From: Spirochaetaceae bacterium
Lineage (GTDB): Bacteria > Spirochaetota > Spirochaetia > B11-G9
Length of the DNA: 44,717 bases
Assembly (NCBI GenBank): GCA_015493635.1
Contig: WGCU01000084.1
Coordinates: forward strand, 1 to 44,717
Direction: 5' to 3'
The position numbers were made by a program, and so were the translations under genes. Positions 1-44,717 of the stretch are shown in pieces. The notes below the pieces were generated by a model. The model was not told the DNA's origin. It saw only the letters and a list, made by a program, of their open reading frames with translations, and made no database searches. Every line of letters begins with the position of its first letter. Positions within the stretch are counted from its first letter, which is position 1.

Positions 1-2
1 AG

Positions 3-65
3 GAGCCTAAAATCACAAAAAAAGTACTGATTTTACCTTTGAGAAGAGGAAATTCAATAAAATAG
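3..65 (+). CDS. possible 3' end of a truncated upstream CDS
   Basis: Reading from base 3 gives about 20 codons (starting EPKITKK, ending GNSIK) before a TAG at 63-65. The other two forward frames close almost at once. It could be the C-terminus of a gene that begins left of the window. The tail is too short to assign a family, and chance openness cannot be excluded. Confidence 0.25.
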   Translation, partial: EPKITKKVLILPLRRGNSIK

Positions 66-162
66 AGGTCATCTTGATACAACGGACATTCTATTATAAA
101 TATTGTCATGTATTATTTCGCTAAAATGGGGTACTTCGCAAAAAGCTCAAATGACTTAGAAC

Positions 163-192
163 TTGCTGTCTGAGACAATAATGGTGTACTAT
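163..192 (+). promoter_or_regulatory. candidate promoter of the FAH gene, near-leaderless
   Basis: TTGCTG (163-168), 18-bp spacer, TACTAT (187-192); the ATG is at 200, only 7 nt after the -10. The AAAGG next to the ATG is too close to act as a Shine-Dalgarno. A weaker upstream alternative is TTGATA (74-79), 15 bp, TATAAA (95-100). The rest of 66-162 is AT-rich with no gene seen. Confidence 0.4.
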
Positions 193-199
193 AAAAGGT

Positions 200-913
200 A
201 TGAAAGTTTTACTGCCAATCAAGGGAAAAGAAGAGCCTTTTGTACTGAATCCTTCAAAGATAATAGCTCTGGGGCTGAATTACAGGAACCATGTCAATGA
301 AAGCGGTTTTTTAAACAGAAATAATCTTCCTGAAGATATCCCTTCCGAGCCCATTCTCTTTGCCAAGACGCCCAATGTGCTGATAGGCAGCAACGAAACC
401 ATCATCATTCCGAAATTCATCAGAAAGGACTATAATTTTGAAAAGGTAAGGATCGATTACGAAGCGGAGTTAGCCGTTATAATAGGGAAACACTGTCACA
501 ATATACCAGAGGAAGCGGCGCTTTCCTGTGTATTGGGGTACACCTGCATGAATGATGTAAGTATGCGCAACTTCCAGACAACTGACAAATCCGGCTGGTT
601 CAGGGGCAAGTCTCTTGATACGTTCGGGCCTGCCGGTCCGGTTATTGTACCGGCTGAGGATATTCCTGATCCGCAGAATTTGAGAATAACCTGCCGGCTG
701 AACGGCAAAACAGTGCAGGATTCCAATACCTCCCACATGATCTTCTCCATAAAGGAAACAATAGCGTTTATCTCCAAACAGATCACCCTGGAACGGGGAG
801 ATATCATAATGAGCGGAACACCCAGCGGCGTCGGCCCTTTGAAAGACGGCGATGTGGTAGAAGTTGAAATAGAGGGGATCGGGATCCTAAAAAACAAGGT
901 AGCGGAAGAATGA
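200..913 (+). CDS. fumarylacetoacetate hydrolase (FAH/FAHD1) family protein
   Basis: A 237-residue single-domain FAH-fold protein. Family hallmarks appear in order: GLNYRNH (25-31), the acidic metal-binding pair in YEAEL (E88, E90), ND at 118-119 followed by a VSMRNFQ version of the usual VSARDxQ, KSLDTFGPAGP (137-147), and GTPSGVGPL near the C-terminus. Members use Mg2+ to hydrolyse or decarboxylate acylpyruvates, oxaloacetate or ring-cleavage products; the substrate cannot be read from sequence. Length is typical of the short YcgM/FAHD1 group. The stop overlaps the ATG of a GC-rich small frame. No catabolic neighbours are present, so a housekeeping role such as oxaloacetate or acylpyruvate removal is likelier than a dedicated pathway (inference). 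Confidence 0.85.
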   Translation: MKVLLPIKGKEEPFVLNPSKIIALGLNYRNHVNESGFLNRNNLPEDIPSEPILFAKTPNVLIGSNETIIIPKFIRKDYNFEKVRIDYEAELAVIIGKHCHNIPEEAALSCVLGYTCMNDVSMRNFQTTDKSGWFRGKSLDTFGPAGPVIVPAEDIPDPQNLRITCRLNGKTVQDSNTSHMIFSIKETIAFISKQITLERGDIIMSGTPSGVGPLKDGDVVEVEIEGIGILKNKVAEE

Positions 914-1083
914 ACAAGGATTTGAGGTTCCCGGAAGGGGGAGCGGAAAACCCGGCTTCCGCGCCGGTGGAGGGAGACCGGAACCGGATGAACGCGGAAG
1001 CGGACCCAGCAGAGCTCCCTGCCCGGCCCTCCATACTGCCGGGCGGGGTTGGAGCGGGGGGAAGGCTTTCCCCCCTGACATAA
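910..1083 (+). CDS. small 57-residue reading frame in a GC-rich island, doubtful
   Basis: An ATG overlapping the FAH stop as ATGA opens a 57-codon frame beginning MNKDLRFPEGG and ending RLSPLT. The ATGA arrangement resembles translational coupling. However, the whole stretch is strongly GC-rich, and long frames on the opposite strand are open too, so openness is weak evidence. The residues are low complexity (Pro, Gly, Ala, Glu) with no recognisable domain. It is more likely a by-product of the structured island than a gene. Confidence 0.2.
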   Translation: MNKDLRFPEGGAENPASAPVEGDRNRMNAEADPAELPARPSILPGGVGAGGRLSPLT

Positions 1084-1085
1084 TC
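914..1085. repeat. GC-rich, hairpin-rich intergenic island (candidate dispersed element)
   Basis: About 170 bases are far more GC-rich than both neighbours. They hold three perfect inverted repeats: GCTTCCGCG (955-963) with CGCGGAAGC (993-1001); GCCCGGC (1021-1027) with GCCGGGC (1038-1044); GGGGGGAA (1056-1063) with TTCCCCCC (1068-1075), loop GGCT. None is followed by a T-run on either strand, so it is not a classical terminator. The compositional break suggests an inserted repeat or a structured RNA. Only one copy lies in this window, so 'repeat' is an inference. Confidence 0.4.
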
Positions 1086-1099
1086 CGGTTAAAAAAACC

Positions 1100-2974
1100 T
1101 TACAGCGCTTTTTCCATGAGCCGGTTCAGCCGTTTTACAAAGTCAGCGGGTTTTTTAAGCTCCGCACCCTCCATGAGCATGGCCTGTTCGAGAAGCATAA
1201 AACTTACATCGGCAATAAAATCCTTGTCATCAATCGAAGAAAGCTTCTTGACAATCTCATGATCGGGATTCACTTCAAGAATGGGTACAAAATCGGGAAT
1301 ATCCTTCTGCCCCATGGCCTTGAGCATCTGCTGCATCTGTACGGTGGGGTCGTTTTCATCAGCTACAATGCATGAGGGAGAATCACTTAAACGGCTGGAA
1401 ATAACAACGTCCTTGACCTTGTCTCCAAGAGCATCCTTAATCTTTTTCAAGACCGGCTCTATCTTTTTTCCCGCTTCTTTGTCTTCTTCCGTTTTAAGAT
1501 CCTCAGCGGATCCGCTCTTGTTAACCGATTTAAGATCTACATCCTTGTATTTCCCAATGGAAGGAATAACGATTTCATCAACTTCATCACTCATAATAAG
1601 GACTTCGTACCCTTTCTTTACGTACCCTTCAATAAGGGGCGAACTCCGAAGGGTATCCTCATTATCACCGGTAACGAAGTAGATGGCCTTCTGATCTTCC
1701 TTCATCCGATCCTTGTACGCAGCAAAGCTGGTCCATCCTTCCACTTCAGTCGACTTAAAACGGACAAGTTCAAGAAGCGTATCCCTGTTGGCGTAATCCG
1801 AGTAGAGCCCTTCCTTCAGGGGCCGGTTGTACTGCTCAATAAACTCATCATACTTTTTCTGATTACTTTTTGAAAGACTTTTCAATTCCCCAAGGACTTT
1901 TTTTACCGACGCACTGCGGATACTTGCCAGGACCCGGTTCTGCTGGAGTATCTCCCTGCTTACATTCAACGGAAGATCCTCTGAATCGATAATTCCCCGC
2001 AGGAATCGGAGGTATACCGGCATCAGTTCCTTCTCGTCATCGGTTATGAATACTCTGTTAACATACAGCTTGACTCCTGGTTTGAAATCAGCCTGATACA
2101 TATCAAAAGGAGCTTTTTTAGGTATATAAAAAAGTGTTGTATATTCCAGTGTTCCTTCTGCTTTTGTATGTATGTAGAGGAGCGGATCTTCATTGTCATG
2201 GCTTATGGTTTTATAAAATTCGTTGTAGTCCTCATCAGTCAGGGCGGATTTGGACTGTTTCCATAGAGCAGAGGCCTTGTTTACCTGCTCGTTTTTGTGA
2301 ACCTTCTTCTCCTTCCGGTTATCCCCCTCTCCTTCATATTCAGTATCATCATACTCAAGAAAAATAGGGAAACCGATATGGTCGGAGTACTTCTTTATGA
2401 GGCTCTCAAGCTCCCATTTCGAGGCGTACTCAGTCCCTTCATCATTAAGGAAAAGAGTAATTTCAGTTCCAAAGGATTCTTTTTCCGCTTCTTTTACAGA
2501 ATAGGCTGTCTGTCCGTCGCTTTCCCAGAACCATGCCTGATCCTCCCCTGCTTTCTTTGTAAGAACGGTAACTTTATCCGCCACCATAAACGCGGAATAG
2601 AATCCAACACCAAACTGCCCTATCAGGGAAGCATCTTTTTTAGAATCTCCGGAAAGACTGTTTAAAAAACTTTTTGTCCCTGACCGGGCTATGGTTCCCA
2701 GCTGGGCGTCGAGATCCTCAGCATTCATTCCAATTCCGGTATCCCTGACAGTAAGGGTCTTTTTATCCTTCCCGTCAAAGGTTATTTCAATTTTGGGATC
2801 AAACTTCAATTTTTTGTATTCATCTTCGGTAAGGGTAAGATATTTTAATTTATCCAATGCGTCCGAAGCATTTGAAATAAGCTCCCTTAGAAAGATCTCT
2901 TTGTGCGAATACAGTGAATGAATTATAAGATGAAGCAGCTGGGATACTTCAGTTTTAAATTTCTTTTTGGACAT
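1100..2974 (-). CDS. htpG: molecular chaperone HtpG (Hsp90)
   Basis: A 624-residue Hsp90 homologue, the usual bacterial length. The GHKL ATPase domain shows ELISNASDALDK (Mg/ATP Asn), DTGIGM and GQFGVGFYS. The middle domain carries LPLNVSREILQQNR, and the C-terminal dimerisation domain ends with an ExxMLMEGAEL segment. It is a cytosolic ATP-dependent chaperone. The start is set at MSKKKFKTE (2974): GAGAGGAG lies 5-7 nt upstream, and the next in-frame ATG (3022) lies upstream of the predicted promoter start site. Its sigma70-type promoter overlaps a perfect dyad. It is divergent from the CNNM gene. Confidence 0.97.
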   Translation of the reverse strand: MSKKKFKTEVSQLLHLIIHSLYSHKEIFLRELISNASDALDKLKYLTLTEDEYKKLKFDPKIEITFDGKDKKTLTVRDTGIGMNAEDLDAQLGTIARSGTKSFLNSLSGDSKKDASLIGQFGVGFYSAFMVADKVTVLTKKAGEDQAWFWESDGQTAYSVKEAEKESFGTEITLFLNDEGTEYASKWELESLIKKYSDHIGFPIFLEYDDTEYEGEGDNRKEKKVHKNEQVNKASALWKQSKSALTDEDYNEFYKTISHDNEDPLLYIHTKAEGTLEYTTLFYIPKKAPFDMYQADFKPGVKLYVNRVFITDDEKELMPVYLRFLRGIIDSEDLPLNVSREILQQNRVLASIRSASVKKVLGELKSLSKSNQKKYDEFIEQYNRPLKEGLYSDYANRDTLLELVRFKSTEVEGWTSFAAYKDRMKEDQKAIYFVTGDNEDTLRSSPLIEGYVKKGYEVLIMSDEVDEIVIPSIGKYKDVDLKSVNKSGSAEDLKTEEDKEAGKKIEPVLKKIKDALGDKVKDVVISSRLSDSPSCIVADENDPTVQMQQMLKAMGQKDIPDFVPILEVNPDHEIVKKLSSIDDKDFIADVSFMLLEQAMLMEGAELKKPADFVKRLNRLMEKAL

Positions 2975-3013
2975 ACATGCTCCTCTCCTGTCTTTTGTAT
3001 TTGTTATAGGGGA

Positions 3014-3042
3014 AATATACAAAAAAAATCCCTTATCGGCAA
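3014..3042 (-). promoter_or_regulatory. htpG promoter
   Basis: On the minus strand: TTGCCG (3042-3037), 17-bp spacer, TATATT (3019-3014). The predicted start near 3007 gives a leader of about 33 nt with a good Shine-Dalgarno. Confidence 0.65.
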
Positions 3043-3069
3043 TTGTTTACATCCCTTGATTAACAATTG
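3040..3069. promoter_or_regulatory. perfect 8-bp dyad upstream of htpG (candidate operator)
   Basis: CAATTGTT (3040-3047) and AACAATTG (3062-3069), separated by 14 bp, overlap the htpG -35 and lie between the divergent htpG and CNNM genes. It is not the CIRCE (HrcA) sequence. A repressor or activator site is the simplest reading (inference). Confidence 0.4.
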
Positions 3070-3143
3070 TCTTTCCGTTATTCTTGTCCCATGGATGATG
3101 ATCCTCTTCCTGATCCCATTTTTCTATTCCCGCTGCCTACCGC

Positions 3144-4385
3144 ATGATACTTGAAATTTCAATACTCTGTTTACTTCTCATTCTCTCCGCAATTTTCTCT
3201 GCGACAGAAACCGCTTTTATATCCCTTTCCATGGTACAGATTGAAGAATGTGCTGCAAAATACGGACGTCGGGGGAAACGTGTTAAATCGCTTATGGAAA
3301 ATACAAACACACTGCTGACGACCATTCTTATTGGGAACAATCTTGTAAATATTTCCGCTTCCGCAATTGCGACCCACATAACCATAGAAAAATTTGGAAG
3401 TAAGTCCATTGGAATTACAACAGGAATACTGACTCTTGTTATCCTGATATTTGCTGAAGTAACACCAAAACAGATTGCAATTATGCACAATGAACAGATT
3501 TCACTCTGGATGTCTTCCTTTATCAGATTTCTTGAGATAGTACTTTTCCCTGTTATTAAGCTGATTGGATTTATGAGTTCCCTTCTCACAAGGCTCTTTC
3601 AAAAAGAACAGAAAAAGAGTGTATCCATGGATGGTATTATCCACATGATACGCCTCGCTGAGCATGAGGGTGTTGTTGAATCCTACGAATCCAAAATGGT
3701 AAAGAATGTATTCAGATTCAACGATACTCCCATTCAGGCAATAATGACCCATAGAAGAGAAGTGTTCAGTCTCGATAAAAAACTAACCCTTCATGAAGCC
3801 ATTGACAGTATTATAGAAAAAGGGTTTTCCCGAATACCGGTTTACCATGAGAATCCGGAAGATATCGTAGGGATTGTGCTTCTGAAAGATATCATTTCCT
3901 GTCTTGCAAAGGACGACACAGAACAGCAGTTGAAGGATATTATGGTAAAACCTCTGTTTGCATCAGGAAACCGTAAAGTAAATGAACTTTTTTCTCTTTT
4001 TAAAAGTGAAAAGTTGAATATTGCCGTTATTGTTGATGGATACGGAGGACTGTTGGGAATCGTTACCATGGAGGATATAACCGAGGAGCTTTTCGGTGAA
4101 CTGTACGACGAACATGAAGAAAAGGGTATGGAAAAGATAACGAAAATCGATGAAGAAACGTACCGTATACTCGGAGACACTCCCGTACAGTTTTTTAATG
4201 ACAGATTTGAAAGCACTATTCCATACAGTAAAAATGCAAGGACCCTTGCCGGCTATCTGGTGGAGTACCTGGGAAATATCCCTGTTCAGGGTCAAAAAAT
4301 AAAAACGCCCTTTGGAGATTTTACCATTGAATCGGTTGTGCATAACAGGATTAATTCAGTCCTTCTCACCTATCACAGCCGTTGA
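3144..4385 (+). CDS. CNNM/CorC-type membrane protein with CBS pair (hemolysin/TlyC-like)
   Basis: 413 residues. The N-terminal CNNM (DUF21) domain has about four membrane segments within residues 1-150, including the signature [11 protein letters not shown] and an ILIGNNLVN motif. Two CBS domains follow (roughly 190-310), with [13 protein letters not shown] and [20 protein letters not shown]. The C-terminal CorC/HlyC transporter-associated domain (about 325-410) ends the protein. The family is linked to Mg2+/Co2+ efflux or homeostasis; the hemolysin name is historical. No convincing Shine-Dalgarno or close -10 precedes the ATG. The start is kept because it opens the first hydrophobic segment. 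The stop codon overlaps the leuS -35 box. Confidence 0.85.
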
Positions 4386-4410
4386 CGAGGGGACTCTCTA
4401 CAGGTATCAT
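4382..4410 (+). promoter_or_regulatory. leuS promoter embedded in the upstream stop codon
   Basis: TTGACG (4382-4387) contains the upstream gene's TGA. A 17-bp spacer and TATCAT (4405-4410) follow. Only 7 nt separate the -10 from the leuS ATG at 4418, so transcription should begin at or within 1 nt of the start codon. No Shine-Dalgarno is present. Confidence 0.6.
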
Positions 4411-4417
4411 TCCCCCT

Positions 4418-6826
4418 ATGAACAAATACCCTTTTACACAAATCGAAAAAAAATGGCAGAATTACTGGGAAAGCCATAAAACATTTAAAGCTTCCGAAAA
4501 CGCGGCTGTGCCGAAAGAAAAAAGGAAGTATGTTCTCGATATGTTCCCCTACCCCTCAAGCCAGGGGCTTCATGTGGGGCATCCCGAGGGATACACGGCA
4601 ACTGATATTTATTGCAGATATCTCCGGATGACCGGCCACAACGTTCTCCATCCTATGGGGTTTGATTCCTTCGGACTTCCCGCGGAAAACTACGCTATAA
4701 AAACAGGGACACATCCAAAAGCAACAACAGAAGACAATATAAAGAGGTTTACACGGCAGATAAAAACACTTGGTTTCAGTTACGACTGGGATAGACAAGT
4801 TTCGACCCATACACCGGAGTACTACCGATGGACCCAGTGGATTTTTCTTAAGCTGTATGAAAAGGGACTGGCGTATGAATCTGAAACCCCGATAAATTGG
4901 TGTCCTTCCTGTAAAACAGGTCTTGCAAACGAAGAGGTTAAAGACGGAAAGTGTGAACGGTGCCACACCCCTGTTTACCGGAAAAATATCCGGCAATGGG
5001 TTCTTAAAATTACAGAATACGCGGAACGCCTCCTTAATGATATTGATAAACTCGACTGGTCTGATGCCATAAAAACAATGCAGCGTAACTGGATCGGCCG
5101 TAGTGAAGGCGCAGATGTTACCTTTCTTGTTGCGGGAAGCAGAGAACCTATCTCCGTCTATACAACCCGGCCTGATACACTTTTCGGAGCAACCTACATG
5201 GTTCTTTCCCCGGAGCATGAACTGGTAGACAAAATTACCACAGCCGATAAGAAAGATGCTGTTGAAGCATACAGGATTCAGGCAAGTAAAAAATCAGACC
5301 TTGAACGTACCGATCTTGCAAAAGAAAAAACCGGAGTCTTTACCGGAGCATACGCAGTAAATCCGGTAAATGATAAAAAGATTCCTATATGGGTAGCAGA
5401 TTACGTCCTTATTTCCTACGGCAGCGGGGCAATTATGGCTGTACCGGCCCACGATACCAGAGACTGGGAGTTTGCAAAGAAATTCAATCTTCCCATTATT
5501 GAAGTTCTTCAGGGAGGGAACGTTCAGGAAGCCGCCCATACCGGTGAAGGGAACCATGTAAACTCAGGATTTCTGGACGGTCTCGGGAAGGAAGATGCCA
5601 TTAAAAAAATGATTACCTGGCTGGAAGAGAGAAAAATCGGGAAAGGTACGGTGAACTACAAACTCCGGGACTGGATTTTTTCCAGACAGCGGTACTGGGG
5701 TGAGCCGATACCTCTTGTTCATTGTGATTCATGCGGTATTGTTCCTCTTGATGAAAAGGATCTCCCTCTGACTCTTCCTGATGTTAAAAGCTACACACCG
5801 ACAGGAACAGGAGAATCTCCCCTGGCCGGTATTGACGAATGGGTAAATACTACCTGCCCGAAGTGCGGCGGACCGGCGAAACGGGAAACAAACACCATGC
5901 CCCAGTGGGCCGGATCCTGCTGGTACTATCTCCGGTATCTTGATCCCCACAACGATAAGGAGTTTGCATCCCGGGATAAAATTGATTACTGGATGCCCGT
6001 AGACCTTTACGTAGGCGGAGCGGAACACGCGGTACTGCACCTCCTGTATGCCCGGTTCTGGCATAAGGTACTCTTTGATATTGGTGCAGTAAATACGGAT
6101 GAACCCTTTCAGCGTCTTGTCAACCAGGGAATGATTCTTGGGGAAGGCGGCGTCAAAATGTCCAAATCTCTGGGAAACGTTATCAATCCTGATGATATCA
6201 TCAATGATTTCGGCGCTGATACCATGCGCCTGTATGAGATGTTTATGGGCCCGCTGCAGGTTTCGAAACCATGGTCCATAAAAGGTGTTGCCGGAGTCCA
6301 CCGGTTTCTCGACCGTGTATGGCGGGTTTCCGAACGGGAACTTTCCCGTGAACAACCCCCGGCGGAACTGGTTAAGCTGCTTCATCAGACAATAAAGAAG
6401 GTCTCCCACGATACTGCCAACTTGGAGTTTAATACGGCGATTTCCCAGATGATGATATTTATCAACGGCATTTTCAAGGAAGAACTCCTGTATACGAACC
6501 TCTGGGAACCCTTCGTTCTTCTCCTTGCACCTTACGCACCTCATCTCGGAGAAGAACTCTGGGAAAAGCTCGGGCATTCAGAAACCCTTGCCTATGCTGC
6601 CTGGCCGTCTTGGGATGAAAACCTGATAAAAGAGGATACTGCGGAGATCGTTGTACAGATCAATGGGAAAGTCCGGACAAAACTTCACCTGCCGGCGGGT
6701 ACAGTAAAAGAAGAACTGGAAAAAACCGCTTTTGCACAAGAAAGAATACAGTCGCTTCTGGAAGGGAAAACTGTTGTGAAAACTATCGTGGTACCTGACA
6801 AGCTTGTTAATATTGTAGTGAGGTAA
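4418..6826 (+). CDS. leuS: leucyl-tRNA synthetase
   Basis: 802 residues from the ATG at 4418 (MNKYPFTQ), the conserved N-terminus. A TTG at 4382 is in frame but lies upstream of the predicted transcript start. Class I signatures are HVGH (52-55, the HIGH motif) in [17 protein letters not shown] and KMSKS (580-584). The CP1 editing domain shows [19 protein letters not shown], and there are two CxxC zinc-like pairs (WCPSC...CERC). The C-terminal anticodon-binding and LeuRS-specific tail ends [12 protein letters not shown]...[14 protein letters not shown]. It charges tRNA-Leu and edits mischarged products in the cytosol. It ends directly against the convergent lipoprotein gene. Confidence 0.97.
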
Positions 6827-7591
6827 TCACTTGCCCTTTACGACAGTAGTAAAACTATCGTTACCAACCTGTAGATACAACTCGGTTTGCGTTTCAAGGT
6901 TAAGAAATGCATGCATACCGGGATAAAGGTTCAGCTGTAGGTTTCCGTCCGGATCCGAAACTGCTCTTGCATAAAAGGGATCGTCGGAAATCCATGTCCC
7001 CGGGGCATCTGAAAGGACAACAATCCGGGATTCTCTTTTTTTTATCTTGTAAACAGAGATACTTCCCAGGACAAGAGAGGTTTTCAGGACATCTCCGTCA
7101 ATACTCCAGGGATCTCCTTCACTGTTTTCATTAATTACCTGTTTGAGTTTCAGGATATTTACCGCTTCAACACGGCCGTTCTCCGCATGAAGGTCCAGAA
7201 GTATATCAGCTAAAAACCCATCCTCTTCTGTCAGTAGAAGGGTGGAATTGTCCACCAGATCAAGAGGATAAATTCCCCCGGCGGGTTTTAACAGACCCTT
7301 GGGATAGAGTGCAATAGGAACAGCGGCTCCTTTCCGTATCGTTATAACAATTTGCTGTTTTCCCGTTTCTACTTCTGTCCGGACTAAAGTCTTCCCGTCA
7401 TCTGCTGGGTTCGGATAGACAAGCAGGTATGAATGAACACCTCCTCCCTGTTCCCAGGGAGATCCTCCTGCAGGGAAAATAACGGTAAGATATGTGGAAT
7501 CGGAAAACAGTGAACAGCCCGAAATAACTATTGAGAAAAGAGCGGCCGCTGTACATAACCGGATACTTTTCCGATGTATCATACCTTTCAT
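6827..7591 (-). CDS. predicted exported lipoprotein, unknown function
   Basis: 254 residues. A basic N-terminus (MIHRKSIR), a hydrophobic stretch and the lipobox VISGC (Cys about residue 26) predict a lipoprotein. The remainder is beta-rich, with no domain I recognise; segments such as FPAGGSPWEQGG and YPNPADDGKTL hint at a carbohydrate-binding-like or Ig-like fold, but this is speculation. Two closely spaced ATGs are possible starts (7591 or 7582); neither has an ideal Shine-Dalgarno. It begins 4 nt after the DUF4416 stop, so the two are probably co-transcribed. Confidence 0.65.
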   Translation of the reverse strand: MKGMIHRKSIRLCTAAALFSIVISGCSLFSDSTYLTVIFPAGGSPWEQGGGVHSYLLVYPNPADDGKTLVRTEVETGKQQIVITIRKGAAVPIALYPKGLLKPAGGIYPLDLVDNSTLLLTEEDGFLADILLDLHAENGRVEAVNILKLKQVINENSEGDPWSIDGDVLKTSLVLGSISVYKIKKRESRIVVLSDAPGTWISDDPFYARAVSDPDGNLQLNLYPGMHAFLNLETQTELYLQVGNDSFTTVVKGK

Positions 7592-7595
7592 TACA

Positions 7596-8141
7596 TCAGG
7601 AAAGGTGCTCCTGCTTCATTTTTTTTAATTTTTTCTTGTAGAGCGCCCTGATTTCCAGCAGAATATCCTGATATTCTTGTGAGCGGAAGTCCGCGTAGGT
7701 CCAGGGAAGGGGCTCAAACTTTTTGTTGACAAAAAGCAGGGTAACTTCAGCATATATCCCCTTTTGCAGCGGAATACGATGCCCGTTGTTCTTTGTTGTT
7801 GCCAATATGAATCGATCCAGGGACAAAAGACCGGGATCAAGATTTATTTTACGCTTATCTCCTGTAAAGAATCTCTGCTCCATTCTGTTTGTCCTGATTT
7901 TGATATCATAAAGCAGCGATGGGTCAACACAGGTTTCAAAGGCGTAAAAACATCTCTGTATGCCGTTTCCCATCTCCGGTACATAATAATTGGTAAAATC
8001 AAAGTCCATAAGGGGACTTTGATAATCTATGTTGCCGAATTCATCTTCAAGAAGCCGCATCAGCTCTTCCCTGCTGTCGGGAAGGGTGGATAGGACGCCG
8101 ATAACCAATTTTTCTTTTGAAAAGTCTTTTATTTCTCCCAT
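7596..8141 (-). CDS. DUF4416 family protein
   Basis: 181 residues. The C-terminal half carries the family pattern: TGDKRKINLDPGLLSLDRFILATTKN, then HRIPLQKGIYAEVTLLF. N-terminal LVIGVLSTLPDSREELM also fits. The function of DUF4416 is unknown; it is a cytosolic protein found mainly in spirochaetes and some other anaerobes (from memory). AAAGGA about 9 nt before the ATG is a plausible ribosome site. It is the first gene of a two-gene unit with the downstream lipoprotein and is divergent from the lysine-rich protein at 8216. Confidence 0.75.
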   Translation of the reverse strand: MGEIKDFSKEKLVIGVLSTLPDSREELMRLLEDEFGNIDYQSPLMDFDFTNYYVPEMGNGIQRCFYAFETCVDPSLLYDIKIRTNRMEQRFFTGDKRKINLDPGLLSLDRFILATTKNNGHRIPLQKGIYAEVTLLFVNKKFEPLPWTYADFRSQEYQDILLEIRALYKKKLKKMKQEHLS

Positions 8142-8177
8142 GACTCTTTATCCTTTAAAAAATATCCTCTGCCTCTC

Positions 8178-8206
8178 TTGAAAGACTCTTGATTTTAACC
8201 GATAAT
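8178..8206 (+). promoter_or_regulatory. promoter of the 8216 gene, near-leaderless
   Basis: TTGAAA (8178-8183), 17-bp spacer, GATAAT (8201-8206). The ATG at 8216 is 9 nt further, predicting a 5' leader of about 3 nt. Confidence 0.55.
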
Positions 8207-8215
8207 CTGTACCAT

Positions 8216-9634
8216 ATGGAAGATGCAGATACTTTTTTATCAGATCTTGAAGGAGTTTTAAATAATTACAGGGAGTATCTTAACACCAAAGAACTTCCGG
8301 AGCTTAAGGAACATTTTCTTCTGTATAAAAGTGTCTTTGACGGTTTTACCAGTCTGCTATTAAAAAAAGGACTTATCACCGAAGATCCGTATAAGTACGA
8401 TGAAAAAATCTCTGAGGTTAAGGCTCCGTCAAAGCATCCTGTTACTGATTCCGAGAAGGGTGGAGAAATAAGCCAACGCCTGTCTCAGTTTGAACGTCAG
8501 CTTGATTTTTTAAATCATTTTTTCCAGTTCAGTGTGGATTTCATGACCCTCCCGAGGATAAAAGACATCACATCCATCGTCCGGTGGATAAATTGGGATA
8601 ATCTCAGCAGTGCATCAACCGAGGTCAACACACAAATTCTCGGAGAAATCGCGGACAAAATCAAGCAGGGAACCGATCCCATGTCCATAAGCATTCTAAC
8701 CGATTCGATAAAAAAATTAAATTCCATGAGTAAACACATGCTGTCAATACTCAAGAAAGTCTCTGCGTACCAACGTGAGAAATATAAGTTTGACGTAAGA
8801 TCAAATATTCTTGTTCCCCTTTCCATAACACAGGAACAGATAGCCGGAAACGAAAACGATTTTTTTAGATTAGTCAAAAATAATTTCAGGCAGAAAATGG
8901 GAGAGGGAGTTCCTTTTATAAAAAGCCTCCTTATGGAGATAAGAGCAGAAGAGATATCTCCCGAAAAAGAAGAGCTGAAAAAAGAAATTCTAAAAAAGCT
9001 TGAGGTAAAAAAGAAGGTAAAAAAGAAGAAAAAGGTAAATTACCGTCCTCTTGTTATGGAATCGTTGAAAATACTCTCTTCTGCAGGGCCTGTACTGAAT
9101 GATGCCCTTAACAAGATACAGGAGAACAGCAGACTCCTGCAGAGCAGGAACCTTACCTTCGGAGAAAAATTCCGCATATGGATTATGAATCTTTCAGGTA
9201 AGAGCAAAAACAGTGTGTATGAAATTGAATACTTTGATGAAATGACATCGGTACAAAAAAGAACAAAAATCGATTTTGACGCGTTTCTTGAGCAAGGGTT
9301 TAAAGAAGCCCGTATCATCTCCGCCCTGGGAAATAAAGTCAGTGCCACCTGGCAAAAACTTGAAAAAGCACCCGAGGAAACAATTCTGACCTTTCTCGAC
9401 AAGCATATTGCAGCAGCAAGAAATATTTCACTAAAACTTGATCCGCTGAATGTCTATTTTAAAAGCGAGCTTTCTCCTGCGGAAAGAAACAGGATACGGG
9501 GTATCAAACTTGAAGTATCTTCCATAAAAAGCTCATTGCAGAAAGCTCATAAAAAACGTCTTGAGTACGTTTCCCGGATGGAAGAAATGACACAGATGGA
9601 AAAACTCGGTATCGATACATCGGAAGAAGAGTAA
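8216..9634 (+). CDS. lysine-rich, partly helical protein of unknown function
   Basis: 472 residues from the ATG at 8216 (MEDADTFLSDLEG). An in-frame TTG at 8189 lies upstream of the predicted transcript start and is disfavoured. No signal peptide or membrane segment is visible. Long stretches are helix-like, and there is a striking basic run, KKKVKKKKKVN, around residue 270. It separates an N-terminal part (about 1-260) from a C-terminal part (about 275-465) that looks like another helical module. I do not recognise a family. The basic linker suggests nucleic-acid or membrane-surface contact, but that is inference. It ends 1 nt before the convergent aroF-pheA stop. Confidence 0.75.
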   Translation: MEDADTFLSDLEGVLNNYREYLNTKELPELKEHFLLYKSVFDGFTSLLLKKGLITEDPYKYDEKISEVKAPSKHPVTDSEKGGEISQRLSQFERQLDFLNHFFQFSVDFMTLPRIKDITSIVRWINWDNLSSASTEVNTQILGEIADKIKQGTDPMSISILTDSIKKLNSMSKHMLSILKKVSAYQREKYKFDVRSNILVPLSITQEQIAGNENDFFRLVKNNFRQKMGEGVPFIKSLLMEIRAEEISPEKEELKKEILKKLEVKKKVKKKKKVNYRPLVMESLKILSSAGPVLNDALNKIQENSRLLQSRNLTFGEKFRIWIMNLSGKSKNSVYEIEYFDEMTSVQKRTKIDFDAFLEQGFKEARIISALGNKVSATWQKLEKAPEETILTFLDKHIAAARNISLKLDPLNVYFKSELSPAERNRIRGIKLEVSSIKSSLQKAHKKRLEYVSRMEEMTQMEKLGIDTSEEE

Positions 9635-9635
9635 T

Positions 9636-11534
9636 TCAGGGTCTTTTTACCCTGTATTTTCCCAGGATTCTGATATTATCTGCATAGTCAGCAAGTTCCG
9701 AAAGAGCATCATCAAGAACGGTTTTTTCTTCAGGTATATCAAGAGAAAGAAAAAACATGTATTCCCATGGTTTCCCGTGAATGGGACGGGATTCAAGCTT
9801 GTTCATATTTATTTTTTTCTCAGCAAGAACATTCAGACATTTCAGAAGCGCCCCCGGTTTATCCTGTGTGGAAAAGACAATAACAGCCCTGTTAGGATTT
9901 TCCGAAGCATCCCTTTCTATCCGGGAAATAATAAAAAACTTTGTATAATTCCGCGGGTTCGTTTCAAGACCGGCTTTAATAACTTCAAGGTTATAGACCC
10001 GCGCAGCTTCAGCTCCGGCTATAGCTGCTTTTGATGGATCTTTCATTTCCGCAATATGCGCCACCGCTCCGGCGGTATCATAAAACGGAACACTTTTTAT
10101 ACCGGGATGTTCTTCAAAAAATTCCCCGCACTGAGCAAGCCCCTGGGGATGAGAATATACCTCTTCTATGTTTTCTACCGAAGCCCCTTTTAGACCAATT
10201 AAATTGTGCTTGATCCGTAAACGGTACTCTCCTGTTACCGCAATATCAGGATACCGAAGGAGAAGATCAATATTTTCATTGATGGTTCCTGCCAAAGAGT
10301 TCTCAACAGGAATAACACCATATTCAGCACTCCCGTTTAAAACCGAATCAAATACATCTCTGAAAGAAGCACAGGGTAAAGATAGCGCTTCATCACCAAA
10401 ATACGCATGCAGGGCCTTTTCACTGTATGCACCGGGAACTCCCTGAAAAGAAATTCCTCCGGTACCAGTTTTTGAAGCCAGCCGGATTTCTTTAACCGCC
10501 GGCGGCAGATCTTCAGGAAGGCATTCTATTTCCTTTCCCACAACCGGAGAAAGAGCCTGGATATCCCGCATCAAATTTTCAAACTCTTCAGGGTACAATG
10601 ATTGGGGGCCGTCAGAAAGGGCTTCATCAGGATGCGGATGTACCTCAATAATGAGGCCGTCAGCTCCCGCCGCGATTGCAGCCAGAGCCATAGGGGGAAC
10701 TTTAGCACGAATACCTGTCGCGTGGCTGGGGTCAACGATAACAGGAAGATGGCTCAGTTTCTTCACCACAGGTATTGCAGATAAATCAAGAGTATTCCGG
10801 GTATAGGTTTCAAAGGTACGTATCCCCCGTTCACAGAGGATAACATTGTCCGTTCCGTTTGCCATAAGATATTCTGCGGCCATAAGCCATTCTTCAATGG
10901 TTGCGGAAAGTCCCCGCTTTAACACGACAGGTTTTCCTATTTTACCGACAGTTTTCAGCAGCTCAAAATTCTGCATGTTACGGGCACCGATCTGAAAGAC
11001 ATCAACGTAGTCTTTCATCATATCAGCATACCTGGTTCCGACAATTTCCGTCACTACAGGAAGGCCCGCGGAAGATCCAGCCTCTTTCAATATCCTGAGC
11101 CCCTCTTCACCCATTCCCTGAAAGGAATAGGGTGATGTCCGGGGTTTAAAAGCCCCACCCCGCAGCATGACAGCGCCGGATTCCCTCACAGCCCGGGCCG
11201 CTTCAAACATCTGTTCTCTTGATTCAACAGCACAAGGTCCAGCGATAACCGCTATTCTGTTTCCGCCGATTTTAACGTTTCCAACCGGTACAACAGTATC
11301 TTCATTTTTTAATTCCCGGGAAGCAAGCTTGTATGGTTTTGATATGGGAATAACCCGGCTGACACCATCGAGGATTTCCACTTCACGGAAATCTATGCTG
11401 ACATTGCCGACGGCACCGAAAACGGTATCATGATCTCCAACTATTTCCCGGACCTGAAATCCCTTCTTCTCAAGAAAACTGCGAACAGCATTCTTGTCCT
11501 GCGTATCAATATGCTGTTTTAAAACGACTATCAT
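9636..11534 (-). CDS. fused DAHP synthase (type I-beta) - prephenate dehydratase - ACT protein
   Basis: 632 residues with four parts. Residues 1-70 are a ferredoxin-like regulatory domain. Residues about 85-340 are DAHP synthase: AVIAGPCAVES, MLRGGAFKPRTSPYSFQG, QIGARNMQNF, VIVDPSHATG, GADGLIIEVHPHPDEALSDG. Residues about 358-540 are prephenate dehydratase: ISFQGVPGAYSEKA, GVIPVENSLAGTI, and NYTKFFII at the catalytic TRF position (Lys for Arg). An ACT domain ends the protein with DKPGALLKCL and ESRP, the phenylalanine-binding motifs. It would catalyse the first shikimate step and the last committed step to phenylpyruvate in the cytosol. The ATG lacks a Shine-Dalgarno but has a close promoter. 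Confidence 0.93.
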   Translation of the reverse strand: MIVVLKQHIDTQDKNAVRSFLEKKGFQVREIVGDHDTVFGAVGNVSIDFREVEILDGVSRVIPISKPYKLASRELKNEDTVVPVGNVKIGGNRIAVIAGPCAVESREQMFEAARAVRESGAVMLRGGAFKPRTSPYSFQGMGEEGLRILKEAGSSAGLPVVTEIVGTRYADMMKDYVDVFQIGARNMQNFELLKTVGKIGKPVVLKRGLSATIEEWLMAAEYLMANGTDNVILCERGIRTFETYTRNTLDLSAIPVVKKLSHLPVIVDPSHATGIRAKVPPMALAAIAAGADGLIIEVHPHPDEALSDGPQSLYPEEFENLMRDIQALSPVVGKEIECLPEDLPPAVKEIRLASKTGTGGISFQGVPGAYSEKALHAYFGDEALSLPCASFRDVFDSVLNGSAEYGVIPVENSLAGTINENIDLLLRYPDIAVTGEYRLRIKHNLIGLKGASVENIEEVYSHPQGLAQCGEFFEEHPGIKSVPFYDTAGAVAHIAEMKDPSKAAIAGAEAARVYNLEVIKAGLETNPRNYTKFFIISRIERDASENPNRAVIVFSTQDKPGALLKCLNVLAEKKINMNKLESRPIHGKPWEYMFFLSLDIPEEKTVLDDALSELADYADNIRILGKYRVKRP

Positions 11535-11540
11535 GTAATC

Positions 11541-11569
11541 AGGCTATTTACTATACTTCCCCGTGTCAA
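11541..11569 (-). promoter_or_regulatory. aroF-pheA promoter, leaderless
   Basis: On the minus strand: a perfect TTGACA (11569-11564), 17 bp, then TAGCCT (11546-11541), a poor -10. Six nt later is the ATG (11534). The -35 lies inside the 3' end of the upstream transglycosylase gene. The weak -10 lowers confidence. Confidence 0.4.
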
Positions 11570-12290
11570 GTACGTATTTTACCGTTTTCTTCCGTTTCCC
11601 TGTATTATCCACTATTCGTGTTTTCACCATTTCCGCTTCTATATCAGCGTTTATTTCACTCTGGATACCCATTACTTTTGAGATATAATCAAGAGTCATT
11701 CTCGGCGTTCCTTGCCTGGATACTTTACCCGCGCCGGCATTGTACATGGCAAGCCCCACAATTATGTTTCCGCCCTTTTCAAGACAGGTTTTAAGGTATC
11801 GGAGACCGTACCGGGCATTCAGTTCAGGATTAAAAAAATCCTTCTCAGTTAATCCGGGAAAAGACCGGTTGTTCAGCTGGAAGAGTCCTCTATCCACCGA
11901 TGAGGCATTTCTACTTTTCGCGTACGGTCTGAAATCACTCTCTACCGAAGCAAGCGCAAAAGAAAGGGAAAGAGGAAGATTGTTGATATCAGAATATCTC
12001 AGAATGATGGTTGCTATCTCCTTTGAACCGGTACGTTCGGTAAAGTAGTTGATGATACGCTCCCGGGTAAGGGGATTCCGGTACAAATACAGACCGAGGT
12101 CCTGCTGAATCGATAAATGTACCGGCTGAGGATTTTGTTTTTTCACACTCATAGCCGGCTGACCTGATATGACTTCAACATTTCCGGAAATATCCGCCTC
12201 TTTCATTTCCCCCGATTTTGTTATCTTGACAAACTGGGTACACGTTAGTATTCCCGGAAGAATAAGAACTAAAAATATATATTTTTTCAA
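11544..12290 (-). CDS. lytic transglycosylase, SLT family, exported
   Basis: 248 residues. A hydrophobic N-terminus ends at ILTC (Cys17), a possible spirochaete lipobox. The SLT (goose-lysozyme-like) domain occupies about 95-215. Catalytic Glu117 sits in ALASVESDFRPYA, followed by GLFQLNNRSF (the GLMQ motif), NARYGLRYLK and AMYNAGAGKV. It would cleave peptidoglycan glycan strands in the periplasm to 1,6-anhydro ends. The start is a TTG at 12290, chosen because GAGAGG lies 6 nt upstream. It is followed by aroF-pheA 9 nt later, but that gene seems to have its own promoter. Confidence 0.88.
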   Translation of the reverse strand: MKKYIFLVLILPGILTCTQFVKITKSGEMKEADISGNVEVISGQPAMSVKKQNPQPVHLSIQQDLGLYLYRNPLTRERIINYFTERTGSKEIATIILRYSDINNLPLSLSFALASVESDFRPYAKSRNASSVDRGLFQLNNRSFPGLTEKDFFNPELNARYGLRYLKTCLEKGGNIIVGLAMYNAGAGKVSRQGTPRMTLDYISKVMGIQSEINADIEAEMVKTRIVDNTGKRKKTVKYVLDTGKYSK

Positions 12291-12387
12291 AGGTTACCTC
12301 TCATATCATATTCCATTTTCAGGAAAAAGAGTAATCCATGTAATAGAAAAAAAATCAAGACCTGCAAGAGGAATATTTCCGTTTTTT

Positions 12388-12396
12388 TGATATAAT
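12388..12396 (+). promoter_or_regulatory. extended -10 promoter for the aldo/keto reductase unit
   Basis: TGA directly before TATAAT (12391-12396) forms an extended -10; no good -35 is seen. The leader would be about 64 nt, with GGAG upstream of the ATG. The remainder of 12291-12466 shows nothing else definite. Confidence 0.4.
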
Positions 12397-12466
12397 AGAG
12401 ATATTTGATGTATCCATCTGCAAAAGGCCCTGTTACAAAACCGGTAAAAAGGAGTATCATTCATGT

Positions 12467-13399
12467 ATGGGCAGTTCTTTATCAAAACTAGGACTCGGGT
12501 GCTGGCGTTTCGGTACCGACCCTTACTGGGGGGGGCAGCCGCACAGAGATACGGTAAAAACTATCCAGGCAGCCCTCAGGACGGGGATAACACATTTTGA
12601 CACAGCGCAGGCCTATGCCGCGGGAAGATCAGAACAGGTCACTGGTCAGCAGCTGAAAAGAGTACGGGACAAGGTCATTATAGCGACAAAATCACCGTAC
12701 CGTCCTCCGAACGCATTTCAGAAGGCTCTAGATACAAGTCTAAGGAGATTGTGCACAGACTACATAGACATCTTCTACCTTCACTGGCCTTCTCCGGGAA
12801 AAGACTTCAGACCTATTATGGAAATTCTGGAGCAAAACAGAAGAGAAGGGAAAATACGGTGGATCGGGGTCAGTAACTTCTCCGTTCAGGATATGATTCC
12901 CCTGCTGGAGTGGGGAACTGTTGATTACTATCAACTGGGATACTCCCTCCTCTGGAGAAAAGGAGAACAGGATATTGTTCCCTTCTGTCTCTCCCGTAAC
13001 ATCCACATTATCACGTACAGCTCGCTGGCTCAGGGGGTTCTGACAGACAAATATATTGATTCAGCAGGTTTCAGCATAAATGACCCCCGGAACAGCCTTG
13101 TTTTTCTCACTGATCAGTTCCGAAAGCCGCTCCGTTCTTTTCTGACAGCGCTTCAGAAAACTGCCGGGCAAACCGGATGCACAACAGCTCAGCTTTCCCT
13201 TGCGTGGGTTATGTCGCGGCCGTGGGTTTCTTCGGTTCTTACGGGAGCCGGGAACAGACTTCAGATTGAAGAAACCGCTAAGGTCCTTTCTCTTGATGTG
13301 GAAGCAGAAATCCTTGATAAAGTAACCCTGCTTTCCGATCCGCTTCTTGAAGCTGTCGGTAATGGGGTAGATAATATCTTTAATCATATCCCCCGGTAG
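12467..13399 (+). CDS. aldo/keto reductase
   Basis: 310 residues, the usual AKR barrel length. The catalytic tetrad is visible: D45 and Y50 in THFDTAQAYAAG, K75 in IATKSP, H106 in YLHWPSP. IRWIGVSNFS is the conserved substrate-loop motif, and a SSVLTGA segment near the C-terminus contacts the cofactor. It should be an NAD(P)H-dependent cytosolic reductase; the substrate is unknown. AAGGAG lies 12 nt before the ATG at 12467; another ATG 4 nt upstream is out of frame. YigZ follows 14 nt after the stop, so the two are probably co-transcribed. Confidence 0.9.
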   Translation: MGSSLSKLGLGCWRFGTDPYWGGQPHRDTVKTIQAALRTGITHFDTAQAYAAGRSEQVTGQQLKRVRDKVIIATKSPYRPPNAFQKALDTSLRRLCTDYIDIFYLHWPSPGKDFRPIMEILEQNRREGKIRWIGVSNFSVQDMIPLLEWGTVDYYQLGYSLLWRKGEQDIVPFCLSRNIHIITYSSLAQGVLTDKYIDSAGFSINDPRNSLVFLTDQFRKPLRSFLTALQKTAGQTGCTTAQLSLAWVMSRPWVSSVLTGAGNRLQIEETAKVLSLDVEAEILDKVTLLSDPLLEAVGNGVDNIFNHIPR

Positions 13400-13413
13400 A
13401 AAAAGGACATTCA

Positions 13414-14007
13414 ATGCTGACACCGAAAGGAAACGCAAAAGCTGAAATTGAAATAAAAAAATCACGGTTTATTGCCCTTGCACGGCATGTTTCTTCACAT
13501 GAAGAGGTAAAGCAGCTACTTAAAGAAACCCGGACACATTTCAGCGATGCAACCCACGTTGTCCATGCTTTTATAATCGGTGATCATGGCGATATTTTCG
13601 GTATGAACGATGACAGAGAGCCCCGGGGAACTGCCGGCCGGCCGGTCCTTGAAGTTCTTAAAGGAAGCGGAATAACAAACATCCTTATTTTAGTTGTCCG
13701 GTATTTCGGTGGAACAAAACTCGGCACAGGGGGTCTCGTAAAAGCATATACCCTTTCAGCCCAGAAGGTACTGGAAGTTCTTCCGGTTGAAGAACTTGTA
13801 GAAAAAACCTCATTCACCCTTACCTTCCCCTATGATCTGTATGACAGGATTAAAAAATCCCTTACATCACATAACGCTGAAGTTGAAAAAGAAACCTTCG
13901 AAGTAACAGTTACCATAACGGGTACGCTGCCGCAGAAGTACCTGGCAGAGACTGAAGATGAAATAAAAACCCTATCCAACGGGACTGTCTCATTCGGTAG
14001 TTTGTAA
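13414..14007 (+). CDS. yigZ: YigZ/IMPACT family protein (UPF0029)
   Basis: 197 residues. The family core is clear: KKSRFIALA, DATHVVHAFIIG, DDREPRGTAGRPVLEVLKGSG, and VVRYFGGTKLGTGGLVKAY. A C-terminal DUF1949-like domain (about 135-195) follows. E. coli YigZ binds nucleic acid weakly, and eukaryotic IMPACT regulates Gcn2; the bacterial role is unsettled. AAAGGA sits 6 nt before the ATG. It lies in an apparent unit with the aldo/keto reductase. Confidence 0.9.
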   Translation: MLTPKGNAKAEIEIKKSRFIALARHVSSHEEVKQLLKETRTHFSDATHVVHAFIIGDHGDIFGMNDDREPRGTAGRPVLEVLKGSGITNILILVVRYFGGTKLGTGGLVKAYTLSAQKVLEVLPVEELVEKTSFTLTFPYDLYDRIKKSLTSHNAEVEKETFEVTVTITGTLPQKYLAETEDEIKTLSNGTVSFGSL

Positions 14008-14034
14008 AGGTATTTCCTTAATCCCCGGCAGATG

Positions 14035-14043
14035 TGATATACT
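14035..14043 (+). promoter_or_regulatory. extended -10 promoter of the NTPase gene, leaderless
   Basis: TGA followed by TATACT (14038-14043), then six nt to the ATG at 14050. No Shine-Dalgarno is present and no strong -35 is visible, which fits an extended -10 promoter. Confidence 0.45.
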
Positions 14044-14049
14044 CTTCTC

Positions 14050-14574
14050 ATGGTTACCATTGTAACGGGAGAACGGGGAATCGGGAAAACATCATTCCTT
14101 TTGCACTATATTAAAACTCATATATCCCCGGATACCAGTGGGGGGATTCTTACGCCTGCGGTAATGGATGCTTCCGGGCAGATAAAAACAGGTTTTGATG
14201 CTCTGGATATCTCGACCGGCAGGCGCTGGCCCTTGGGAAGGACCACTAAAACCCTCGGCGGACCTGAATTTGGACCCTTTTCATTCAGTGCAGAAGGGTT
14301 TTCCCGGGCTGCTGACACCTTTAAAGCAGCTCTTTCCCGAAAGGACATCTTCCTTTTTCTCGATGAAATAGGTCCCCTGGAGATTGAAAAAAAGGCAGGA
14401 TTTTATACGCTCCTGCCCTTGCTATCACGGATACCTGAGCCCTGCCGGTTATGTGTTGTTATACGGCCGTCACTGATAGAAAAAGCCGTAACGGAAATCT
14501 TTCACAACACTGAATGCCGCATCGTAGAAATAACCCGGCTGAACAGAAACAGTAAAAACCTCCATCTGTTCTAA
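14050..14574 (+). CDS. THEP1-like nucleoside-triphosphatase
   Basis: 174 residues with Walker A GERGIGKTS (7-15), the NTPase_1/THEP1 pattern GGILTPAVMD soon after, and Walker B FLFLDEIGPLEI. Characterised members hydrolyse NTPs in vitro with broad specificity; the cellular role is unknown. Length matches the roughly 175-residue family norm. It is convergent with psuG, and the stop codons overlap by 4 nt. Confidence 0.8.
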   Translation: MVTIVTGERGIGKTSFLLHYIKTHISPDTSGGILTPAVMDASGQIKTGFDALDISTGRRWPLGRTTKTLGGPEFGPFSFSAEGFSRAADTFKAALSRKDIFLFLDEIGPLEIEKKAGFYTLLPLLSRIPEPCRLCVVIRPSLIEKAVTEIFHNTECRIVEITRLNRNSKNLHLF

Positions 14575-15488
14575 CGGAGTTTTGCGTACTCAAGAGCTAT
14601 CTGGGCTGCAAGGCGGACATTACTGTAGACAAGTTCCTTGTTCGCAAAGAGGCTCTTGTCTTCTGTGCGGGTATGCAGCCGGGCAAGGATGAAAGGAGTA
14701 ATATATTTCCCCTTTATTCCTTCCTTTTCAGCTGCTTCAACGGCTTCATCAATAACGCCGTTTATATATTCAGGATCCATCTCATACTCTGCCGGAATGG
14801 GATTGGCAATAACCATTCCCCCCTTTAAACCGAGGTCCCACTTTATCTTCAGCGCCTGGGCAATTTCTTTCGGTGAATCAACCTGGTAGTCCACTTTAAA
14901 CCCGCTGTCTCTGGTGTAAAAAGCGGGAAAATTTCCGGTTTTGTATCCAACAACAGGTACTCCCTGAGTTTCCAGATACTCAAGGGTTAAACCTATATCC
15001 AGAATTGATTTTACTCCTGCTGAGACAACCCCTACGTTGGTTCCTGCCAGTTCCATGAGATCTGCCGAGATATCAAAGGTTTCCTGCCCTTTCCGGTGTA
15101 CACCGCCGATTCCTCCTGTGGCAAAAACCTTGATCCCCGCACGTTCACTGCAGAGCATCGTTGTCGCTACCGTCGTGGCCCCGTCCATTCCTTTAGCCAT
15201 GACAAGGGCCATATCCCGTCTGCTGACTTTTGCTATCTCGGAATCCCGGCCCATGTGGTCAAGATCTTCTTCGGTCAGCCCGATTTTTATCCGTCCCTTA
15301 ATAACAGCAATAGTCGCGGGAACTGCCCCCGCCTCCCTGATAAGTGCTTCTGATTTTTTAGCACTTATGATATTTTCAGGGTACGGCATACCGTGGGAAA
15401 TAATTGTTGATTCCAGTGCAACAACGGCTCTCCCCTGATCCAGAGCTTTTTTAACCTCATCTTTAATATCCATGTACCTTTCAAGCAT
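14571..15488 (-). CDS. psuG: pseudouridine-5'-phosphate glycosidase
   Basis: 305 residues. Family hallmarks: VALESTIISHGMPYP (active-site Glu about 26), TIAVIKGRIKIGL, KVSRRDMA, DGATTVATTM, VFATGGIGGVHR, GVKSILDIGLTLEYLETQGVPVVGY. The enzyme reversibly cleaves the C-C bond of pseudouridine 5'-phosphate to uracil and ribose 5-phosphate, using Mn2+. The ATG forms TAATG with the psuK stop and has AAGGAG 8 nt upstream, so M1 is favoured over M6. It is the last gene of the ABC-psuK-psuG operon. Confidence 0.95.
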   Translation of the reverse strand: MLERYMDIKDEVKKALDQGRAVVALESTIISHGMPYPENIISAKKSEALIREAGAVPATIAVIKGRIKIGLTEEDLDHMGRDSEIAKVSRRDMALVMAKGMDGATTVATTMLCSERAGIKVFATGGIGGVHRKGQETFDISADLMELAGTNVGVVSAGVKSILDIGLTLEYLETQGVPVVGYKTGNFPAFYTRDSGFKVDYQVDSPKEIAQALKIKWDLGLKGGMVIANPIPAEYEMDPEYINGVIDEAVEAAEKEGIKGKYITPFILARLHTRTEDKSLFANKELVYSNVRLAAQIALEYAKLR

Positions 15489-16423
15489 TACTGTATCTCC
15501 TTTACAATGTTCTCAATTTTACGGACCGATATCGTCCGGTTTACCGTATCTTCAGACATAAGAGCGTATACCGACGCTCCCGTGGCAAAAACAGCCGATT
15601 CTTTCAATGAATACCCATGCAGAGCACTGAAAATTACCCCTGCCATAAAGGCATCCCCTGCACCGGTGGCACTGGAAACCTCTGCATCCGGCGGAAGAAC
15701 TGTACCGGAACGGGTTCCGTCACTGTAGTACACACCACCTGCGCCGCGGGTAATAAAAACTCGGAACACACCCTTATCCAGCAGATCTTCTGCGGCACGC
15801 AGAAGGGTTTCTTTAGAGTTTACATCATAGCCGCATAAAAATCCCGCTTCCCGTTCATTTAATTTCAAGGTATGTATTCCGCCAAGACGGTCCTTTATTT
15901 TTTTTGATTTTCCAATGGATACAGGATCAATATACAGCGGAATACTGCTGTAGTGCATAAGAATGTACTGAATAACCTCCCCGGACAAACAAGGATCTAT
16001 TTCTATAAGTGCCGCTCCGCGCAGCAACGTGTCAATGCTCTTAATATATTCTACCGTAATTCTGTCGGAAATCCGCATATCGGAAAGAGCAAGCTCCATA
16101 TCTCCGTCCACATTCATAATGGCTAGATACGTTGAGGATTCCTCCTCAGGGAAAACAAGGGAATGTTCAATCCCTATCCCGCATTCTCTGCAGGAATCCG
16201 TAAGGTAGCGTCCGTTTACGCCGCCGCCGATTGCGGTCACGAGTTCAACGGAAACACCCATCCGGGATAAATTTTCTGCAATATTTCTGCTTACTCCTCC
16301 GGGACAAACCCTGATAACCCCGGGATTGGAATCCCGCTGTATCAGCTTACTGAAAGGGAATCCCTGAATATCAATGTTTGCCGCGCCAATGAGAACAACG
16401 TACGTTTCTGCTACTTTCTCCAT
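15488..16423 (-). CDS. psuK: PfkB-family carbohydrate kinase, probable pseudouridine kinase
   Basis: 311 residues of ribokinase/PfkB fold. GAANIDIQG opens the substrate lid, PGGVSRNIAENLSRMG is the first PfkB signature, and SATGAGDAFMAG near residue 257 is the second, with catalytic Asp257. Its overlap with psuG identifies it as pseudouridine kinase, which makes pseudouridine 5'-phosphate. It overlaps the ABC ATPase gene by 13 nt. No N-terminal HTH domain is present, unlike some PsuK proteins. Confidence 0.88.
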   Translation of the reverse strand: MEKVAETYVVLIGAANIDIQGFPFSKLIQRDSNPGVIRVCPGGVSRNIAENLSRMGVSVELVTAIGGGVNGRYLTDSCRECGIGIEHSLVFPEEESSTYLAIMNVDGDMELALSDMRISDRITVEYIKSIDTLLRGAALIEIDPCLSGEVIQYILMHYSSIPLYIDPVSIGKSKKIKDRLGGIHTLKLNEREAGFLCGYDVNSKETLLRAAEDLLDKGVFRVFITRGAGGVYYSDGTRSGTVLPPDAEVSSATGAGDAFMAGVIFSALHGYSLKESAVFATGASVYALMSEDTVNRTISVRKIENIVKEIQ

Positions 16424-17190
16424 AGTAGTATTCTACTCCCTTCAAACTCTGCAACCTTAACGGGTATCCCGTAGACCCTGCTTAATGAGGCACTGGTAAG
16501 AACTTCATCAACAGCTCCGCTTTTCAGATAGTTGCCCTCCCCCATAAGCACTACCTTATCCGCAATGGAGGCTGCAATTTCCGGCTCATGACTGGTAAAA
16601 AGGATGGTGGCCCCTTTTTCTTTAAGTTCATTCACTACTGAAAGGAGCTTTACTTTATTAGCCAGATCAAGATTACTCATCGGCTCATCCATAAGAATTA
16701 CCCGGGGGTTCTGGGCAACTGAACGTGCCGTGAGAACAAGCTGCTTTTCACCGCCGCTCAAGTGTGTAACCGGCTTCTCTGCTATATCTTTCAACCCTAC
16801 TATATCAAGGGCATGCATCGCAATCTCATAGTCTTCTTTTCCCGGAGTCTGCAGTGGTTTAAGATGAGGCGTCCGGCCGAGAAGTACGTATTCCAGAAGC
16901 GAATATTCAAAACTGATATGTTCGTACTGGGGGACTAGCCCCACAAGCATACCCATCTCTCTCCGGGTATAGGAGGGAAGGGACTTTCCTCCTAGAAGGA
17001 TAGTACCGGTTTCAGGTTTTATCCACCCGAGGAGCAGATGAAGCAGTGTTGTTTTGCCGACTCCATTGGGACCAAGTATCGCAGTAACAGAATTGCGATC
17101 GACCTGCATGGAGAGCGTTTGAAGAACAGAATTATTATCAGCAGCATAGGTAAAACCGACACCCTTCAACTCAATCATGGGGCTGCTCAT
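16411..17190 (-). CDS. ABC transporter ATP-binding protein, FecE/BtuD type
   Basis: 259 residues. Walker A GPNGVGKTT (40-48), Q-loop VPQYEH, signature LSGGEKQ (144-150), Walker B VILMDEP with Glu169, and H-loop FTSHEP. It is the cytosolic ATPase of a type II importer with the downstream-encoded partners at 17187 and 18199. It overlaps the permease gene by 4 nt and psuK by 13 nt, a sign of translational coupling. Family members import siderophores, haem, cobalamin or metals; the substrate here is open because of the psuKG linkage. Confidence 0.92.
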   Translation of the reverse strand: MSSPMIELKGVGFTYAADNNSVLQTLSMQVDRNSVTAILGPNGVGKTTLLHLLLGWIKPETGTILLGGKSLPSYTRREMGMLVGLVPQYEHISFEYSLLEYVLLGRTPHLKPLQTPGKEDYEIAMHALDIVGLKDIAEKPVTHLSGGEKQLVLTARSVAQNPRVILMDEPMSNLDLANKVKLLSVVNELKEKGATILFTSHEPEIAASIADKVVLMGEGNYLKSGAVDEVLTSASLSRVYGIPVKVAEFEGSRILLWRK

Positions 17191-18188
17191 TTCTCAACCT
17201 TTATATTCCGGCTCATTAAGAGCAGAATAAATATCCCTGCCCCCAGAAACGAAGTAAAGATTCCCAGGGGGATCTCTCCTGTCAGCAATGTCCGGCTTGC
17301 CATATCACAGATAAGACCGAAAATCCCCCCGAGAACCATACTACCGGGAAGGCTGAACCGCGTATCGGTTTTAAATATTCTCCGGGCTATGTGGGGAATA
17401 ATAAGACCGACCCAGCTGACGATTCCGCTTACGGAAACAATGGCGGCAGTAGCTGCGGTAGCGGTAACAAGAAAGATAATCCGCTCTCTGCCGGGAGCAA
17501 GACCCAGAGAAAAAGCTGTTTCATCATCAAGGCTCAGCACGTTCAGCCGCCACCGCATAAAGAAAAGAATAACAAGAGAAATAAGTGAAACAGGAAAAAT
17601 AGTAAGAAACTCTCTCCAGGTGATGTTCCACAGGCCGCCGAGCATCCAGAAAGTAATCTCGGGGAGTTCACCCATGGGATCAGCTGTATATTTCAGAATT
17701 CCGACACCTGCAGAGAAAAGGGCGGAAACGGCAATCCCCGAAAGAACCAGCCGCAGAACCCAGCCGCCGAACCGTATCCGGCGGGCTATGGTATAGGACA
17801 GGAAAAGACCGCTTACAGCCGCAATAGCCGCTGCCCCCTGAATAATCCACACCGATGATGAAAGAAAAATGATCGAAAACGCCGCACCGAAGGCCGCCCC
17901 CTGGGATACTCCGAGGAAGCCGGGCTCCACAAGAGGATTTGAAAAAATCATCTGAAAAACCATGCCCCCTGAAGAGAGTATCATTCCAAGAAAAAGAGCC
18001 GTTAAGGTTCTCGGCAGCCTTAAATTAAAAACAAGGCTGTGCGCAAGGGGGTCACTGAAGATCAGAGACGGATTCATAACCCCCGGGCGGGGGTATCTGC
18101 CCAGAAAAAGAGAAAAGAAAAAAACCGCGGTAAGGATACAGACAGACAGGAGAATCTTGTGTGAATCTTTTATATTTCTGCTGTCCAT
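17187..18188 (-). CDS. FecCD-family ABC permease
   Basis: 333 residues, hydrophobic throughout, with about nine or ten membrane segments. The characteristic FecCD motifs are present: LRLPRTLTALFLGMILSSGG, NPLVEPGFLGVSQGAAFGAA, SWVGLIIPHIAR, and GEIPLGIFTSFLGAGIFILLL at the C-terminus. It forms the homodimeric membrane channel of a type II importer. It begins 10 nt after the binding-protein stop. Confidence 0.93.
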   Translation of the reverse strand: MDSRNIKDSHKILLSVCILTAVFFFSLFLGRYPRPGVMNPSLIFSDPLAHSLVFNLRLPRTLTALFLGMILSSGGMVFQMIFSNPLVEPGFLGVSQGAAFGAAFSIIFLSSSVWIIQGAAAIAAVSGLFLSYTIARRIRFGGWVLRLVLSGIAVSALFSAGVGILKYTADPMGELPEITFWMLGGLWNITWREFLTIFPVSLISLVILFFMRWRLNVLSLDDETAFSLGLAPGRERIIFLVTATAATAAIVSVSGIVSWVGLIIPHIARRIFKTDTRFSLPGSMVLGGIFGLICDMASRTLLTGEIPLGIFTSFLGAGIFILLLMSRNIKVEK

Positions 18189-18198
18189 CCGCCCCTGT

Positions 18199-19281
18199 TC
18201 ACCAGCCTAATCTCGTTTTGATTTCTTTGTTATACACAGTATCTTTCATAAAATAAAGTTCTTTATAAAAGTTTCTTGTTATTTTTTTATTGTCAAAATC
18301 TTTAAAGAGCACCGGATGTATTTCTTTGGCGAGCCACGCGGCTCCTAAAATCCACCGGCTGTCAGGCTGGTCCCAGCTGTAGAAATCCACAGGAATTGCC
18401 GCAACCTTTTTGTTTTGTACCGCTTTTAATTTTTTCCATCGTGTCGAAGACACTAATGACGCAACTACCTCTTTAACATTCTGCTTGTACGCGGTAACGT
18501 ATATCTGATCAGGATTCCACGCTGCGATTTGTTCAAAATTCACCTTTACCCACCCGTTTCCAGCAGTTTCATGTATCCAAACAGGATCTCCCCCCGCCAT
18601 TTCAACCATTCGGGTCTGGAGCCAGTTCTTTGGAGGCACGTTAAACGCGACTTCTCCGTCCCGGGCGGAATGGTAAAGAAAGAGCACCTTCGGACGTGAT
18701 GAAAGCTTATCGGTACGGGAGGTTATGGAAGAACTCATTGTACGATAGTACGATACTATCTGTTCCGCCCGCCGGGGATCATTAAATACCTGTCCAAGGA
18801 CCTTGAAATCCTTCTCATACAGCTCAGGTGTTTCAAGACTCAAGTATATAACAGGAATTCCCAGCTCGCTTACCGGATTCCCCAGATTCCTTTTTAAATA
18901 ATTTTTCATTATGACAAGATCCGGTTTTGCAGCAGCAATTTGTTCCACACCGGCATTACGTCCAAGTAGTATTTTACCGGAATAATCCGCATCAATAATT
19001 TTGGTAAAATTTCCCCGTCCCTGATTGGTCGCGCCGACACCTACAACCCGCTGCGAGGCCTCCGAAAACATGTAGAGTGCATCGGCAACCATTATGGACG
19101 CTCTTCCCGCAAAAACAATTCTGTCAGGATGCTTTTTTAGCACTACCTCGTTCCCGGTCGAATCTGTAATTTGTATACGCGTGTCTGATTTTGTACCGGA
19201 GGACTCCGGCCTTCCCCCGGCAAACAGGGCCGCAGAAAGAATAAAAATCATAATAAGGACAGGTACTATTTTTTTACTCAT
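18199..19281 (-). CDS. ABC substrate-binding protein, FecB/BtuF-like
   Basis: 360 residues from MSKKIVPV (19281), chosen because GGAG lies 6 nt upstream; an ATG at 19293 has no such site. The signal peptide runs to about AALFAGG, with no Cys at the cleavage site, so a soluble periplasmic protein is predicted rather than a lipoprotein. The class III binding-protein pattern is seen: DSTGNEVVLKKHPDRIV, EQIAAAKPDLVI, and NFEQIAAWNPDQIYV. It delivers ligand to the FecCD-type permease; the ligand is not determinable from sequence. Confidence 0.88.
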   Translation of the reverse strand: MSKKIVPVLIMIFILSAALFAGGRPESSGTKSDTRIQITDSTGNEVVLKKHPDRIVFAGRASIMVADALYMFSEASQRVVGVGATNQGRGNFTKIIDADYSGKILLGRNAGVEQIAAAKPDLVIMKNYLKRNLGNPVSELGIPVIYLSLETPELYEKDFKVLGQVFNDPRRAEQIVSYYRTMSSSITSRTDKLSSRPKVLFLYHSARDGEVAFNVPPKNWLQTRMVEMAGGDPVWIHETAGNGWVKVNFEQIAAWNPDQIYVTAYKQNVKEVVASLVSSTRWKKLKAVQNKKVAAIPVDFYSWDQPDSRWILGAAWLAKEIHPVLFKDFDNKKITRNFYKELYFMKDTVYNKEIKTRLGW

Positions 19282-19290
19282 AAACAACTC

Positions 19291-19314
19291 CATTATATAT
19301 ATAATAATATAATG
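19291..19314. promoter_or_regulatory. AT-rich dyad at the ABC-psuKG transcript start (candidate operator)
   Basis: CATTATAT (19291-19298) and ATATAATG (19307-19314) form a perfect 8-bp dyad with an 8-bp centre. It lies just downstream of the -10, across the predicted start site. The position suits a repressor such as a Fur-superfamily protein, but the sequence is not a standard Fur box. Confidence 0.4.
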
Positions 19315-19316
19315 GG

Positions 19317-19344
19317 ATTATAATACTTTCCGAAAAAGAGTCAA
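19317..19344 (-). promoter_or_regulatory. promoter of the ABC-psuK-psuG operon
   Basis: On the minus strand: TTGACT (19344-19339), 16-bp spacer, TATAAT (19322-19317). It is one of the best sigma70-type matches in the window. Confidence 0.7.
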
Positions 19345-19349
19345 TACAC

Positions 19350-19378
19350 TTCAATACAACCGATGCACAGGGTATACT
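19350..19378 (+). promoter_or_regulatory. pth promoter, near-leaderless
   Basis: TTCAAT (19350-19355), 17 bp, TATACT (19373-19378). A second tandem TATACT follows at once (TATACTG repeated). The ATG is 10 nt after the first -10, predicting a leader of about 4 nt. No Shine-Dalgarno. Confidence 0.45.
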
Positions 19379-19388
19379 GTATACTGTT

Positions 19389-19913
19389 ATGAAATGTATT
19401 GTATTCCCCGGGAATCCCGGAAAACAGTATGAAAAAACCCGGCATAACCTGCCTCAGATGGTGCTGGAAACGTTTATAGGGAATAAAAACCCTGTATGGA
19501 AGAAAAAATTTAATGCTCTCTGGACAAAAATTCAGGACGGAGAAAAAACTGCCATCCTGCTGAAACCGGAAGTTTTTATGAATAACACTGGGAAAAGTGT
19601 ACAGAGTGCCGCTGCCTTTTTCAAAATTGGAATAGAAGATATCATTGTCCTCCATGATGATATTGAACTCCCCTTCGGTCATTTTGCTCTCAAAAAGGGA
19701 GGCGGCGCTGCCGGACATAACGGTCTTCGTTCCATAATACAAACCATGGGCAGCAAAAACTTTTACCGGCTGCGGTTGGGAGTTTCAAGGCCGGCACGAG
19801 GAACTGTTGCTTCGTATGTTCTGGGCCGGTTTACCCCGGAAGAAGAAGCTGAGCTTCCTGATTTTACCCGGGCTGCCTCAGACTACCTCAGTGAACATTT
19901 TCGGGAATCATAA
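19389..19913 (+). CDS. pth: peptidyl-tRNA hydrolase
   Basis: 174 residues, slightly short for bacterial Pth (about 190). GNPGKQYEKTRHN holds the catalytic His19. KPEVFMNNTGKSV, HDDIELPFG and GHNGLRSI carry the other active-site Asn and Asp residues. Departures from consensus: the Gly of HNxG is Pro, and the GGxGGHNG loop reads GGGAAGHNG. The essential residues remain, so it should recycle peptidyl-tRNA released from stalled ribosomes. Confidence 0.92.
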   Translation: MKCIVFPGNPGKQYEKTRHNLPQMVLETFIGNKNPVWKKKFNALWTKIQDGEKTAILLKPEVFMNNTGKSVQSAAAFFKIGIEDIIVLHDDIELPFGHFALKKGGGAAGHNGLRSIIQTMGSKNFYRLRLGVSRPARGTVASYVLGRFTPEEEAELPDFTRAASDYLSEHFRES

Positions 19914-19931
19914 AAGGTATGTTCTGACTAT

Positions 19932-19946
19932 TGAAACATCGTTTCA
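19932..19946. promoter_or_regulatory. perfect palindrome upstream of ptb-buk (candidate operator)
   Basis: TGAAAC-ATC-GTTTCA, a 6-bp dyad with a 3-bp centre, lies between pth and ptb. A promoter reading TTGCTT (19951-19956), 18 bp, TATAGA (19975-19980) follows. An upstream position suggests an activator, or a weak hairpin ending the pth transcript. Confidence 0.4.
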
Positions 19947-20002
19947 TATTTTGCTTGTAATATTACGGATATCGTATAGAATGTAAGGGAGGGAGGATAT
20001 TA

Positions 20003-20917
20003 ATGATTAAAAATTTTCATGACCTCTATGCCCATCTTTCCGATACAGACCCCCTGAGAGTGGCTGTTGCTTCGGCGGATGATGAAGATGTACTCCGTGC
20101 GGTACAGGCTGCTGCTGAGAAAAAACTGATTATACCGGTACTGGCAGGAAACACCGGGAAAATCTCCGGAATCCTTAAAAATATCAACTATCACTTCACA
20201 GGAGAAATGGTGGATTCCCCGGATCCTGAAACGACAGCTGAAATTTGTGTAAAGATGGTTTCTTCGGGGAAGGCAGATATTCTTATGAAAGGGCTCATGG
20301 CTTCTTCGACACTTTTGAAGGCCGTTCTTAACAGAGAATGGGGGCTACGTTCAGGTCAACTTTTAAGCCATGTCGGTTTTATACAACCCCAGAATATGGA
20401 TAAAATTATCATGATTACTGATGGAGGTATGAATATAGCACCCGATCTGAATCAGAAAAAAAGCATACTTATGAATGCGGTAGAAATTGCGCATAGTCTG
20501 CTTGTGGATAATCCCATGGTTGCCGCGTTAAGCGCGGTAGAAACCGTTAATGAAGCAATGCGGTCTTCAGTTGATGCTGCTCTCCTGACCCGGATGAACG
20601 AACGGGGACAGATATCAGGGTGCACGGTTGACGGGCCTCTTGCCATGGACAATGCTGTATCTGCTGAAGCAGCGGCTCATAAAGGTATCAAAAGCCCTGT
20701 GGCGGGAAACGCGGATATTCTTCTTGTTCCGAATGTAGAAACCGGAAATGCTGCGTACAAAATTCTTCACTACTTCAGCAATGCCCGGTTTGCGGGACTC
20801 ATCGCAGGTGCATCCGCACCGATTGTTCTCACATCAAGAAGCGACAGTTCAGAATCTAAACAGAATTCCATTGCTCTCGCGGCATTTATTGCCGCACATA
20901 AAAGGAGAAAAACATGA
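20003..20917 (+). CDS. ptb: phosphate butyryltransferase (PTA/PTB family)
   Basis: 304 residues. The phosphate acyltransferase fold shows ADILMKGLMASSTLLKAVLN, SHVGFIQPQNMDKIIMITDGGMNIAPDLNQK, and DILLVPNVETGNAAYKIL, followed by a FAGLIAGASAPIVLTSRSD segment. With the next gene, butyrate kinase, it converts butyryl-CoA (or branched-chain acyl-CoA) to butyryl-phosphate. The Shine-Dalgarno (GGGAGGGAGG) is strong. The 4-nt overlap with buk supports an operon. Confidence 0.92.
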   Translation: MIKNFHDLYAHLSDTDPLRVAVASADDEDVLRAVQAAAEKKLIIPVLAGNTGKISGILKNINYHFTGEMVDSPDPETTAEICVKMVSSGKADILMKGLMASSTLLKAVLNREWGLRSGQLLSHVGFIQPQNMDKIIMITDGGMNIAPDLNQKKSILMNAVEIAHSLLVDNPMVAALSAVETVNEAMRSSVDAALLTRMNERGQISGCTVDGPLAMDNAVSAEAAAHKGIKSPVAGNADILLVPNVETGNAAYKILHYFSNARFAGLIAGASAPIVLTSRSDSSESKQNSIALAAFIAAHKRRKT

Positions 20918-21975
20918 AAATACTTGTTATTAACCCCGGTTCAACATCAACAAAGATAGCTGTCTATGAAAACCGGCAGGAACTGATGCAGAAGACAATC
21001 CGACACAGCCATGACGATCTGGCAGCGTTCAGCTCTATTGGAGATCAGTACCCCTTCAGAGTAAAAATAATTGAAAAGGCTCTGCGTGAAGAAGGTATTA
21101 AAGAAGAGGATCTTTCCGCTGTCATCGGAAGAGGAGGTCTCCTAAAACCAATTCCCGGGGGTGTATGGAACGTAAGCAAAAAAATGCTGGAAGATCTGAA
21201 AAAGGGAGTAATGGGAGAACACGCATCAAATCTGGGAGGCATTATAGCCTATAACATAGCAGAAACAGAACATATCCCCGCGTTTATAGCTGATCCCGTT
21301 GTCGTTGATGAGATGGAGCCTGAAGCACGAATTGCCGGGCATCCTGATTTTACGAGACTTTCCATTTTTCATGCCCTTAACCAGAAAGCCTCCGCCCGGA
21401 AAGCTGCAGCAGAGCTCGGAAAAAAATATGAAACATGCAATTTCATCGTTGCCCATATGGGAGGTGGAATTTCTGTCGGCGCCCACAGGAAAGGCAGCGT
21501 TATTGACGTAAACAATGCTCTTAACGGCGATGGTCCCTTCTCGCCGGAACGGAGCGGCGGGCTTCCTGCCGGACAACTCGTGAAAATGTGCTTTAGCGGT
21601 ACCTTTTCAGAATCAGAAATGATGAAAAAAATTAAGGGTAACGGCGGTTTAAAAGCGTATCTTGGAACTGCAGATGGAAATGAGGTTGAAGAGCGTATAA
21701 AAAAAGGAGATACCGAAGCAGCTCTTATTATGAATGCTATGGGTTACCAGATTGCAAAAGAAATAGGAGCCCTTGGTGCAGTTCTGAAGGGGGAAATTGA
21801 TAGTATTATCCTTACCGGCGGTCTGGCATACAGTGATATTCTTGTACAAAACATAAAGAACCATGTTTCATTCCTCGGAAAAGTTCTCGTCTATCCTGGC
21901 GAAAACGAGATGGAAGCACTCCGTGACGGAGCCCTCCGTATTCTATTAAAGGAAGAGAAAGCACAGGAATATTAA
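20914..21975 (+). CDS. buk: butyrate kinase
   Basis: 353 residues of the acetate/butyrate kinase (ASKHA) fold. Signatures are LVINPGSTSTKIAVY at the N-terminus, FIVAHMGGGISVGAH in the middle, DGPFSPERSGGLP, and IILTGGLAYS near the C-terminus. It makes ATP from butyryl-phosphate and ADP. Length is typical. Overlap with ptb as ATGA, plus AAAGGAG, supports co-expression. Substrate could equally be isobutyrate or isovalerate from branched-chain amino acids. Confidence 0.94.
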   Translation: MKILVINPGSTSTKIAVYENRQELMQKTIRHSHDDLAAFSSIGDQYPFRVKIIEKALREEGIKEEDLSAVIGRGGLLKPIPGGVWNVSKKMLEDLKKGVMGEHASNLGGIIAYNIAETEHIPAFIADPVVVDEMEPEARIAGHPDFTRLSIFHALNQKASARKAAAELGKKYETCNFIVAHMGGGISVGAHRKGSVIDVNNALNGDGPFSPERSGGLPAGQLVKMCFSGTFSESEMMKKIKGNGGLKAYLGTADGNEVEERIKKGDTEAALIMNAMGYQIAKEIGALGAVLKGEIDSIILTGGLAYSDILVQNIKNHVSFLGKVLVYPGENEMEALRDGALRILLKEEKAQEY

Positions 21976-22037
21976 TTCCCTATTCCCTCTTGCGGTTACG
22001 GATTATATTTCCTATGCTTCTGGTAAGGAGTAGGAAA

Positions 22038-22601
22038 ATGCTCGTAGAGGCGGAGATATGGACAATAGCACGTACGGAACAGGGAAATGCCGTACTCGTC
22101 CGCCCTGTGGGTGCAGATTCTGCTGTTCCCATTTTTATCGGGCAGCTGGAAGCACAGTCCATACTCATAGGGATAGGAAATGTACCGATGCCGAGACCAT
22201 TAACACATGATCTCTTTGTCTCACTTTTTAAAACGCTTGCTGTCAGTATTGATAAAATAGAAATTACTTCCTTGAAAGAGGGTACCTTTTTTTCCAGAAT
22301 TATTTTACACTATGGAGGGGAAGAGATCTCAGTTGATTCACGTCCCTCTGATGCTTTGGGAATAGCTGCACGGACGAAGTGTCCTATTTTTATAGATGAG
22401 CGTATTGTTGATGAAGCAGGGGTACAGTTAAGTACTATCACTGAAAAGGCTCCTCCAACAGAAAAAGAAGTTATAGAATCAAAACTTGCACTGCTTAAAG
22501 GGGAACTGGAGAGAGCAATTGAAGTTGAAAATTATGAAGAGGCAGCACACCTCAGAGACAAAATAAAAAAACTACATGAGGAACTAAATAAAAATAAATG
22601 A
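22038..22601 (+). CDS. bifunctional nuclease (DUF151) domain protein with UVR motif
   Basis: 187 residues from MLVEAEIWTI, with AAGGAG 7 nt upstream; an in-frame ATG at 21990 lacks this. The BFN domain covers about 1-135: AVPIFIGQLEAQSILIGI, RPLTHDLFVSLF, SVDSRPSDALGIAARTKCPIF. Residues about 152-187 form a UvrB/UvrC motif (AIEVENYEEAAHLRDKIKKL). Related plant and Thermotoga proteins have DNase/RNase activity; the UVR motif mediates protein contacts. The stop overlaps the next gene's ATG. Confidence 0.88.
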   Translation: MLVEAEIWTIARTEQGNAVLVRPVGADSAVPIFIGQLEAQSILIGIGNVPMPRPLTHDLFVSLFKTLAVSIDKIEITSLKEGTFFSRIILHYGGEEISVDSRPSDALGIAARTKCPIFIDERIVDEAGVQLSTITEKAPPTEKEVIESKLALLKGELERAIEVENYEEAAHLRDKIKKLHEELNKNK

Positions 22602-25600
22602 GAATTTATAAAAACAGTGCACCTGATATTAAAGATCTACAAAGCTTTACTGCACACAGCCGTCTTACAAAAGCGGAAAATATAGCGCTTCTCCTTCTTG
22701 ATGACATCTTCCATTATGTACTGAACCGTTATCTAAAGGATCTTCCGGAAAAATCAAGGGAATCATTAAGGGAACATATAGATGTTACTCTTGGAGCTGT
22801 AAACAGCAGCACACTATTCAGTATTTTTTCCGATAATTTTAACCAACTTGTTCATCAGTCGCCTACACCTCCTTATGACATTGATGATCTGCTTCTTCTA
22901 TGGATTACTAATCAAAATCCCGTGATACACAGAATAACCAATCTTTTTAATGATTCACTTCTCTATAAGAAAACAAAATATAAAGCTGCCATTGAAGAAA
23001 CATACCGTTTTTTTAACCGTTTTGAAGGTTTTGGACCGGACGCTTTGAACATCATTGATTTTCTGCTGCAGCCGGGATTAAAAGCTCCTGGAAGTCTCGA
23101 AGAACAACTTCTCTATATCCTGGAAAACTGGGGTGACTATATCGGTGAGTTCAGGACAAGACTACTCCGTGGAGTAGATTTTTTAAAGGAAGAACACAAA
23201 TCCCAATTCCCGCCGGGACCGGGACTATCTTATGCACTGTCCTACACAGGAGATTTCGAGGGGGGAGGATTCAGTGATGATACTCCGTGGATGCCTAATG
23301 TTGTCATGATTGCAAAAAGCACTCTCGTATGGCTCGATCAGCTCTCAAAAAAATACCAACGGCTCATTCACCGTCTTGACGAAATTCCTGATGAAGAACT
23401 TGAACTTTTAGCTGACAGAGGAATAAATACGCTCTGGCTTATCGGCCTGTGGGAACGCAGTAACGCCTCAAAAAGAATTAAAAATATGTGCGGTAATCCT
23501 GAAGCTGAATCATCCGCATACTCACTTAAAAACTATGAAATTGCTGCTGAAATAGGAGGATGGGAGGCTCTTAATACACTAAAGAGCCGTTGTTATGCCT
23601 GCGGATTACGCCTTGCCAGTGATATGGTGCCTAATCATACAGGAATTGATTCTGACTGGATGATGGATCATCCTGACCGTTTTATACAGCTGCCTTATTC
23701 TCCCTATCCAGGATACACCTTTAACGGAACGAATCTATCCCCCCGGTCTGATACAGGTATTTTCCTTGAAGATCATTATTACGATAAAACAGACGCCGCG
23801 GTGGTGTTTAAATATGTTCATTATCCGACAAATACTATCCGCTATATCTACCACGGGAATGACGGTACTTCCATGCCGTGGAACGATACTGCTCAGCTTA
23901 ATTATCTTGACCCGGATGTGCGTGAAGCGGTTATTCAGACAATTCTTCATGTAGCACGCAGTTTTCCCGTTATCCGATTCGACGCTGCAATGACCCTTGC
24001 AAAAAAACATGTTCAGAGGCTCTGGTATCCCGCACCCGGTACCGGGGGTGATATTCCAAGCAGAGCGGAACACGGTATGACAAGAGAGGAATTCAACAGG
24101 GTAATGCCCCGGGAATTCTGGAGGGAAGTGGTCGACCGTATAGCAGCGGAAGTTCCTGACACGCTTCTGCTGGCAGAGGCTTTCTGGATGATGGAAGGGT
24201 ACTTTGTAAAAACCCTCGGCATGCACAGAGTGTATAACAGTGCTTTTATGAATATGCTTAAATCAGAGGAAAACGGGAAATTTAAAGAATCAATAAAGAA
24301 CACCCTCCATTTTGATCCGGAGATTTTAAAACGGTTTGTCAACTTTATGAATAATCCTGATGAAGAGACGGCTGTAGAACAGTTCGGAAAGGGAGACAAG
24401 TATTTTGGTATCTGTACAATGATGATTACCATGCCGGGACTTCCCATGTTCGGACACGGACAGATCGAGGGTTTTAGAGAGAAGTACGGGATGGAGTACC
24501 GTAGAGCATATCTGAACGAAACCCCCGATGAAGGTTTTGTAGCCCGGCACAATAAAGATATATTCCCTCTCCTGAAAAAGAGGGCACTTTTCTCTGAGTC
24601 AAAGTACTTCCTTCTTTACGATCTTATAGCGCCGGACAATTCGGTTAATGAAAATGTTTTTATATGGTCCAACAAGTACAGAAATCAGTACTCTCTTGCA
24701 GCATACAACAACAGCCCGTACGACGCTTCAGGCCGTATTTACCAGTCAGCTCCTAAAAATATCAGCACTTCGGAAGAAGCAAATACTGTCGAAATCATTT
24801 TCCCACGGGCACTTGATCTGCAGGGGCAGGGGAATGAATATGTATATTTTACAGAATTTCATTCCGGACTTACCTATATACGAAGTGCTGCGGATCTTTA
24901 CAAAAACGGATTATTTATTCAGCTTTCCCCCTATGGCAGCCACGTATTTCTCGATTTCATAACAGTCTTTGATGAAGACGGTACATGGAAAAGCGCTACA
25001 GACCGCCTTAACGGCAGCGGGACAGCTGATATACACCGGTTTAAAAGGAAACTTTTTCTGGAACCGGCTGGAAAAGTCATACAACGCTTTTTTACACAAA
25101 ATAGAACAGCCGGGATAATAAGCCCGGACAAGAGTTTTATCGATACCTTTACATCGGATTTTGAAGCTTTCTGTCTTACGCTGAAATCACTGGAATTTAT
25201 TGACGGAGAAATACAACAGGCGCTTTTGCGTACTTTCCATAACCGGCTGGATAGATATCTCAATATAATACAGCAGAAAACAGATGTTCAGGTTCAGTAC
25301 ATCACAAGAGGTATGACAATAATGCCTGAGTCTCCGGCCCTTTTAACGGCCTGGTTTATACTGTCACCTCTGCAGGTTATTTTCCCGGGAAAGGGATTCC
25401 TCGCTGAAATGTCTGAACTGGCAGAAGATATGGGGGTACCTTCTCTTTTGGAACAGAGTTTTTCTCCCCTCAACCTTACTTCTTCCGAAGCAGCAGAAGT
25501 TAGATCCCTTTTTGCATTCATCACAGGTTTTCAGAGTAAACCTTCTTCTGACTCTTATTCATTACTGCATTCCATCCTCGAAATTGAAGACGTTAAAACC

Positions 25601-25801
25601 TACTGTGCTCTTAATACCTGGAAAGAAACGGAATACTTCAAACGTGAATCTTTTCAAACGCTGACATGGTGGGTACACCTGCTGTTACTGCTGAACAACG
25701 GGAATACCGCAGCTGCTGAAAGAATATGTGCATCATGGATTGAAAGTGAAGAAATTTCCAACAGTGAAACAGATAAACTACTGGAACATTGCAGGATTTG
25801 A
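22598..25801 (+). CDS. large GH13 (alpha-amylase family) protein
   Basis: 1067 residues with no signal peptide, so cytosolic. Residues 1-220 are an unassigned helical extension. The GH13 barrel spans about 225-720: region I SDMVPNHTG (341-349), region II VIRFDAAM with nucleophile D462, region III LLLAEAFW with acid/base E527, region IV NFMNNPDEET with D588 but Pro587 where His is usual. A C-terminal part (about 790-1067) has no recognised domain. All three catalytic acids remain, so activity on an alpha-glucan is likely; hydrolase versus transferase cannot be decided. It overlaps the BFN-UVR gene by 4 nt. Confidence 0.85.
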   Translation: MRIYKNSAPDIKDLQSFTAHSRLTKAENIALLLLDDIFHYVLNRYLKDLPEKSRESLREHIDVTLGAVNSSTLFSIFSDNFNQLVHQSPTPPYDIDDLLLLWITNQNPVIHRITNLFNDSLLYKKTKYKAAIEETYRFFNRFEGFGPDALNIIDFLLQPGLKAPGSLEEQLLYILENWGDYIGEFRTRLLRGVDFLKEEHKSQFPPGPGLSYALSYTGDFEGGGFSDDTPWMPNVVMIAKSTLVWLDQLSKKYQRLIHRLDEIPDEELELLADRGINTLWLIGLWERSNASKRIKNMCGNPEAESSAYSLKNYEIAAEIGGWEALNTLKSRCYACGLRLASDMVPNHTGIDSDWMMDHPDRFIQLPYSPYPGYTFNGTNLSPRSDTGIFLEDHYYDKTDAAVVFKYVHYPTNTIRYIYHGNDGTSMPWNDTAQLNYLDPDVREAVIQTILHVARSFPVIRFDAAMTLAKKHVQRLWYPAPGTGGDIPSRAEHGMTREEFNRVMPREFWREVVDRIAAEVPDTLLLAEAFWMMEGYFVKTLGMHRVYNSAFMNMLKSEENGKFKESIKNTLHFDPEILKRFVNFMNNPDEETAVEQFGKGDKYFGICTMMITMPGLPMFGHGQIEGFREKYGMEYRRAYLNETPDEGFVARHNKDIFPLLKKRALFSESKYFLLYDLIAPDNSVNENVFIWSNKYRNQYSLAAYNNSPYDASGRIYQSAPKNISTSEEANTVEIIFPRALDLQGQGNEYVYFTEFHSGLTYIRSAADLYKNGLFIQLSPYGSHVFLDFITVFDEDGTWKSATDRLNGSGTADIHRFKRKLFLEPAGKVIQRFFTQNRTAGIISPDKSFIDTFTSDFEAFCLTLKSLEFIDGEIQQALLRTFHNRLDRYLNIIQQKTDVQVQYITRGMTIMPESPALLTAWFILSPLQVIFPGKGFLAEMSELAEDMGVPSLLEQSFSPLNLTSSEAAEVRSLFAFITGFQSKPSSDSYSLLHSILEIEDVKTYCALNTWKETEYFKRESFQTLTWWVHLLLLLNNGNTAAAERICASWIESEEISNSETDKLLEHCRI

Positions 25802-25804
25802 CGT

Positions 25805-25810
25805 TACTAT
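25805..25810 (+). promoter_or_regulatory. possible -10 close to the SDR start
   Basis: TACTAT lies 6 nt before the ATG at 25817, with TGGAAC (25782-25787) 17 bp upstream, inside the GH13 3' end. No Shine-Dalgarno is clear. Read-through from GH13 is an alternative. Confidence 0.3.
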
Positions 25811-25816
25811 GAACGG

Positions 25817-26467
25817 ATGAAAAAAAACATACTGATAACTGGACAAAATAAATTACTGAAAGAACCTTTGACGAATATTTTCTTAAACAAAGGGTATCAT
25901 GTCATAACAACACATACTGAAAAACAGGAAACAAGGGAGAAAGGACTGCATATCATCCCCTGGAATATGAGATCTCCCCTTTCCACAAAAAATGTACTGC
26001 TTGATGCAGCATCGGAACCGGGAGAGCTTGATGAAATTATCATCCTTTTCCCCTGGACTCAGATAATAAAACCGTTTCATGAAACATCTTCGGCTGAGAT
26101 TGAATGGGCAGTTGACATACAATTAAAAAGTAATCTGTTTATCATAAAAGAGAGTATTTCTCATCTGCAGAAAAGAAAAGGGGGAACTCTTTCCCTCATA
26201 TACTACATTCCCGGTGCTGAGATTCTGCCTCCCCTGGATGCTCTTGGTTCCGGAGGATTCTCCGGATTGGTAAAGTCCCTCTTCACGTTCTACCAAAATG
26301 AAAAAACATCTATCAACAGCTATGTATCTTCCTCTGCCGAAATAGAAGAATATGCTGAGTATATTTTTAAAACAATAGATGAACGACAAAAACCGATTCA
26401 CGGTAAGTTTTACAAATATTCAGAAAAAACAGTCCTTTCCGCACTTGGCCTCTCCATAAAACGATAG
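25817..26467 (+). CDS. degenerate short-chain dehydrogenase-like protein
   Basis: 216 residues with an SDR-like Rossmann layout: NILITGQNK at the N-terminus, IILFPWTQIIK at the fourth strand, and a KGGTLSLIYY strand. The cofactor glycine motif (TGxxxGxG) is reduced to TGQNKLLK. The YxxxK catalytic position reads LGSGGFSG. NAD(P) binding and catalysis are therefore doubtful. It may be a structural or regulatory relative; the role is unknown. It follows GH13 by 15 nt. Confidence 0.65.
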   Translation: MKKNILITGQNKLLKEPLTNIFLNKGYHVITTHTEKQETREKGLHIIPWNMRSPLSTKNVLLDAASEPGELDEIIILFPWTQIIKPFHETSSAEIEWAVDIQLKSNLFIIKESISHLQKRKGGTLSLIYYIPGAEILPPLDALGSGGFSGLVKSLFTFYQNEKTSINSYVSSSAEIEEYAEYIFKTIDERQKPIHGKFYKYSEKTVLSALGLSIKR

Positions 26468-26473
26468 AAGAGG

Positions 26474-26502
26474 TTGATTCAAGAGAACTATTAGGTTATT
26501 GT
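26474..26502 (+). promoter_or_regulatory. promoter of the SDF-type transporter, leaderless
   Basis: TTGATT (26474-26479), 17 bp, TATTGT (26497-26502), then 7 nt to the ATG at 26510. No Shine-Dalgarno is present. Confidence 0.45.
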
Positions 26503-26509
26503 TCTTTCC

Positions 26510-27742
26510 ATGAAAGTTTGGATAAAATATGCGGCTGGGATAACGATTGGAATTCTTCTTGGAATGTATCTTCCTTTTGATAATACTAAAGTTCAGGAAC
26601 TTTTTTCATATTTTTCAAAAATAACAATAGATGCTGGGATGTTCGCTGTTTATCCTCTTGTCTTTTTTTCTTTCAGTTACGCTGTGTTTAAAATGAGGCA
26701 GGACAAACTTATCGGCTCTGTTTTTCTGAAATCAGTACTGGCTATTGTTGTTTCCGGGGTAATCCTTGTCCTTATCGGTACTTTGACGGTTATTCTCTTT
26801 TCTCCGGACCGCATTCCAATTATTGTTGAAAAAAAGATGGTTGAATCCTTCCCCGGATACCGTGATATCCTCAGAGATCTTTTTCCCCAGAATATCTTTA
26901 CCATCTTTACCGGCAGCAGGAACTATCTTCTTCCGGTAACATTTCTTGCATTAGTTATGGGGCTGAATTTTTCTTTTGACAAGGTTATGACCCGCCCGGC
27001 CTATCAGTTGTTTAATGCCATGTCGAGAATTTTTTATCACATTACCATTTTCATTACTGAAATAATCGGACTTGGTATGATTATACTCGGTGCCCACATG
27101 ATTCTGGTAATTCGGAATACTCCGGAAATAGACCTTTTTAAACAGATACTGGCTCTGCTGACGCTTAATTCGGTTATTATCATCTTCGGTATATACCCCT
27201 TGCTCTTCTACTTTTTCAGCGGAAAACAAAACCCGTACAAAGTACTGTACGCCATGACTGCTCCGCTGTTGGCCGCTCTTATTTCAGGAAACAGTTACTT
27301 TACCCTCCTCAGCCTTTCCAGAGCAGGAAAAGAAAACATGGGTATTCCCAGAAAAATAGGCGCAGGGGTTTTTCCCTTTTTTACGATTTTTGGTAAAGCC
27401 GGAACCGCTATGGTAAGTGCAACGGCATTTATTCTTATTTTAAATTCATATTCAAGTATGGGAATAGATCTATGGAAGATCCTCTGGGTTATCGGGTTCA
27501 GCCTTATTGTGTCATTTTTAACTGGTTCTGTTCCCGGCATCGGAGTAATTGCAGCTCTCTCATTCCTCTGCGGACACTACGGAAAGGGGCTTGAAGAAGG
27601 ATTTCTGCTTATGTATCCTATCAGTGCGCTTTTAATAAGTTTCAGTGTCCTGCTGGATACTGCCACTGCCGGATTCACCGCTTATCTTATATCATATAAA
27701 GACAGGAGTCATAAAGAAATCGATATACAGGATTATATCTAG
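26510..27742 (+). CDS. divergent SDF (dicarboxylate/amino acid:cation symporter) family protein
   Basis: 410 residues with about eight membrane segments and two re-entrant loops in the SDF pattern: SVPGIGVIAAL corresponds to HP2 and FGKAGTAMVSA to the NMDGTA motif of TM7. Residues that bind substrate and Na+ in the family are altered. The Ser-rich HP1 tip reads LISGNSYFT, NMD is lost, and TM8 reads LLDTATAGFTAY without the DxxRTxxN pattern. Family membership is fairly secure, but glutamate, aspartate or C4-dicarboxylate transport is not supported. Confidence 0.75.
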   Translation: MKVWIKYAAGITIGILLGMYLPFDNTKVQELFSYFSKITIDAGMFAVYPLVFFSFSYAVFKMRQDKLIGSVFLKSVLAIVVSGVILVLIGTLTVILFSPDRIPIIVEKKMVESFPGYRDILRDLFPQNIFTIFTGSRNYLLPVTFLALVMGLNFSFDKVMTRPAYQLFNAMSRIFYHITIFITEIIGLGMIILGAHMILVIRNTPEIDLFKQILALLTLNSVIIIFGIYPLLFYFFSGKQNPYKVLYAMTAPLLAALISGNSYFTLLSLSRAGKENMGIPRKIGAGVFPFFTIFGKAGTAMVSATAFILILNSYSSMGIDLWKILWVIGFSLIVSFLTGSVPGIGVIAALSFLCGHYGKGLEEGFLLMYPISALLISFSVLLDTATAGFTAYLISYKDRSHKEIDIQDYI

Positions 27743-27745
27743 AAT

Positions 27746-28432
27746 CTACTTTAAAGGAAGTGTTTCCACCATATAGCGGATGTTCTTCCCGGTGTCCGAT
27801 AGAATTTCTTTTTCCACAACAATAACAAGACTTTGTTCATTCGGGGAAAAGAGAACCTGCTTAATCCGGTAGTTTTGTACTTCTTTACGTTTATAGTTGG
27901 GATTCCCTACCGTATACGTCCGGGTTTTATTATTTTTGTCTGTAATAGCAAGATTGATATGAAATGATGAACGAACCGTTTTGCCGTTTCCGAATTTTTC
28001 CTGAACGAGCGTAAGAACATATCCGGTACTCTTATCAAAATCCCGGAATTCAAGTCTGTCTTTCGGTTTATCCCCATCAACGAGAATATAGACAATCCTG
28101 CCTGTTTCAATATGATTGATATGATACTTTGTAACCAGATCCGAGGCACTATGAAGCAGCATTAAAAGACCGCCAAGACCATCCTGACCTGGAAGTATTT
28201 TATCAGGAAAAACCTTTTCCATAACACCGTCTTTAACAAAAATATTTTTACGTACATTAACAGTATAAAGATCAGCGTAAGCTTTCGTATCTTTTCCTCT
28301 AATTCCATACTGACCGAACATAAAAATAGATGAATCACGGGAAAACCCCAGATTTACATAGTTGGCAATATCTCCGGCATAGATAAAAACCGTACTTATG
28401 AGCAGTATAAAGAACAAGGCTACCTTTTTCAT
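27746..28432 (-). CDS. predicted secreted protein, DUF2259-like
   Basis: 228 residues from MKKVALFF, chosen because GGAGGAG lies 9 nt upstream; the longer frame adds 40 non-signal-like residues. A signal peptide runs to about IYAGD. The mature start, NYVNLGFSRDSSIFMFGQYG, resembles the beta-propeller-like opening of the DUF2259 predicted secreted family. The rest is beta-rich with no motif. A periplasmic location is predicted; the function is unknown. Confidence 0.6.
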   Translation of the reverse strand: MKKVALFFILLISTVFIYAGDIANYVNLGFSRDSSIFMFGQYGIRGKDTKAYADLYTVNVRKNIFVKDGVMEKVFPDKILPGQDGLGGLLMLLHSASDLVTKYHINHIETGRIVYILVDGDKPKDRLEFRDFDKSTGYVLTLVQEKFGNGKTVRSSFHINLAITDKNNKTRTYTVGNPNYKRKEVQNYRIKQVLFSPNEQSLVIVVEKEILSDTGKNIRYMVETLPLK

Positions 28433-28515
28433 TTTTTCAAGCTCCTCCTTTTTCCTTATCGAAAGAACAAATGAACTGCTATAGCTGTTTTTCCTAAAAA
28501 GTGTAAAATAGAAGT

Positions 28516-29280
28516 ATGAATAAGAAATTTCAGTTTTATACCGTTTACGCAATCCTTATATTTACGTTTCTTATGATTCTCCTTTCCAGTGGGTTTCTTT
28601 TGTACAGCTGGCCGTTATTATCCATAACAATACGGTACGCTTTCATCATAATCCTTACGGAAATCTCTTTTTCTTTTATTTTTATCCTTTTATTCAGATC
28701 GATCTTTACAAAAACTTCATCTCCTGAAATTTTTTTTATTATTCTTGCTCTTGGAGGTATTCCTTTTGAAGCATTCAGAACCCTGGTTTATCCTACCCAT
28801 CTTTTCAGCAAACTGTATCCGCTGTACAATTTTCTGCCCAGAGCAGTTTATTTTGGTAAACTCCTGACAGCTCTGACTCTTTTTATATCAGGTTTATTCT
28901 CAACCGGATTCTCACTCCAAAAACAAAAATCACTCCTTGGACTCGCTGTCCTTCTCGCTTTTCTGCTTTCAACAACAGTACCCATTGATTTTTCTGTTAA
29001 CGGAGCCATACTTCTTCCCGGAAGCAGATCACCATACATCATGCAGAATATACTGTACAGTTTTTATATTCTTGCCTGGCTTAATTATCTGACAGGAGCA
29101 CTTATAAAAAAAAATAAGGAATTTATATTTGCAGGTATGGGGATTGCCCTTTTTGCGGCAGGAGTTGAGTTGATTTTCCCACTCCATACCGGAGTATGTC
29201 TGTTTACAGGATTTGGATTTTTTCTTTCAGGATTAACCCTTATTGCGTATGGAATAAATAAAATATACAGCTGGATGTAG
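28516..29280 (+). CDS. multi-spanning membrane protein, unknown
   Basis: 254 residues with about seven membrane segments and short charged loops. N-terminal MNKKFQFYTVYAIL then a long hydrophobic run. No family is recognised; the 7TM layout loosely recalls signalling receptors with 7TM domains, but no output domain is present. The start lacks a clear Shine-Dalgarno; TAAAAT (28504-28509) ends 6 nt before the ATG without a good -35. It is divergent from the secreted protein gene and convergent with the polyprenol-kinase-like gene (1-nt gap). Confidence 0.65.
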   Translation: MNKKFQFYTVYAILIFTFLMILLSSGFLLYSWPLLSITIRYAFIIILTEISFSFIFILLFRSIFTKTSSPEIFFIILALGGIPFEAFRTLVYPTHLFSKLYPLYNFLPRAVYFGKLLTALTLFISGLFSTGFSLQKQKSLLGLAVLLAFLLSTTVPIDFSVNGAILLPGSRSPYIMQNILYSFYILAWLNYLTGALIKKNKEFIFAGMGIALFAAGVELIFPLHTGVCLFTGFGFFLSGLTLIAYGINKIYSWM

Positions 29281-29281
29281 G

Positions 29282-29896
29282 CTACAACCCCAATGCTGCA
29301 ACTGCCGCAAGACCCGTTCCAACCGGTAAAATAAGATTATCGAGATCTTTTGAAGGGAGAACCTCAAGAAATGTGGCAATAAGAGCAATAACTGCCGCGG
29401 AAAATAACGATCCGGAAACAAGATAGCTTATGATAAAAACGGAAATGAGACAGGCGGAACTGCCCGCAAAGGTTTTACCACCCGTTAAGGGGATCTGAAC
29501 CCTTCCAAAAATTTTTCCGAAAAGACTTGAAAATCCATCACCGAAAGCGAGCGCGTAGATAGCAATTGCCGCGGCCGGTTCAGGATAAAGCATTAAGGCA
29601 AGCATTGCACCAAGCCCGAGGGTTATCGGGCCGAAGACAAACCCATTCTGATCACGTTTTCTCGAAGCTGCTTCTGTTATCCAGCCGATTACCCCCACAG
29701 AAACACCTTGAACACGTAACATCTCTGTATAGGTATAAACGATAACTCCGGAAGCTAGAAGCATCAGTGTCAACGAAAGATTATATTGTGCTACCGCCGG
29801 GACAACAGCAATGAGCATATGAATTGATTTTCTCAGTAACTCAGTTCGGATTTCAGCAGAAGTAATTCTTGTAGAAACAGCTAAAACTTTTATCAT
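29282..29896 (-). CDS. dolichol/phytol kinase-like membrane enzyme (CTP-dependent lipid kinase family)
   Basis: 204 residues with about six membrane segments. Family marks: ELLRKSIHMLIA near the N-terminus, ALAFGDGFSSLFGKIFGR (the DG motif of the CDP-DAG synthase/polyprenol kinase clan), PLTGGKTFAGSSA, and ATFLEVLPSKDLDNLILP. Members phosphorylate dolichol, phytol or diacylglycerol using CTP, or act as cytidylyltransferases. Substrate is not determined here. No usual operon partner is adjacent. Confidence 0.8.
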   Translation of the reverse strand: MIKVLAVSTRITSAEIRTELLRKSIHMLIAVVPAVAQYNLSLTLMLLASGVIVYTYTEMLRVQGVSVGVIGWITEAASRKRDQNGFVFGPITLGLGAMLALMLYPEPAAAIAIYALAFGDGFSSLFGKIFGRVQIPLTGGKTFAGSSACLISVFIISYLVSGSLFSAAVIALIATFLEVLPSKDLDNLILPVGTGLAAVAALGL

Positions 29897-29982
29897 TTAT
29901 GTATTCACCTATTGATATTCTTTATTTCTTCCCTTTTTATTATGCAAGAAACATGCCAAGAATAGATGCGCAATACACAATT

Positions 29983-30010
29983 ATTATTTCTTGCAATACA
30001 AAGAAATAAT
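29983..30010. promoter_or_regulatory. 9-bp inverted repeat in an AT-rich spacer
   Basis: ATTATTTCT (29983-29991) and AGAAATAAT (30002-30010) flank a 10-bp centre in the very AT-rich 29897-30092 spacer, upstream of the minus-strand kinase gene and downstream of the CoA-binding gene. The spacer also repeats short TTGCAA/TGCAA words. It could be an operator or a weak hairpin; nothing else is seen there. Confidence 0.3.
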
Positions 30011-30092
30011 ATTGCTAATGCAAAAATTTTCTACGTTCCGTTGGAATCGTTATATTTTAGTAGACAAAAATTTTCATATATAGCTACTGTTT

Positions 30093-30467
30093 TTAATTAT
30101 TAAACTGACCGGTACCAAGCATAACAAGGGTACATGCTTCAAGGTGCGGAATTCCCCTATTCTCTAGCTGCTCCATTACGGTAGAAGACTCGGATCCCGG
30201 ATTAAAAATAACCCGCCCGGGAGCTAAATTCAGGATCTCCTCTGAATTCTTTTCTACCTGATAAGAATTTACATACACGGTAAGGGTATCAACAGAACCT
30301 CTGATATCCGAAAGGCGGGGAACAGTATCAATACCCTCCACACTGTCATACGCCGGATTAACAGGAATAACATTATAGCCGTGTTCCTTTAACCGGCGGA
30401 CTGCCATATTTGAATATCTGTTCCTTTTAGGGCTGGCACCCAAGACTACTACAGTTGAATTTCCCAC
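30093..30467 (-). CDS. CoA-binding domain protein (YccU-like)
   Basis: 124 residues, a single Rossmann-like CoA-binding domain: VVVLGASPKRNRYSNMAVRRLKEHGYNVIPVNP, split around Gly10-Ala11, then DTLTVYVNSYQ and GRVIFNPGSES. The start is a GTG at 30467 with AAGGAG 5 nt upstream. It resembles the N-terminal domain of succinyl-CoA ligase alpha. The ligand is probably CoA or a nucleotide; the role is unknown. It is divergent from the SPFH gene. Confidence 0.85.
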   Translation of the reverse strand: MGNSTVVVLGASPKRNRYSNMAVRRLKEHGYNVIPVNPAYDSVEGIDTVPRLSDIRGSVDTLTVYVNSYQVEKNSEEILNLAPGRVIFNPGSESSTVMEQLENRGIPHLEACTLVMLGTGQFNN

Positions 30468-30482
30468 AACATCTCCTTAAAC

Positions 30483-30520
30483 TTGACTTATAAGGTATAA
30501 ATTATAGTATGCTAAGTCAA
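30483..30520. promoter_or_regulatory. inverted repeat with divergent -35-like boxes
   Basis: TTGACTTA (30483-30490) and TAAGTCAA (30513-30520) form a perfect 8-bp dyad with a 22-bp centre. Each arm contains TTGACT pointing inward, with -10-like words in the centre (TAGTAT forward with 16 bp spacing). A forward TATAAT is also at 30532-30537. It may be overlapping divergent promoters, an operator, or both. Confidence 0.4.
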
Positions 30521-30557
30521 CAACAATAGGTTATAATAAACAGCAAAGGGGTGCAGT

Positions 30558-31748
30558 ATGAAAAAGATTATCGGAATTTCTATTTTTATTGTCCTGGCCG
30601 CAGCAGGACTCTATTTCTTTTCCAGCTACCTTTTTGTAACCAACAAGGCTGGATTCTATCAAATCAAACAGGCTGCCATAACAGGAAAGCTGACTGTTCA
30701 TAATAAACCGGGAATGTATCCCAAATTTTTCGGCTCAATCACAACGTATCAAATTTCAGATATGAACTATTTCAGTAAATCTTCCCTGGAGGGCGGATCA
30801 GGAGAAGAATCAGATCCCATACGGGTGCGCTTTAATGATGGAGGAACCGCTGATATTTCAGGATCGATAAAGTTCAGACTTTCCCTTCTGGAAAAAGATC
30901 AGCTCCTTCTTCATCAGGACTTTAAATCCTACGCAAAAGTACAGAGCGATCTCGTAAGGCAGGTTGTCACTGAGGCACTTATGCAGACCGCAACGCTTAT
31001 GAAAGCTGAAGAATCCTATTCATCAAGACGTTCGGAATTCACAACCCTCGCGGAACAGCAGATACGAAAGGGTATTTTTGAAACCGAATCAAGGGAACGT
31101 AAAGTTGTAAATCCTGAAGGGAAAGAATTTATTGAAAGAACCGTCCAGATTAAACTCGATAAAGACAAGAACCCCATAATAAGAAAAATATCCCCCTTCA
31201 AGCGTTACAATATCCAGATACTGCAGTTTGTCATCAAGGATATAGACTTTGATCAAACCATAGACGCATTAATAGCAAAAAAGAAGGAAGCTGAACAGCA
31301 GAAAATTGTGGCTCAGGCTAATGCGGAACGTGCTAAACAGGATGCTATCACCGCTGAAGAGCAGGGAAAAGCACGGATAGCCCAGGCAAAAGCGGATGAA
31401 GAGGTTATAAAGATAAAGGCTGTTACAGAAGCAAAGAAAGAGTTCGAAGTATCTCAGCTGATGAAACAGAAAGCCCAGGAAGATGCATCGGCACTTCTTA
31501 TACAGAAAGAAGCAGAAGCAAAGGGAGCAGCTCTCCTTGTCCGGGCGGGACTTGCCCCGAAGGACAGGGCGTTAATCGACAAAGAGAAAGCTGTCGGGAT
31601 TGCACAGGAAATGGCGAAAATCAAACTTCCTCAGATCATGATAATCGGAGGAGACAAGAACGGTGCCCAAAATCCTTTTGATGCCATCGGCATGGAAGCC
31701 TTTCTTAATATCATGGACAGGCTTTCTTCCGATAGTGTAAAGAAATAA
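30558..31748 (+). CDS. SPFH/band 7 (prohibitin-like) membrane-anchored protein
   Basis: 396 residues. One N-terminal membrane anchor (about 5-25), then an SPFH domain (about 28-245) with RFNDGGTADISGSIKFRLS, and a long Ala/Lys/Glu-rich coiled coil (about 245-345) typical of flotillin/prohibitin proteins. A short Gly-rich tail follows. Such proteins form membrane-attached oligomers. AAGGGG before the ATG is a good Shine-Dalgarno. DUF401 permease starts 2 nt after the stop. Confidence 0.85.
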   Translation: MKKIIGISIFIVLAAAGLYFFSSYLFVTNKAGFYQIKQAAITGKLTVHNKPGMYPKFFGSITTYQISDMNYFSKSSLEGGSGEESDPIRVRFNDGGTADISGSIKFRLSLLEKDQLLLHQDFKSYAKVQSDLVRQVVTEALMQTATLMKAEESYSSRRSEFTTLAEQQIRKGIFETESRERKVVNPEGKEFIERTVQIKLDKDKNPIIRKISPFKRYNIQILQFVIKDIDFDQTIDALIAKKKEAEQQKIVAQANAERAKQDAITAEEQGKARIAQAKADEEVIKIKAVTEAKKEFEVSQLMKQKAQEDASALLIQKEAEAKGAALLVRAGLAPKDRALIDKEKAVGIAQEMAKIKLPQIMIIGGDKNGAQNPFDAIGMEAFLNIMDRLSSDSVKK

Positions 31749-31750
31749 TA

Positions 31751-33022
31751 ATGACCGTTTTTATGCAGGCCCCTGTTATTGTAAAGATACTCGTTTCTCT
31801 CACCGTCATTCTTGTCATAAATAAAGCTGTAAAGGACCTGTCTTTCTCCATGGTAATAGGAATACTTGCCATTGCATTCTGGTCAGGGCAGCCGCTCTCA
31901 GCTGCTGCAGACATCACATGGAAGCGGTTCTGGAGCCTTGATAACGGGATGCTTTCCGCTATTATTATTCTTGTTATCTGGCTTTCCTCCCAAATGGCAG
32001 CAGCAGGTATAATGAACGATCTCGTCAGGACAATAAAGGCAAAACTTTCTTTCAAGGGAGCTCTCATTGTCCTTCCTGCGGTGATAGGGTTGCTGCCCAT
32101 GCCGGGGGGTGCTTTATTTTCAGCTCCCCTTGTAGATGACTGTGATGAATCAAACGGTATTGATCCGCTTTTAAAAACAAGAATCAACTACTGGTTCCGG
32201 CATATATGGGAATACACCTGGCCGCTCTATCCGGGACTTATTCTTACATCGGGTATCAGCGGGCTTCATATCTGGCAGCTTTTTCTTCTTGGAATCCCCA
32301 TGACATTGATGGCAGTATTATCCGGCTATTTCTTTTTTATCCGTAAAATCAGGGTTTCATCCGGCGGACGGAAAAATGCCGAACATCATTTTTTAAAACT
32401 TATCTCTCCCATCCTCACTGTTATAGGCGTATACGCGGTTATTCTTATATTTTTCCCCTCCCTTTCCCGGATAAACAAGTATCTGCCAATGACAGCAGGG
32501 CTCCTGTCCGCAATACTTCTGCTTCAGATAATGCGTCCCCTGGGTATCTCACAATGGAAAAAAATCATCTTTGCAAAAAAACCGGTAACAATGGTACTTA
32601 TTGTTATTCTTGTCAGGATTTACGGTGCTTTTATTGAAGCAAAATTACCCGGAGGGACGTACCTGATGGACCAGATGAGACTGGAACTTAATGCCGTTGG
32701 AATCCCTATCACCCTCCTCATACTCCTTATTCCTTTTATCAGCGGTGTAACAACAGGAGTTTCCGTGGGATTTGTCGGTGCTTCCATGCCCATTGTTATT
32801 TCTCTTCTTGGATCTGATCCAGACCTCTCCCACTTGCTGTCCACCGTTATTCTTTCCTTTTCCTTTGGATTTATGGGAGTAATGCTTTCTCCGGTTCATG
32901 TCTGTCTTATTGTTACAAACGAATACTTTAAAACAAATCTCACAAAAAGCCTTACCGCCATTATGCTGCCTGCCGCAACCATGATGGTTGCAGCACTGGT
33001 ATACGCTAAAATTCTGTGGTAA
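31751..33022 (+). CDS. DUF401 family membrane protein (predicted permease)
   Basis: 423 residues with about ten membrane segments. The family signature LLPMPGGALFSAPLVDD is at about residues 115-131; FIRK and a VTTGVSVGFVGASMP segment near the C-terminus match the second repeat. DUF401 belongs with ion-transporter-like permeases; the substrate is unknown. It sits directly behind the SPFH gene, so the two are likely co-expressed, and an SPFH scaffold could organise the permease (inference). Confidence 0.82.
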   Translation: MTVFMQAPVIVKILVSLTVILVINKAVKDLSFSMVIGILAIAFWSGQPLSAAADITWKRFWSLDNGMLSAIIILVIWLSSQMAAAGIMNDLVRTIKAKLSFKGALIVLPAVIGLLPMPGGALFSAPLVDDCDESNGIDPLLKTRINYWFRHIWEYTWPLYPGLILTSGISGLHIWQLFLLGIPMTLMAVLSGYFFFIRKIRVSSGGRKNAEHHFLKLISPILTVIGVYAVILIFFPSLSRINKYLPMTAGLLSAILLLQIMRPLGISQWKKIIFAKKPVTMVLIVILVRIYGAFIEAKLPGGTYLMDQMRLELNAVGIPITLLILLIPFISGVTTGVSVGFVGASMPIVISLLGSDPDLSHLLSTVILSFSFGFMGVMLSPVHVCLIVTNEYFKTNLTKSLTAIMLPAATMMVAALVYAKILW

Positions 33023-33025
33023 ACT
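33020..33025 (+). promoter_or_regulatory. extended -10 overlapping the DUF401 stop codon
   Basis: TGG then TAAACT (33020-33025), where TAA is the DUF401 stop, and 6 nt later the ATG at 33032. No Shine-Dalgarno is present and the -35 is poor. This is a possible leaderless start embedded in the preceding stop. Confidence 0.3.
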
Positions 33026-33031
33026 ACAGCC

Positions 33032-33439
33032 ATGAATACACCGGATTTTAACGAGCTTGAGGGGAAAAAAGAAGAGATAATCAGAGAAATCAACGAATAC
33101 AACAAAGAGCGTGATCAGATAAAAATGATGCTGGGGAAAATCGGGGGAGCTGCCTATTCGAGCATAGACATGACCATCAACATTGTGTTTCTCGCCATTA
33201 TCATCGGTCTATTTACTCTTGAGTTTACTACTCACTGGCTCCCTGCCAATATCTCACTGGAAGTCAGTGTTCTTCTTGTATCAATTAAAATTGTCTGGAT
33301 GATTCATTCACAGTACAAAGCGAATCATTTCCAGTTCTGGATTCTTAATTCAATCGAATACCGCATGAACACTGTCACAGGGAAAGTAAAAAAAATTGAA
33401 AAAACCATTGATGAAATAAATAAAAAACTTTCTTCTTAA
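33032..33439 (+). CDS. small two-helix membrane protein with coiled-coil ends
   Basis: 135 residues. An N-terminal charged helix (about 8-35), two membrane segments (about 45-65 and 72-92), and a C-terminal coiled coil (about 105-135, MNTVTGKVKKIEKTIDEI). Both charged ends probably face the cytoplasm. No family is recognised. It follows DUF401 by 9 nt and could be an accessory subunit of the SPFH/DUF401 pair (inference only). Confidence 0.65.
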   Translation: MNTPDFNELEGKKEEIIREINEYNKERDQIKMMLGKIGGAAYSSIDMTINIVFLAIIIGLFTLEFTTHWLPANISLEVSVLLVSIKIVWMIHSQYKANHFQFWILNSIEYRMNTVTGKVKKIEKTIDEINKKLSS

Positions 33440-33487
33440 TCCCTTTCCGCTCATTATTATTTTATAGAAAAAAAGTAAAAAAGGGAG

Positions 33488-33493
33488 TATACT
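33488..33493 (+). promoter_or_regulatory. -10 close to the FHA-like/PIG-L start
   Basis: TATACT lies 10 nt before the ATG at 33504, predicting a leader of about 4 nt; the -35 is weak. A GGGAG word is 16 nt or more upstream, too far for normal initiation. Confidence 0.35.
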
Positions 33494-33503
33494 GAGATTT
33501 ATC

Positions 33504-34898
33504 ATGCTGATACTCTCTGAAATACCTGATTCCACGTATCTTTTTGATCTCTATCGAAATAAAAATTTTCTGCTGACGTTTGAAATAAATGAGAAGGAAA
33601 TTGCTACTTCAGAAATTCTTCCTGATTTCAAAGACAAGCGGTTAACAATTATTTTAGGAAAAGAAGGGGCTAAAGTACATTTAGATGCGACAAAACCTGT
33701 TCTTGTCAATGGAGTCGCGTGCCGCAGACGGACATTGAAAGAGAACGATATTCTCTTCCTTGGTCCGTACAGACTTGTTTTCAAGGGAGAACGCCGAAAA
33801 CCTGAATCGATAACTGTTCAACCTAAAAACCCCCGGTACAAAAAGAAGAGAAGAAAAACGTTTCTTTCTTTCAGACATTTTCTTGAAGCTGCCGCAATTC
33901 TCGCTTCTGTATCTTTTTTATGGTACTGTACAACTCAGATGCCGGTACAACGGAGACCTGAGGCTGCTCATCTCCCCATTGTTTCCAAAGGGCACGAAGC
34001 TCCTCCCCCAACTGAAGAAAAAAAAGAAAAAATCCCAAAACCTTCTTCCGAGGCAGGACCGCATATCTCTCTTCTTACCTATGCACCCCATTCAGTCTTT
34101 ACACCCAAAAAGCTTGATATGCTCTTTGTTCATGCTCATCCGGACGATGAAACCCTGGACTATGGACTTTATATATCAAAAGCAGTCGAAGCAGGGAAGG
34201 TAATTGGTGTACTTACCTTTACCGATGGAGAATCAGGATTTGACTTTTACCCTGACCGTGATACAACAGGAATCTACCCAAATAAAGAACTGCATGGGAA
34301 AGAACTGGCTGCTGTCCGTGTAAAAGAAGAGGAAAGAGCCCTGAAAATTCTTGGTGCTTCCGTATACATCCGGCTTGGATTAAAAAACCGCCCATACACT
34401 GCTGTAGAGGTAAAAAAATCAATACCTACCATCATAAAAGAGTGGGGCGGGAATACCGTTCTTGTCAATAAGCTCAATACCATCTTTACCGCCTTTGATC
34501 CGGCTGTTATCGTTTCACCGGACGGGCCTTCACATGCACGGGAGCATTTTGAGCATGAAGCGGTAGGGTATATCACTGCCCGGGCTGTAACCTTGTACCG
34601 TCAAAAAAATCCCGGTAAACTCCAGGCCTATCTTAAACTTGTTGATGTTCAGCAGGCAGAAGCCTACCCGGAAAAGCATCTTCGGACAATCGGGTTTTCA
34701 GAAGGGAATTCTGATATTGTAAGAAAAAAGAGGAATGCTCTCCTGCAGTATGAAACCCAGGCAGACGCATCCTATTACGGTATAAAACGTCTAAAAAATT
34801 TCCCCTTTGAATATTACTTTATTCAATATATAAACACACAGAACAGTGCTGAACTACTTCTTGATTCTTCAGGAAGAAAAACAGCACAAGCTCATTAG
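33504..34898 (+). CDS. FHA-like domain - TM - PIG-L deacetylase fusion
   Basis: 464 residues. Residues 1-95 are beta-rich and FHA-like: LTIILGKEGAKVHLDA, VLVNG, and ILFLGPYRLVFKG, but without the SxxH phosphothreonine pocket. A basic stretch (110-125) precedes a membrane segment (about 126-142) and a Pro/Lys/Glu linker. PIG-L/LmbE (about 203-445) has HAHPDDET with zinc ligands H212 and D215, and SHAREHFEHEAVG with H348/H351. The catalytic domain should face the periplasm, with the FHA-like part inside. The family removes N-acetyl groups from GlcNAc-type substrates with Zn2+. Confidence 0.78.
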   Translation: MLILSEIPDSTYLFDLYRNKNFLLTFEINEKEIATSEILPDFKDKRLTIILGKEGAKVHLDATKPVLVNGVACRRRTLKENDILFLGPYRLVFKGERRKPESITVQPKNPRYKKKRRKTFLSFRHFLEAAAILASVSFLWYCTTQMPVQRRPEAAHLPIVSKGHEAPPPTEEKKEKIPKPSSEAGPHISLLTYAPHSVFTPKKLDMLFVHAHPDDETLDYGLYISKAVEAGKVIGVLTFTDGESGFDFYPDRDTTGIYPNKELHGKELAAVRVKEEERALKILGASVYIRLGLKNRPYTAVEVKKSIPTIIKEWGGNTVLVNKLNTIFTAFDPAVIVSPDGPSHAREHFEHEAVGYITARAVTLYRQKNPGKLQAYLKLVDVQQAEAYPEKHLRTIGFSEGNSDIVRKKRNALLQYETQADASYYGIKRLKNFPFEYYFIQYINTQNSAELLLDSSGRKTAQAH

Positions 34899-34950
34899 AA
34901 AAGTGATTTCGTATGACTGAAGTGGTTAAGAAATACCGCACCAGCTATGG

Positions 34951-34989
34951 GAAAACAAAAAAACACCCCGGTTACCATATCCGGGGTGT
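34951..34989 (-). terminator. Rho-independent terminator of the hsp20 unit
   Basis: On the minus strand, a 9-bp perfect GC-rich stem (ACACCCCGG / CCGGGGTGT, 34963-34971 and 34981-34989) with a 9-nt loop is followed by a T-rich tail (34962-34951: TTTTTTGTTTTC). It lies 13 nt after the 43-residue gene stop. The stem may also end transcripts from the opposite strand, but no T-run is present there. Confidence 0.85.
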
Positions 34990-35002
34990 CTGAAACGGAG
35001 AC

Positions 35003-35134
35003 CTAATAATCTTCATCATCCCATTTGTGATGATCTTTGTCCCGCAGCCTTTTAACAACCTTTCCAATAAGTCTGTCCAGCTGGGGTTTGAAAAAATATC
35101 CAATGGCAATTCCAACAATTATCCAGAATATCAT
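35003..35134 (-). CDS. 43-residue single-span membrane protein
   Basis: A small frame starting ATG at 35134, overlapping the hsp20 stop as TAATG, and ending TAG at 35003-35005. The protein opens MIFWIIVGIAIGYFF (one membrane segment, residues 2-15) and continues with a basic amphipathic part (RLIGKVVKRLRDK) and an acidic tail (DDEDY). GGAGG is 8-9 nt upstream of the ATG. The frame, ribosome site, overlap and following terminator all support a real gene. Function is unknown; co-expression with Hsp20 suggests a stress or membrane-protection role (inference). Confidence 0.75.
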   Translation of the reverse strand: MIFWIIVGIAIGYFFKPQLDRLIGKVVKRLRDKDHHKWDDEDY

Positions 35135-35628
35135 TACGCATCCTCCCTTATTATTTCAACTTTAATTCCCTCTTTTGTCTCGATAATATCATTCGGCGGT
35201 ACGGTGATCCGCAGGATACCATTCCTGAAAACAGCACTAACCTTTTTCTGGTCAAACTTGTCTGCAGGTACATAGTACTTCTGGTTGGTAATATTCTTGT
35301 ATTTTAAACGGCGTTTAAAATAGCGGACATTACCTTTGGGAGACATATCGGGTATGGAAGCCGAAAAAAGCATGTAGTCCCCCTGGAACTGCACATCAAT
35401 ATCTTTCTCACTGAAACCGGCAAGTGCGAACTCCAGTACAAGGCTTTTATCCTCTGTCAGATAAATAGTAGCTGGCGGGTAGGAATAGGAAGGATAGTAA
35501 TCCACATCATCTCCGAACCCGCGGGGGCCCCGTTTTATCCCTTCCTGAAACGCATCTCCAAAGCTTTTTGTCGCTTCAAAGATCTCATCCATGATCTGTC
35601 CCAGATCAATGACAATCTTGTCTTTCAT
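35134..35628 (-). CDS. small heat shock protein, Hsp20/alpha-crystallin family
   Basis: 164 residues from MKDKIVID (35628), with GAGAGG 8 nt upstream; a GTG 9 nt earlier is possible. The alpha-crystallin domain covers about 50-160: LVLEFALAGFSEKDIDVQ, RYFKRRLKYKNI, and VSAVFRNGILRITVPP (the GxLxxxxP tail motif reads GILRITVP). It would hold unfolded proteins without ATP. It has a structured leader and a palindrome upstream, and is co-transcribed with the 43-residue protein. Confidence 0.92.
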   Translation of the reverse strand: MKDKIVIDLGQIMDEIFEATKSFGDAFQEGIKRGPRGFGDDVDYYPSYSYPPATIYLTEDKSLVLEFALAGFSEKDIDVQFQGDYMLFSASIPDMSPKGNVRYFKRRLKYKNITNQKYYVPADKFDQKKVSAVFRNGILRITVPPNDIIETKEGIKVEIIREDA

Positions 35629-35657
35629 AATGTACACCTCTCTTAAAGCGTGTTTGT

Positions 35658-35709
35658 CAGCCCCTTATACAAGGCGGCTGGTAAGGAATCCCCTTCCGGC
35701 GAATTCCTT
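35658..35709. promoter_or_regulatory. two hairpins in the hsp20 leader
   Basis: Hairpin 1 (35658-35680): CAGCC+CCTT pairing with AAGG+GGCTG across one bulged base, 9 bp, loop of 4. Hairpin 2 (35683-35709): AAGGAAT with ATTCCTT, loop 13. Both lie in the predicted 5' leader, 30-80 nt before the hsp20 ATG, in a position where RNA thermometers occur. Confidence 0.45.
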
Positions 35710-35746
35710 TTATCTCTTAAAAGATACTACAACTTCAACTCCAAGG

Positions 35747-35759
35747 CAAGTTTAACTTG
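35747..35759. promoter_or_regulatory. palindrome between hsp20 and the YmdB-like gene
   Basis: CAAGTT-T-AACTTG, a perfect 6-bp dyad with one central base, lies between the divergent genes. It overlaps a forward TTGACT. A candidate operator for either side; not a CIRCE element. Confidence 0.35.
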
Positions 35760-35799
35760 ACTTTTTTATTTAAATCTACCACTGTACAGCAGAGGTACT

Positions 35800-36621
35800 A
35801 TGGGACTAAAAATATTCTGTATGGGTGAAATTGTAGGGAAACCCGGTATTTTTGCTGTTAAAAGCGGTTTAAAAAAGATCAAGGAACAAGAACAGATTGA
35901 TTTTGTTATTGCCAACGGAGAGGGAGCAACCGGCGGATTCGGCATAGGGAAAAACCACTCTCTCTATCTTCACAAACTTGGTATTGATGTTATTACAGCA
36001 GGAGAAAAGATTTTCTATAAAAAAGATATGGTACCCCATATCGGCAAATGTTCCTTCATGCTCCGGCCCGCTAACTATCCTCCAGGTACCCCCGGCAGGG
36101 GTTGGGGTGTTTTTCCGGTACACGATAAAAAAATCGGTGTTATTTCTCTTCTTGGACAGTCAGGATTCAACAGAGTACATTTAAGTAATCCCTTTACCTA
36201 TATCCCGGAAATAATAAAAAGGATTAAAGAAGAAACAAACATTATTATACTTGATTTTCATGCTGCAACAACAGCTGAAAAATATTCAATGTTTTTCCAT
36301 GTTGACGGAAGAATTTCAGCGGCAGTGGGAACGCATTCAAAAGCGCTTACATCTGATGCGCGAATTTTTCCGAAAGGTACCGGTATTATCTGTGATACCG
36401 GAAGAACGGGCAGTTCTTCCGGTATTGGAGGATTCGATCCGGCAGTGGAAATCAATAAATTCCTGACACAGATACCGGAAAGATCAGGAGAATGGTGGAA
36501 AAACCTTGAAATTCAGGGAATTATTATAGATATTAATGATACAGGGAAGACAGAAAAAATAAAAACTGTACGCTTCCCTGTAAGTGAGGTACCGGATGAT
36601 AGAACAGGGAAAAATAATTAA
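35800..36621 (+). CDS. YmdB-like metallophosphoesterase family protein, probably inactive
   Basis: 273 residues aligning end to end with the YmdB/TIGR00282 family: GEIVGKPG (9-16), NGEGATGG (39-46), ITAGEKIF (65-72), MLRPANYPPGTPG (87-99), DFHAATTAEK (152-161), GTHSKALTSDARIFPKGT (177 on). Metal-site residues differ from the family pattern: Asp to E10, Asn to G42, Asn-His to E69-K70, and the second His of THTH to K181. E41, H154 and H179 remain. Known YmdB proteins hydrolyse 2',3'-cyclic nucleotides or cAMP; this one probably does not. AGAGG lies close to the ATG. Confidence 0.85.
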   Translation: MGLKIFCMGEIVGKPGIFAVKSGLKKIKEQEQIDFVIANGEGATGGFGIGKNHSLYLHKLGIDVITAGEKIFYKKDMVPHIGKCSFMLRPANYPPGTPGRGWGVFPVHDKKIGVISLLGQSGFNRVHLSNPFTYIPEIIKRIKEETNIIILDFHAATTAEKYSMFFHVDGRISAAVGTHSKALTSDARIFPKGTGIICDTGRTGSSSGIGGFDPAVEINKFLTQIPERSGEWWKNLEIQGIIIDINDTGKTEKIKTVRFPVSEVPDDRTGKNN

Positions 36622-37024
36622 TATAAAAGATGAGACCGTCACATTATCATGCTCAGCTCTGAGCGGCGGATGCAAAAGCTGTAAGGCAAACTCTTTCTGC
36701 TCGGTGAACGGCCACACCTTTGACGCATTAAACAGAGGAAAACTCAATTTAAAATCAGGCGATCTTGTTGAAATATACCTTCCAACAGGAAGAACACTTT
36801 TTTCAGGATTTATGGTGCTTATTTTCCCTCTTCTACTCTTTCTCGTCTTTTTTCTCATCGGTTCAACTATTTTTAAACAGAGTGAAGGTATAAACACACT
36901 TCTTGGAGTAGCAGGTCTTGCTGCCGGATTTGCTATTACGGCAGTCTACAACAAGGTGAGCAGGAAAAAGAATACTCCCCGGGTAACCAAACGTCTGGAA
37001 GAGGAAGAAGAAATCAGCCTTTAA
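36596..37024 (+). CDS. RseC/SoxR-reducing-system (SoxR_red) family protein
   Basis: 142 residues from MIEQGKIINI (36596); GAGG lies 6 nt upstream, and a GTG 12 nt earlier is less likely. Cysteine cluster CSALSGGCKSCKANSFC (about 19-35) is followed by two membrane segments (about 71-91 and 99-118) and a basic tail with Glu-rich end. E. coli RseC and Rhodobacter RnfE-linked relatives help keep SoxR reduced; here no rseA/B or rnf neighbours are seen. It overlaps the YmdB-like gene by 26 nt and is convergent with cheB (11-nt overlap). Confidence 0.8.
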   Translation: MIEQGKIINIKDETVTLSCSALSGGCKSCKANSFCSVNGHTFDALNRGKLNLKSGDLVEIYLPTGRTLFSGFMVLIFPLLLFLVFFLIGSTIFKQSEGINTLLGVAGLAAGFAITAVYNKVSRKKNTPRVTKRLEEEEEISL

Positions 37025-38138
37025 CGTTCTCTTTAACTATTCTGTTTATCGTTGGAGCCATCTCATCTAGAGAAACAATATGATCAAGAAAACCGTTTTC
37101 CGCGGCAACTCTCGGCATACCATATACCACCGATGAAGCCTCATCCTGTCCGATGGTAATTCCCCCCTTTGACCAGATTTTTCCTATCTCGTCAGAACCG
37201 TCTTTCCCCATGCCAGTCATGATAACCGCAAGGGCTTTCCCGCCATAATTCTCTGCCACAGATTCAAAGAGTACTCCCGCTGAAGGGCGGTGTCCGTTTC
37301 TTAAATCCCCGGATGTAACACGGAGTACCGAAGCAAGCCGCTTTTTCTCAACCTCAATGTGGAATCCTCCGGGAGCAATAAAAACCCTGCCTGCTGCCAG
37401 AACATCACCATCCTCTCCCTCTTTTACCTCCAGAGGACAGATTCTGTCCAGACTCTTTGCAAACTCAGCAGTAAACCCGGCGGGCATATGCTGAACAATG
37501 AGTATGGGCACTGGCAATTCCGGATCTATATCTGCCATGACCTTTCTGAGGGCATTTGGTCCTCCGGTGGATATACCGAGAGCCACAATTTCAATATTTC
37601 CTGTCTTTTCCTTCTTTTCCATCCGGACGTCTGCAGCGCGGGATTCTGAAACCTTTTTTTCTACAGCAGGCATTCCGGGGAGGTCAGAAGAGCTTACCTT
37701 AAATACATTACCGCTCTTCTTCATCATGTATCGGTGCCCATAGGCAAGCAGGGTTTCCACTATAGTGTCACGGACAGTATGAATATCCTCAGAAATTGAT
37801 CCCGAAGGTTTTAAAATAAAATCAGAAGCCCCAAGATTCAGCGCTTCCATGGTAATTCTGGCACCTTTCTGTGCGACTGAAGAAAGGATAACAACGGGAA
37901 TATCAATCCCCAGCCGTTTTCTTTCCTTTAGGAATTCAATTCCGTTCATCTCGGGCATTTCGAGATCAAGGAGTATTATATCCGGTTTAAGAGCAGGCAG
38001 CTTGTTTAACAGGAATTTCCCGTTCATTGCCTTTCCTGCCAGCTCAAGCCCCGGTGCATCATCAATAATTCGGCCCAGTAAATTTCTCATCAATGCAGAA
38101 TCATCACAGACAATAACTTTAACAGTCTGTTTATCCAT
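37014..38138 (-). CDS. cheB: chemotaxis protein-glutamate methylesterase/deamidase
   Basis: 374 residues from MDKQTVKV (38138), with GGGGAAG 6 nt upstream. Receiver domain (about 1-120): VIVCDDSALMRNLL, phosphoacceptor Asp in ILLDLEMPEMNG, and VILSS. A linker leads to the methylesterase (about 180-370): catalytic Ser in GISTGGPNALR, His in IVQHMPAGFT, Asp in MTGMGKDGSDE. It removes methyl groups from receptors when phosphorylated by CheA. It lies 11 nt after cheR in one transcript. Confidence 0.96.
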   Translation of the reverse strand: MDKQTVKVIVCDDSALMRNLLGRIIDDAPGLELAGKAMNGKFLLNKLPALKPDIILLDLEMPEMNGIEFLKERKRLGIDIPVVILSSVAQKGARITMEALNLGASDFILKPSGSISEDIHTVRDTIVETLLAYGHRYMMKKSGNVFKVSSSDLPGMPAVEKKVSESRAADVRMEKKEKTGNIEIVALGISTGGPNALRKVMADIDPELPVPILIVQHMPAGFTAEFAKSLDRICPLEVKEGEDGDVLAAGRVFIAPGGFHIEVEKKRLASVLRVTSGDLRNGHRPSAGVLFESVAENYGGKALAVIMTGMGKDGSDEIGKIWSKGGITIGQDEASSVVYGMPRVAAENGFLDHIVSLDEMAPTINRIVKENVKG

Positions 38139-38149
38139 TGCAGCTTCCC

Positions 38150-38968
38150 CTATTTGATAAATTTTCGGTACACTATTGCCCATTCTGTTTTAAAAAATTC
38201 GAACTTTGTATCCATCCCAAAAAGCGATTCCGAATGACCGATAAAGAGGTAGGAATGGTTATTCATTGCGTTATAGAATTTCCTGATTACATTTGTCTGA
38301 GCTGTTTCATCGAAGTAAATAATAACATTCCGGCAAAACACAATATCAAGACCGCGCAAACCGCTGTCAAGCTTTAAATTATGATAATCAAACTTTATCA
38401 GTTTCTTTATGTCTTCAACGACCTGATATCCACCCGGTTTCCGCTCAAAGTATCTGTTCAAGTATTTTTCAGGAACCCCATTCATTCTGTTATCAGCATA
38501 AAATCCCTCTTTAGCCGTCATAAGACTTTTCAAACTTAAATCCGATGCTGTTATATCGAAAGTAAATCCTGGAGGCAGCAGATCCTTTAAAACCATGGCA
38601 AGAGAATACGGTTCTTCCCCGGTAGAGCATCCCGCACTCCAAAGTTTAAGATGCGTTTCACCTCTTCCCTTTTTGTAAGCAACAAGTTCCGGTATGACAT
38701 GCCGCTCAAAAGTCTGAAAATGAGCAGTGTTTCTGAAGAATCTTGTCAAATTGGTAGTTACCGTATCAAGAAGGGTTTTCATCTCCCCTTCATCACTCAT
38801 TATTACTTTTGTATATTCATCAATGGTAGGAATACCCGATTTTCTCAACCGTTCTTTAAGCCGGCTCTCGAGAATTGTCCGGTTTGAGGAAGTAAAATGA
38901 ATACCACTCGCATCGTAGATCAAATCACGGATTTTAGAAAACTGGGAATCTGACAAGAATGCATCCAT
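38150..38968 (-). CDS. cheR: chemotaxis protein methyltransferase
   Basis: 272 residues from MDAFLSD (38968). A longer frame to 38995 is excluded because it starts at or upstream of the predicted transcript start. N-terminal helical domain (about 1-90) includes TTNLTRFFRN. The SAM-binding domain shows LWSAGCSTGEEPYSLAM, ITASDLSLKSL, and DIVFCRNVIIYFD. It methylates receptor glutamates. No receptor, cheA or cheW gene lies in the window, so this pair is separate from the main che operon. Confidence 0.96.
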   Translation of the reverse strand: MDAFLSDSQFSKIRDLIYDASGIHFTSSNRTILESRLKERLRKSGIPTIDEYTKVIMSDEGEMKTLLDTVTTNLTRFFRNTAHFQTFERHVIPELVAYKKGRGETHLKLWSAGCSTGEEPYSLAMVLKDLLPPGFTFDITASDLSLKSLMTAKEGFYADNRMNGVPEKYLNRYFERKPGGYQVVEDIKKLIKFDYHNLKLDSGLRGLDIVFCRNVIIYFDETAQTNVIRKFYNAMNNHSYLFIGHSESLFGMDTKFEFFKTEWAIVYRKFIK

Positions 38969-38997
38969 TAATCGGTACCCCTTTACTGACTGCATAA

Positions 38998-39026
38998 AGT
39001 TTATGTGCTCATTCCGATGATGTCAA
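38998..39026 (-). promoter_or_regulatory. cheR-cheB promoter
   Basis: On the minus strand: TTGACA (39026-39021), 17 bp, TAAACT (39003-38998). The start near 38991 gives a leader of about 23 nt with AGGGG before the cheR ATG. Confidence 0.7.
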
Positions 39027-39066
39027 TAAAAAAAAGATTTTCAGGCACTGTTTTTTTACAATATTG

Positions 39067-39075
39067 TGTTATACT
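39067..39075 (+). promoter_or_regulatory. extended -10 of the second bifunctional-nuclease gene
   Basis: TGT then TATACT (39070-39075), 10 nt before the ATG at 39086. No Shine-Dalgarno; predicted leader about 4 nt. Confidence 0.4.
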
Positions 39076-39085
39076 AATTTATACG

Positions 39086-39574
39086 ATGCATAAAAAATTG
39101 CAGGAATTTACTATCATGGGTATCGCCCTGGATGGGAAAAACGGACTACCTACCGTCATTCTCAAATCTCTGGATACAAAAAGTTTTCTCCCTTTGGAGA
39201 TAGGACCTTTTGAAGCCAGTGCCATTATCATTGAAATTGAAAATGTTAAACCTTCCCGGCCGATGGCTCATGACCTCATTGCAGAACTTTTTATACGGCA
39301 CGGCTTAAAGCTCTTGAATCTTACGATCTATCAAAAACTTGAAACTGACTACCTGGCAAAAATTGAATATAGAAAAGGGGTACGCCGCTACACGATGGAG
39401 GTGCGTCCCAGTGACGGTATAGCCGTTGCCATACGCCTTGGCACTCCGATCCTTGTTACCCAGGAAATTATTAACGCGTCCGATAAAGGTACGTCGATTC
39501 TTGATTCCATGGATAACATTTCTTCCGAAATTCTCTATTTCGAATCGAATAACATCGGTGCTCACCTAATGTAA
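39086..39574 (+). CDS. bifunctional nuclease (DUF151) domain protein, second paralogue
   Basis: 162 residues from MHKKLQEFTIMG (39086); the longer frame starts upstream of the -10. BFN pattern: GIALDGKNGLPTVILKS, FLPLEIGPFEASAIIIEIENV, RPMAHDLIAELF, MEVRPSDGIAVAIRLGTPILV. It lacks the C-terminal UVR motif present in the paralogue at 22038. Probable cytosolic nuclease or regulator; activity unproven. It is divergent from cheR and lies 40 nt before pyrG, whose promoter begins just after this gene's stop. Confidence 0.87.
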   Translation: MHKKLQEFTIMGIALDGKNGLPTVILKSLDTKSFLPLEIGPFEASAIIIEIENVKPSRPMAHDLIAELFIRHGLKLLNLTIYQKLETDYLAKIEYRKGVRRYTMEVRPSDGIAVAIRLGTPILVTQEIINASDKGTSILDSMDNISSEILYFESNNIGAHLM

Positions 39575-39577
39575 GAA

Positions 39578-39606
39578 TTGCTATTTACTGCACTCTTCTT
39601 TATAAT
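39578..39606 (+). promoter_or_regulatory. pyrG promoter, leaderless
   Basis: TTGCTA (39578-39583), 17 bp, consensus TATAAT (39601-39606), 8 nt, ATG (39615). The transcript should begin within 0-3 nt of the start codon. No Shine-Dalgarno is present. Confidence 0.6.
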
Positions 39607-39614
39607 CATGGTAC

Positions 39615-41222
39615 ATGAGAAAGTATATATTTGTAACAGGCGGTGTTTGTTCAAGTCTCGGAAAAGGAGTTGCCGCAACTTCACTCGGTAATCTGCTTGA
39701 AAGCAGGGGACTAAAAATTACCATGCTCAAGATCGATCCTTATCTGAATGTCGACGCAGGAACTATGAGTCCCTATCAGCATGGAGAGGTATACGTCACT
39801 GAAGACGGTGCGGAAACAGATCTTGATCTAGGTAACTATGCCCGGTTCACCAATTCCGTCCTGGGAAGGAAAAACTCAATAACAACGGGGCAGATATACC
39901 AGGAGGTTATCAAGAGAGAGCGGGAGGGACGCTATCTTGGAAAAACAGTCCAGGTTATTCCGCATATTACCGATGAAATCAAACGCAGAATTGTACTTGC
40001 CGGAAAAAATCCTGATGTTGATGTTGTCATCACGGAGATCGGCGGAACCGTGGGGGATATTGAATCAGTCCCTTTCCTTGAAGCAGCGCGCCAGTTTGTA
40101 AGTGATATGGGCAAAGAAAATACACTGTTTATTCATCTTACCCTTATTCCTGAAGTGGCGGGGAAGGAACTGAAAACAAAACCGACCCAGCATTCGGTAA
40201 AAGAACTACGGGAAATCGGTATTCAGCCGGATATCCTCATCTGCCGTTCACCAATACAGATAGACAAGGATATGATTAAAAAGATTGCTCTCTTTACCAA
40301 TGTCGCATCTGATTCAATTATTTCAGCCTACGATATAAAAACCACAATCTATGAGATCCCTCTTATTTTTCATGCTCAGGGGCTTGATAAAATTGTATTG
40401 GAAAAAATGAATATTCCCCGTTCCAAAATTGATTTCACTGAATGGGCAGCAATGGTTAAAACCTTTAAGACCTCATCACGCACCGTTAAAATTGGTATTG
40501 TCGGAAAATATATCAACCTTAATGACGCTTATAAGTCGGTTTATGAATCGATCTTCCACGGCGGCCTTGCCAATAAAGTACGGATAGAACTCATTAAAAT
40601 TGATGCGGAGGATATTGAAGGGGCACAGGATCTGGATACAATTTTCAGCAGTGTGCATGGTATTCTAATTCCCGGCGGATTTGGTCAGCGGGGCATCCAG
40701 GGGATGATTTCCTCCGCAGAGTATGCCAGGACCCATGGAATCCCCTGTTTTGGTATCTGTCTCGGAATGCAGATAATGGTTATTGAGTATGCACGAAACG
40801 TTCTTGGATATAAAGATGCAGACAGTACAGAATTCAAACCCGCAACTTCTGCACCGGTTATCAGCCTACTGGAAGAACAGATCAATGTTAATAATTTCGG
40901 GGGAACCATGCGTCTCGGGAAAAGTGAATCTTTTGTACAGGAAGGAACCCGGCTCCATCAGATATACGGGAGCAGTACAATTTTTGAACGGCACAGGCAC
41001 CGGTATGAAGTATCCAATCAGTACCGCGGTGAACTGGAAAAAGCCGGCCTCATTATCAGTGCTCTTACTCCTGATAAAACGCTTGTTGAATCCGTTGAGT
41101 GGCCTGATCATCCATGGGGAATAGGAGTTCAATTCCATCCGGAGTTTTTATCGACGCCGATTAATCCCCACCCGCTTTTTTCAAGCTTTATCAAGGCAAG
41201 CAACGATTATGGTAAAAAATAG
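39615..41222 (+). CDS. pyrG: CTP synthase
   Basis: 535 residues, the usual length. N-terminal synthetase domain opens KYIFVTGGVCSSLGKGV (P-loop-like ATP site), with DPYLNVDAGTMSPYQHGEV and EIGGTVGDIES. The glutaminase domain (about 290-530) has GGFGQRG, GICLGMQ with nucleophile C382, and FHPEF with H508 and E510. It makes CTP from UTP, ATP and glutamine in the cytosol. The stop overlaps lptC by 14 nt, so lipopolysaccharide export genes may ride on its transcript. Confidence 0.97.
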   Translation: MRKYIFVTGGVCSSLGKGVAATSLGNLLESRGLKITMLKIDPYLNVDAGTMSPYQHGEVYVTEDGAETDLDLGNYARFTNSVLGRKNSITTGQIYQEVIKREREGRYLGKTVQVIPHITDEIKRRIVLAGKNPDVDVVITEIGGTVGDIESVPFLEAARQFVSDMGKENTLFIHLTLIPEVAGKELKTKPTQHSVKELREIGIQPDILICRSPIQIDKDMIKKIALFTNVASDSIISAYDIKTTIYEIPLIFHAQGLDKIVLEKMNIPRSKIDFTEWAAMVKTFKTSSRTVKIGIVGKYINLNDAYKSVYESIFHGGLANKVRIELIKIDAEDIEGAQDLDTIFSSVHGILIPGGFGQRGIQGMISSAEYARTHGIPCFGICLGMQIMVIEYARNVLGYKDADSTEFKPATSAPVISLLEEQINVNNFGGTMRLGKSESFVQEGTRLHQIYGSSTIFERHRHRYEVSNQYRGELEKAGLIISALTPDKTLVESVEWPDHPWGIGVQFHPEFLSTPINPHPLFSSFIKASNDYGKK

Positions 41223-41766
41223 CCTTCTGGCTGCAGGAGTCTTTTCAGTGCTGCTCACCTTTTCATGCAGCATCAATTATGATGAATCGTCCATCGCTGA
41301 CAAAATACTTAAAGATACACCGGACACTGTTCTTTATTCGTTTATATACACTGAAAGCGATAATGACCATAAAAGCTTCAGTATCTATGCGGATAAAGCC
41401 ATGACCTTCGATACCAAACAGCAAACTTTTCTCGAGGGGGTTGTTTTCCAACAGTTTGATAAGAATAATAAAATAATAACAGAGGGGAAAGCCGACAAGG
41501 GTATAATCTTTACTGAAAATAACAATGCTGAAATCTCAGGTAATATCAAAATATATACCTCCCGGGAGAAAGCGCAGCTGGAAACATCCTCTCTCTACTG
41601 GGATAACGAAAACAAGACTCTTACAGGAAAACCAGACGCTGCTATAACAATCATAAAAGATTCCGGGACAGTAATACAGGGAAAAGACTTTCAAGGAGAT
41701 ATGAGATTAAAAATCTATACGCTGGACGGCGGCGTTACCGGAGAATACATAAATGAAGAGAAATAG
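41209..41766 (+). CDS. lptC: LptC-like lipoprotein
   Basis: 185 residues. A signal sequence ends at LTFSC (Cys about 20), so a lipoprotein is predicted instead of the single membrane anchor of E. coli LptC. The mature part is a beta-jellyroll-type sequence with FLEGVVFQQF, NAEISGNIKIYT and WDNENKTLTGKPDA, typical of LptC/LptA-like OstA repeats. It should bridge the inner-membrane LptBFG complex to LptA. It overlaps pyrG by 14 nt and lptA by 14 nt. Assignment rests on context and repeat style. Confidence 0.75.
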   Translation: MVKNSLLAAGVFSVLLTFSCSINYDESSIADKILKDTPDTVLYSFIYTESDNDHKSFSIYADKAMTFDTKQQTFLEGVVFQQFDKNNKIITEGKADKGIIFTENNNAEISGNIKIYTSREKAQLETSSLYWDNENKTLTGKPDAAITIIKDSGTVIQGKDFQGDMRLKIYTLDGGVTGEYINEEK

Positions 41767-42409
41767 CTTTATTCTTTTCCTTCTTGCGGTATTTGTTGTA
41801 CAAGGATATTCAGAACCTAAAAAATTTACCTTTTCCAGCGATCACACCTCTATTTCCATGTCAAAAGGTCAGGAAAGAACAGTCCTGACAGGAAACGCGG
41901 AAATAATTTCAGACTCCATTGATATCCGGGCGGATTCCATAGAGCTTTTCGGACATGACTTCCGTTATGCGCTTTGTTCTGGGCAGGTAACAGCAATTGA
42001 TGATCATCAGGGAATAAAACTGATTACCGAAAACCTGTTCTATGACAGAGATAAAAAACGGCTTGTTATTAAAGGGTATGCGGAAATGATTGATCAGAAG
42101 AACAGTATTGTCGTCAAAGGAAGCTACTTTGAAAGTTTTTCCGATGAAAAGATTACCCTTATTCAGATTGGCGTACGAATAATGAAAGCGTCAAAAGACA
42201 GTACCCTGACCGCCCGTTCAGAGTTTGCCCGGTACGACCGCTCAAATAACACCCTTGATCTTTCAGGGATGCCGGTTGTCTTTAAGGATAATGATGAATT
42301 CAGATCAACACGGATTACAGTAAATCTTGATACTGATGAGATTACCTTATTCGGGAAAGTATCGGGAACGGTGACCTCCACTGATAATAAAGGGACAAAT
42401 TCACCATGA
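41753..42409 (+). CDS. lptA: LptA/OstA-like periplasmic protein
   Basis: 218 residues with a signal peptide to about QGYSE. The OstA/LptA pattern repeats: TVLTGNAEIISDSIDIRADSIELF, ITENLFYDRDKKRLVIKGYAEM, ARYDRSNNTLDLSGMPVVF, and TRITVNLDTDEITLFGKVSG. It forms the beta-jellyroll bridge that carries lipopolysaccharide-type glycolipid across the periplasm. Its presence implies LPS-like outer-membrane lipids or a repurposed lipid carrier. lptB follows with a 4-nt overlap. Confidence 0.85.
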   Translation: MKRNSFILFLLAVFVVQGYSEPKKFTFSSDHTSISMSKGQERTVLTGNAEIISDSIDIRADSIELFGHDFRYALCSGQVTAIDDHQGIKLITENLFYDRDKKRLVIKGYAEMIDQKNSIVVKGSYFESFSDEKITLIQIGVRIMKASKDSTLTARSEFARYDRSNNTLDLSGMPVVFKDNDEFRSTRITVNLDTDEITLFGKVSGTVTSTDNKGTNSP

Positions 42410-43137
42410 CAGAATCAGTATTGAGAATTGATAACCTTCAAAAAAAATTTAAAAAGAAATTTGCGGTAAAAGGAGTAAGTTTCTCCATGACTAACGGAGA
42501 AATTGTTGGACTACTGGGACCAAACGGAGCAGGGAAAACAACAATTTTTTATATGGTTGTGGGATTTATCAAGGTTTCAAGCGGTTCTATCTTTTTAAAC
42601 AAAAAGAATATCACACATCAGCCCATGTACCTCCGTGCACGGGAGGGGATATCCTACCTCCCTCAGGAGGCATCCATTTTCCGTAAACTTTCTGTTGAAC
42701 AGAATATATGGGCTATTTTAGAGACACGGAAAGATCTTTCACTTTCCCTTAAGAAAAAACAGCTGGAATATCTTCTTGATGAACTCGGACTCCTGCACAT
42801 TAGAAAACAAAAAGCATTTACCCTTTCAGGAGGAGAACGCCGGCGAACAGAAATTGCCCGCAGTCTTGCAATTGAACCTTCCTTCCTCCTCCTTGATGAG
42901 CCTTTCGCAGGTATTGATCCGATTGCAGTAAATGAAATTAAACGGATAATTCAGGACCTTTCCCGGAAAGGCATTGGAATTCTTATCACCGATCATAATG
43001 TCAGGGATACCCTTGAAATTACATCCCGATCCTACATTATCAACCTCGGGGAAATTTTAGCCGAAGGGACAAAAGAAGAACTTCTGGCAAATCCTGTAGC
43101 CCGGAAAATCTACCTGGGAAAAGATTTTAAAATGTAG
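42406..43137 (+). CDS. lptB: LPS export ABC ATPase LptB
   Basis: 243 residues. Walker A GPNGAGKTT (38-46), Q-loop YLPQEASIF, signature LSGGERRRTEIARSL, Walker B FLLLDEPFAGIDPIAV, and H-loop ITDHNVRDTLEI. The LptB-specific FAGIDPIAV and DHNVRDTL elements are clear. It powers extraction of lipid from the inner membrane with LptF/G, which are not in the window. rpoN follows, the arrangement known from many Gram-negatives. Confidence 0.95.
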   Translation: MTESVLRIDNLQKKFKKKFAVKGVSFSMTNGEIVGLLGPNGAGKTTIFYMVVGFIKVSSGSIFLNKKNITHQPMYLRAREGISYLPQEASIFRKLSVEQNIWAILETRKDLSLSLKKKQLEYLLDELGLLHIRKQKAFTLSGGERRRTEIARSLAIEPSFLLLDEPFAGIDPIAVNEIKRIIQDLSRKGIGILITDHNVRDTLEITSRSYIINLGEILAEGTKEELLANPVARKIYLGKDFKM

Positions 43138-43148
43138 TCTTTGTCTAT

Positions 43149-43177
43149 TTGACATTCCCGGAAGGCTAAGGCATTAT
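43149..43177 (+). promoter_or_regulatory. rpoN promoter
   Basis: TTGACA (43149-43154), 17 bp, CATTAT (43172-43177). The leader is about 11 nt and includes the GGAGGAGG site. Read-through from lptB is also possible. Confidence 0.5.
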
Positions 43178-43194
43178 AAAGAGGAGGAGGCCCC

Positions 43195-44568
43195 GTGCAG
43201 TATCAGAAACCGATACTTATTCAGGAACAGCGGTTAAAGATGTCACCTCAGATGTATCAGTCGATACAGATGATGGCCCTGCCCCTTTTTGATCTAAGAA
43301 CTAAAATTGAAGAAGAAGTAGAGAAAAACCCTGCTCTGGAGATTATAAAAGAGGCTTCTCCCGCTTCTCTTGAGGATGTTAATCCAGACCAGCGTGATGA
43401 GTGGGATTACTTTGAAAATACTTCAGACCCTGGGTACACACGTTCTTTCAGCAGGGATGGAGAAGATACAAAGCACCAATTTCTGGAAGGAGCACTGTCC
43501 CGCAGCGAATCACTCCAGGAGCATCTTATGGCTCAGCTGGCAGTACAGCCTCTGGATGATGAGCACTACGCTGTCGGGGAACTGATTATTCAGAACCTTG
43601 ATGAAAATGGATTCCACCTTGAAGATCCTTATACTCTCGTAAAAGAAGACTATCATCCCCTTATCCCGGAACTGATAAAACTGATCCAGACCTTTGACCC
43701 TCCGGGGATATGTGCTGAAGATTACCGTGAATCCCTTCTTATTCAGACACGGAACAGTGAGAATGCACCTCAGCTGGCTGAGAAAATAATCATTGATTAT
43801 CTACCTCTCCTTAAGAAAGGAACAGACGAAGAAATAGCAAAGATTCTTGAATGCTCCATAGAAGATGTAGAATCTGCAATTGCTTTTATTAAAACCCTCA
43901 ACCCGTATCCCGGAAGATTGTATTCACAAGAACCTCCTCGGTACGTAACTCCTGATCTTTCTGTTAAAACAAAAAATGGAGAGTTTATTATTATTCTCAA
44001 CGATGAAGAGATACCGGTACTAGGAATTTCTCCGTTTTTTGAGCATCCTGAATCCCTGGAAACCGCTGACACCTCCAAAGCAACAAAAAAATACATAAAA
44101 GACAGTCTTCGTGATGCCCGGTGGTTTATCAACAGCATACAGATGAGAAACCAGACTTTGTTAAAAATAACAAAGGTCATTATAGAATTTCAGCGGAATT
44201 TTTTTCTAAAAGGGCCTAAATATCTTGCCCCTCTGACCCTCAAAGATGTAGCAGAGGAGGTAGGAGTTCACGAAACTACCGTATCAAGAATTTCAAATGC
44301 AAAATATATTCAGACAGAATGGGGGATCTTTCCCTTAAAATACTTCTTTTCAAACTCTATAAGCGGAGCGGGTTCAAAGGGATCACGGTTTTCAAAATCC
44401 GGTGTAAAAGAAATTATAAAAGAAATTATCGAAGATAATACATCAGAGAAAAAACTATCAGATCAAAAAATATCCAATATCCTCAAAAGCAGGGGTATCA
44501 ATCTTGCCCGGCGGACTGTTGCCAAATATCGTTCAGAACTGATGATCGATTCTTCTTTTGAAAGGTGA
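43195..44568 (+). CDS. rpoN: RNA polymerase sigma-54 factor
   Basis: 457 residues from a GTG with GGAGGAGG 4 nt upstream. Region I is LIQEQRLKMSPQMYQSIQMMALP (split: Gln/Leu-rich, about 7-29). The core-binding domain spans about 80-270. The HTH region has LKDVAEEVGVHETTVSRISNAKYIQTEWGIFPLKYFFS (about 345-385). The RpoN box ARRTVAKYR is at 438-446. It recognises -24/-12 promoters and needs an AAA+ activator. The C-terminus (SSFER) is a few residues shorter than many homologues and ends at an insertion sequence, so the last residues may be altered. Confidence 0.95.
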   Translation: MQYQKPILIQEQRLKMSPQMYQSIQMMALPLFDLRTKIEEEVEKNPALEIIKEASPASLEDVNPDQRDEWDYFENTSDPGYTRSFSRDGEDTKHQFLEGALSRSESLQEHLMAQLAVQPLDDEHYAVGELIIQNLDENGFHLEDPYTLVKEDYHPLIPELIKLIQTFDPPGICAEDYRESLLIQTRNSENAPQLAEKIIIDYLPLLKKGTDEEIAKILECSIEDVESAIAFIKTLNPYPGRLYSQEPPRYVTPDLSVKTKNGEFIIILNDEEIPVLGISPFFEHPESLETADTSKATKKYIKDSLRDARWFINSIQMRNQTLLKITKVIIEFQRNFFLKGPKYLAPLTLKDVAEEVGVHETTVSRISNAKYIQTEWGIFPLKYFFSNSISGAGSKGSRFSKSGVKEIIKEIIEDNTSEKKLSDQKISNILKSRGINLARRTVAKYRSELMIDSSFER

Positions 44569-44717
44569 TGGGTGTACGACAATTTTGTTTTTCACCATCG
44601 TTAACCGGCTTTTCGTTCATCCATAAAGTTTTCATATCTTCCGCTGAGTCTTGAACATCGAAGGGCAATAATGCTGTTGGCTCCCCGGACCGTCCAATGC
44701 ATCCCCGATCGTTTAAC
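44569..44717 (-). mobile_element. end of an ISKra4-like insertion sequence
   Basis: The window's right edge carries a transposase C-terminus on the minus strand, and the 30 bp between its stop and rpoN (44569-44600) is a plausible terminal inverted repeat beginning GGGTGTACGACAA. The other end and any target duplication lie outside the window. Confidence 0.55.
44601..44717 (-). CDS. ISKra4-family transposase, C-terminal fragment (cut by window edge)
   Basis: 38 codons to a TAA at 44603-44601. The segment SGMHWTVRGANSIIALR followed by CSRLSGRYENFMDER matches the conserved transposase tail of ISKra4-like elements (typically xMRWSVxGAxAIxALR, then LSGRWxxFW), recalled from family knowledge. The gene continues beyond 44717, so intactness is unknown. 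Confidence 0.65.
   Translation of the reverse strand, partial: VKRSGMHWTVRGANSIIALRCSRLSGRYENFMDERKAG

Follow-up and report, generated by a model that had tools for sequence, protein, structure and literature searches.

Some 7–11% of the genes of a Spirochaetaceae bacterium (up to about one in ten) carry promoter words so close to the start codon that transcription would begin on or near the A of the ATG, and we consider it highly probable that these genes are expressed as leaderless mRNAs. The genes came to attention in the window (44,717 nt of contig WGCU01000084.1), for which the original prediction had proposed widespread leaderless mRNAs. That proposal is the best reading of the promoter position, the −35 element, the gene context, the preference for ATG and the conservation at three genes; from these, together with the promoter words themselves and their dependence on gene class, we infer the transcription start and the mode of translation.

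The genome was sampled over 792 kb and 682 genes, called with a program that ignores upstream signals; 13 of 695 genes had <60 nt of upstream sequence and were excluded from the genome-wide scan. For each window gene scored, a combined −10/−35 score at positions −15 to −11 was compared with 1000 shuffles (pass at p ≤ 0.05), and TANNNT words were counted genome-wide against a background of 500 dinucleotide shuffles. Rfam, tRNA and 16S searches returned no match in the window, and 16S none anywhere in the assembly.

The suggested genome-wide count of TANNNT positions, split by presence or absence of a Shine-Dalgarno (SD), came out as anticipated. In genes without an SD, the first T of the word peaked at −12/−13 from the start: 51 of 247 such genes had it at one of these two positions, as compared to 15.3 ± 3.8 in shuffles. 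Over positions −14 to −12 the count was 64/247 (shuffles, 23.1 ± 4.6; maximum 37), as opposed to 4/238 among genes with an SD. A TANNNT word about 12 bp before the start thus occurs above chance in genes that themselves lack an SD, the signal that Zheng et al. 2011 read as leaderless and tied to operon position (PMC3160421).

DNA upstream of genes is 63% A+T in this genome and TANNNT occurs there at ~2% per position, leaving room for the view that the boxes arose by chance in A+T-rich intergenic sequence and that a reader picked the good ones. Yet none of the 500 shuffles reached the observed count, and no TANNNT peak was seen at intergenic decoy ATGs of the same genome or at the leaderless position of Firmicutes loci. 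At decoy ATGs inside genes, isolated positions were elevated (0.028 at −13 for in-frame and 0.036 at −14 for out-of-frame ATGs; 0.016 elsewhere), probably a reflection of codon phase; the peak at real starts, 0.126 at −12, lies above every one of these values. Two further observations speak against chance: a relative with 62% GC carries the word at the leaderless position in 13 of 38 genes (background, 0.9), and three genes keep their promoter across families in spite of a spacer identity of 0.27 (leuS, pyrG) or 0.47 (TP0584 family).

The −35 element adds independent evidence. When 149 candidates from nine spirochaete genomes were aligned on TANNNT alone—the −35 playing no part in their choice—TTGAC emerged at a spacer of 17. 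At least four of six −35 matches were present in 83/149 candidates, as compared to 26.5 in shuffles (maximum 37) and to 49/252 where the same TANNNT word lay farther upstream, so that, as a class, these genes show a full sigma70 promoter with a −35 at ~17 bp. The exact pattern TTGAC-N17-19-TATNAT ended 6–8 nt before an ATG 22 times in the genome (16 distinct strings, the count being inflated by repeats of six and two identical copies), and four times each at 9–11 nt and 12–14 nt. In a scan of 150 genomes of the phylum, exact-pattern counts were totalled over this genome's class (28 genomes, itself among them), f35 (26 genomes) and f44 (13 genomes), the other 83 being read without summing; repeats affect these counts too: six of the 13 strings found at 9–11 nt in G012 are identical, and the f35 hits listed include near-identical ones. 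With shuffles, intergenic decoys and the independently emerging −35 in agreement, chance and cherry-picking are ruled out as an account of the pattern, and we regard them as extremely improbable.

We propose that a sigma70-type promoter (TTGAC, 17 bp, TAtAnT), with a −10 mostly ending 6–8 nt before the ATG, would for that reason place the transcription start at or near the A of the ATG, RNA polymerase starting on this base or within ~0–2 nt of it. The resulting mRNA would have neither leader nor SD, which would require direct recognition of the 5'-terminal AUG by the ribosome, a mechanism on record for leaderless mRNAs in other systems (PMC6431027). Consistent with such a predicted mode of translation, the start codon was ATG in 67 of the 72 candidates passing the joint score, as compared to 492 of the 610 other genes. 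An unlikely variant accepts the promoters as real but assumes very short leaders (~3–10 nt), or else an SD-led ATG downstream as the start in use. It would suit the three window genes whose TATACT ends 10 nt before the ATG, the TP0584-family gene with its box 9 nt before ATG 8216, and a DAHP synthase/prephenate dehydratase fusion in G012, where a promoter similar by eye lies 4 nt farther from the ATG than here and was scored as a miss. Against short leaders stands the genome-wide peak at −12/−13; against a misplaced start, an SD-led alternative within 30 codons downstream exists for only 2/72 candidates, in most families alignments of the LeuS and PyrG proteins with their relatives begin at residue 1, and the Pth and fusion proteins match their family models from residues 2 and 1, respectively.

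The word also depends on gene context. At −14 to −12 it was present in 35/80 divergent genes without an SD, where its share is larger, and in 16/36 same-strand genes following a gap of 21–60 nt; there was little signal beyond a gap of 60 nt (7/61), and it was found in 3/54 operon-internal genes (gap ≤20 nt) and in 3/16 at a sequence edge. The difference between divergent and operon-internal genes points to the first genes of transcription units. Because 183 of the 247 genes without an SD lack the word at this position, leaderlessness accounts for only part of this class, and another initiation route probably exists for the remainder. A route of that kind, leader-dependent and SD-independent (e.g., through ribosomal protein S1 on A/U-rich leaders), could be extended to the boxed genes by taking their −10 as a coincidence of compact promoters; however, should transcription start 6–8 nt after the −10, the geometry of these genes would not accommodate a leader, and we hold this extension to be very improbable.

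Within the window, direct initiation at a 5'-terminal AUG would apply to the genes collected in the table below. All 13 ATGs singled out by the original prediction, with their upstream −10-like words, were found as described, and each of the five −35s placed at 17 bp has exactly that spacer. Under the −10/−35 score, 10 of the 13 reached p ≤ 0.05; 19389, 33504 and 39086 failed, their TATACT boxes, seen by eye, falling outside the scored range. The assertion that none of these genes has a usable SD holds for most of them, the weak points being four-letter matches 12–13 nt away at 4418 and 26510 and dG values of −3.9 (19389) and −5.9 (33504). Conversely, SD genes were expected to lack a box; among genes of the window whose SD word has at least five letters this held, with one exception at 12467 (six-letter SD plus TATCAT; p 0.026). 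As for essential genes in the set, the genome contains two pth matches, and the pth cited as essential is one of them.

Candidate leaderless promoters in the window, with one contrast gene (p, combined −10/−35 score)
Feature	Position (strand)	−35	Spacer	−10	ATG	p	Remarks
FAA hydrolase family gene, 200–913	163..202 (+)	TTGCTG 163–168	18	TACTAT 187–192	200	0.010	Pfam FAA_hydrolase
leuS	4382..4420 (+)	TTGACG 4382–4387	17	TATCAT 4405–4410	4418	0.001	
TP0584-family gene	8178..8218 (+)	TTGAAA 8178–8183	17	GATAAT 8201–8206	8216	0.006	NCBIfam TP0584_fam
DAHP synthase/prephenate dehydratase fusion	11532..11569 (−)	TTGACA 11564–11569	17	TAGCCT 11541–11546	11534	0.001	
NTPase family gene	14038..14052 (+)	no good −35		TATACT 14038–14043	14050	0.014	Pfam NTPase_1
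pth copy	19373..19391 (+)			TATACT ending 10 nt before ATG	19389	0.12	weak case; second TATACT ends 3 nt before ATG
Doubtful start	25805..25819 (+)			TACTAT (−10-like) 25805–25810	25817	0.010	
Na:dicarboxylate symporter family gene	26474..26512 (+)	TTGATT 26474–26479	17	TATTGT 26497–26502	26510	0.003	Pfam SDF
Gene at 28516	28504..28518 (+)	weak		TAAAAT 28504–28509	28516	0.047	borderline
Gene at 33032	33020..33034 (+)			TAAACT 33020–33025	33032	0.006	
Gene at 33504	33488..33506 (+)			TATACT ending 10 nt before ATG	33504	0.64	weak case
Gene at 39086	39070..39088 (+)			TATACT ending 10 nt before ATG	39086	0.32	weak case
pyrG	39578..39617 (+)	TTGCTA 39578–39583	17	TATAAT 39601–39606	39615	0.001	
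htpG	1100..2974 (−)			none at leaderless position			contrast gene; SD present

Two entries call for comment. The start at 25817, 15 nt past the preceding gene, is doubtful, the gene caller beginning the gene at 25967; and as the gene at 33032 follows its predecessor by only 9 nt, it could also be read as part of an operon. Genes passing the joint score were more frequent in the window (10/43, comprising nine of the 13 and 12467) than in the rest of the sample (62/639; Fisher p 0.01), a comparison affected by the window having been chosen for its striking look.

The original prediction did not know leaderless starts as a feature of spirochaetes; they are in fact already on record, and nothing known is overturned here. 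A survey of bacterial genomes reported TA-led genes in 207 of 953; among the 18 genomes of Spirochaetes it predicted leaderless genes in six, at an average of 3.9% (1.8–6.9%), and the same signal and inference gave averages of 39.4% of genes in Deinococcus-Thermus and 19.2% in Actinobacteria (PMC3160421). Our ~7–11% lies below the latter two; the Spirochaetes figure and ours are not directly comparable, since our measures differ and are in part looser. Differential RNA-seq of Leptospira interrogans located 430–450 primary start sites no more than 10 nt from a start codon (PMC5243855); Leptospira is thus likewise a spirochaete with many start sites 0–10 nt from the start codon, measured there and inferred here. 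Apart from sigma54, its authors identified no promoter motif, whereas here TTGAC/TATAAT is clear (PMC5243855). For Borrelia burgdorferi, leaderless mRNAs are stated to occur at high frequency (PMC10618245). Our data add a spirochaete family that has received little study to the known range of this property; leaderless genes bear on the annotation of starts and on how ribosomes choose a start in the absence of an SD.

By joint score, the signal was present in seven of nine sampled genomes of the class. The A+T-rich, 1.2-Mb genome G026 had no excess of the word at the leaderless position (7/43 vs 6.6) and G028 little (6/70 vs 3.3). In G025 and G013, another 3-nt window reached 10 and 11 hits, as compared to 10 and 10 at the leaderless position, and it is the joint score that backs these two. 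A uniform class-wide pattern is thereby ruled out.

Nor did general deep conservation of leaderlessness find support among 148 reciprocal-best orthologue pairs: the gene in the other family was leaderless-type in 2/13 pairs of leaderless-type genes (stemming from nine distinct genes of this genome), as compared to 13/135 for the rest (Fisher p 0.39), and in 3/15 vs 7/96 in a version with called starts. By eye, some of the 11 misses carry a promoter just beyond the scored positions. The single orthologue pair found for the FAA hydrolase gene, in G029, is SD-type there. As a conserved example, pth was dropped unscored, having two copies and orthologues with mixed upstream regions.

What is striking is that a few genes look to be built leaderless in most of the related families examined. 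For this count each family contributed a single orthologue, its best BLAST hit (f1 being represented by this genome), and orthologues lacking 60 nt of upstream sequence or a start near the projected position were left out; the promoter was at the leaderless position in 18/21 families for leuS (17/20 without our own), 14/20 for pyrG (13/19) and 8/10 for the TP0584 family (7/9). A printed account of such depth for single genes was not found. In Streptococcus, 8.6% of mRNAs are leaderless (67 mRNAs) and 54 of the 67 are conserved between species, which is gene-specific conservation too, but within one genus (PMC6431027); here, leuS, pyrG and the TP0584 family keep their promoter geometry across families of a class. 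The orthologue comparison in the TA-led survey deals with Actinobacteria and Streptococcaceae, ours with spirochaete families (PMC3160421). We give even chances to the view that leaderlessness in a small core—leuS, pyrG, the TP0584 family and possibly the DAHP synthase fusion—dates back to the ancestor of the class Spirochaetia and is maintained by selection, most other cases coming and going; if so, leader-based control of these core genes would have been excluded throughout the history of the class. The opposite behaviour was seen for htpG, with the promoter at the leaderless position in 0/22 families (0/21 without our own) and an SD word of at least four letters in 22/22, and this opposition to three widely distributed genes makes selection for leaderlessness testable gene by gene.

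All 13 ATGs before which the original prediction had placed -10-like words, at a distance of 6-10 nt and in genes described as lacking a Shine-Dalgarno, are present in the window together with those words. When a combined -10/-35 score (hereafter joint score) was computed at -15 to -11 from each ATG and compared to 1000 shuffles per gene, ten of the 13 reached p ≤ 0.05 and three fell short. The five highest scores, those of pyrG, leuS, the fusion gene, the symporter gene and the TP0584-family gene, belong to precisely the five genes to which a -35 box had been assigned beforehand. The fusion gene encodes a single protein comprising DAHP synthase, prephenate dehydratase and an ACT domain, uniting in one chain the first step of aromatic amino acid synthesis with late ones.

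Genes of the window with -10-like words before the ATG, and a second pth match in the same genome
ATG	Gene	Extent	Joint score p ≤ 0.05	Remark
200			yes	
4418	leuS		yes	
8216	TP0584 family	8216-9634	yes	
11534 (-)	DAHP synthase fusion	9636-11534 (-)	yes	
14050			yes	
19389	pth copy	19389-19913	no	TATACT ends 10 nt before ATG (by eye)
25817			yes	-10-like word present, yet coding statistics place start of same gene at 25967
26510	symporter		yes	
28516			yes	
33032			yes	
33504			no	TATACT ends 10 nt before ATG (by eye)
39086			no	TATACT ends 10 nt before ATG (by eye)
39615	pyrG		yes	
	second pth match	G000:C81:116066-116542		

The window is one contig of an assembly of 3.27 Mb in 101 contigs, and together with 40 further stretches it formed a genome sample of 792,367 bases (~24% of the assembly). 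Gene calling relied on a hexamer coding model, with starts set by coding score alone so that upstream signals could not bias them; 682 of the 695 called genes had 60 nt of upstream sequence and were used. Run on this sample, the genome-wide count suggested by the original prediction returned a TANNNT peak in genes without a Shine-Dalgarno (SD) and none in SD genes: of 247 no-SD genes, 31 had the first T at -12 and 20 had it at -13, versus ~6 per position farther upstream; of 238 SD genes, three had it at -12 and none at -13, and in these the same word formed a wide rise at about -20 to -33. The 197 genes with weak SD matches, an intermediate class, showed no such peak (6 at -12, 5 at -13). Within -14 to -12, 64 no-SD genes carried the word; 500 dinucleotide shuffles gave 23.1 ± 4.6 and never more than 37. 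No peak preceded 2224 non-start intergenic ATGs (0.024 per position at -13/-12 versus 0.022 at -40 to -20), and for ATGs inside genes the rate rose at isolated positions (-13 in frame, 0.028; -14 out of frame, 0.036; versus 0.016) but stayed far lower than the peak at gene starts. The -10 word observation in no-SD genes is thus confirmed.

Aligning 149 candidates pooled from nine spirochaete genomes on TANNNT only, we saw TTGAC emerge at a spacer of 17 (T 0.67, T 0.56, G 0.45, A 0.41, C 0.33). Four or more of the six TTGACA letters were found in 83 of these candidates, versus 26.5 in 200 shuffles (maximum 37); with the same word farther upstream as a control, the figure was 49 of 252. The candidates resemble ordinary sigma70 promoters, with transcription predicted to begin at the A of the ATG or no more than about two letters away. 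If promoters overlap the start codon, the word should be commoner in divergent than in operon-internal no-SD genes, and this was the case (35/80 versus 3/54, the latter with gaps of up to 20 nt). Same-strand genes carried it in 16 of 36 cases at gaps of 21-60 nt, and 3 of 16 genes at a sequence edge had it; the low count at same-strand gaps >60 nt (7/61) is an unexplained exception to the prediction. The TANNNT excess over background amounts to 6.7% of all genes in the sample, while the joint score, at a threshold letting ~3% of shuffles through, passes 72 of 682 (10.6%), and the numbers of leaderless-type genes expected under two mixture models are 64 and 74; we take their share in this genome to be 7-11%. 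ATG was the start codon of 67 of the 72 joint-score candidates, versus 492 of the 610 other genes, and in two of the 72 another start, led by an SD, lay within 30 codons.

We sampled 200 kb from each of eight other families of the class (family labels are arbitrary). The word stood at -14 to -12 in 61/193 no-SD first genes of the own genome (other 3-nt windows: mean 15.4, maximum 23; the same pair of values follows each count below), and among the relatives in 13/38 (0.9, 2) in G014, 15/53 (2.6, 6) in G012, 12/46 (1.7, 5) in G015, 15/48 (3.9, 8) in G029, 10/49 (4.5, 10) in G025, 10/51 (3.5, 11) in G013, 6/70 (3.3, 8) in G028 and 7/43 (6.6, 9) in G026; pooled Firmicutes loci gave 7/73 (6.2, 10). 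With the joint score set to let through 3% of shuffles, seven of the nine genomes had 9-17% of their first genes passing, compared with 1% in G026 and G028.

Whole genomes were searched for the exact pattern TTGAC-N17-19-TATNAT at 6-8 nt versus 12-14 nt before an ATG, with sums over 28 genomes of the class, counting the own one, 26 of family f35 from another class and 13 of family f44; another 83 genomes were searched but kept out of the sums. Counts were 22 versus 4 in the own genome (16 distinct at 6-8 nt, given six and two identical copies), 272 versus 102 in the class, 733 versus 262 in f35 and 100 versus 78 in f44. Among the genomes from which named loci come, four Spirochaetaceae/Treponema MAGs gave 28 versus 1, a further Treponema MAG (L079) 14 versus 6, a 'Spirochaetes' MAG (L046) 7 versus 8, seventeen Firmicutes 147 versus 115 and two gammaproteobacterial records 3 versus 2; in 30 relatives, 258 matches at 6-8 nt compared with 119 at 9-11 nt. 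The count per genome, inflated by near-identical strings, was highest in f35 among the multi-genome groups summed, and leaderless-type promoters may be commoner there. The string present in six identical copies (G000 contigs C4, C7, C23, C37, C64 and C65, two at contig ends) may mark a repeated mobile element with a gene that starts in this way.

The proposed reading as widespread leaderless mRNAs is very probably right; its suggested novelty for spirochaetes does not hold, as earlier papers already document the phenomenon in the phylum (PMC3160421, PMC5243855, PMC10618245). There, a TANNNT-type leaderless signal is described for 207 of 953 bacterial genomes and linked to operon position, with 6 of 18 Spirochaetes genomes positive (average 3.9%, maximum 6.9%; Zheng et al. 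2011, PMC3160421); 430-450 genes of Leptospira interrogans are given start sites no farther than 10 nt from the start codon (PMC5243855); and a ribosome paper states a high frequency of leaderless mRNAs in Borrelia (PMC10618245). For streptococci, a share of 8.6% leaderless mRNAs is given, 54 of 67 being common to two species (PMC6431027). The leaderless-type genes described here are a feature of a known kind. Among the matches listed by searches of one open-access library, with leucyl-tRNA synthetase covered by name, no paper dealt with leaderlessness conserved across a whole class of spirochaetes.

The part worth keeping is how deep the pattern reaches at single genes, namely leuS, pyrG and the TP0584 family, with htpG as their opposite. 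We examined the sequence preceding the start in 30 genomes and gave a score to one orthologue from each family, using weight tables drawn partly from the same genomes and p-values against shuffles of the same upstream. A promoter at the leaderless position, that is, with its predicted start on or near the A of the ATG, was found (p ≤ 0.05) in 18/21 families for leuS, 14/20 for pyrG and 8/10 for the TP0584 family (17/20, 13/19 and 7/9 without the own family), whereas htpG had it in 0/22 and an SD word in 22/22. Between families, TTGAC and TATNAT of leuS are nearly fixed, with a spacer identity of 0.27 and agreement of 0.30 after the -10; spacer identity is higher in the TP0584 family (0.47). 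All three families that lack the leuS promoter (f7, f20, f22) have a 4- or 5-letter SD match; f1 (own) and f4 have the promoter, yet also a 4-letter SD match. As for pyrG, an automatic word test detected the box in four of seven named spirochaete loci (L041, L043, L044, L045), L042 has TTGACA and GATACT by eye, and no box was found in L046 and L079; outside spirochaetes it stood before pyrG in 2 of 72 loci, one filed as Aquifex. The pyrG genes of G015, G018 and G026 (L172, L174, L176) are more distant (44-54% identity); they carry an SD match of 4-5 letters and lack a leaderless-position promoter, as if replaced or transferred.

Across 148 reciprocal-best pairs between the own genome and eight other families, genes that are leaderless-type here (9 distinct) were also leaderless-type there in 2/13 pairs, versus 13/135 others (p 0.39). 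Several of the 11 missed pairs have a promoter a few nucleotides beyond the scored range by eye; as run, the test is unsupportive of deep conservation for leaderless genes as a class. Because of this, we limit the conservation claim to the three genes, which come from a window picked for striking examples.

The TP0584-family protein, whose function is unassigned, was found in 17 of 30 genomes, counting the own one, and many of its upstreams have a TTTTA stretch directly 5' of the -10. Leaderless-position evidence among relatives is mixed for the pth of the window, and two pth matches, as in the own genome, occur in 16 of the 30 genomes searched.

Follow-up and report, generated by a model that had tools for sequence, protein, structure and literature searches.

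Most Spirochaetia, together with one sister group of spirochaetes, carry an altered second copy of YmdB beside the normal one. This altered branch, named YmdB2 here, has been shown to go back to an ancient event in spirochaetes, the duplication of the gene for the phosphodiesterase YmdB. Judging from its sequences, YmdB2 has probably retired from catalysis and been kept for binding or regulation. The copy that led to this finding lies on a window of 44,717 nucleotides, the whole stretch of DNA that was analysed (positions 1 to 44,717 of contig WGCU01000084.1, Spirochaetaceae bacterium, GenBank assembly GCA_015493635.1). The name YmdB2 covers altered YmdB copies, and copies with D/N/N/H/H at positions 10, 42, 69, 70 and 181 are referred to as canonical.

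35800..36621, forward strand: ymdB2, paralogue of the YmdB family, 273 amino acids, ATG start, metal site altered

Identity and fold of the window protein

The end-to-end family match claimed in the initial annotation holds, with PF13277 (YmdB) scoring 282.4 bits (cut-off 27) and residues 7-257 of the protein aligned to positions 2-253 of the 253 in the profile. B. subtilis YmdB (PDB 4b2o) is the nearest solved relative (E 1.4e-46), and AlphaFold2 predicts the YmdB fold with confidence (pLDDT 94.2, pTM 0.92); for this model 4b2o is also the best Foldseek match in the PDB (TM 0.91, rmsd 1.3, 37% identity). Scores against TIGR00282, the YmdB equivalog model, separate the two kinds of copy. The window protein reaches 208.6 bits and six other YmdB2 sequences 161-216 bits, so that all seven tested fall below the curated cut-off of 254.15, while two canonical controls lie above it at 294.7 and 291.5 bits. 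The window protein also lacks part of the presumed ligand set for two metals, and the presumed catalytic His, that TIGR00282 members would have in full.

The window gene is not beside rny. The copy linked to rny lies on another contig of the same genome (G000:C26:82635-83384); it is the canonical ymdB that the initial annotation had proposed looking for, and it directly follows rny and precedes a TlyA-like gene, the two neighbours being identified by eye. This second PF13277 gene has the full canonical site and scores 294.7 bits with TIGR00282.

The altered site

Aligned with 4b2o, the window protein has Glu10 in place of Asp, NGEG in place of NGEN (G42), GEK in place of GNH (E69-K70) and GTHSK in place of GTHTH (K181), in agreement with the substitutions first reported. 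The canonical letter is retained at E41, H154 and H179, a point absent from that earlier description. On the basis of YmdB-type structures, we take positions 10 and 181 to be ligands of metal 1 and position 70 to be the catalytic His, and likely proton donor, of canonical copies; the assignment of site positions to metals 1 and 2 throughout is presumed on the same grounds.

35827..35829, forward strand: Glu10 codon (canonical Asp, presumed metal 1 ligand); Glu in 143 of 148 YmdB2 sequences
35920..35925, forward strand: Glu41 (kept) and Gly42 (canonical Asn), from the alignment
36004..36009, forward strand: Glu69-Lys70 (canonical Asn-His, the His presumed catalytic); 69 acidic and 70 variable in YmdB2
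36172..36180, forward strand: Arg125 to His127, a short insertion with basic residues specific to the clade
36259..36261, forward strand: His154 (canonical ligand, kept); His in 140 of 148 YmdB2 sequences
36334..36336, forward strand: His179 (kept here, repeatedly lost in other lineages); His in 113 of 148
36340..36342, forward strand: Lys181 (canonical His, presumed metal 1 ligand); Lys or Arg in 147 of 148
36403..36405, forward strand: Arg202, clade-specific (canonical Met); Arg in 138 of 148 YmdB2 and Met in 33 of 35 canonical sequences

Across YmdB2 an acid occupies position 69 in all 147 readable sequences and position 41 in 130 of 148. Position 70 can be K, C, Q, L, R, N or others, and is His in none of the 148. 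On the tree described below, position 10 changed once, position 179 about 11 times and position 70 24 times. The near-fixation of 10, 69 and 181, together with the changeability of 70 and 179, indicates that three charges, a trio of two acids and one base, are fixed and the catalytic position is free; with acid41, H154 or H179 lost in places, some lineages can do without the remaining ligands. The contacts within the site, including a putative Glu-Lys salt bridge, are deduced from these fixed charges. Raw counts strongly suggested that positions 69 and 181 compensate each other in charge and size (E paired with K, D with R), and independent pairs on the tree gave no support for this.

Nine alignment columns are invariant. 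Residues fixed in YmdB2 and missing from canonical copies are K14, K21, T44, H53, K59, R125 and H127, as well as T158, A159, R202, S205 and E217; many of the full set are basic, and R125 and H127 lie in an insertion relative to canonical copies. The most altered site belongs to Borrelia-like sequences of family f20 (L111-L114 and L116; E10 N41 F42 E69 N70 D154 G179 R181), whose genomes still keep the gene. Three sequences of family f28 (L057, L058 and L170) retain Asn at 42 (NGDN) and have the other site changes.

Distribution, origin and selection

PF13277 matches occur in 58 of 59 related genomes, nearly always in two copies, and the window protein is matched in 96 of 98 genomes. The spread of YmdB2 includes Treponema-named and Borrelia-like genomes; some families are exceptions, part of f24 giving no match at all. 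Altered copies amount to 148 distinct sequences, of which seven come from families outside the class (f38, f51 and f64), and all 78 canonical sequences keep D/N/N/H/H. Since these five letters also served to define the canonical group, it is the tree that supports the two groups independently. The same altered pattern occurs in about 147 further distinct sequences from many genomes. Since the pattern is common to these and absent from the 78 canonical sequences, the altered site is neither chance nor sequencing error.

In a scan of named genomes, limited to the 80 best out of at least 573 matches so that rare cases elsewhere may exist, YmdB2 came from records labelled as spirochaetes, from one unlabelled bacterium (L233) and from L184; the other non-spirochaete matches were canonical. 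L184 (JAJBBL010000208.1) is labelled Candidatus Cloacimonadota and has YmdB2 in the order ymdB2-rseC-lptCAB-rpoN. This gene order is of the spirochaete type, and the label is therefore probably a binning error.

A maximum-likelihood tree of 101 sequences was built with 32 altered or signature columns removed, using a quick method with SH-aLRT support only. It places the altered copies of the class in one group (support 98), the out-of-class altered copies in a sister group (100) and both on one branch (99), with canonical copies on the opposite side (99). Even with the altered columns left out, the tree thus recovers the two groups of the five-letter sorting. The simplest account of these sequences would be that the gene was duplicated once in the spirochaete phylum.

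Pairwise dN/dS values (Nei-Gojobori) are 0.03-0.18 for YmdB2 and 0.04-0.25 for canonical copies, pairs with saturated synonymous sites giving no value. YmdB2 is under strong purifying selection, equal to that on canonical copies, which bears out the initial view that the rest of the protein is strongly selected.

Gene neighbourhood

The most constant neighbour of ymdB2 is an rseC-family gene, not a che gene.

36596..37024, forward strand: rseC-family gene, conserved neighbour and candidate partner; PF04246 71 bits, ATG at 36596

It begins before ymdB2 has ended, so that the two genes share 26 bases. Among 161 loci with enough sequence, a few genomes being counted twice (once per collection), rseC lies directly downstream of ymdB2 in 117 and is absent from that place in 44. 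The typical order in family f9 genomes and named relatives is ymdB2-rseC-lptC-lptA-lptB-rpoN, and the run lptC-lptA-lptB-rpoN recurs near ymdB2 in distant relatives. In the window itself (39086-41222), a bifunctional-nuclease-domain gene (PF02577) stands directly before pyrG and is followed by lptC-lptA-lptB-rpoN. An RseC match is absent in some genomes with YmdB2, for example in Borrelia-like ones (two of L111-L114 and L116 were searched). In the Borrelia-like genome L244, ymdB2 lies between lspA-like and murA-like genes without rseC, and lptCAB-like genes are found a few genes before it, these neighbours presumably being as named by eye. Loss of H179 was associated with loss of the adjacent rseC in a reduced set (Fisher p 0.008), and the association was unsupported on independent pairs. 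By gene order, RseC is suggested as the best candidate partner of YmdB2, although it is not universal.

The genome of the window has a second rseC (L243:3298-7672), divergent from what we take, from its sequences, to be an NQR/RNF-type operon. Upstream of ymdB2 in the window, positions 33504-34898 encode a 464-residue protein with a PIG-L deacetylase domain at residues 207-361; its N-terminal part is FHA-like by eye, and Pfam at E<=0.001 gave PIG-L alone. In E. coli, RseC belongs to the SoxR-reducing Rsx system; it is a membrane protein of two helices and contains a cysteine motif (PMC11729352). In Clostridium ljungdahlii, rseC is required for autotrophy and has been proposed as a regulator of the RNF genes (PMC9124969).

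Predicted function of YmdB2

The likely reading of YmdB2 is that two-metal catalysis has been lost, that metal 1 has been replaced by charges and that the protein now binds a ligand or partner. In such a protein, charged side chains would stand in for the first metal site, with Lys or Arg181 predicted to occupy the place of metal 1 and to be held there by Glu10 and acid69. The catalytic His would have become a free position and two-metal phosphodiester hydrolysis would have been lost with it; two-metal chemistry is very probably gone. In the window copy and most others, acid41, acid69, His154 and His179 may hold one structural metal ion. Many of the newly fixed residues are basic, suggesting an anionic ligand, and the rebuilt pocket with its new K14, R125, H127 and R202 would most likely bind such a ligand without hydrolysis. 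The state of the ligand could then be passed on to a partner protein, for which gene order points, more weakly, to the overlapping membrane protein RseC. The fuller picture, of a spirochaete-wide YmdB branch in which an acid-clamped Lys or Arg permanently replaces the catalytic metal and the protein works as a ligand sensor with redox-linked RseC, is speculative and rather doubtful as a whole.

Loss of the canonical ligands could in principle mark a decaying pseudogene or an assembly artefact. That reading has practically no probability and is refuted by the omega values of 0.03-0.18, the near-universal retention across the class, the nine invariant columns and the many clade-specific fixed residues. 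A second alternative follows from the suggestion, made in the initial annotation, of a biofilm or motility link through the neighbouring cheB and cheR genes, such that YmdB2 would switch motility or chemotaxis. Both genes do adjoin ymdB2 in the window and in many relatives, but the arrangement is not constant: they are absent from the ymdB2 locus in other lineages, and where present downstream they run convergently to ymdB2, which places them outside its operon and precludes co-transcription. In addition, neither CheB nor FliG gave any match in the six f9 genomes tested, all of which keep YmdB2. The chemotaxis link was rejected on gene orientation and on these genomes, and is very improbable. 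Elsewhere, in family f12, three genomes (G018, G061 and G088) lack CheB and show one weak FliG_C match each, unlike a fourth (G075), which has two of each.

It is unlikely, if less so, that YmdB2 is still an enzyme, namely a one-metal hydrolase with acid41, acid69, His154 and His179 as a site of two acids and two His at the old metal 2 and Lys181 standing in for metal 1. Of the 148 sequences, 108 have all four residues, a possible second-metal set, the window copy included, and H154 is kept in 140, so that some chemistry or one bound metal is possible; against this, H179 and acid41 are gone from several lineages in which the gene remains under selection, and position 70, likely the canonical proton donor, is unconstrained. 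Pseudoenzymes often tune the activity of a paired enzyme, and YmdB2 could likewise act as a regulatory partner subunit of canonical YmdB, or of its neighbour RNase Y, and tune its activity. In favour of this, both copies co-occur in nearly all sampled Spirochaetia genomes, but the two genes are unlinked and three genomes (G038, G065 and G089, 90-97% complete) show YmdB2 alone, which draft gaps could explain; this possibility is slightly less probable than that of a one-metal hydrolase. With a canonical paralogue present and omega at 0.03-0.18, a non-catalytic role under selection would be the best reading. The initial interpretation therefore stands as regards the paralogue, the selection and the non-catalytic role, and falls as regards the cheB/cheR link; it had missed the family-wide and ancient nature of the change, the possible second-metal ligand set and the constancy of rseC.

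Comparison with known systems

The automatic annotation of the YmdB2 branch as metallophosphoesterase is probably wrong, and ymdB2-rseC represents an unstudied conserved gene pair. A literature search, covering largely sources outside subscription journals, found no published description of the branch. The phosphodiesterase activity of B. subtilis YmdB is needed for its role, and its true substrate and its control of cell fate are unresolved even in that organism (PMC6123443). A naturally altered copy that selection has maintained throughout Spirochaetia might trap the ligand through binding without turnover.

B. subtilis YmdB (PF13277/TIGR00282; 4b2o) and the window protein have the same fold over the full length, share Gly and Pro motifs and both keep E41, H154 and H179. 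The window protein differs in having E, G, E-K and K at 10, 42, 69-70 and 181, in an extra loop with R125 and H127, and in its TIGR00282 score (208.6 against a cut-off of 254.15). The canonical ymdB of the same genome, beside rny, is a paralogue 39% identical to the window protein with a fully canonical site. With bacterial pseudoenzymes YmdB2 shares, from sequence and model, the loss of catalytic residues, the kept fold and purifying selection, and an active-type (canonical) paralogue. Unlike bacterial pseudoenzymes generally, most YmdB2 may retain a one-metal site, and the role of YmdB2 is a predicted one. YmdB2 can be regarded as a variant, similar to pseudoenzymes, within an already known family, unusual in its depth, its near-fixation and its uniform replacement by charge.
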